A stretch of 32,463 bases of DNA from Planctomycetota bacterium (lineage in GTDB: Bacteria; Planctomycetota; UBA8108; SXIK01): NCBI GenBank assembly GCA_016209535.1, contig JACQVW010000764.1:1-32463 (forward strand), written 5' to 3'. A program made the translations under genes and the position numbers. Position 1 is the first letter of the stretch, and each line of letters starts with the position of its first letter. The notes below the pieces were generated by a model, which was not told the DNA's origin, did no database searches, and was given only the letters and a program-made list of their open reading frames with translations. Positions 1-32,463 of the stretch are shown piece after piece.

Positions 1-194
1 GCCTGCGGCTCCCCCAGCCCCTCGCCCCCGCAGAGGTCCTGGTAGCCCCGGAGCTGCGCCTGGGAGAACGACAGGGAGCACCAGAGGGCGTGAACCTGCG
101 AGCGGAAGAGGAAGAGCGGCACGCCGAGAAGGATCGCGGCGCAGACGAGGATGGCCGGGACCTGGGAGCGGCCGCTCGTGCGTGGGTGGTCCAT
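1..194 (-). CDS. Partial N-terminus of a membrane-anchored or exported protein
   Basis: The frame is open from an ATG at 194 to the left edge (64 codons), with an in-frame TAA a short way upstream of that ATG. The visible protein begins MDHPRTSGRSQ and then has a hydrophobic stretch (about residues 12-30, VPAILVCAAILLGVPLFLF), followed by a polar, Cys- and Gln-containing segment. This looks like a single N-terminal membrane anchor or an uncleaved signal. I see no convincing Shine-Dalgarno sequence. It lies 98 bp downstream of the glycoside-hydrolase-like gene on the same strand and may be co-transcribed with it. Too little is visible to name a family. Confidence 0.5.
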   Translation of the reverse strand, partial: MDHPRTSGRSQVPAILVCAAILLGVPLFLFRSQVHALWCSLSFSQAQLRGYQDLCGGEGLGEPQ

Positions 195-292
195 GTATGG
201 AGGACGTCGGCTGGAGAGCTTGAGGCCCTTGAGGAGGTGGGCGTGCTCGGCTCGTTAGCGGAACCCCGGCGCCCGCCCCGCACCTGGCCGCG

Positions 293-3200
293 CTACCTCC
301 CCGGCGCGCTCTCGGGGCTCGCGGCGAGGAGCCCGAGGCGCTCGCTCCACCGCGCCGACTCCTCCTCCTCGCAGAGGAGGGCGATGAGCGTGGCGCGGTC
401 GGCGTCGAGGTCGAGCTCGAGCTCCATCGTGCGCTCGGCGCCCTCCCCCCGGGCACGGGCGGCGCCCTCGACGCGCTCGAGGACGCGGAACGCGCCCTGG
501 TGCAGGTCGCCGAGGAGCACCGCGGGGCGGCGCCACGCGCGCATCGAAGAGACCGCGACCTTCCCCTCCGAGAAGGGGAGGCAGAGCAAGGCCGCGGAGC
601 GCCGCACGTCGAGCCCGTCGAGGGAGGCCACGGCGGCGAGGCCCCCGCAGGCGAGCTCGCCGGAGGAGATGACGGCGCGGCCATCGACCTTCGCCTCGCC
701 GGAGGCTGCCGGCGCCGTGACCGCTCCGTCGCCGGAGACCGCCGCCAGGGCCGGGCCGCGGTCCGCGACGCGGAGCGAGACCTCCCCCGCCCGCGTCGGG
801 ATCCGCACGTCGACCGACGCGTCCCCCTTCCGCGCGTTGAAGGCGATGTGGACTCGCCCCGAGCGCGTGCGCTGCGAGAAGACGTGCACTCGAGGGTCGT
901 CGGGCTCGACCTCGAGCCTCGGGACCCCCGCCTCCTCGAGGAACCAGCCGTAGAGGCGCCGCAGGTCGTCTCCCTCCCCCGCCGGGGCCAGCTCCAGGGG
1001 GTCCGCGAAGAGCCAGACCCTCCCCGCCCCCACCGCGTGGCGCACGAGGACCGGCGAGCCGTCCTCGGCCGTCGCGAGGACCTCGGCCCCCGCGGGGCGG
1101 AGGAGCGCGAGGGGCGCCGCGGAGAGCGGCGGGAGCCTCGGCGCCCTCGAGGGGGCTGCGGAGCGGAGCGGCCGCGCCGCCTGCTCGGCCCGCTCCGGAG
1201 GCGAGTAGCGTCGCTCGACCCACTCGACGCCCGCGAGGCCGCGGAGCCTCGCGGCCCCGGCGGGCCTGCGCTCGGCGTCCCAGGCCGGGCCGCCCGTCAC
1301 GAGCAGGCGGCCGCCGCCTCGGACCCACGCCACGAGCGCCTCGAAGGACTCGTCGCTGGCGGCCAGGCCCGCGGGGTAGACCGCGGCCCGCGTCTCCCTC
1401 GGCATCTCGGCCAGGGCCGTGTCGCCCAAGACGTTGAAGTCCGCGTGGAGGCCGAGGAGCGCCTCGAAGGCGCGCTGGCCGCCCTCGAGCCCGAGCTCGG
1501 CGCGGGCCCCGGCGCGCAGGGCATCGCAGAGGACCACGGTGAGCGACGGCGGCTCGTAGGCGGGCTCGAAGAGACGGAAGCAGAGGCTCAGGTTCCTGTG
1601 GACCCAGGCGACGTCCTTCGGCACCAGGGGCCCCGGGTGGAAGGCGCCCCAGGGGAAGACGCGCTCGTCCGAGTCGCGCAGGCACCAGCTCTGGACGCGC
1701 GAGCAGCCCATCCCGAAGGCGTAGTGCGCCACGGCCAGGAAGAGCCGCCTCGCGTCCTCTTCGCTGCGCCGGATGTGGTACCCCGACGCGCCGTTCTCCC
1801 GCGTCCAGGCCGGGTGCGTCTTCACCCCGTACTCGCCGAGGCCCACCGACTTCCCCTGGGCTCGCAGGTCGTTCCACCGTATCCGGAGGGGGAGGCGGTC
1901 GATGTCCACCTCGGGCTCGTCGAAGTAGCCGATGTTGGAGAGGTCCAGCCCGTCGATCGTCCGCCGGAGGTCGATGCCCGAGAAGGGGATCGAGTAGTAC
2001 TCGCTCGTGATCGGGTGGGCTGGGTCGCGGGCCCGGATGGCGGCGGCGTGGGCCGCGTTCCAGTCCGTCATGAGCTGGAGGTGGAACCGGGCGAGGTCGG
2101 CCTGGGGCGCCGAGTCCCACGCGGCCGACGGGGGCGGCGGGAAGGGGACATCGAGCTCAGGGGCCCCCGGCCGCCCGCGCCGAGCCTCGAGGAAGGCCCG
2201 CCACTTCTCCCGGAGCATGACGGGGTCGTCGTGCCGGAGCTGGTAGTCGCCGTTCAAGTACCACAGCAGCTTGGGCACGTCCTTGAGCCGCTCCGCGTAC
2301 TCGCCGCAGAGGCGGCTCTCCTCGGCGATGCGCTCGTCCGAGACGGCGACGTTGTGTCCGATGAGGATCCCCGGCATGAAGACGAGCCCGCGCTCCTCGC
2401 AGAGCTGGGCCATGCCGCGGAGGCGCCGCCAGTCGAGGTCCCCCATCGCGTGGCCGGGGTTCACGTAGCCGAGGTTCTCGTAGATCTGGAAGCCGTGGTC
2501 GCGCGCGGCGTCGAGCTCCCGAGCCCACCCGAGCGGCCCTTCGCAGGCGGCCGTGTAGACGTTCGCGTAGGCATCGGAGCCGAAGAGGAAGAGGCTCCGG
2601 TCGCCGAAGGCGAGGTAGTTGCGGCGGAAGGCGAGGGGCGCGCCGCCCGAGGCCCCGGGCCGGCGCAGCGCCACGAGGCCCGACTCCATGCGGTCGACCT
2701 CGACGCCGCCGAGGCGCAGGACCGCCCGGAACTGGATGAGGCCCGAAGCTGCTCGCGGCACGGCGACCCTATCCTCGACCCGCGCGCTCCCGCCCGGAGC
2801 GACGCGCACGGGGTGCAGCCGCCGGCCCTCCGCCTCGACGCCGTCCAGAGCGATCTCAACCTCCGCCTCGACCTCTGCTCGGCCTCGGTTCTCCACGACC
2901 ACCGAGAGCGCCGCCTCCTCGCCCGACTCGTACGCGGGGAAGGCGCTCCCGAGGCCTCGGAGGTAGACGCCCCGGGCCAGGAACCGGGCGAGGCGGCCCA
3001 GGCCGTCGAGGGCCTCGGGCCGGCCCGGGTCGAAGAGGTCGAGGCTCTCGACGCCGAAGAAGGCCCACCGGCTCCCCGCGTAGTGGCCGGCGTGGTGCAG
3101 GAGGAGCGAGCCCACGCTGCCGCGCGGCCTCCCGTGGCGGTCGCGGGCCTCGAGGAGCGGGATCCAGCGCGTCGCGTCGTGGCCGCGGACGCCGCTCGCG

Positions 3201-4396
3201 GCCCAGCCGGCGGCGGGGCCGAGCACCGCAAAGCCGGCGGGGAAGAGCGTCTGCCCCGAAGCGGCCTCGATCCGCGCGACGCGCCGCAGCTTGTAGTCCG
3301 CATCGAAGGCCCCGATTCTCTCCGGCGCGACCTCGAGCCCGTCCTCGGGCCTGCCGCTCGAGGTGTTCATGGGGCCCCGGCGCAGCCCGGTGACGTCGGC
3401 GAGCCGGAAATCGTCGAACCAGGCGGTCCCGGCGGCGAGGTAGAGGCCGCACTTGAGCACGATGCGCGCCGCGCCCGGGGCGGGCGTGAAGTCGAAGGAC
3501 GCGCGCGTCCAGGGGTTCGTGCCCCGCGCCTGGACGAAGTCGCGGAAGGTGACGAGCGCCCCGCCGGATGCGTGCTGGTATACGGCGGCGTAGGCGAAGC
3601 CGGGTCCTCGGAGGCCATCCGTCCTCCACCGGCAGGTCACGCGGTAGAGCCTGCCGGGCGCCGCGGGGAGGCTCAGGTGCCACGCGCACCCGCCTCCGGC
3701 GTCGTCCGAGGAGGCGAGGGCGCAGCGGGCCCCCTCGGCGGGCGCGTCCTCGACGACGCGGCAGCCGGGCGAGGTGCGGCGCCAGCGCGCGCCGCCGCCC
3801 GTGCCGCCCGCGTCCCCCCGATGCTCCTCGCTGCCGTCCTTGCCGGCATCCGTGCCGGCGTCACCACCGCCGTCACCCTCGAGCGGCGCGTCGCGCGTCG
3901 CGTCCGCCTCGAAGCCGCCGTCGGCGAGGAGGGACCCGCGCTCCAGGGCGTCCGCGACGCGCCGCTCAAGCTCCTCGTCCTCCCGGACCCAGCGCCCGCC
4001 CTCCTTCACGAGGAGGTCGAGGAAGGCATACCCACCCATCGAGATGAAGCCGCCGCCGCCGCGCAGGTAGGCCACGAAGTTGTCCCGCGCCGCCGCCGGG
4101 AAGCTCCTCCCGTAAGGCAGGACGACGAGGTCGAAGGCGCCCGGCGCGAGGACGGCCGGGTCGGCGAGGTCCGCGGCGCCGGCGAAGCGCGTCGCGAAGC
4201 CCGCGCCCGCGAGCGCCCGCTCGAGGACGTCGGGGGACGACGGCGCGCCCGCCCCGGGGAAGCCCGGCTCGCGGAAGATGGCCGCCGTGCCCGCCGTGGC
4301 CGCGCGGGCCTCGAGGGCCTGCGGCGCCGCCCGGAGGCCGGCGGCGAGGACGAGGCAAGAGCACAGCCCCGCGGCTCGGGTCGTCGTGGTTCCCAT
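293..4396 (-). CDS. Secreted multidomain glycoside-hydrolase-like protein (GH42/GH-A type)
   Basis: This 1367-aa protein opens with a Sec-type signal peptide (about residues 1-25, Leu/Ala-rich core). Next comes a Rossmann-like ThuA/glutamine-amidotransferase-like domain (about 35-150, motif DLVVLPYGRSFP), an Asp/Gly-rich linker (about 173-203) and a jelly-roll carbohydrate-binding-like domain (about 205-340). Residues about 485-575 look like a beta-sandwich and about 590-930 like a TIM barrel. Residues about 950-1100 resemble the GH42 trimerisation/amidotransferase fold, and the tail is beta-rich. A nucleophile candidate is Glu855 in GLGEYG. At the expected acid/base site the sequence reads WYLNGDY (715-717), so the usual Asn-Glu pair is not obvious. 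The family call is inferred from architecture. It probably acts on an extracellular polysaccharide or glycoside, substrate unknown. Its N-terminal domain resembles that of the protein at 5474-8473. Confidence 0.75.
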   Translation of the reverse strand: MGTTTTRAAGLCSCLVLAAGLRAAPQALEARAATAGTAAIFREPGFPGAGAPSSPDVLERALAGAGFATRFAGAADLADPAVLAPGAFDLVVLPYGRSFPAAARDNFVAYLRGGGGFISMGGYAFLDLLVKEGGRWVREDEELERRVADALERGSLLADGGFEADATRDAPLEGDGGGDAGTDAGKDGSEEHRGDAGGTGGGARWRRTSPGCRVVEDAPAEGARCALASSDDAGGGCAWHLSLPAAPGRLYRVTCRWRTDGLRGPGFAYAAVYQHASGGALVTFRDFVQARGTNPWTRASFDFTPAPGAARIVLKCGLYLAAGTAWFDDFRLADVTGLRRGPMNTSSGRPEDGLEVAPERIGAFDADYKLRRVARIEAASGQTLFPAGFAVLGPAAGWAASGVRGHDATRWIPLLEARDRHGRPRGSVGSLLLHHAGHYAGSRWAFFGVESLDLFDPGRPEALDGLGRLARFLARGVYLRGLGSAFPAYESGEEAALSVVVENRGRAEVEAEVEIALDGVEAEGRRLHPVRVAPGGSARVEDRVAVPRAASGLIQFRAVLRLGGVEVDRMESGLVALRRPGASGGAPLAFRRNYLAFGDRSLFLFGSDAYANVYTAACEGPLGWARELDAARDHGFQIYENLGYVNPGHAMGDLDWRRLRGMAQLCEERGLVFMPGILIGHNVAVSDERIAEESRLCGEYAERLKDVPKLLWYLNGDYQLRHDDPVMLREKWRAFLEARRGRPGAPELDVPFPPPPSAAWDSAPQADLARFHLQLMTDWNAAHAAAIRARDPAHPITSEYYSIPFSGIDLRRTIDGLDLSNIGYFDEPEVDIDRLPLRIRWNDLRAQGKSVGLGEYGVKTHPAWTRENGASGYHIRRSEEDARRLFLAVAHYAFGMGCSRVQSWCLRDSDERVFPWGAFHPGPLVPKDVAWVHRNLSLCFRLFEPAYEPPSLTVVLCDALRAGARAELGLEGGQRAFEALLGLHADFNVLGDTALAEMPRETRAAVYPAGLAASDESFEALVAWVRGGGRLLVTGGPAWDAERRPAGAARLRGLAGVEWVERRYSPPERAEQAARPLRSAAPSRAPRLPPLSAAPLALLRPAGAEVLATAEDGSPVLVRHAVGAGRVWLFADPLELAPAGEGDDLRRLYGWFLEEAGVPRLEVEPDDPRVHVFSQRTRSGRVHIAFNARKGDASVDVRIPTRAGEVSLRVADRGPALAAVSGDGAVTAPAASGEAKVDGRAVISSGELACGGLAAVASLDGLDVRRSAALLCLPFSEGKVAVSSMRAWRRPAVLLGDLHQGAFRVLERVEGAARARGEGAERTMELELDLDADRATLIALLCEEEESARWSERLGLLAASPESAPGR

Positions 4397-4632
4397 GGCC
4401 CCGATCCTACTCGGCCCTGCCCGGAGTGAGTGTGGCCGCGGTCACAGCGAGGGCCGGGGGGCGCGACATGGGAAGCACCTCGCGAAGCCCGCTTGTCGCA
4501 GGGCCGGGTCGAGTACCTACTCGAACGGCATCCTACCCACTGCGGGGGAAGGACTCTCGCGCAAGACGTAGATGTCTGTAGATGGCTCTCGCACGAGCGG
4601 CCGCTGCCCGCGGCCAGCACCGACTCACCGAC

Positions 4633-4661
4633 TTGGCGGAGGGAGTCGTGAGCGATAGAAT
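4633..4661 (+). promoter_or_regulatory. Candidate sigma-70-type promoter of the toxin-antitoxin pair
   Basis: A TTGGCG box (4633-4638) and a TAGAAT box (4656-4661) are separated by exactly 17 bp. They lie just upstream of a GGAGA ribosome-binding site (4671-4675) and the GTG start at 4683. Match to consensus is 4/6 for -35 and 5/6 for -10. If used, the leader would be very short (about 15 nt). This is a by-eye prediction. Confidence 0.5.
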
Positions 4662-4682
4662 CTCGTCCGTGGAGATACCATC

Positions 4683-4928
4683 GTGCGTGCGGAGCTGAAG
4701 GCCTATATCGAGCTGAATCCCGGCGTCATGAGCGGGAAGCCCGTCTTCCGTGGAACCAGGATTCCTGTCGAGCGTGTCTTGCGGGAGCTATCCGGCGGCT
4801 GGACCGAACACGAGGTCCTGCAGGCCCACCCTGATCTGACGCGTGAGCATATCTTGGCTGCCATGGACTACGCAGCTGACTCCGTCGCCAATGAGGCGAT
4901 CTTGCTCGGCGGGGAAGCTGGGGCGTGA
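4683..4928 (+). CDS. DUF433-family antitoxin
   Basis: This 81-aa protein matches the DUF433 pattern: an opening strand (YIELNPGVMSGKPVFRGTRIPV), then a helix-turn-helix-like region (VLRELSGGWTEHEVLQAHPDL) and the closing helix EHILAAMDYAADS. DUF433 proteins are typically antitoxins or DNA-binding partners of PIN-like toxins. The GTG start at 4683 is chosen because GGAGA lies 7 nt upstream. Its stop codon overlaps the GTG start of the next gene (GTGA), so the two are translationally coupled. The normal role would be to neutralise the adjacent toxin and repress the shared promoter; that role is family knowledge, not shown here. Confidence 0.88.
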   Translation: MRAELKAYIELNPGVMSGKPVFRGTRIPVERVLRELSGGWTEHEVLQAHPDLTREHILAAMDYAADSVANEAILLGGEAGA

Positions 4929-5287
4929 AGTGGCTGGCGGACGCCTGCGTGGATGCGAGGCTCGTGGCAGCCCTGAAAGATGCAGGCTGCTTGATCCGTC
5001 AGGTCAAGGTCGGCGAGGACCCGAGGGCTGACGAGGAGATCCTCGACCTGGCTTGGAGCGAAGGACGGATCGTCCTTTCCGACGACAAGGACTTCGGGGA
5101 GTGGGTGATCCGCAGACGCCGACGCGTCCCAGGCCTCGTTCTCGTGAGGATCGACCCTACGCTGATCGACCTGAAGATCGCACGGGTCGTGGATCTCTAC
5201 AGGCGGCTCGGGCAAAGCCTACATGGGAAACTGCTCGTCGTTGGCCCACGCTTCCACCGTCTTCGGGCCTTGGAGCAGGGAGAATGA
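4925..5287 (+). CDS. DUF5615 PIN-like toxin
   Basis: This 120-aa protein has the DUF5615 (Mut7-C/PIN-like) signature: an N-terminal LADACVDARLVAALKDAG with an acidic residue near the start, a central DEEILDLAWSEGRIVLSDDKDFGEWV and a closing RVVDLYRRLGQSL helix. PIN-like proteins of this family are predicted metal-dependent RNases and are commonly paired with DUF433 antitoxins, exactly as here. The start is GTG at 4925, overlapping the antitoxin stop by 4 bp. The acidic residues expected for catalysis (Asp near residue 6, Glu/Asp in the middle, Asp-Asp-Lys-Asp) look intact. No frameshift is visible. Confidence 0.87.
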   Translation: MKWLADACVDARLVAALKDAGCLIRQVKVGEDPRADEEILDLAWSEGRIVLSDDKDFGEWVIRRRRRVPGLVLVRIDPTLIDLKIARVVDLYRRLGQSLHGKLLVVGPRFHRLRALEQGE

Positions 5288-5391
5288 GGGCGCACGTTCC
5301 CGAGGGGCCCAGGATCGGGTCGCGGCGCACGCTGGGAATTGTGCGCCGCACAAAAGAAATGAGCGCGCACATTCTCGTAGGGTCCAGGATC
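5284..5391. repeat. Pair of 33-bp direct repeats flanking a hairpin
   Basis: Two imperfect direct repeats, 5284-5316 and 5359-5391, match at 27 of 33 positions. Both begin ATGAG, share GCGCAC and end in CCAGGATC. Between them is a perfect 9-bp inverted repeat, GCGGCGCAC (5322-5330) and GTGCGCCGC (5341-5349), with a 10-nt loop. There is no T-run after the stem on either strand, so it does not look like an intrinsic terminator. The first repeat overlaps the toxin stop codon. This resembles a REP/MITE-type non-coding repeat unit, but dispersal in the genome cannot be seen from this window. Confidence 0.55.
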
Positions 5392-5473
5392 TGCGGTGGC
5401 GAGCCGACTTTTCGTCCATGACGAGCCAGGCCTGGACCACGTCGAGCTCCACCGAGAAACCCGACCACCACCG

Positions 5474-8473
5474 ATGCGCCCGTCTCCGCTCCTGCTCGCC
5501 TTCGCCGCCGCGCTCTTCCCGCCCCCGCTCGCCCCAGCGCTCGCCGCGCCTCCCGCCGCCGCACCCTTCGCCGCCGCGCCCCCCGCGGCCGCGGTGCTCC
5601 TCGACGAGCTGCCGGGGCTCGACGAGGGCCTCGCTCACGAGCTCGCCGGGACGGCGCGGGAGGCGGGCTACGCGGTGAGCTTCGTGGGGGCCGAGGACCT
5701 CTGCTCCCGCGGCCTGGACCCGGCCTCGTGCGACCTCCTCGTCCTGCCCGCGGGTCGCACGCTGCCGGTCGAGTCGGCGCCGCGGATCCAGGCCTTCCTC
5801 GAGGCGGGCGGCGACGTCCTGGCCCTGGGACTGCCCGCGTGGCGCTCGCCCGCGGTCCGCGCCGGCGGCCGGTGGGTCGCCTGGGAGGAGGTCGAGCGGA
5901 CCATCGCGGCTCAGCGGCCCGCGAGGCTCATCGAGGACTTCGAGGCCGGGGATCTCTCGCGGTGGCGGCGCAACGCGAACGACCCGTCGTCGAGCACGGA
6001 GCGCGAGCTCGCTCCAGCCGGCGGCGGCCGCGCCCTCCACGTGACGGCCGAGCGGCTCACGGGCTGGGACACGCTCTCGAGCCCGCCCCTTGAACGGCCC
6101 TTTGCGCCGGGCCACACGCTGACGTGCTTCCGCGCGAAGGGCGGTCCCGCCACGCGGCAGCTTGCGCTCGAGTGGACCGAGCGCGGCGGCTCGCGGTGGA
6201 TCGCCGTGGTGGACCTCGGGACCGAGTGGCGCTGGTATGCCCTCCCGCCCGAGGCCTTCGTGGCCTGGGAGCCGCCCCCGGGCCGCGGAGGCCCCGGCGA
6301 CGGGCTGCGCGTCGAGGAGGCCGAGCGGTTCACCGCCGGCCTCGCGCTGACCCACACGGCCGTGCCGCAGGGCCGCCACGAGTACTGGCTCGACGACATC
6401 GGCACGGCGCCGAGCCCCTTCGCCGGCGCGAGGCCGCCGCGCCCCGACGCCCTCCCCCACGTCGAGGGGCTCGGGCCGGCGTACCTCTTCCACCCGTCGC
6501 GCGGCGCGGCCGCGCTCCGCGCGCCCCCGGGCCTCGCGCTCCTCGGCCCGCTCTCGATCGAGGCCGATGGCCTGCAGCCCGGGCTCGAGGCCCTGCACCC
6601 GCGGCCCCGCGGAGTCGGCTTCCTCCAGGGCCGGCGGTTCCGCTGGCAGCCCCTCCTCGAGGCGCGATCGGCGGCCGGCGAGCACCGCGGCGCGGCCGCG
6701 GCGCTCCTGGTCCATGCGGCGAAACCCTTCCACGGCGCCGTCGTGGCGAGCTTCACCCCGGCCGAGCCGGCCACTTACCGCGCTCCGGCCGTGCACGCGG
6801 CGCTGCGGGGACTGCTCCATCGAATGCGCCGCGGCGCCTACCTGCTCGAGGGCGGCGCGGAGCACTTCACGGTCTTCGAGGGCCAGGCGCTGCGCGTGGG
6901 CGCCACGACCGCGAACCTCGGGAAGGAGCCCGCGAAGGGCCTCTCCGTGCGCCTGGCCGTCGCTGACCCGAGCCGCGGGACGAAGGTCTTCGAGCGCACC
7001 TGGACGCTCGACCTCGCGCCGGGCGCCGAGGAGACCGTCGAGGCTACCGTAACGGAGTCCGGCTGGCCACCGGAAGGGCTCGTCGTGACCGTCGAGCTCC
7101 GCGAGGGCGGCGATGTCCTCGACCGCCTCGAGCACGAGCTCGGCGTCTGGAGGCCCAAGGCTCGAGCGAGCTTCGTCGAGGCGCGCGACGGCGGCTTCCG
7201 GCTCGGCGGGAAGCCCTGGAAGGCCCACGGGGTCAACTACATGCCCTCGTCAGGGATCGCGCTCGCCGACGGCGAGGCCTTCGAGCGATGGCTCGGGCGC
7301 GGGCCTTACGACCCCGAGGTCATCGACCGCGACCTCCGCAGGATCGCGGGGCTCGGCATGAACGCCGTGAGCGTCTTCGTCTACCACCGCTCGATCGGCT
7401 CCCAGAACCTCCTCGACCTCCTGCGCCGCTGCGAGACCCTCGGCCTCCGCGTGAACCAGTCCCTCCGCCCCGGGACGCCCATGGACTTCCGCTGGGGCGA
7501 GATGCGGGAGCTCATCGAGCGCTACCGGCTCGCCGAGAACGACACCGTCTTCGCCTACGACCTCGCCTGGGAGCCGAGCCACCACGGCCCCGCGCACCAG
7601 AGGTCCTACGCGCCCGCGTGGCGCGATTGGGTCGCGGCGCGGCGGGGGGGCGTCGAGGCCGCCGAGCGAGCCTGGGGCGTGCCCGCGCCTCGCGACGGCG
7701 GCGAGCTCGGGGTGCCGGCGGCGCGCCACCTCCTCGAGGACGGGCCCTGGCGGAAGCTCGCCGCCGACTACCGCGCGTTCCTCGACGAGCTCGTGGGCGC
7801 GCGGTACGCCGAGGCCCGCCGCCTCGTGCGCACGCTCGACGCGCGCCACCCCGTGAGCTTCCGCATGCAGTTCGCGGGCGACCCCACGCACCTCGCGGAG
7901 AGCCTCCTCCCCTACGACTTCCCGGGCCTCGCCGGCGCCGTCGACATCTGGGAGCCCGAGGCCTACGGCCGGATCGGCGACTGGGATCGAGTGCGGGCGG
8001 GGCGCTTCACCGCCGACTACGCGCGCCTCTCGGATCCGGCGAAGCCGGTCCTCTGGGCCGAGGCGGGCTACGACGCCTGGAGCCGGGGGGAGATGGCGCC
8101 GGATCCGGAGCGGCGGGACGTCGCGGCGGCCTTCTACCGCGACTTCTACCGCATGCTGCGCGAGAGCGGCTCCGACGGCGTCCTCTTCTGGTGGTACCCG
8201 GGCGGCTACCGGCTCAACGAGAGGAGCGACTACGGGATCATCGAGCCCGACGGCACGGACCGCCCCGTGACCCGCGCCATCCGCGAGGAGGGCCCGAGGT
8301 TCCTCCAGGCTCCGAAGCCCGCGCCGCCCGATGTCTGGCTCGAGGTGGACCGCGACGCCGACGCCCGCGGCTTGCCAGGGATCTACGAGGCCGTCAAGGG
8401 CGCCTACTGGAAGGCGATCGAGGAGGGGAAGCGGCCGGGGCTGCGCTGGGCGCGAAGGCCAGGCGCGCGGTGA
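5474..8473 (+). CDS. Secreted GH-A clan glycoside-hydrolase-like protein
   Basis: This is a 999-aa protein if started at the ATG at 5474, which gives an immediate Sec signal peptide (MRPSPLLLAFAAALF, then an Ala/Pro-rich region). The frame is also open further upstream, but that extension lies over the repeat and has no signal-like character. An N-terminal Rossmann-like domain (DLLVLPAGRTLPVES) parallels the one in the protein at 293-4396. A jelly-roll carbohydrate-binding-like domain follows, then a C-terminal GH-A TIM barrel introduced by GGKPWKAHGVNYMP. Likely catalytic residues are Glu700 (LAWEPSHHG, acid/base) and Glu863 (LWAEAGYDAW, nucleophile). The closest general resemblance is to GH2/GH5-type barrels; the substrate is unknown. 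It ends 60 bp before the convergent AAA+ gene. Confidence 0.78.
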   Translation: MRPSPLLLAFAAALFPPPLAPALAAPPAAAPFAAAPPAAAVLLDELPGLDEGLAHELAGTAREAGYAVSFVGAEDLCSRGLDPASCDLLVLPAGRTLPVESAPRIQAFLEAGGDVLALGLPAWRSPAVRAGGRWVAWEEVERTIAAQRPARLIEDFEAGDLSRWRRNANDPSSSTERELAPAGGGRALHVTAERLTGWDTLSSPPLERPFAPGHTLTCFRAKGGPATRQLALEWTERGGSRWIAVVDLGTEWRWYALPPEAFVAWEPPPGRGGPGDGLRVEEAERFTAGLALTHTAVPQGRHEYWLDDIGTAPSPFAGARPPRPDALPHVEGLGPAYLFHPSRGAAALRAPPGLALLGPLSIEADGLQPGLEALHPRPRGVGFLQGRRFRWQPLLEARSAAGEHRGAAAALLVHAAKPFHGAVVASFTPAEPATYRAPAVHAALRGLLHRMRRGAYLLEGGAEHFTVFEGQALRVGATTANLGKEPAKGLSVRLAVADPSRGTKVFERTWTLDLAPGAEETVEATVTESGWPPEGLVVTVELREGGDVLDRLEHELGVWRPKARASFVEARDGGFRLGGKPWKAHGVNYMPSSGIALADGEAFERWLGRGPYDPEVIDRDLRRIAGLGMNAVSVFVYHRSIGSQNLLDLLRRCETLGLRVNQSLRPGTPMDFRWGEMRELIERYRLAENDTVFAYDLAWEPSHHGPAHQRSYAPAWRDWVAARRGGVEAAERAWGVPAPRDGGELGVPAARHLLEDGPWRKLAADYRAFLDELVGARYAEARRLVRTLDARHPVSFRMQFAGDPTHLAESLLPYDFPGLAGAVDIWEPEAYGRIGDWDRVRAGRFTADYARLSDPAKPVLWAEAGYDAWSRGEMAPDPERRDVAAAFYRDFYRMLRESGSDGVLFWWYPGGYRLNERSDYGIIEPDGTDRPVTRAIREEGPRFLQAPKPAPPDVWLEVDRDADARGLPGIYEAVKGAYWKAIEEGKRPGLRWARRPGAR

Positions 8474-8532
8474 GAGAGTGATTCGTAGAGCATCATCCTG
8501 GACCCCGCTCCCCCGAGGCGCCTCCCAGACCC

Positions 8533-10665
8533 TCAGTGCCTCTCGAGCCCTCGGCGCACCTCCTCGAGCGCCGACGCCAGGTGGCGGGGGTCGATGACCG
8601 GGACGGCGCTCTCCGCCTTCCCCGACTCGATCACCTCCCGCACCGCGTTCATCGCCGCCTTCTTGCAGACAGCCTCGATCTCGGCCCCGGAGAAGCCCTC
8701 CGTCATCCGGGCGAGCGCCCTGACGTCGACCTCGGGTGACAGCGGCCGCCCCCGGAAGTGCACCTGGAAGATCTCGGTGCGGGACCCTTCGTCCGGGGGC
8801 TCGATCTCGATCACGACGTCGAATCGACCGGGTCTGAGGAGGGCGCGATCGAGCATGTCGGGACGGTTCGTCGTCCCGAGGACGAGGACACCACGCAGCT
8901 CCTCCATCCCGTCCAGCTCCGTGAGGATCTGGCTGAGCACACGCTCCGAGACGTGCGAGTCCGAGCCGTCTCCCGTGCGCCGAGGGGCGATGGCGTCCAT
9001 CTCGTCGAAGAGCACTATGCAGGGCGCGGCCTGCCTGGCCTTGGTGAAGACCTCGCGGACCGCCTTCTCCGACTCTCCGACATACTTGGAGAGGAGGGCA
9101 GGCCCCTTCACGGAGATGAAGTTGACCTGGCTCTCCCTCGCCACGGCTTTGGCGAGCAGCGTCTTCCCGCAGCCGGGAGGACCCACGAGGAGGATTCCTT
9201 TCGGAGGCTGGATGCAGGCCTTGCTGAACAACTTCTCGAACCTGAGCGGCCACTCTACGGCCTCCCTGAGGCGCGCCTTGGTGCTCTCGAGCCCACCGAC
9301 GTCATCCCAGTGCACGTCGGGGATCTCCACGAGGACCTCCCGGATCGCCGACGGCGACACGTCCCTGAGGCCGTCCAGGAAGTCACCCATCTGGACCTCG
9401 AGGCTCATGAGGTCCTCGTAGGGGATGCTCTTCATCGCGAAGTCGATCTCGGGCATGATCCTCCGGAGGCTCTTCATGGCGGCCTCCCGGCAGACGGCCG
9501 CAAGGTCGGCCCCCACGAACCCGTGAGTGATCTCAGCGATCCGCCCCAGATCGACCTCCGGGGAGAGCGGCATGCCCCGGCTGTGGATCTCCAGGATCGA
9601 CAGTCGCCCCGCCTTGTCCGGGATCGGGACGGCGATCTCCCTGTCGAAGCGCCCGGGCCGGCGCAAGGCGGGGTCCAGGGAATTGGGGATGTTGGTGGCG
9701 GCGATGACGACGAGGTGCTTTCGCTGGGAGAGGCCGTCCATCAGGCCCAAGAGCTGGGCCACGACCCTCTTCTCGACCTCGCCCACGACGTTCTCGCGCT
9801 TTGGGGCGATCGCGTCGATCTCGTCCAGGAACACGATGCTGGGCGCGTTCCTGGTCGCCTCGTCGAACACCTTGCGCAGGTGCGCCTCGCTCTCTCCGTA
9901 GAACTTGTGGATGATCTCCGGACCGGTGATGGCGAAGAACGAGGCCTCCGTCTCGCGGGCGACGGTGCGGGCGATCAGCGTCTTGCCGCACCCCGGAGGC
10001 CCATGGAGGAGCACTCCCTTGGGCGCATCGATGCCGAGCCTGTCGAAGACCTCGGGGTAGCGCAGGGGGAGCTCGACGATCTCCCGGATCTTCTGGATCT
10101 CCCGCTTGAGCCCGCCGATGTCCTCGTAGCTGGGTGCTGAGGTGACGCTGGCCCCTGGGCTCTCCTTGGCCGCGGTCTTGAGCTTGGTGCCGCTCACGAT
10201 GAGCACGGGGCCCCTGGGGCTCGTGGTCTCCACGGTGAAGTCCACGGTCCGGCGCCCGAAGAGGGTGAGCTGGATCTTCGAGCCCTCGATCACGGGGATG
10301 CCATCGAGGAGCCGCGCGATGTAGGCGAGATCGCCCTCTTTGGGGGCCGCCGCGGTCTGGAGCACGACCAGGCTCGCTTCGACCCTCGGCACCGTCCGGA
10401 CCTCGACCAGGTCGTCCAGGCCCACGCCGGCGTTCTCGCGCAGGATGCCGTCGATGTGCATGCGGCCTTGGCCGCGGTCATCGGGGAAACAAGGCATCAA
10501 CTTGGCGACGGCGGTCTTCTTGCCGCGGATCTCCACCACATCGCCGAGCTCGGCGCCCATGGCCCTGATGTCCGCTGGATCGAGGCGCGCATAGGCCCGC
10601 CCGACGTCCCTGCCGAGAGCCTCGCCGACCCTGTACTTGAAGGCCTTCGCAGCGATGGTCTCCAT
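8533..10665 (-). CDS. CDC48/VAT-like double AAA+ ATPase
   Basis: This 710-aa protein starts at ATG 10665, preceded by GGAGA 5 nt away; the frame stays open upstream, but the family begins here. Residues about 1-175 form a CDC48-type N domain (double-psi barrel and companion barrel). D1 has Walker A GPPGCGKT at about 222-229, Walker B IVFLDEIDAIAP and arginine-finger region RRPGRFDREI. D2 has Walker A at about 495-502, Walker B IVLFDEMDAIAP and RPGRFDVVIEI. Pore loops KFYG (D1) and KYVG (D2) keep aromatic residues, so threading/unfolding is likely. CDC48/VAT proteins extract and unfold proteins using ATP. It is the last gene of the gas vesicle cluster, 143 bp after the Hsp20 gene. A role in remodelling Gvp assemblies is inferred from position only. 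Confidence 0.93.
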   Translation of the reverse strand: METIAAKAFKYRVGEALGRDVGRAYARLDPADIRAMGAELGDVVEIRGKKTAVAKLMPCFPDDRGQGRMHIDGILRENAGVGLDDLVEVRTVPRVEASLVVLQTAAAPKEGDLAYIARLLDGIPVIEGSKIQLTLFGRRTVDFTVETTSPRGPVLIVSGTKLKTAAKESPGASVTSAPSYEDIGGLKREIQKIREIVELPLRYPEVFDRLGIDAPKGVLLHGPPGCGKTLIARTVARETEASFFAITGPEIIHKFYGESEAHLRKVFDEATRNAPSIVFLDEIDAIAPKRENVVGEVEKRVVAQLLGLMDGLSQRKHLVVIAATNIPNSLDPALRRPGRFDREIAVPIPDKAGRLSILEIHSRGMPLSPEVDLGRIAEITHGFVGADLAAVCREAAMKSLRRIMPEIDFAMKSIPYEDLMSLEVQMGDFLDGLRDVSPSAIREVLVEIPDVHWDDVGGLESTKARLREAVEWPLRFEKLFSKACIQPPKGILLVGPPGCGKTLLAKAVARESQVNFISVKGPALLSKYVGESEKAVREVFTKARQAAPCIVLFDEMDAIAPRRTGDGSDSHVSERVLSQILTELDGMEELRGVLVLGTTNRPDMLDRALLRPGRFDVVIEIEPPDEGSRTEIFQVHFRGRPLSPEVDVRALARMTEGFSGAEIEAVCKKAAMNAVREVIESGKAESAVPVIDPRHLASALEEVRRGLERH

Positions 10666-10808
10666 CGGTTCTCCGTTCACGGTCGTCCCGGCCCCTGGGC
10701 GCAGCGGCAGCCTTGCCGCCGGCGAAGGACGGCGGCCCCTCGAGGTCTTCCCGGCCGCAGAGCTCGAGGGGCGTGTGAGCCTTGATCCCTCACCGGGTCG
10801 GGGAGGGG

Positions 10809-11360
10809 TCACTTGGCGATCTTGATCTCGAGGACGCCGTTGCGGGTCGACTTGGTCATCTTGCTCTCCGCGGCCTGCCAGGGAAGCAAGATCTCCTTGT
10901 GGAACTTCTTCTCGCCCCTCTCGGCGTGGATGGTGAGGATGTCCCCCTTCAGCTCGAGGTGGATGTTCTTCTCCTCGACGCCGGGGAGCTCGGCGACCAC
11001 GAGGACGTGGTCCGCCTCCTCGAACACGTCCACGATCGGCTCGTAGACGTCCTGCACCACCGTCTCGCCATCATCGTCCTTCGAGATGTTCCCGAAGGGC
11101 TCGATGGTGAAGCCCTCGTTCGCGCCGAGGCCGCCGACCTTGACGGAGAAGCCGAAGACGCCTTTCAGGTCCTTCTGGCCGTGGATCCCGAGCTTCGAGA
11201 GGTCGATCTCGCCGACCTGCTTCAGCTCCTTCCCCTTCTCGGCCAGCTCTCCGACCTTCGTCAGCAGGTCCTGGAGCCCCCCCAGGAGCCCTCCCAGCGA
11301 GCCCCCCAGATCGATGTGGAACCCACCCTTGCCCCGCGGAGCCGTCTTTGTCTGTCCCAT
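10809..11360 (-). CDS. gvpH: Hsp20-family small heat-shock protein (GvpH-like)
   Basis: A 183-aa protein. The alpha-crystallin domain spans about residues 106-183 (VYEPIVDVFEEADHVLVVAE, then LPGVEEKNIHLELKGDILTI and NGVLEIKIAK). The N-terminal half is unusually Gly/Leu-rich (LGGSLGGLLGGLQDLL) and suggests a hydrophobic, amphipathic segment. The C-terminal IxI tail typical of many Hsp20 proteins is absent; the protein ends right after the last strand. The ATG at 11360 has a strong AGGAGG (minus-strand equivalent of 11368-11373). GvpH of haloarchaeal gas vesicle clusters is an Hsp20-type chaperone, so the symbol is assigned by family plus context. It probably holds aggregation-prone Gvp proteins. 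Confidence 0.88.
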   Translation of the reverse strand: MGQTKTAPRGKGGFHIDLGGSLGGLLGGLQDLLTKVGELAEKGKELKQVGEIDLSKLGIHGQKDLKGVFGFSVKVGGLGANEGFTIEPFGNISKDDDGETVVQDVYEPIVDVFEEADHVLVVAELPGVEEKNIHLELKGDILTIHAERGEKKFHKEILLPWQAAESKMTKSTRNGVLEIKIAK

Positions 11361-11419
11361 GTGTGAGCCTCCTGACTACGATTCGCCTGAATGGTCCCGG
11401 GAACGCCCCGGTACGGATT

Positions 11420-12025
11420 TCATGTCTGACGCGCCGCCTTGGCCTCCCCGAGAGGCAGCCTGGCGATCTGGGGGAGGACCTCGATGCTCGCCGGCAGATA
11501 CTCATCGACCCGATGGAGCAGTCCCATGAAGAGGATCCCCGTCTCGTCCTCTCGCAAGGTCTCGTCGATCCGGTTGGCTATGAATCTATCCCTCCTGCGG
11601 AGCAGGTCGGCAGCAGCAGAGGGCGCCGGTCGAGATCCGTCCTCCTTGCCCGCCGCGCTGATCGACTTGTACTCCTCCAGCAGCAGATCCGGACTCTCCG
11701 TGCCTACCAGGGTGGCTCCGCGCGCCACGAGCCTCTTCAGGAGCACGTGGTTGCGGCTGCTCCGTTGCGCCAGGTCAGTGACGATCTCGAGCTCCTTGCC
11801 GCAGACGGGCAAGCCGTCCTGGTAGAGCTTCACCTGGCGGAAGTCGACGGAGAGGCCGTAGACCATGCTCTCGATCTCGGACCACATCTCGCCGATCGCC
11901 TGAAGGTGCCTGTGCCAGCCCTCCTCGCCGATCCTCCGCACGTACTCGGTCCGGAGAGCCGTCTGGAGCGACCCCATGTCGGCTGGGGTATGGACGATCG
12001 GGACGTAGGCCAACCGCCTCTTCAA
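11420..12025 (-). CDS. Conserved protein of unknown function in the gas vesicle operon
   Basis: A 201-aa protein beginning (M)KRRLAYVPIVHTPADMGSL. The start is taken as TTG at 12025, which overlaps the upstream stop codon (TTGA, 4 bp) and lets translation couple. The sequence has a soluble alpha/beta look, with patches such as VKLYQDGLPVCGKELEIV, RSSRNHVLLKRLVARGATLVGTES and a C-terminal helix-rich part. There is no signal peptide or membrane helix. I have an impression that similar proteins occur as conserved hypotheticals elsewhere, but I cannot name a family or function. The block of conserved-looking polar residues (HTPADMGSL, DGLPVCG, GTESP) suggests an enzyme or nucleotide-binding fold; this is speculation. 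Confidence 0.8.
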   Translation of the reverse strand: MKRRLAYVPIVHTPADMGSLQTALRTEYVRRIGEEGWHRHLQAIGEMWSEIESMVYGLSVDFRQVKLYQDGLPVCGKELEIVTDLAQRSSRNHVLLKRLVARGATLVGTESPDLLLEEYKSISAAGKEDGSRPAPSAAADLLRRRDRFIANRIDETLREDETGILFMGLLHRVDEYLPASIEVLPQIARLPLGEAKAARQT

Positions 12026-12411
12026 GCGCCCTCCTCGGCCACGAACCCCTGGAGGAGGGAGCACAAGACATCCCGGCGGCAGTGCGGGGTCACGAGCTCG
12101 TCGGCCCCGAGCTCCAGGGCCCGCCGCGCGGTCTCCAAGCCGAGGTCCCGGCTGATGACCATGATCCGGACCCCAGGGTAAGTGGCCTTGAGCGTCTCGA
12201 GAGCCAGGCCCAGCTCCTCGCCAAGCCGGCTTGCAAAGACCAGGACAGCGCGCAGACCTTCCATGCCCTCCAGGGAGTCCCGCGGCGCCGCCGCAGCCTC
12301 CAGGGAGAGCTCGGGGTCGTCCAGCTCCTCGAGGAGGCTCGCCATCCAACGTCCGGCTTCCCGGTCCTCGCACAAGACGAGGACCTTCTGAGCGATCACG
12401 GTCTCTTCCAA
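12022..12411 (-). CDS. Stand-alone pseudo-receiver (CheY-like fold without phospho-Asp)
   Basis: A 129-aa protein with the alternating strand/helix pattern of a response-regulator receiver: VLVLCEDREAGRWMASLLEE, then LRAVLVFASRLGEELGLAL, VRIMVISRD and ALELGADELVTP. The position of the phospho-accepting Asp (end of strand 3, AVLVFAS) carries no Asp, and the conserved Lys of strand 5 is replaced (LVTPHC). It is therefore probably a phosphorylation-independent protein-interaction module. The start is TTG at 12411 with a GGAGGAG ribosome-binding site (minus-strand equivalent of 12421-12427). It overlaps the next gene by 4 bp. No output domain is present. Confidence 0.82.
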   Translation of the reverse strand: MEETVIAQKVLVLCEDREAGRWMASLLEELDDPELSLEAAAAPRDSLEGMEGLRAVLVFASRLGEELGLALETLKATYPGVRIMVISRDLGLETARRALELGADELVTPHCRRDVLCSLLQGFVAEEGA

Positions 12412-12486
12412 GCTTCGGCGCTCCTCCCTGGGTCTTCCCCGCGCTCCTCCGCAGCCCCCGGGTCCTTCTATGCTCCTACATCGTTC

Positions 12487-12831
12487 CTACATCAGGTCTC
12501 CGAGCGGCCCCAAGTTGATGTTCAAGTCCTCATCTTCAAGGCCGAAGGTCCGCTTGAGCTCTTGCATCTTCTCCTCGAGCCTCAAGAAGGCCACCCCGAG
12601 TCGCTCGACCTCCTCGGAGCTCAGGCTTCCTGCCTCGACCCGGCTCAGGGCCTGCTTCTCGCACAGCTTCCGGAGCAGATCGATGAGGGTCAAGACGAGC
12701 TTTGCAAGACCCTTCTCCGGACGCTCGGGTCGGAGGTTGACTCTGCCGCCGAGCCCGGCCTTCACTCCTTTCCTGAGCGCCGCGAGGAGCTCGTCCTCGG
12801 CGGTCTCACCGTTCAGGACCTGCGTTCTCAT
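12487..12831 (-). CDS. gvpK: Gas vesicle protein GvpK
   Basis: The GvpK core is unmistakable: GLAKLVLTLIDLLRKLCEKQ, then ALSRVEAGSLSSEEVERLGV, AFLRLEEKMQELKRTFGLED and the ending LNINLGPLGDL. GvpK is a conserved accessory protein required for gas vesicle formation in several systems; its exact role is unsettled. The ATG at 12831 (MRTQVLNGETAED) gives 114 aa and a 49-bp gap to the preceding gvpF. An alternative ATG at 12939 would add 36 acidic residues but overlap that gene by 59 bp, and its non-overlapping part has weaker codon bias. The stop is followed by a small tandem repeat of GATGTAGGA. Confidence 0.9.
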   Translation of the reverse strand: MRTQVLNGETAEDELLAALRKGVKAGLGGRVNLRPERPEKGLAKLVLTLIDLLRKLCEKQALSRVEAGSLSSEEVERLGVAFLRLEEKMQELKRTFGLEDEDLNINLGPLGDLM

Positions 12832-12880
12832 GTCTTCTTGTCCCTCGGCATCCTGTGCATCATCCTCGGCGAGCGGAGCG

Positions 12881-13780
12881 CTAGATACGCACTCCGGGCC
12901 CGAAAGCTCCTCGGAGGAGATCCAGGAGCCCGCCAGCATTGTCTGGGGGACTTCCTACCGGCTCTTCTTCGAGGTCCGACGTTCCCACGAAGCTGTAGGG
13001 AGGCCACGGCCCGCTCCCAACGAAGAGCACCTCCGGAAAGCAGCGGGGAAGGACGCGGAGCGTCTCCTCGAAGGCCCCGGCAAGCCGGCGCTCGACCAGG
13101 TAGGAGAGGCTGACCAGGACCTGCCGGCCGACCTGGATCCTGGCCCCCTCCTCCCGCGCCCGAGGCGCAAGGAAGCCGTTCACTCTCTCAACCCACTCCG
13201 CGCCGACCTTTCGAAGGCTCTCGCCTTGGCGCACGGCCGCGAGCTTGCGCCTGAGAAAGCTGAGCCCAGGCCCTCCCGCCCTTGGCCACGCTGCCCGGGC
13301 CTGGTCTCCCGGCCCGTAGCGCCTCCCGTCCACCTCAGGGCCCTGCGCAGCAGGCCCCGCGTCGATGAGGAGCCGCACCCCGTATTCCAGGCAACCACGG
13401 ATCCTCCTCAGAAGGGTTTGGAGCTGCCGGTGACGCTGCCGGAGCACCCGGCGCAGGGCTGCGGGGGAGGAGAAGGTGGTCCCGAACCGGGCGGGCACGA
13501 CGTCGGAGACGCGCATCGCGGCCTCCAGGATCGCCTCGTGACGGAGGACGGCGGCCTTGTCGATGCGGATCGTCGGGGTTGGCGCCTCGCTCGTGATCGC
13601 GCAGAGGCCCTTGAAGCGACACAAGCTCACCGGGCGTCCGCCGATCCCCGGCACGGGGAATGGCCCTGGCAGGCAGGCCTCGGGCCTGCGCCCCCTGCTG
13701 GTCATGGCGCGTGCCGGCCAGTCCGCGGCGACGCCATACACGTAAACCCGTCTCTGGTCGACGAAGGCCTTAGTTCCCAT
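12881..13780 (-). CDS. GvpF/GvpL-family gas vesicle protein (copy nearest gvpK)
   Basis: A 299-aa protein starting [17 protein letters not shown]. The ATG at 13780 lies inside the last codons of the preceding gvpF gene (11-bp overlap). Family marks are the N-terminal YVYGV strand, the central HEAILEAAMRVSDVVPARFGTTF (the VLP-x-RFG region of GvpF) and the C-terminal GPWPPYSFV. Between them is an Arg-rich helical section. GvpF/GvpL proteins bind GvpA and are thought to help nucleate vesicles. This is the most diverged of the four GvpF/L proteins here, with a Pro/Gly/Arg-rich insertion (about residues 150-185) and a C-terminal extension of about 30 residues. Confidence 0.9.
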   Translation of the reverse strand: MGTKAFVDQRRVYVYGVAADWPARAMTSRGRRPEACLPGPFPVPGIGGRPVSLCRFKGLCAITSEAPTPTIRIDKAAVLRHEAILEAAMRVSDVVPARFGTTFSSPAALRRVLRQRHRQLQTLLRRIRGCLEYGVRLLIDAGPAAQGPEVDGRRYGPGDQARAAWPRAGGPGLSFLRRKLAAVRQGESLRKVGAEWVERVNGFLAPRAREEGARIQVGRQVLVSLSYLVERRLAGAFEETLRVLPRCFPEVLFVGSGPWPPYSFVGTSDLEEEPVGSPPDNAGGLLDLLRGAFGPGVRI

Positions 13781-14627
13781 GGGTGGACGGTGCTCTGCTT
13801 GGTTCCAGGTCGAGGAAGTTATAGGCGGGCCAGGGCCCGCTCGTGCGAAGGATGTATCCGTCCGCGAGCCAGCAGGGAGCGCTCGCCTCGAGCTCGTCCA
13901 GAAGAGCCTTCCGGTCCTCCCTCCGCAGGAGGCAGGTGATGCAGAGGATCGGCTCAAGCGAGCTGGGCTCCGCTTTTCTGGCTTGGGGCCTCTCGACGAG
14001 GATCTCCTCCGCATGAGACTGCACCCTCCCCAGCAGGTCGCTCGAGACCTCGCCGAACCTGGAGTCCACCAGCTCTCCGAGCACTACCGAGCGCTTCCTG
14101 CCGAGAAGGAAGGCCCGTCCCTCGGAGCTCGAGGAGATCTCGCGGTCCAGCTCCCGGACCTCCTGGGCCGTGGAGGCGAGCCTCCTCGCCAGGGCCCCTC
14201 GGTCTCCCAAGAGCGTCATGGACCACTCCTCCCGGCCTCGAAGCCTTCTCAAGGATCGATCGATCTCCTCGCTCCGGTCGAGCAGTGCTCCTGCCAGCGC
14301 CTCATCGCTCGAGTAGATGACCCCGAAACGCGATGGGAGGACCGTGAATCCCCTTTCCATGAGCCGATCCGCCACGGCCTCGTGGTGTCTCACCTCGAGG
14401 GCGAGCGCGCCCAAGTCCTCGGCGAACCTCTCCGCCGCGGCCCTGCCGTAGCGGTCTCGGGCGACCGTCCTCAGGACGCCGGCCGCGCGCTCACCCAGGA
14501 CCCGGATGGGCGAGCCATCGGGCGCCTCGAGCCCGTGGAAGACCTCCGGCGGCGGCTTGGGGCTCGCGATGCAATACAAGTAGGCTCCCAGGCCTCCTTG
14601 CGAGGCGCTCGTCTCCTTGTGGCTCAC
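13770..14627 (-). CDS. GvpF/GvpL-family gas vesicle protein (copy next to Hsp70)
   Basis: A 285-aa protein from GTG 14627, overlapping the Hsp70 stop by 4 bp (GTGA). Family marks are [13 protein letters not shown] at the N-terminus, [27 protein letters not shown] in the middle and [13 protein letters not shown] near the C-terminus. Two Cys residues occur in [12 protein letters not shown]. Overlapping genes on both sides (Hsp70 upstream, another gvpF downstream) argue for tightly coupled synthesis, consistent with Hsp70 acting on or with GvpF proteins. That functional link is inference. A longer upstream frame exists but would run through the Hsp70 coding region. Confidence 0.92.
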
Positions 14628-16498
14628 GGCGCCGCTCCTTCCCGGGTATCCACGAGGCCGGGCTCGCCGACCATCCCCTCGCACCTTTCCGCCCCTCTCA
14701 GAGGAGCGCACAGGGTGTAGAGCTGATCGGTGGAGGCCAGGATCCTTTCCGTGTCGCCCGAGGAGCAGAGGGCCTCCGCCCTCTCCAGGGCCTCCGCGAT
14801 GGCGAGACGCTTCGAGGCGGGAAGCGCGTCGCGGTGGAGGGCCAGCCTCGACCTCGCCCGAGCTGCCAGGCACGCAAGGTCCGTTACGGCGATCGCGTGG
14901 TCCCGCCGCCTCTTGTCCTCCTCCCAGTTCTCCCGAGCGGTCTCCACCATCCGCTCGACCTCCTCGGGGTCAAGGGCCAGGCTCTCGTTCACGTCCACGT
15001 GGACCGCATCTCCCGTGTGGAGGTTCTCCGCCGCCACGTGGAGGATCCCGTCCGCGTCCACATCGAACGTCACCTCGATCTTGGGGACCGTCCGGGGGGC
15101 GGGCTCGATGCCCGTGAGCTGGAACTGGCAGAGGCTCCGGTTGTCCTGGGCCATGTCCCTCTCTCCTTGAAGGACGTGGACGTTCACGGCGGCCTGGTTG
15201 TCCTGGGCGGTGGAGAAGACCTCGCCCCGGATCACCGGGATCTTGTTGTTTCGAGGGATGATGCTCCGGAACACGCCCCCCACGGTCTCCACGCCCAAGG
15301 AGAGGGGCAGGACATCCAGCAGGAGGGCCCCGTCTGCCTCCCCGGAGAGCATACCAGCATGGATGGCGGCTCCGATGGCCACGGCCTCGTCCGGATCCAC
15401 GCCGCCCCTCGGCTCGCGGCCAAACACCTCGGCCGCCAGCCTCCGCACGAGGGGTATTCGAGTCGCCCCCCCGACGAGGACGAGGTCGTCCAGGTCCCTT
15501 CCGGTCAGCCTCGCGTCCGCGAGCACCTGGTGGCAGATCGCGACCGTCCGAGCCAAGGTCGCCCGGATGAGGCCCTCGAGCTCTCGTCGCGTCACGACCG
15601 TCTCGAAGGCCGATCCCCGCCCCAGGAGCAGCCGCACAGTGGCCGCCTCCGCCGTCGACAGCTCGATCTTCGCTCCCTCCGCGGCCCGGATGACGCGCGG
15701 CAAGAGCTCGGCCTCCGCCAGGGGGTCGATCCCGGTCTCCGCCACGCAGGCCTTCGCCAGGTGACTGGCGAGGATCCAGTCCAGGTCGTCACCTCCCAGG
15801 TGCGTGTCCCCTCCCGTGGCGAGCACTTCGAAGACACCGTTTCTGATATCCAGGATGGACACGTCGAAGGTCCCGCCTCCCAGGTCAAAGACGGCCACCT
15901 TGCGGTCTCCCGTTCGGTCCATACCATAGGCGATCGCGGACGCCGTCGGCTCGTTGATGATTCGCAAGACCTCCAGGCCGGCGATCCTTCCAGCGTCCTG
16001 CGTCGCCCGGCGCTGCTGGTGGTCGAAGTAGGCAGGCACCGTGATCACCGCGGCCGTGACGGTCCCTCCCAGGCCCTTTTCGGCGATCTCCTTCATCCTG
16101 AGGAGGATCCTCGCCGAGACTTCCTGAGGCGTGAAGGAAGCAGAGCCGAGGTGGATGGAGATGTTCAGGTCCGGCCGCTCGCTGACGGGGCATCCCACCC
16201 GCCCGGCGTCGCTCGCGACCTCGGCGAGCCGCCTCCCCATGAGGCGCTTCACCGAGATGACGGAGCACGTCGAGCCTTCCTCCCGAGCCAGCCGTGCCTT
16301 CCACCCGACCAGCCACGCTCCCTGGGGGCTGCGGGCCAGCGCTGACGGGGTCGTCCGGCGCCCCTCCTCATCGGGGATGACCACGGCGCGCCCCCGTTGG
16401 TAGACCGCCACGCAGGAGTTGGTCGTCCCGAGGTCGATGCCGACGGCCCGGCCGCGCACCTGCGACCCCCGCGCGCTGGATCCTCGTCGAGAGCTCAT
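14624..16498 (-). CDS. Hsp70 (DnaK-like) chaperone encoded within the gas vesicle operon
   Basis: A 624-aa protein with full Hsp70 architecture. The ATPase domain has [15 protein letters not shown] (about 20-34), [49 protein letters not shown] and [11 protein letters not shown]. The substrate-binding beta domain has [29 protein letters not shown] and [16 protein letters not shown], followed by a short helical lid. There is no EEVD tail and no GrpE gene beside it. ATG 16498 overlaps the preceding gvpA/J-like stop (ATGA). It is shorter and more divergent in the lid than housekeeping DnaK, so it is probably a dedicated paralogue. A candidate J-domain partner is fused to GvpF at 21502-22524. Substrates are inferred to be Gvp proteins. 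Confidence 0.94.
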
Positions 16499-16794
16499 CT
16501 CGCGGCCTCCTCCTCCAGGGCCTCGACCCGCTTGCGCAACGCCCGGTTCTCGCTCAAGATCTCGCCCATCCTTGACGAGAGCTTGGGGTCCGCCTGCCAC
16601 CAGTCGATGCCCATCTCCCTGGCTCGGTCCACCGACGCTATGAGGAGCCTCAGCTTGATCGTCAGCAGCTCCACATCGAGGAGCTGGATCACGATGTCGC
16701 CGGCGATGACGATACCCTTGTCGAGCACCCGCTCCAGGATGTCGGCGAGGCTCGTGCTCTCAAGCGAGTGGGCGAGCTGCTTCTCCATCGTCAT
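16495..16794 (-). CDS. GvpA-family protein, GvpJ-like
   Basis: A 99-aa protein whose first 65 residues carry the GvpA/J/M fold: [20 protein letters not shown], then [22 protein letters not shown] (helix-strand-strand-helix). Unlike the shell protein at 19979-20194 it has a charged, heptad-like C-terminal extension (IGEILSEN-like, [16 protein letters not shown]) likely to form a coiled coil. Such C-terminal extensions are typical of GvpJ-type minor proteins rather than GvpA. It overlaps gvpG by 4 bp upstream and Hsp70 by 4 bp downstream. Probably a low-abundance tip or nucleation component. Confidence 0.92.
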
Positions 16795-17033
16795 GACTCC
16801 TCAAGCTCGTCGTCACGGTCAGCAGCCTCGAGCAGGTCCAGGATCTCTCGCTCCTTGAGCTCGTACTCCTCCTCGGAGATCTCGTCCATCTCGTAGAGCA
16901 ACTGGATCTCGAGGAGCTTCTTCCTCAGCGCGTCCCGATCGCTGACATCCGCTCCAGCGACCTCGTGGAACTTCTGGCCGATCCACATCACTCCTTTGAT
17001 GGGCGCCAGCAGGATGTCATCGAGGAGCAGCAT
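16791..17033 (-). CDS. gvpG: Gas vesicle protein GvpG
   Basis: An 80-aa protein with the complete GvpG signature: LLLDDILLAPIKGVMWIGQK at the N-terminus, then LRKKLLEIQLLYEMDEISEEEYELKEREIL and an acidic tail. GvpG is a small accessory protein usually encoded beside GvpF/GvpL and needed for assembly. ATG 17033 has AGGAG about 7 nt upstream and overlaps the end of the preceding gvpF/L gene by 17 bp; the stop overlaps the GvpJ-like start by 4 bp. Confidence 0.94.
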   Translation of the reverse strand: MLLLDDILLAPIKGVMWIGQKFHEVAGADVSDRDALRKKLLEIQLLYEMDEISEEEYELKEREILDLLEAADRDDELEES

Positions 17034-17844
17034 CGCAGCACTCCTCCTGGCTGAGGTCTCCTTCGGACTCCAACTCGGCCTCGTCGATGACGATCTCGAC
17101 GAAGTTCGCTGGAGGAAGGGGCCCGACGTACTTGAAGAGCATCCTCTGCTCTCGCTTCGCCGCGAGATCGTTGACGGCCTGATCGAGCTCCTCGTCCAGG
17201 CTCTTGGGAACGAGGAAGGCTGCATTGAGGATCATCCGGTCCATCAGGGGATCGTTGAGCCTCACCTCGTCGGCCAAGCCTCGCAGGTGAGATAGGATGG
17301 CCTCCTTCTCGCGCTCGCTTTTCCGCTTCAAGGCAGCTTGAACCTTCTCCCCAAACACCATCAGCCGCCAGTGGTCGCGCCTGCCAGAGAGGGAATCGCT
17401 GCTCAGCGCGTCGCGCTCCTCCGCGATCTCCTGGTCCTCCCGCAGGATCTCCTCGAAGACCACGTCTTTCCTCCAGGTGACCTTCAGGCCCAGCTCGTGC
17501 TTGTCGCGGACTCTGTCGAAGGCCGCGTGCATCTCCCCGCGCCGCCTCCGGAGCACACGCCGGATCCCCTGCTCGCGGGTGGCGATCGTGGCGAACTTCA
17601 CGGGGAGGACCGCCGCCATCGCCATGGCTTCCTCGACCACACGTTGATGGTGGAGGACGCTCTGGCGCTCCACCCTGTACGTGGTGAGGGGAGACTCGCT
17701 GACGAGGGCGCACAGGTCTCCTTCCTGGACGGCCCAGACCGACGTGTGCTCGCCTGCTATGCCAGGGGTCTCGAGAAGGCGCGGGAGCCTGCCTTGCGCG
17801 ACGCAATAGATGTACAGGCCTTGTGTTGTGGTCGCTTTGCTCAC
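17017..17844 (-). CDS. GvpF/GvpL-family gas vesicle protein (copy upstream of gvpG)
   Basis: A 275-aa protein. Start chosen: GTG at 17844 (VSKATTTQGLYIYCV), 5 nt after the stop of the preceding gene, because the family begins at LYIYCV. Family marks are GLYIYCVAQGRLP, VLHHQRVVEEAMAMAAVLPV followed by KFATI, NAAFLV and the C-terminal YVGPLPPANFVEIVI. This is the most typical GvpL/GvpF of the four copies, and its position just before gvpG matches the common gvpF-gvpG order. Role: GvpA-binding assembly factor. An upstream TTG at 17925 would overlap the previous gene and lacks a ribosome-binding site. Confidence 0.93.
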   Translation of the reverse strand: MSKATTTQGLYIYCVAQGRLPRLLETPGIAGEHTSVWAVQEGDLCALVSESPLTTYRVERQSVLHHQRVVEEAMAMAAVLPVKFATIATREQGIRRVLRRRRGEMHAAFDRVRDKHELGLKVTWRKDVVFEEILREDQEIAEERDALSSDSLSGRRDHWRLMVFGEKVQAALKRKSEREKEAILSHLRGLADEVRLNDPLMDRMILNAAFLVPKSLDEELDQAVNDLAAKREQRMLFKYVGPLPPANFVEIVIDEAELESEGDLSQEECCDAAPR

Positions 17845-17849
17845 GGTCC

Positions 17850-18227
17850 TCAGCGCTCGATCCTCATCATCGTCCAGGTCTTCTCGGGCCACGATGGCAG
17901 GCTCGCACGCCCCTTCCGGCGGCAAGCCTTCGCCGATCCGCCAAGGCGCTTCCTCAGCCGCGCGGCCATCTCGCTGTTGAGCTCGCGACGCCGCTGGTTG
18001 CGCCTCAAAGCCCGGCGGAGGTTCTCCCGCTCGTTCTCGAGCATGGACCGCTTGTGCTCCAGCATCTGGCTCGTCAGCTCGCTGCCATGACTCCTGCGCG
18101 GCATCGACCGAAGGCCCGCCCTCAGGCTCGAGTGCAGGTCAGCCAGCCTGGGGACGTACCTCCTCGCCATGGATCTCGTGCTCGAGCTCGACGGACGCTT
18201 GAGGCACCCGAACTTGCTCTTCGCCAT
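17850..18227 (-). CDS. Small very basic coiled-coil protein of unknown function
   Basis: A 125-aa protein, strongly Arg/Ser-rich, beginning MAKSKFGCLKRPSSSSTRS. A central predicted helix (MLEHKRSMLENERENLRRAL, then RRNQRRRELNSEMAARLRKR) looks like a charged coiled coil. ATG 18227 is supported by an AGGAAGGAGAG ribosome-binding site. It fits snugly between gvpO (15-bp gap) and gvpF (5-bp gap), which supports it being a real gene. I recognise no family. It is unlike GvpC (no 30-40-residue repeats). It could bind acidic vesicle components or nucleic acid; unknown. Confidence 0.75.
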   Translation of the reverse strand: MAKSKFGCLKRPSSSSTRSMARRYVPRLADLHSSLRAGLRSMPRRSHGSELTSQMLEHKRSMLENERENLRRALRRNQRRRELNSEMAARLRKRLGGSAKACRRKGRASLPSWPEKTWTMMRIER

Positions 18228-18242
18228 GTCCGACTCTCCTTC

Positions 18243-18551
18243 CTAGAAGCTTGTCTCCAGGACGATGGACTCATCGACCTTCGTGGGCGTGGGCTCGGGG
18301 ACCGCGGTCCGCGAGCGGGCCTTCCGCCTCGCGTAGCCTTGGATCCGCAGGTCACCGTCGAGCAGCACCTCGTACACGGAGACGAGGCCGTCCCGGCCGT
18401 ACCTGCGCATGTGCTCATCATCCTCGATGATCTCCGCGAACACGCGGAAGCCTCCGTCGTGGGGCTGGATCGCCACCACCGTGCAGGGCTTCCCAAGGAT
18501 CTTGAGGAAGAACCGCGTCGTCGCCTCGTGGACACTATCGATCTCGGGCAT
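18243..18551 (-). CDS. gvpO: Gas vesicle protein GvpO
   Basis: A 102-aa protein in the GvpO pattern: helix (VHEATTRFFLKILGKPCTVV), then a three-strand sheet (GGFRVFAEIIE, SVYEVLLDGDLRIQGYARRK) with the VYEV-LDGDLR-GYxRR block that marks the family. The tail is Pro/Thr-rich. ATG 18551 is preferred over GTG 18560 because it has GAGGTGA 6 nt upstream. GvpO is essential for vesicle formation in haloarchaea and common in actinobacterial clusters; its mechanism is not established. It lies 27 bp after gvpN. Confidence 0.9.
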   Translation of the reverse strand: MPEIDSVHEATTRFFLKILGKPCTVVAIQPHDGGFRVFAEIIEDDEHMRRYGRDGLVSVYEVLLDGDLRIQGYARRKARSRTAVPEPTPTKVDESIVLETSF

Positions 18552-18578
18552 CGGAGTCACCTCGGTTTCTCTCGTGCT

Positions 18579-19586
18579 TCAGTCTGGGACCCCTGCCAGG
18601 GCGAGCTCCTTCGTGGGGGCGCTGGACTTCGCCTTGCAGGTTTTTCCGCGACTGGAGACGTTTCCAGCGGTCTGGCAGTACCGGTCGATCAGGCTGCCGA
18701 TGATCTTGGTCGTCTCCATCCTCACCGAGCGCGTTCCGAGCCGGGAGGTCTCCGATCCTAGGACGTCGAAGCAGATCTGGCGGAAGATCGGATCGTCAGA
18801 GCATACTCTCGCTCCGCGTACCCGCGCCGTCTTGGCGATCATGATCCCGGCGCGCACCGTCGGCGCGAAGTCGTACATGTCCTTCTCCTGCCGGAAGGCC
18901 CTGATGATCTGGACGATGGGCGCGATCTCCTCAGGCGTCGTCCCAGACCGCGACGCGGCGATCGCGCACTCGGTCACCTCGTCGAAGTGCTCCAGATCCA
19001 AGGTGACCATCCTGTCACGGAGCGCGTCCTGCGTCTTGTGCACCCCGGCGTACTCCTCCGGGTTGCTGCTGAAGATCGCGCAGAAGTCGGGAGAGACGCG
19101 GATGTAGTGCTGGCCGTCACGGGCGGTCGGCAGGTCCAGCATCCGCTCCTGGAGGACCGAGAGGAGGATGTTATTGGTCTCGGGGCGAGCTCGCGTGAAC
19201 TCGTCGTAGATCAAGGTGAAGCCGTACTTGCAGGCCACGGTGAGGCGGTTGTCGACCCAGCGCTTGAAGTAGTCCTCCTCGCTGCGCCGGACCGAGTGGA
19301 TGAAGTTGTCCACGACCTTCCTGACCTTGAACCCCTGCGCGCCGCCTACCAGGTCCGACGTCGTGAGCTCGTCATCGCCGTGGATCAGGACCACGGGCCG
19401 ATTGATCTTGCTCGCGATGTGCATGGCGACCGTCGTCTTCCCCGTGCCCGAGATCCCACGCAGGTGGAGGGGAAAGCCCGCTGCCAGGTATCCCATCGCA
19501 CGCTCGACGAGGTCCCGGATGTAAGGCGTCTCGACGAATCCCTCGACGGGACGCGGCTCGATGAGCGTGGTCAGTTCCTGGGTCAT
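18579..19586 (-). CDS. gvpN: Gas vesicle AAA+ ATPase GvpN (MoxR-type)
   Basis: A 335-aa protein with Walker A GISGTGKTT (about 44-52), Walker B FTLIYDEFTRA and sensor/arginine motifs (IFSSNPEEYAG, RDRMVTLDL). The segment GDDELTTSDLVGGAQGFK is typical of GvpN. ATG 19586 has AGGAA just upstream. The frame is open further upstream but would enter the leader of the sigma-54 promoter at 19724-19740. The C-terminus carries a Cys/Ser/Lys-rich tail (GKTCKAKSSAPTK). GvpN proteins support vesicle growth by ATP-dependent remodelling. It is the first gene of the long downstream operon. Confidence 0.95.
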   Translation of the reverse strand: MTQELTTLIEPRPVEGFVETPYIRDLVERAMGYLAAGFPLHLRGISGTGKTTVAMHIASKINRPVVLIHGDDELTTSDLVGGAQGFKVRKVVDNFIHSVRRSEEDYFKRWVDNRLTVACKYGFTLIYDEFTRARPETNNILLSVLQERMLDLPTARDGQHYIRVSPDFCAIFSSNPEEYAGVHKTQDALRDRMVTLDLEHFDEVTECAIAASRSGTTPEEIAPIVQIIRAFRQEKDMYDFAPTVRAGIMIAKTARVRGARVCSDDPIFRQICFDVLGSETSRLGTRSVRMETTKIIGSLIDRYCQTAGNVSSRGKTCKAKSSAPTKELALAGVPD

Positions 19587-19723
19587 GCGTTCCTGTCTGT
19601 GATACTCGACCGCTTCGGCCTGCCTGGACACTACGACGGGCGGGTACCTGTTCCGCACCCCCAAGCAAGCGCGCAGGAGGAGAAAGGGGAGTGATCCTTT
19701 CGTCTCTGCGCCAGTGCGTGCAA

Positions 19724-19740
19724 TAGCAAGAGGCGTGCCA
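19724..19740 (-). promoter_or_regulatory. Sigma-54 promoter of the gvpN operon
   Basis: The minus strand reads TGGCACGCCTCTTGCTA. This has the -24 GG (19739-19738) and -12 GC (19727-19726) with the exact 10-nt spacing, and matches the TGGCACG-N4-TTGCW consensus throughout its conserved positions. The predicted start site is near 19714, giving a leader of about 127 nt before gvpN. Confidence 0.85.
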
Positions 19741-19813
19741 CCGCGGATCAGGAGGGAATGCGAGCCAGATCACGCGAAGCCTGCGGAACTACGAGCTATA
19801 GCCCCCTCCTGAG

Positions 19814-19838
19814 AGGGCAGGGATGCCCGGACTGCCCT
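19814..19838. promoter_or_regulatory. Inverted repeat, candidate activator (UAS) site
   Basis: AGGGCAG (19814-19820) and CTGCCCT (19832-19838) form a perfect 7-bp inverted repeat with an 11-bp spacer. It sits 75-100 bp upstream of the -24 element of the gvpN sigma-54 promoter, the usual distance for NtrC-type enhancer sites. The binding protein is not known; the neighbouring activators at 24162-26776 are candidates. Confidence 0.4.
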
Positions 19839-19909
19839 TTGCCCCGAGAGCGGAGTGGGGGTCCTATGGAATCTCCGCCATGGCGCCGGCACCCTAGCTC
19901 GAGTGCAAG

Positions 19910-19951
19910 AAAAAAGGCGAGGCGAGAGGACCCGTTGCCTCTCACCTCGCC
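19910..19951 (-). terminator. Intrinsic terminator after gvpA
   Basis: On the minus strand a 14-bp stem is followed directly by six Ts. The arms are the complements of 19938-19951 and 19916-19929, GC-rich with one G-T wobble; the loop is 8 nt; the T-run is the complement of 19910-19915. It begins about 27 nt after the gvpA stop codon. Confidence 0.9.
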
Positions 19952-19978
19952 CTTGCTGCCTCCGCGTTACTTGCAGTC

Positions 19979-20194
19979 TCAGGCGGGCGTGGCGGCCGAC
20001 GCGGTGAGGCCGACGGCCTCGGCGTACTTCAGGAACGTCTCGACGGACGCGCACACCACGCGGGCCTCGATCGCGAGGAGCTCGATCCCGACCATGGAGA
20101 CGCGGGCCCACGCGTCGATCACGATCCCCTTGTCGAGGATGCGGTCGACGACCTCGACCAGACTGGACGACCCGATCGTCTTCTGAACAGCCAT
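19979..20194 (-). CDS. gvpA: Gas vesicle major shell protein GvpA
   Basis: A 71-aa protein with the classical GvpA sequence: [55 protein letters not shown]. This is the amphipathic helix-strand-strand-helix that polymerises into the ribbed gas vesicle wall. ATG 20194 has a strong AAGGAGAG ribosome-binding site about 7 nt upstream. It is flanked by its own sigma-54 promoter (20323-20338) and an intrinsic terminator (19910-19951), so it can be made monocistronically at high level. A Cys lies in the second helix region (ARVVCASVE). The length is normal for the family. Confidence 0.97.
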
Positions 20195-20322
20195 TCGGAC
20201 TCTCCTTCTTCTGGAGAAACAGTGAGAAGTGAACCAACCAAACCCTCTTGGATCTCGGGGTGGACAGGGCAGGGGCGCGCCTAGCCTGCTCTTTAACCCT
20301 ACGATCCGACGAGATCTCCCTG

Positions 20323-20338
20323 AGCAACCGGCGTACCA
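20323..20338 (-). promoter_or_regulatory. Sigma-54 promoter of gvpA
   Basis: The minus strand reads TGGTACGCCGGTTGCT: GG (20337-20336), 10 nt, GC (20325-20324). Only one position differs from TGGCACG-N4-TTGCW (C to T, tolerated). The predicted start is near 20312, leaving about 118 nt of leader before gvpA. It lies in the gap between the Get3-like gene and gvpA. Confidence 0.82.
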
Positions 20339-20422
20339 CGAGGAGGGAGAAGGGTACGCTCAGACGTAATGGGCTGCGTCGCAAGGGCTTGAAAGCTCCT
20401 CTGAGACAAGGCTCCTGAGACC

Positions 20423-21436
20423 TCACGGCTCCCTGCAGCTCGCGATGTATGGCGACGCCGCCAGGGATATGGATCTGGCTCCACGCTTCCCCGGACCACT
20501 TGGGAGGTCCAGGTGCGGAAGGATCTCTGCGCCTAGCCTTCGCAGCTTGTCCACGCCCCGGATGTCGTCCGGCTCTCTGGCCACGCGGATCAGATGCTCT
20601 TTCTGGAACCGCTTCTCCAGCTCATTCCAGTAACGCTCCTGCTCCCGGCGCTTGACCTTGCAGAAGCGGCAGATCTCGCCTTCCTCCGGGAGGAGGCCGT
20701 TGACGACGACCGACCGGACAGGGATCCCGAACCGTTTGAGGTGCTCGAGGAGCCGGGCGCTTTCCTCCACGGCGAGCGCCTCGGGCGTCGTCACCAGGAC
20801 GAACCTTGAGCGGCGCGGGTCCTTCAGGAGCGCCTTCATCCGCTTGATCGTCCGCTTCATCGTGAACAGGAAGTCATCCTGGGGGCAATCCGCCTCTTCG
20901 CGTGCCATGTGGTAGACCACCTCGCGGTACCTGTATCGCAGCCGGGCGAGCGCGCCGATCCAGCTTTCGAGGACATCCGGCATCGAGAGGAGCCTGAGAG
21001 CGTGCCCGGTAGGAGCCGTGTCGAGCACGTACGTCGAATACCGGCCTTCCTCCATCAGGTCCATGACGCTCTTGAGCCCCATGACCTCGTCAAGCCCAGG
21101 TATGGTCAACGACGTGAGCCCATCGATGTCGGACTCGTCAAGGTACGTGCCGCTCGAAAGGATAGCCCTCAGGTGGCCCTCGTGCTCCGCCCTGAAGCGG
21201 CGGAGCACCACCTCGGGGTCGACCTCGAGGACATCGAGGTTGCGGACACCCGCCACGGGCACGATGGAGGGGCCCACAGCCTGGACCAAGCAGTCGCCGA
21301 GGGAGTGGGCTGGGTCCGTCGAGAAGAGGAGGGTCCTCTCCTCGAGCTCGGCGATGGAGAGGGCCACGGCGGCGGAGCAGGTAGTCTTCCCCACGCCGCC
21401 CTTGCCGCCGAAGATGATCAAGGAGCTTTCGTTCAT
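20423..21436 (-). CDS. Get3/ArsA-family ATPase with CxxC motif
   Basis: A 337-aa P-loop ATPase of the ArsA/TRC40/Get3 group. It has the deviant Walker A GKGGVGKTT (11-19), switch I STDPAHSLGD (39-48), switch II LDTAPTGHALRLL and A-loop region VTTPEALAVEES. Cys256-x-x-Cys259 (ICRFCK) matches the zinc-binding dimer motif of Get3 rather than the metalloid-binding cysteines of ArsA. No arsenic genes are nearby. Get3 shields hydrophobic transmembrane segments of tail-anchored proteins. Here it sits between the GvpF-J fusion and gvpA, so I infer a role in escorting hydrophobic GvpA-type proteins. The ATG at 21436 has no clear ribosome-binding site. Confidence 0.92.
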   Translation of the reverse strand: MNESSLIIFGGKGGVGKTTCSAAVALSIAELEERTLLFSTDPAHSLGDCLVQAVGPSIVPVAGVRNLDVLEVDPEVVLRRFRAEHEGHLRAILSSGTYLDESDIDGLTSLTIPGLDEVMGLKSVMDLMEEGRYSTYVLDTAPTGHALRLLSMPDVLESWIGALARLRYRYREVVYHMAREEADCPQDDFLFTMKRTIKRMKALLKDPRRSRFVLVTTPEALAVEESARLLEHLKRFGIPVRSVVVNGLLPEEGEICRFCKVKRREQERYWNELEKRFQKEHLIRVAREPDDIRGVDKLRRLGAEILPHLDLPSGPGKRGARSISLAASPYIASCREP

Positions 21437-21501
21437 GCCATCGCGCAGGACGCTTGATCCGCCCTGCTCCCCCTGTGGGTTTCCTGAGCTCGCACGATCT
21501 C

Positions 21502-22524
21502 TCAGCGCGAGAGGAGAGCTTCGCCGGGGGCCGTGGCGGTGCTCGTCTCCTCCCCGGCGCCCGGAACCAAGCGATGGACGAAGCTCTCGCAGTATGCGGT
21601 CAAGAGGTCGTAGGCCCCGACGATCTCCTGATAGCGCCGGTAGTCCTCGGGGCCGGCATCCCCCCGGTCAGGGTGGTGCTCGGAGGCCAGACGCCGGAAC
21701 GCCTCCCTCACATCGGCCAGGCTCGCCTGCTCGGGGAGCGCCAGCGTGGTCCGCGCGGCGTCCAGGAGCTCCCACGGATCTGCTTGCAGCTCCAGGTCGC
21801 AGAAGCTGTAAGGCGGCAGGGGGCCTATGCGCTTGACCTGAAGGTCCCCATCCCGGGTCCTCGCCGCCTCCTCCACCGCCCTGTCGAACTCCGCTTCGCG
21901 GTCCTGCTCCACGAGGAACGCCCCGTTCAAGATCATGTCAGCGTCCAGGAGCCGGTGGAGCGTCACCGCGGCTGCCGCCGGCTTCAGCCTCGAGAGGATG
22001 CTCTCCACGGCCTCCCTGCGCCGCTCCTCGACGAGCTCGAAGAGGCGCTTGCCCACCCTGATTTGCAGCTCTTGGGAAGGATGCCTCGCGAACTCTTCCC
22101 TGAGCGCGGCGACCTCCCTGTCGCTCGAGGCGCACGCGACCGCCACCTTCGCATGGTCCCAGCGGGCCTGGACGGCGAGCTCGACGTGGCGCGTGACCCT
22201 CTTCAGGGCGGCCTTGAGCTGGAGGTAGAGGCGGGACACCGTCTCACGGACCTCCTCCTTCCCTGAGGCCACCATCCCAAAACGGAACGGGACCAAACTC
22301 CCTGCCCCCAGGAGGGACTGGTTGACCTCCTGGTGCCGAGCCACCAGGGACATGAGAGTCCCCTCGTCGGCCCCGTCGAAGCGGTCGTGCCAGGTCCGGC
22401 TCACGACGGCGGCCAGGTCCTTCACCGGGACAAGCTCGACGGGCGCGCCGTCGATGCCCACCAGACCGGAGCAGGGCAGGCCCCTGACACCCAGGACAGC
22501 GTAGATGTAGTGCCGTTCCGCCAT
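21502..22524 (-). CDS. GvpF/GvpL fused to a C-terminal DnaJ (J) domain
   Basis: A 340-aa protein. Residues 1-245 are a GvpF/L protein: RHYIYAVLGVRGLP, HQEVNQSLLGAGSLVPFRFG, ADMILNGAFLVEQ and GPLPPYSFCDLELQ. Residues about 250-315 are a J domain: WELLDAARTTLALPEQASLA, then DVREAFRRLASEH, HPD at 284-286 in EHHPDRGD, and the closing helix YRRYQEIVGAYDLL. The HPD tripeptide is the Hsp70-stimulating element, so this protein should recruit Hsp70. A Hsp70 is encoded in the same cluster at 14624-16498. The ATG follows the stop of the GvpA-family gene with no gap (TAGATG). Known: J domains select Hsp70 clients. Inference: GvpF delivers bound GvpA to Hsp70. Confidence 0.92.
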   Translation of the reverse strand: MAERHYIYAVLGVRGLPCSGLVGIDGAPVELVPVKDLAAVVSRTWHDRFDGADEGTLMSLVARHQEVNQSLLGAGSLVPFRFGMVASGKEEVRETVSRLYLQLKAALKRVTRHVELAVQARWDHAKVAVACASSDREVAALREEFARHPSQELQIRVGKRLFELVEERRREAVESILSRLKPAAAAVTLHRLLDADMILNGAFLVEQDREAEFDRAVEEAARTRDGDLQVKRIGPLPPYSFCDLELQADPWELLDAARTTLALPEQASLADVREAFRRLASEHHPDRGDAGPEDYRRYQEIVGAYDLLTAYCESFVHRLVPGAGEETSTATAPGEALLSR

Positions 22525-22737
22525 CTACGAGTCTCCGTGCCGCGGCTTCCGGCGCTCGCGCATCACGGTCTCCACGGAAGACAGGAGCACGCGAAGCTGA
22601 AGGTAGATGAGGTCCACGTCCGCGACCGAGATCGTGACCTCGCCGACGAGGACCACGCCCCTGTGAAGGACGCGGTCGAGGACCTCAAGCAGCGTCACGT
22701 CGCGACTCTTCTCGACAAGGCTCTCCACGGTCCTCAT
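22525..22737 (-). CDS. GvpA-family protein, GvpM/GvpS-like
   Basis: A 70-aa protein of the GvpA/J/M family: VTLLEVLDRVLHRGVVLVGE, VTISVADVDLIYLQLRVLLS, SVETVMRERR. The ISVADVDLIYLQLR block resembles the minor GvpM/GvpS/GvpJ proteins rather than the shell GvpA, and the C-terminus is short and basic. ATG 22737 has a weak GAGAG upstream. The next gene, GvpF-J, starts immediately after its stop codon. Probably a minor nucleation component; which letter (J, M or S) fits best cannot be settled by eye. Confidence 0.92.
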   Translation of the reverse strand: MRTVESLVEKSRDVTLLEVLDRVLHRGVVLVGEVTISVADVDLIYLQLRVLLSSVETVMRERRKPRHGDS

Positions 22738-22928
22738 GGGTACCGCTCTCTCGTGCTCACGTCAGGAACCGACACTGGGAACAAGGAACGCAGCCACCAT
22801 CTCTGCGCCCGGCCACCACCCACGTCCCCTTGGAAAACGGTCCGCAGGACGGGGAGCGCGGGCCGGCAGCTCTACCGCGCGCTCCCCCTTCCGGCTGTCC
22901 GGCGAGAGGCTGCCCGCCGCTCGAGCGC

Positions 22929-23741
22929 TCAGTGCGAGGCGCCGCTCCCGGCCAGGCTCTCGACGAGGTGGTGGGACCCGTCGTCACTCTTCTCGACGGT
23001 CCCCCCGGCGACGAGCTCCTTGAGGAGCCCGCTGAGGTCATGCCACGAGACATCGGCCTTCTCGGAAAGCTCGCGGTACTTGAGGCCTGGGTGCTTGCGG
23101 AGGGCCCTCAAGATGCGCTCCCTGGGCTCGCTCGCTCGCTCCGAGACGTTTCCGGAGGACCTGGACTTTGGCGCGTGTCCGCTGTGCATGTGGGCCGCGC
23201 CAGCTCCGGCCCAGGCACGGGCAGCGGCCTCGCCGTCCTGGCGAAGCTCCTCGAGCCTGGCGCGGCAGTCCCCCAGGAGATCCCCGATGGCTCGCTCCCT
23301 TGCGTGAGCCTGCGAGCGAAGCTCGTGCTTGAGCTTCGACATGCTCGACCGTCGCTGCGCCTCGCCTGCCTTGAGTTGGGCCTGGGAGCCCGCCAGTCGC
23401 TTTCCGACCTCGTGGCGCCGTTGACGGCCCTCATCGCTGCGCAGCCGGGTATCTTTGCGGGCCTTCTTGACGCGCTCCGCCTCGCCGCCACGCCGCTCCT
23501 TCCCGGCCGCCTCCTCGAGCTCCTTCACGCAGCTCGCCCTGCTCCGGGATTCTCTCTCGCGCCCCCGCGAGTCCTGGGCGGCCTCCGCCTGCCGGTGGGC
23601 CTCCTCCTCGGCCCGCTCCCTGCTGAAGGCCTCGCCTTGCTCCCGGATCGCTGCGGACCGCCCCCTGTTCGCTTGGCGGTTCTCCTCGTGCAAGTGGTCG
23701 ATCTTCTCCCGCAGGCTCTGCATCTCTTCGGCTCTTGACAT
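22929..23741 (-). CDS. Coiled-coil protein with C-terminal winged-helix-like domain
   Basis: A 270-aa protein. ATG 23741 is chosen for the very strong GGGAGGTGAGG just upstream; the open frame beyond it is likely leader. Residues about 1-180 are highly charged and nearly all predicted helix, beginning MSRAEEMQSLREKIDHLHEE (Arg/Glu/Lys/Gln, long coiled coil). A short Ala/Gly/His segment follows (AWAGAGAAHMHSGH). The C-terminus (PRERILRALRKHPGLKYREL, then SEKADVSWHDLSGLLKELVA, GGTVEKSDDGSHHLV) looks like a winged helix. It is the first gene after the first sigma-54 promoter. I recognise no named Gvp family; a structural coiled-coil or a regulator are both possible. Confidence 0.8.
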   Translation of the reverse strand: MSRAEEMQSLREKIDHLHEENRQANRGRSAAIREQGEAFSRERAEEEAHRQAEAAQDSRGRERESRSRASCVKELEEAAGKERRGGEAERVKKARKDTRLRSDEGRQRRHEVGKRLAGSQAQLKAGEAQRRSSMSKLKHELRSQAHARERAIGDLLGDCRARLEELRQDGEAAARAWAGAGAAHMHSGHAPKSRSSGNVSERASEPRERILRALRKHPGLKYRELSEKADVSWHDLSGLLKELVAGGTVEKSDDGSHHLVESLAGSGASH

Positions 23742-24161
23742 GATCCTCACCTCCCAGAAAAGCGGAACTCCTGGACCTCCTCCACGAACGGCGGATCGTG
23801 GCGAGAGATACGCGATTCCCGCCACGCGGGGGTTGCCGCCGGGGCCGCAACGCCCCGGAGCCTTTGCCCCGACGGTCCGCGCAGCAACTCTCGCGCCACG
23901 CCATGCAACCGCCTCCAGGCCATCGCACCGTTTTCCCCCGGCCCGGGAAAAGGCCTCGCATCGAGCCTCCCCATCGAGGGCAAGGCCCCGAAAGCAGCCA
24001 TCTCAGGCCTCCGGGCCTCGCTCCGGGGCACCCGCTCCGCCAGCTCGCTCCGGCGGCCATGGAACCTCCTCCATGGTCTGCCCGCCATACTCACCCGCCT
24101 CCGGTCCATCTCTTCCACGCCTCCGGAGGCGCGCTGAGGTGGTCGGAACGATTCCTGGGCA
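23742..24161. other. Upstream regulatory region of the gas vesicle cluster
   Basis: This 420-bp gap separates the activator gene at 24162 from the first gas vesicle gene. It contains the sigma-54 promoter at 23883-23898. Upstream of that is a TTTTCCC/GGGAAAA inverted repeat near 23931-23951 and two CCATGG palindromes near 24056-24080, which are weak candidates for activator sites. Open frames on both strands show no family features. Confidence 0.55.
23883..23898 (-). promoter_or_regulatory. Sigma-54 promoter at the head of the gas vesicle cluster
   Basis: The minus strand reads TGGCGCGAGAGTTGCT: GG (23897-23896), 10 nt, GC (23885-23884). It differs from TGGCACG-N4-TTGCW at one position in the -24 box. 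The predicted start is near 23872, with about 130 nt of leader before the coiled-coil gene, similar to the other two sigma-54 promoters. Confidence 0.78.
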
Positions 24162-25618
24162 TCACCCGTGCGCCGCTTCAGGGCCAGGGGCGCCGGCGTC
24201 GGCCTGGGTGGTCAGGCCCGAGAAGGGTAGGCCATAGGCTTTGAGCTTGACATGAAGGGTCTTGTAGTCGATCCCAAGGATCCGCGCAGCCTTCGCCTTG
24301 TTCCCGCCCGTGTAGTTGAGCACTTCCAGGATGATCGCCCTCTCGAGCCTCCTGGCGCTTTCCCGGACCGCCGCGTGAAGGTTGAAGCCTTTGCCCAGGG
24401 CGAACCGCGTGGTCGAGCCATCGCCCCCGCTCGGGTCGCGGCCGGAGCGTATCCCCCCCAGGTGCTCCGGCTCGATCGTGGCCCTGGCGAGGAGGACCGC
24501 CCGTCGGATCGCGTTCCGCAGCTCCCGGCAGTTGCCCGGCCAGTTATGGGATAGGATGAGCTCGAGCGCCTTCTCGGAGAACCCCTGCACCGCCTTCCCC
24601 AGCTCGGCGTTCGTCTCATCGAGGAATCTCTTGGAGAGGACAAGGAGGTCCTCGGGACGCTCGCGGAGCGCGGGGATCTCGACCGTGAACTCGTTGAGCC
24701 GGTGGTACAGGTCCTGGCGGAAGCTGTCTCCCGCTGCCATGCTGCCGAGGCAGCCATTCGTCGCGGTCAGGATTCGCGCATCGATGCGCACGGGCCGCTG
24801 CCCACCGAGGCGGTAGACCTCCCTTTCCTGCAGGGCGCGGAGCAGCTTCGCCTGCATGGAGAGAGGGAGGTTCCCGATCTCGTCGAGGAACACCGTGCCG
24901 CCGCAGGCAAGCTCGAGCTTCCCTGGCTTGAGCTCACCGGCCCCCGTGAAGGCCCCCTTCTCGTGGCCGAAGAGCTCGCTCTCCACGAGGGTCTCCGGGA
25001 GAGAACCGCAGTCCAGCGCGATGAACGGCCCGCGGGCGCGCCGGCTCCTCTCGTGGATCGCGCGAGCGACGATCTCCTTTCCGGTGCCCGTCTCGCCGCA
25101 GATGATGACCGTGAAGTCGGTGGGCGCGACCCGGTCGATCTGGTCCTGGAGACGCCGGACCTGATCGCTCGGTCCCATGAGCTCGCTCAGGGCAGGCGGA
25201 CCGGAGAGGAGGCCGGTGATCTCGCTGCCCGGGCCTTTCGCGCACCGGTCTTCGACGGCCCGCTGGCAGGCGCAGAGCAGATCTTCGGTGGTGAAGGGCT
25301 TGACGAGGAAGTCGCAGGCGCCGTCCCGCACCACCCTGACCGCCTCCCTCACGTCGGGGGAGTCGTTCATGATGACCACGGATGCGGCAGGATCCAACTT
25401 TTTGAGCCGTCGCATCAACTCCACGCCGTCCGTGTCCGGAAGGTTGAGGTCCACGAGGATGACCTCTGGAGCGCAGCGTCTAACCTCCTCGGCCGCCTGC
25501 TCGCCCGTATGGACCGCCACGGCCGCCAGCCCTTCGGAGACCAGCGTAGCCGCCAAGCAGGTCGAGTGAGTCGGATCCTCCACGATGAGCGCCTGTGGGC
25601 GCGGCGTTTCCGGTCCAG

Positions 25619-25622
<4 letters not shown>
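24162..25622 (-). CDS. NtrC-family sigma-54 activator with receiver domain
   Basis: A 486-aa protein. The receiver is at about 10-125, with phospho-acceptor Asp58 (ILVDLNLPD) and Lys108 (FLVKPF). The usual Thr/Ser at strand 4 is replaced (VIMNDS). The AAA+ domain at about 148-385 has Walker A GETGTGKE (176-183), GAFTGA (223-228, contacts sigma-54), Walker B GGTVFLDEIG and arginine finger region (DLYHRLNEF). A Fis-type helix-turn-helix is at about 430-465 (NYTGGNKAKAARILGIDYKT). GTG 25622 overlaps the stop of the upstream activator by 4 bp. It is the likely phospho-responsive activator of the three sigma-54 promoters, an inference from adjacency. The C-terminal tail is short and Ala/Pro-rich. 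Confidence 0.94.
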
Positions 25623-26776
<1,154 letters not shown>

Positions 26777-26963
26777 CGCTACTTCGAGACCAGCCAACAC
26801 GTCCCTTTGCTTGTGGGTACTCTGACTCAGGGAGAGCTGCAATCCGCAGCGGCGGCCGCCTGGAGCATGCCCCGGCCCGGACCTGCAAGTCACCCAGCGT
26901 CCCGCGAGAGACGACAGCTGACCGCAATCCTAACAACGATCCTCTGCTCTGGCGTCGGCGCCT

Positions 26964-26989
26964 CAGGGTCTTCTAGAGAGCAGACCCTG
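26964..26989. promoter_or_regulatory. Inverted repeat CAGGGTCT-N10-AGACCCTG
   Basis: Two perfect 8-bp arms (26964-26971 and 26982-26989) with a 10-bp spacer lie upstream of the receiver-less activator gene. The half-site spacing (about two helical turns) suits a dimeric regulator. It shares AGGG...CCCT half-sites with the inverted repeat at 19814-19838, which may be coincidence. Confidence 0.45.
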
Positions 26990-27009
26990 CAGATCGCGCT
27001 CTCTTCGCT

Positions 27010-27023
27010 GGACGATATCGTCC
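27010..27023. promoter_or_regulatory. 14-bp perfect palindrome GGACGATATCGTCC
   Basis: A perfect palindrome in the divergent regulatory region, with a second TGATATCA palindrome at 27040-27047. They could be operator half-sites for a regulator of the activator/kinase genes; no evidence of the binder. Confidence 0.35.
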
Positions 27024-27085
27024 GCCTCCAGATCGTTCTTGATATCATTTCATCTCATCTTGCTGGGATCGCCTCACCAATCTTT

Positions 27086-27134
27086 GCCATGCCACCGGTG
27101 GTGACCAATCGTAGCCATGCCACCGGTGGTGACC
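27086..27134. repeat. Two identical 21-bp direct repeats with palindromic core
   Basis: Exact 21-bp copies at 27086-27106 and 27114-27134, 28 bp apart, each begin GCCATG and contain the palindrome CCACCGGTGG. They lie about 130-170 bp upstream of the FHA kinase start codon. Tandem identical copies with a palindromic core look like paired operator sites. Confidence 0.6.
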
Positions 27135-27259
27135 GTGATATAACCGTTCACCGCCTTAGCTGATGATCTACTGGGAACCAGGGGTCGACAGGGAAGGCGG
27201 AAAGCCGCGAAGGTTGAGGCGACGTTCGCCCGAAGAAGAGCGGGGAGGCACGAGACGGC

Positions 27260-29278
27260 GTGGGAAAAGCCGGCGACAGATTCGAGCTGAGGTTCTACCA
27301 GAGCGGAGCCCTGGTGGTCGACGCGGTCCCGCTGCGCGCGACCGTCACCGTGGGCCGGAGCCCGGAGAACGCCGTGGTCCTCCAGCACAAGAGCGTCTCG
27401 CGGCGCCACGCCACCTTCGTGCTCGAGGATCAGGAGGGCTCGGCGCCAGTCAAGCTGCGAGACGAGGGCAGCACCAACGGCTCTATCGTCAACGGCCGGT
27501 GCGTGCGGGGGGAGACGGTCGAGGTCCGGCCCACCGACACGATCCAGCTCGGGGTCTTCCAGGTGGAGCTCCTGGACCGCCCTGACCAGGATTCCCGAGG
27601 GCCGCTGGCGGAGATCGAGGCCAAGGTGGTCTATGAGACCCTGCCCTCCAAGGCCTGGAGGCACCCCAACCAGCGCCTGTGGATCCTTTCCGAGCTGGCC
27701 TCGCTCGCGGCGCCGGTGAGTGCGCCGGCAATCCTGGGGGCGACGGCGCGGGGGCTGGCCGCCTGCCTGCCCTTCGAGGTTCTGTACCTCCAGCTCGAGG
27801 AGCCTCTCGGGAAACCCACGATCGTGACCCTGACTCCGCGGGGGCCATGCTCGCCCGCGGAGGTGCGCGTGAGCCGGGAGCTCGTGGAGAAGTGTCTGCG
27901 GGAGGGCGTGGCGATCCTCGCCGACAACAGCGAGCTGGGCGCCACGCCCGGGGACGGGGAGACGGCTGCCCTGCGGACGTTGCGCTCGGCCCTCTGCGTG
28001 CCGCTCTCAAGCTACGGGCGTCACTTTGGGGTCATCTACGCGAGCAGCCCACTGGACGTGGTCTACACCCCGGAGGACCTCCAGTTCCTGATTCTGGCCG
28101 CCAGCCACGTGATGCAGAAGGGGGCGACGACGCGCGCGTTCCAGATGCTCCAGGCCGGGAAGCGGAAGCTGGAGGCTGTCCTCGCGAGCCTTCAGGAGGG
28201 GGTGCTGCTCGTGGACCAGGACTTCCGGGTGCTGGAGGCCAACCCCGCGGCCGTGAAGATCTTCGGCGGTGCGGACCTGGTCGGCAGGCGCCTGGATGAG
28301 GCGCTTGGGGGTTTTTCGTACCACTTCACCCTGGAGACTCTGCCAGCCCAGGGGAGCTTCCAGCTGGAGGAGCACGACCGGGGGGAGGGGGCGGGGAGAG
28401 GACGCGCGGTGCGTAAGGTCTTCGCCGGCACCGTGAGCCAGAACACGGCGGGCGATGCGGCCTGGCGCTACGCCCTGTGCCTGCGGGACGTCAGCCAGAC
28501 CCAGCACGTCGAGCGGCTGAAGTGCGTGTTCGTCAACCGCCTGGCGCACAAGATCATCACCCCCCTCACGGTGGTCTGCGCGACGAATGAGCTGGTCACC
28601 AGCCACTTGGAGCGGCTGGTGGACCCCGAGCTGCGAGACGTCCTCCACCAGAGCCTGCGGCATGCCGCGCGGTGTGTGGAGCTGGTGCGGAAGTTCGTGG
28701 ACTGCACGGCGGTGAGCTTCAAGCACGGCGCCGGGATGAAATGGGCAGAGCACCGGCTCGAGGAGCTCCTGGATGGGGCGGCTTGTGCCTGCGCGCCGCT
28801 CCTGGAGGAGAAGGGCTTCCGGGTGCGCACGCTCTTCCCAACCGGGTCGGCCATGGTCCAGGGGGACCGGGAGCTGCTGGGCTTGGTGTTCCAGCACGTG
28901 CTGGAGAACGCCGTGAAGTTCGGCCGTCCAGGGGGCACGCTCATGGTCGGCGTGGAGGAGCGGGAGGTCGTCCTGAAGCTCTCCTTCCTGGACGACGGGC
29001 CGGGGATTCCGCCGGGGGAGATGGAGCACCTGGGGCAGCTCCTCTACCAGGTGGACCCGGAGGACACGGGCGAGGTCCCGGGGGCGGGGATGGGCCTGTG
29101 GCTCGCGCAGCAGATCGTCCAGTGGCATGCCGGCGAGCTCAAGCTCAGGAGCCCCGTGAGCCCCGAGGGGACCGGCACGCTGGTGGAGGTGATCCTCCCG
29201 CGGAAGGCAACGGCGCCGCCGCGCGCCGAGGTCTCGGACGCGACGGGAGTCTACGACTCGGTGGCCCGGGGTCTCTAG
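27260..29278 (+). CDS. FHA-GAF-PAS histidine kinase
   Basis: A 672-aa soluble protein. FHA domain at about 25-105, with canonical GRS (32-34), SRRHA (47-51) and STNG (71-74) phosphothreonine-binding loops. GAF-like domain at about 145-295. PAS domain at about 300-415 (VLASLQEGVLLVDQDFRVLE). HisKA at about 420-490 with His430 in FVNRLAHKIITPL, where Lys follows His instead of the common Glu. HATPase with N-box HVLENAVKFG (Asn550), G1 DDGPGI (579-584) and G2 GAGMGLWLA. There are no membrane segments, so it senses an intracellular signal. The start is GTG 27260 with GGGGAGG about 11 nt upstream. It is divergent from the two sigma-54 activators and is their likely kinase; FHA suggests cross-talk with a Ser/Thr kinase. 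Confidence 0.9.
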   Translation: MGKAGDRFELRFYQSGALVVDAVPLRATVTVGRSPENAVVLQHKSVSRRHATFVLEDQEGSAPVKLRDEGSTNGSIVNGRCVRGETVEVRPTDTIQLGVFQVELLDRPDQDSRGPLAEIEAKVVYETLPSKAWRHPNQRLWILSELASLAAPVSAPAILGATARGLAACLPFEVLYLQLEEPLGKPTIVTLTPRGPCSPAEVRVSRELVEKCLREGVAILADNSELGATPGDGETAALRTLRSALCVPLSSYGRHFGVIYASSPLDVVYTPEDLQFLILAASHVMQKGATTRAFQMLQAGKRKLEAVLASLQEGVLLVDQDFRVLEANPAAVKIFGGADLVGRRLDEALGGFSYHFTLETLPAQGSFQLEEHDRGEGAGRGRAVRKVFAGTVSQNTAGDAAWRYALCLRDVSQTQHVERLKCVFVNRLAHKIITPLTVVCATNELVTSHLERLVDPELRDVLHQSLRHAARCVELVRKFVDCTAVSFKHGAGMKWAEHRLEELLDGAACACAPLLEEKGFRVRTLFPTGSAMVQGDRELLGLVFQHVLENAVKFGRPGGTLMVGVEEREVVLKLSFLDDGPGIPPGEMEHLGQLLYQVDPEDTGEVPGAGMGLWLAQQIVQWHAGELKLRSPVSPEGTGTLVEVILPRKATAPPRAEVSDATGVYDSVARGL

Positions 29279-29512
29279 CTCCGAGGCCAGCGGCTGCGGC
29301 GCGTCTCCCGGTCGGGCCTACCGCCGCGGATCCAGCTTCCCCAAGCTTCGCGTTGGGTGCGAGCGTGGACGTGCCGTGCTCCCTCGGCGTGGCCTGCGAG
29401 GCTCAGGAGGCTGGCGGGGGAGCAGGGCGGCGGTCAATCCGCTCTTGCGGCAAGCAGGGCCTGGAGCGACAATGGGATCGTTCTCGGGAAGGCTTCCCTG
29501 GGAGGTGGTGGA

Positions 29513-30349
29513 ATGCAGCGAGTGCTTCTGGTCACGAGCGAGGGGGCGCACCGGGTGCTCTACGGGAAGTGGCTCCGGGAGCACTTCGAGGTGGAGCTCG
29601 CGACGTCGACCGCCGGGGGCTACGGCGACGTGGACGCGGTGGTCTACGATGTGCCGAAGTACCCCCGCTGGGAGGAGTGCGCGTGGGTGGAGGATCTCGG
29701 GGTGCCGGTGGTCGTCCTGACGCGGGAGCCTGGGCTCGCGAGGCCGCGGGGGGAGAAGTGCTCGGTCCTGACCTACCCGGTTCGCATGGAAAAGCTCCTC
29801 GAGGCTTTGGTGAAGCTCGGGCTGTGTTCTGGGGCGGAGCGTCGCGCCCCAGCGTCCTCTGGACGAGCTGCCGGGGCTGCATGCGAGGGCGATCCGGGAC
29901 CCCCTTCCGAGGTCGACCATCCGGACCAGCGTCGCCACGCCTCTGGGGACGCGGCGGCGGCGCAAGGCCGCGCACTGCGGTGCCCCGGGAGGATCTTGCT
30001 CGCGGCCGACCGAGACCTCGTACGCCTCGTCTTCGCAAACTATCTGCGCAAAGGCGCAGACCTCAAGCTCGTCTCCGAGGTCAGAACCTCCGAGGACGCC
30101 GTGGCGGAGACCGCGCGCCTCAAGCCGGACGTCACCCTCCTGGAGGTTGACCTGCCCGGGGAAGGGAGCTTCGTTGCGGCCAGGAAGATCCGGGAGCAGG
30201 ACTCCGGGAGCAGGGTCGTCTTCCTGAGCGCCTACTTCCAGGACCGTGTGATCGAGCAGGTTCTCTCCAACGTCATGGCGAAGCTCTCGATCCGCGACCG
30301 CGTCCTCCTTGCGCGATTCGCGATCCGCGAAGGGCTCCTGAAGCCGTGA
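29513..30349 (+). CDS. Double receiver-like protein with NarL-type remnant
   Basis: A 278-aa protein; ATG 29513 has GGGAGGTGG upstream. Residues 1-105 form a degenerate receiver (RVLLVTSEGAHRVLYGKWLR, VVYDVPKYP with Asp46, strand-5 Lys missing). Residues about 106-157 are a low-complexity linker. Residues about 158-242 resemble a NarL-type receiver (GRILLAADRDLVRLVFANYL, DVTLLEVDLPGEG), but the phospho-acceptor position is Glu211. From about 243 on (RVIEQVLSNVMAKLSIRDR, then RFAIREGLLKP) the sequence matches only the recognition helix and end of a LuxR/NarL DNA-binding domain. The receiver's last strands and the first helices of the HTH appear missing, in frame. It follows the FHA kinase by 234 bp on the same strand and is probably in the same pathway. 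Confidence 0.8.
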   Translation: MQRVLLVTSEGAHRVLYGKWLREHFEVELATSTAGGYGDVDAVVYDVPKYPRWEECAWVEDLGVPVVVLTREPGLARPRGEKCSVLTYPVRMEKLLEALVKLGLCSGAERRAPASSGRAAGAACEGDPGPPSEVDHPDQRRHASGDAAAAQGRALRCPGRILLAADRDLVRLVFANYLRKGADLKLVSEVRTSEDAVAETARLKPDVTLLEVDLPGEGSFVAARKIREQDSGSRVVFLSAYFQDRVIEQVLSNVMAKLSIRDRVLLARFAIREGLLKP

Positions 30350-30495
30350 GGCCCTGAGGGCGGGTTGCGGAGGGGTGGGCTGAGGGCGAGCAAGCACGCG
30401 ACGGAAGGGTGACTACGTTCTCGTCACCCAAGCGCGGCCTCGAGGATCACTTCGCTCTCCGCGCAGCCCTTGGAGCCTGCGACCTGGAAGAGCTC

Positions 30496-32463
30496 TTACA
30501 CGGGCTCCTCGACGACTCTCCTCGCTGTCTCCCCCGGAGCACCCGCCTCCCCCAGCCACCGCTCGATGAGGCCCAAGAGGTCCTTCGACCGGTAGGGCTT
30601 CGCGAGGTAGTCGTCCATGCCAGCCTCGAGGCATGAGCGGCGGACACTGGGCATGGCGTCCGCTGTCAAGGCGATGATGGGTACCCGAGGCCTGCCGGAG
30701 GAGGCCTCCAGCTCGCGGATGGCCCGCGTGGCCTCCAGGCCGCCCATCTCCGGCATGTGGAGGTCCATGAGGATGGCATGGTAGCGGGTCCTGGAGACCG
30801 CCTTGACCGCCTCCAAGCCGCTCGGGACGAGATCCACCTGGAAACCCCACCGCTTGAGGCACTGAAGGAGGAGCTGCTGGTTCAGGGGGTTGTCCTCGGC
30901 GACGAGAAGACGGCGGCCGCTGGCGCCCCTTTGTGACCGTGGGACAGGGGGCGCCGACACCACTTGCGGCAGAGAAGTCCCGGAAGCGGTGCCGGGTGCC
31001 TCACCCGACTCCAGGAGGCAATCGAGGAGTCGCGAGGGCCGCAGCGGCCGCAGGAGCTTCGCCGCCACGCCCAAGGAGTCCAGCGAGGAGCTCTGCGCGC
31101 ACTGGCCAAGGCGCCCCAGCGCCACGACCCTCAGCGCTTGGAGCCCAGGCTGGGCCCGAACCCAGCGGACCACGCTTTCTCCGCCCCCTCCGGGGAGGCC
31201 AAGGTCGAGGAGCACGGCGTGGCAGGGCGTCCCCGTCTGCACGCCCGCCGTGAGGCGCTTGGTGACCTCCGGGGAGGCGGCCGCCTCGAGCGGCTCGGCC
31301 CCCCAGGCGGCGAGGAGCTCCGAGAGGCGGCGGCGGCGCACCGGGGAGCCGTCCGCCACCAGGACGCGGACACGCCCCAAGTCGATCGGTCTCTCCCGCC
31401 CGACCACCGGATCCCTCTCGAGGCGCACGGTGAACCAAAACGTGCTTCCCTTCCCGCACTCGCTCTCCAAGCCGATCTCCCCTCCCATGCGCTCCACGAG
31501 CCGCTTCGAGATGGCAAGCCCGAGGCCCGTCCCCCCGAACTGACGCGTGGTGGAGCCGTCGGCCTGGCAGAAGGCGTGAAACAGCCGACCCCGGACCTCC
31601 GGAGCCACTCCCACCCCGGTGTCCACGACCTCGAATCGGAGAAGCACCTCCTCGGGCCAGGACTCCACGGGCAGGCAGCGCACCAGGACCTCGCCCGCGG
31701 GGGTGAACTTGACGGCGTTCCCGACGAGGTTCGTGAGCACCTGCCGCAGACGGCCGGGGTCCCCCCAGAGCCTGCGGGGCACCCCGGGGTGAACCTGCAG
31801 CCCGAGCTCGAGCCGTTTGCGCTCGCTCTGCTCCGTGAAGAGCTCGAGGGTGTCTTCCGCGAGACCCCAGGGATCGAGGTCGGTGGTCTCGAGCTCGAGC
31901 TTGCCCGCCTCGATCTTCTCGAAGTCGAGGATGTCGTTCAGGATGGCCAGTAGTGCTTGGCCGGAGCGCTGGATCGTCTCGGCGTACTCGCGCTGCTCCC
32001 CGGTGAGCTCGGTTGCGAGGAGGAGCTCCGTCATGCCGATCACCCCGTTCATGGGGGTCCGGATCTCGTGGCTCATGGTGGCCAGGAACTCGGCCTTCAG
32101 CTTCAGGAGCGTCTGCACGGTCTCGAGCTGCTTGAGGATCTCCTCGCGGGAGGCCTTGAGGTTGACGCGAGTGGAGTCCATGGTCTGAGCGAGGAGCCCG
32201 AGCTCGTCCCCTCGATCCAGGCGGATCGGTCCCTCGAGCTTGCCGTCTCTGAGCTCACGACCGTGACGCTCCAGGAGGCAGACGGGATCGAGGAGCAGCC
32301 GCTTGAGCGACCAGCTCAACAGGACGAGGAGGGCCCCGAAGACGACGACGTACCACGGCACGAGCTCCCAGCCCCGCAAGGCCACGAGCTGCTCGAGGCG
32401 CTCGACGGAGAACTCCAGCTCGAAGACCCCTGCGACAGAGGGCCCCTCTGCCGGGGCGTGCCA
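30496..32463 (-). CDS. Hybrid sensor histidine kinase, N-terminus beyond the window
   Basis: The frame is open to the right edge (655 visible codons), so the gene is 5'-truncated. Visible order: end of a probable sensor region ([20 protein letters not shown]), a membrane helix ([20 protein letters not shown]), HAMP, HisKA with [19 protein letters not shown], HATPase ([23 protein letters not shown]), a first receiver ([12 protein letters not shown], conserved Lys changed to Arg) and a second, canonical receiver ([32 protein letters not shown]). This is a BarA/EvgS-like membrane phosphorelay kinase without a visible Hpt domain. It is convergent with the pseudo-receiver gene. A link to gas vesicle control is possible but not shown. 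Confidence 0.92.

Follow-up and report, generated by a model that had tools for sequence, protein, structure and literature searches.

In the available parts of the GvpF literature, this protein is reported as the primary binder of monomeric GvpA and proposed as its first, transient, chaperone-like partner (PMC11445434, PMC9501494). Binding of GvpF to GvpA2 of Bacillus megaterium was seen only once other Gvps had been removed (PMC11445434). According to the available parts of two further reports, GvpH prevents the aggregation of GvpM (PMC6107691), and a gvpH mutant of Serratia showed unchanged shape and stability (PMC4982088). The presence of an ArsA (Get3)-family ATPase and an Hsp20 in gvp operons is likewise already published, as the available text states (Castillo and Saier 2010, PMC2963123). 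The words CDC48, p97, DnaJ, DnaK, J-domain and Hsp70 do not occur in the available main text of PMC2963123, nor DnaJ, DnaK, J-domain and Hsp70 in those of PMC11445434 and PMC9501494, nor ATPase, AAA, Hsp20, heat shock and DnaK in that of PMC4982088. Literature searches found no published work on CDC48, or on a GvpF protein fused to a J domain (GvpF-J), in gvp operons. Here we analyse a stretch of 32,463 nucleotides from a Planctomycetota bacterium (contig JACQVW010000764.1), referred to as the window.

Organisation of the gas vesicle cluster

Pfam and NCBIfam profile scans delineated one gvp cluster on the minus strand, at about 8.5-23.8 kb of the window; all genes and sites given below lie on this strand. 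It encodes GvpA, two further GvpA-family proteins, GvpN, GvpG, GvpK, four GvpF/L proteins, an Hsp70, a GvpF::J-domain fusion, an Hsp20, a Get3 and a full-length CDC48. The predicted GvpA, GvpN, GvpF/L, GvpG and GvpK together mark it as a gvp cluster. A preliminary description of this DNA had listed these gvp genes as mixed with chaperone genes, and the profiles back every part that it named except GvpO: the candidate (18243..18560) is GvpO-like at best, with 16.4 bits to PF05800 under a cut-off of 25, and was not assigned to that family.

GvpA itself has 71 aa (19979..20194; PF00741, 57.6 bits). The same profile matches a GvpJ/M/S-like family member of 70 aa (22525..22737, 57.0 bits) and one of 99 aa (16495..16794, 59.5 bits), the latter sharing an ATGA overlap with GvpG (16791..17033; PF05120, 67.1 bits). 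The GvpN AAA+ ATPase (18579..19664) is identified by AAA_5 (69.4 bits) and by 57% identity to another gvpN locus, from Nitrospinota, together with a tree. GvpF/L proteins matching PF06386 are encoded at 17017..17844 (205.6 bits; GTG start at 17844 in the open frame 17017-17925), 13770..14627 (134.0 bits; open frame 13770-14873) and 12881..13780 (146.5 bits; open frame 12881-14014), and GvpK at 12487..12939 (PF05121, 106.0 bits). A small basic protein (17850..18227) has no Pfam match. The uncharacterised protein of about 200 aa at 11420..12025 belongs to a family conserved in other gvp loci and matches nothing in Pfam or NCBIfam; its predicted fold is confident, yet it found no PDB match at E<=0.001. 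The 4-bp stop/start overlaps that had been noted are present at five junctions: GvpG to GvpA-like, GvpA-like to Hsp70, Hsp70 to GvpF/L, receiver-like to the uncharacterised protein, and Hsp20 to CDC48, the last depending on the CDC48 start, for which an ATG at 10665 is the alternative.

The head of the cluster is a winged-helix protein (22929..23825; HTH_24, 23.0 bits) with a charged region that we read as coiled-coil-like. It is accompanied by a GvrA-like NtrC-type sigma-54 activator with a receiver domain (24162..25622; PF00158 215.4 bits, PF00072 67.1 bits) and by a second NtrC-type activator with no apparent receiver domain (25619..26893); the latter is assigned by similarity search, its translation retrieving the same NtrC relatives as 24162-25622. 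A weak receiver-like protein (12022..12411; PF00072 18.5 bits, under the cut-off of 30.2) may be GvrC-like, judging by its position. Searching with the sigma-54 -24/-12 consensus, we found a perfect match before gvpN (19726..19740) and sites with one mismatch each at 20324-20338 and 23884-23898. As promoters these are suggestive only: three sites were found against 1.08 expected, and 11 of 100 shuffles reach as many.

A GvpF protein with a J domain and a divergent Hsp70

The fusion protein GvpF-J (21502..22524, 340 aa) starts where the GvpA-like gene 22525..22737 stops. Both of its domains exceed their Pfam cut-offs (PF06386, 199.3 bits; DnaJ, PF00226, 35.8 versus 27.8 bits), and the DnaJ match, the HPD motif at residues 284-286 and the predicted fold together identify a J domain. 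HPD is invariant in 12 aligned GvpF-J proteins and also present in a thirteenth; all 13 form one clade (SH-aLRT 99) in a 136-row GvpF/L tree. In the AF2 model (pLDDT 83), the GvpF part matches 4qsg and 6l5d, and the J domain resembles the DnaK-bound J domain of 5nro (TMt 0.80, 2.1 A).

The Hsp70/DnaK-like protein (14624..16498, 624 aa; PF00012, 616 bits) starts at 16498 and overlaps by 4 bp both the gvpA-like gene upstream and the gvpF/L gene downstream. It scores 663.7 with PRK00290 (cut-off 648) and 648.3 with TIGR02350 (cut-off 822.55), and retains R167, N170, T173 and D393 of E. coli DnaK, presumably the J-contact positions. Of five relatives from the same family or order, four have a DnaK, which is fragmented in two of them; the window Hsp70 is 41-47% identical to the longer ones. 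With 616 bits, it also scores lower than the unbroken DnaKs from same-order genomes (853-856 bits). Most likely, the window Hsp70 is a divergent paralogue rather than the housekeeping DnaK of the lineage.

A full-length CDC48, an Hsp20 and a single-domain Get3

The CDC48 (8533..10812) comprises a CDC48_N domain (75.9 bits) and two AAA domains with both P-loops and Walker B motifs; its assignment by TIGR01243 (902 bits, cut-off 802.65) is accompanied by a tree. Because a control search of 14 genomes gave matches only in 4 archaea, we do not regard CDC48 as a housekeeping protein in bacteria. Across the 294 genomes of the phylum, only 18 have a CDC48 above the cut-off, most of them gvp-linked (12 of 21 GvpF-positive versus 6 of 273 GvpF-negative genomes, p=6.6e-12).

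The Hsp20 (10809..11360; PF00011, 30.0 bits, cut-off 20.8) occupies a GvpH-like position. GvpH itself (PF05455) was rejected for this gene at 20.4 against a cut-off of 22.

The ATPase at 20423..21436 is of the Get3/TRC40 type (TIGR00345, 247.6 bits, cut-off 135), with PDB relatives among Get3 structures, a deviant P-loop (GKGGVGKT) and a CxxC motif (CRFC). A two-domain ArsA arsenite pump ATPase was considered and discarded, since the 337 aa hold one P-loop and TIGR04291 gives 132.7 against 650. The protein groups with seven single-domain Get3 proteins from loci with GvpF-J (SH-aLRT 94), of which three keep the CxxC and four lack it.

Recurrence of the chaperone genes in gvp loci

Among 52 named gvpN-bearing loci, Hsp20 is found in 27, CDC48 in 26, Get3 in 15, GvpF-J in 11 and Hsp70 in none. 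Seven of the 52, from four phyla, combine Hsp20, CDC48, Get3 and GvpF-J. GvpF-J with Hsp20 plus CDC48 or Get3 is found in 11 of the 52, from seven phyla and Saganbacteria. All 11 named loci with GvpF-J have Hsp20, 10 have CDC48 and 8 have Get3, which is single-domain in 7 of these 8, as in the window. The 3 without a counted Get3 include L045, where a fragment cut at the contig end falls under the counting threshold. Get3 was also not counted in the stretch of G055, another locus with GvpF-J. All five parts are absent from 7 of the 8 loci from Bacillota and from 10 of the 13 from cyanobacteria; none of them is therefore universally required.

The Hsp20/CDC48/GvpF-J module, often with Get3, is thus widespread in gvp clusters of several phyla, and the present locus is the fullest version of it seen here. 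A dedicated five-part set had been proposed for this DNA. Its chaperones are indeed regular members of gvp clusters rather than chance neighbours, but they are not peculiar to this genome, and while four parts form the widespread module, an in-cluster Hsp70 is rare (the window and 1 of 72 other loci).

A candidate pathway for Gvp subunits

We propose that the J domain would make GvpF a client-specific J protein. GvpF-J would capture GvpA or GvpA-like subunits early and trigger their handover to an Hsp70, which would be the in-cluster paralogue here and presumably the housekeeping DnaK where the cluster encodes no Hsp70. Hsp20 and the single-domain Get3 might shield the exposed hydrophobic surface of the subunits, and a hexameric CDC48 could pull apart misassembled or excess subunits for reuse. 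The whole chain would act like the sHsp-DnaK/DnaJ-ClpB disaggregase, but with a single hydrophobic shell protein as its target. That this gvp operon carries a recurrent proteostasis module whose GvpF-J, Hsp70, Hsp20, Get3 and CDC48 handle Gvp subunits is the reading we favour, with a probability of about 0.6. It draws support from the domain calls, the GvpF-J clade with its HPD, the J-domain model, the company of Hsp20, CDC48 and Get3 in J loci, the adjacency of CDC48 and GvpF-J, the CDC48-GvpF association, the Hsp70 overlaps and retained DnaK positions, and the published work on GvpF as a GvpA partner and on GvpH. The rarity of Hsp70, its weak association with GvpF-J (p=0.030 when the window is counted, 0.17 when it is left out), the gaps in Get3, the patchy CxxC, the separation of GvpF-J from CDC48 in the window and G055, the loci without any of the five parts, the GvpF-GvpA2 binding seen only once other Gvps were gone, and the unchanged Serratia gvpH mutant count against it.

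The module might instead serve turnover, with CDC48, Hsp20, Get3 and GvpF-J dismantling or recycling gas vesicles that have collapsed or are not needed, and not folding newly made subunits. CDC48 is known as a segregase, and in each of the 10 named J loci that contain CDC48, GvpF-J comes immediately after it, as an adaptor-unfoldase pair might, though the two are not adjacent in the window and G055. Bacillus-type clusters are known to make vesicles, and the module is absent from seven such loci. We nevertheless consider turnover unlikely: the 4-bp overlaps couple these genes to assembly genes, GvpF has been proposed as an early binder of GvpA, and the Pfam and NCBIfam scans made recognised no protease gene in the cluster.

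It is similarly doubtful that the Hsp70 is an incidental passenger of the operon and that GvpF-J works only with housekeeping DnaK. No Hsp70 occurs in the stretch covered of any of the 11 named J loci, and one match in 72 loci is near chance (0.73 expected, assuming 3 Hsp70 genes per 4.5 Mb genome); that match, in G055, is a 210-aa fragment at a contig end that does not group with the window's. Set against this are the 4-bp overlaps that join it to both flanking gvp genes, the open frame with its J-contact positions kept, the divergence from lineage DnaKs, and the GvpF-J in both Hsp70-bearing clusters.

Finally, the preliminary description had held that a genome with no other dnaK or cdc48 would make these ordinary housekeeping copies placed here by chance; neither a second CDC48 nor a canonical DnaK was found in the assembly, which is 80% complete, and the same-order relative G281, the fifth of those compared, also gave no Hsp70 match, yet the sparse, mostly gvp-linked CDC48 of the phylum and the distance from the relatives' DnaKs make this very improbable.

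More tentatively, the favoured reading may extend to a broad class of bacterial gvp clusters, each encoding its own proteostasis machine for one client, with GvpF as a GvpA-specific J protein alongside CDC48, Hsp20 and Get3. In this lineage a private, co-translated Hsp70 would complete it as an operon-encoded disaggregase/foldase for one client, with CDC48 in the place of ClpB. This bears on how a very hydrophobic shell protein stays soluble and reaches the gas vesicle, and provides a CDC48 from bacteria whose candidate client is obvious. The HPD of GvpF-J is a handle expected to separate GvpF binding from Hsp70 recruitment, and the extra genes might raise gas vesicle yield for imaging reporters. 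The interaction map in the available text of PMC11445434 used B. megaterium, whose cluster is of the Bacillus type; the seven such loci here have none of the five chaperone parts.

Comparison with described systems

The window shares the GvpF domain with the B. megaterium and haloarchaeal proteins described in the available texts of PMC11445434 and PMC9501494. As in the available account of Castillo and Saier (2010, PMC2963123), there for four phyla, an ArsA-family ATPase and an Hsp20 lie inside a gvp cluster; the ATPase is two-domain there (about 637 aa), whereas the window Get3 is single-domain. The NtrC-type regulators, the several GvpA and GvpF paralogues and the Hsp20 in the GvpH position recall the Serratia-type clusters with gvrA/B/C and gvpH, as far as these are covered by the available text (Monson et al. 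2016, PMC4982088). In named Desulfobacterial and Acidobacterial loci, the uncharacterised protein, an NtrC, Hsp20 and CDC48 stand in a row, and the window has the same order minus the NtrC.

The sHsp-DnaK/DnaJ-ClpB disaggregation chain consists of a small Hsp, a J protein, an Hsp70 and a ring AAA+ unfoldase, and the window encodes all four kinds of protein. It differs in having CDC48 in place of ClpB, a client-specific GvpF domain on the J protein, and one operon shared with the client.

Gene content and coupling of the cluster

The window lies on contig C640 of a 9.1-Mb genome (906 contigs, 80% complete). The preliminary description had read a minus-strand run of gvp and chaperone genes spanning about 23.8-8.5 kb, and Pfam and NCBIfam scans upheld this reading with the exception of GvpO, the sole named part under its Pfam cut-off. 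Also encoded are a pair of NtrC-type activators, a receiver-like protein with a weak match, and a conserved protein without assigned function. The tightest coupling is in the series GvpG>GvpA-like>Hsp70>GvpF/L, where a 4-bp stop/start overlap occurs at every junction; Hsp70 therefore lies inside a run of coupled gvp genes. The NtrC genes and three predicted sigma-54 sites (1.08 expected, alone not significant) suggest that the cluster is regulated by sigma-54.

A charged, coiled-coil-like protein with a C-terminal winged helix is encoded at the cluster head (22929-23825, minus strand) and is a possible cluster-specific regulator. The ~200-aa protein of 11420-12025 (minus strand) has no Pfam or NCBIfam match; further copies occur in gvp clusters from several phyla. 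Its family, for whose profile 14 further copies were gathered, often adjoins NtrC or Hsp20; its confident model (pLDDT 87) gave no PDB match at E<=0.001.

Recurrence of the chaperone parts

A contig scan with the GvpF-J protein, the fusion of GvpF with a J domain (21502..22524, minus strand), as sole query gave no match, and a GvpN alignment was used in its place. Scanning 84,980 species genomes yielded a sample of at least 52 gvpN-bearing loci, annotated with profiles built in this analysis, presence being called at self-chosen bit thresholds. Among them, Hsp20 is found in 27, CDC48 in 26, Get3 in 15, GvpF-J in 11 and Hsp70 in none. The 11 loci with GvpF-J come, by MAG titles, from Nitrospinota, Chlorobiota (2), Saganbacteria, Bacteroidota (3), Actinomycetota, Lentisphaerota, Pseudomonadota and Chloroflexota. 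All 11 carry Hsp20, 10 CDC48 and 8 Get3, and in 7 of the 11 all four parts occur together; the 41 loci without GvpF-J hold Hsp20 in 16, CDC48 in 16 and Get3 in 7. All five parts are absent from the stretch in 7/8 Bacillota and 10/13 cyanobacterial loci. Such absences are upper bounds because stretches end at contig ends (4/52 loci are <5.5 kb and 11/52 <12 kb).

The phylum itself gave 20 other GvpF-positive genomes. Stretches were taken from 18 of them (20 loci, leaving out G253, G277 and part of the gvp contigs in G114, G182 and G272), for 72 other loci in all; one of these, L015, is counted though it shows no clear gvp gene apart from a 31-bit GvpF trace.

The GvpF-J fusion

Pfam recognised both GvpF and the J domain in 10 further GvpF-J proteins scanned, the J domain of L047 being under cut-off; two more members were recognised by our own J profile only. 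The 13 J-fused GvpFs, including that of the window, form one clade (SH-aLRT 99) among 136 GvpF/L rows, in a tree without seven Bacillus loci and without matches that were weak or short. This single clade agrees with a fusion that arose once and then spread. The HPD motif is unchanged in all 12 aligned proteins. Modelled at pLDDT 83, the window protein agrees with crystal GvpF; its match to the J domain of the DnaK-J complex 5nro is weak by E-value (~0.01) but close in shape. Within 392 phylum genomes searched, only this genome and G055 matched across both halves among the matches listed. The fusion directly follows cdc48 in 10/10 of the gvpN-bearing J loci that hold CDC48.

CDC48 tracks gvp genes

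Over 294 phylum genomes, CDC48_N exceeds its cut-off in 12/21 GvpF-positive vs 6/273 other genomes (Fisher p=6.6e-12), and in 11 of those 12 CDC48 lies on the gvp contig. Beyond these 12, two GvpF-positive genomes (G023, G182) carry CDC48 fragments that lack the N domain and lie in the gvp locus at contig edges. The 6 of 18 matches in GvpF-negative genomes include G145, G188 and four others. Since the G145 CDC48 adjoins Hsp20 and a gvp-linked protein of the 11420-12025 type, it probably belongs to a fragmented gvp cluster; the G188 match reaches only 31 bits to the window CDC48. In a tree of 44 rows, the four CDC48s that lack recognised gvp neighbours are a separate subfamily and make up a clade of their own (100) with a long branch; the CDC48-like proteins of two cyanobacterial gvp loci (L065, L076) lie far from the remaining rows, and no resolved single clade unites all the other gvp CDC48s. 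In both cyanobacterial loci, the distinct CDC48-like protein comes after a two-domain Get3/ArsA.

Hsp70

The window Hsp70 is DnaK-like but divergent: its identity is 41-47% to the longer DnaKs from relatives of the same family, order and class, to which the housekeeping DnaK of G055 shows 64-69%. The window protein keeps the positions at which E. coli DnaK contacts a J domain, with D replaced by H at position 148. A housekeeping origin of the window Hsp70 and CDC48 was rejected on the relatives' DnaK scores and identities and on the distribution of CDC48.

Hsp70 genes were surveyed, among the matches listed, in 52 genomes (32 of the 52 with gvpN-bearing loci and 20 of the phylum), and in-cluster copies were scored separately, in the loci themselves. 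The 72 other loci hold one, a 210-aa piece at a contig edge of G055, in a cluster also with GvpF-J, Hsp20 and CDC48; G055 carries a separate full DnaK. The two in-cluster Hsp70s do not group, and recruitment may therefore have been independent. Because 1/72 is within chance (0.73 expected under an assumed Hsp70 gene density) and the two copies are ungrouped, the claim that Hsp70 is a functional member rests on the gene overlaps. Identities alone were used here because long branches meet in the Hsp70 tree (the window with E. coli HscA), which excludes two fragments and which two long Hsp70-like proteins, adjacent on contig C91 of this genome, never entered.

A second Hsp70-like protein in this genome (locus L137, contig C125, 1410-3266) has a J-domain match immediately upstream (C125:341-502), and the two look like a separate Hsp70/J pair. 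In the G055 locus L013, the gvpN frame is split into two overlapping frames, with a second gvpN-like piece upstream (6702-7699, 8691-9068).

Origin of the cluster

The window CDC48 falls in a 13-row set from Desulfobacterial, Acidobacterial and similar loci, none with the J fusion (99). Its GvpN falls in a 12-row set containing eight J loci (95), in a tree from which the rows belonging to 17 loci (Bacillus-type and cyanobacterial) were dropped, and its Get3 groups with seven single-domain J-type proteins (94, just below the strong-support mark). From these trees the cluster looks like a mosaic assembled from two cluster types.

On its 3' side, two large putative glycosidase-like proteins are encoded (293-8473). 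The flank gene at 5396-8473 has 61-62% identity to genes in 2/9 same-order relatives (a third match, in G133, is a trace of 18 bits), and in tetranucleotide composition the flanks are similar to two other contigs of this genome (r=0.99); on these two grounds we rejected binning contamination. The gvp part has a GC of 0.669 vs 0.743 and 0.689 and a tetranucleotide r=0.94, so that the cluster itself may be of foreign origin. GvpF is absent from every other same-class genome in the 294-genome draw. In an empty-site comparison with same-order G338, the left-flank gene is present in both (62%) and the right-flank genes tested gave no match. The order of G055 is represented by G055 alone in the genomes searched.

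Proposed mechanism and comparison with known systems

Castillo and Saier 2010 (PMC2963123) described ArsA and Hsp20 in gvp operons. One gas vesicle paper that mentions CDC48 names it as a column contaminant. In the open-access literature, with most subscription papers and preprints outside this scope, neither CDC48 nor GvpF-J turned up as a described member of gvp clusters.

The data establish the domains of the proteins, the linkage of their genes, the single GvpF-J clade and the recurrence of the parts. By the established logic of J proteins, a J domain added to GvpF would yield a client-specific co-chaperone. From Get3 one would expect shielding of hydrophobic surface, and from CDC48 extraction or unfolding. 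We infer every interaction among the cluster proteins and the order of hand-off. Two studies (PMC11445434, PMC9501494) propose that GvpF is a chaperone-like partner of the shell protein, primary and transient; in the former, the contact was visible only without other Gvps. In haloarchaea, GvpH prevents aggregation of GvpM (PMC6107691), and this is a precedent for the cluster Hsp20.
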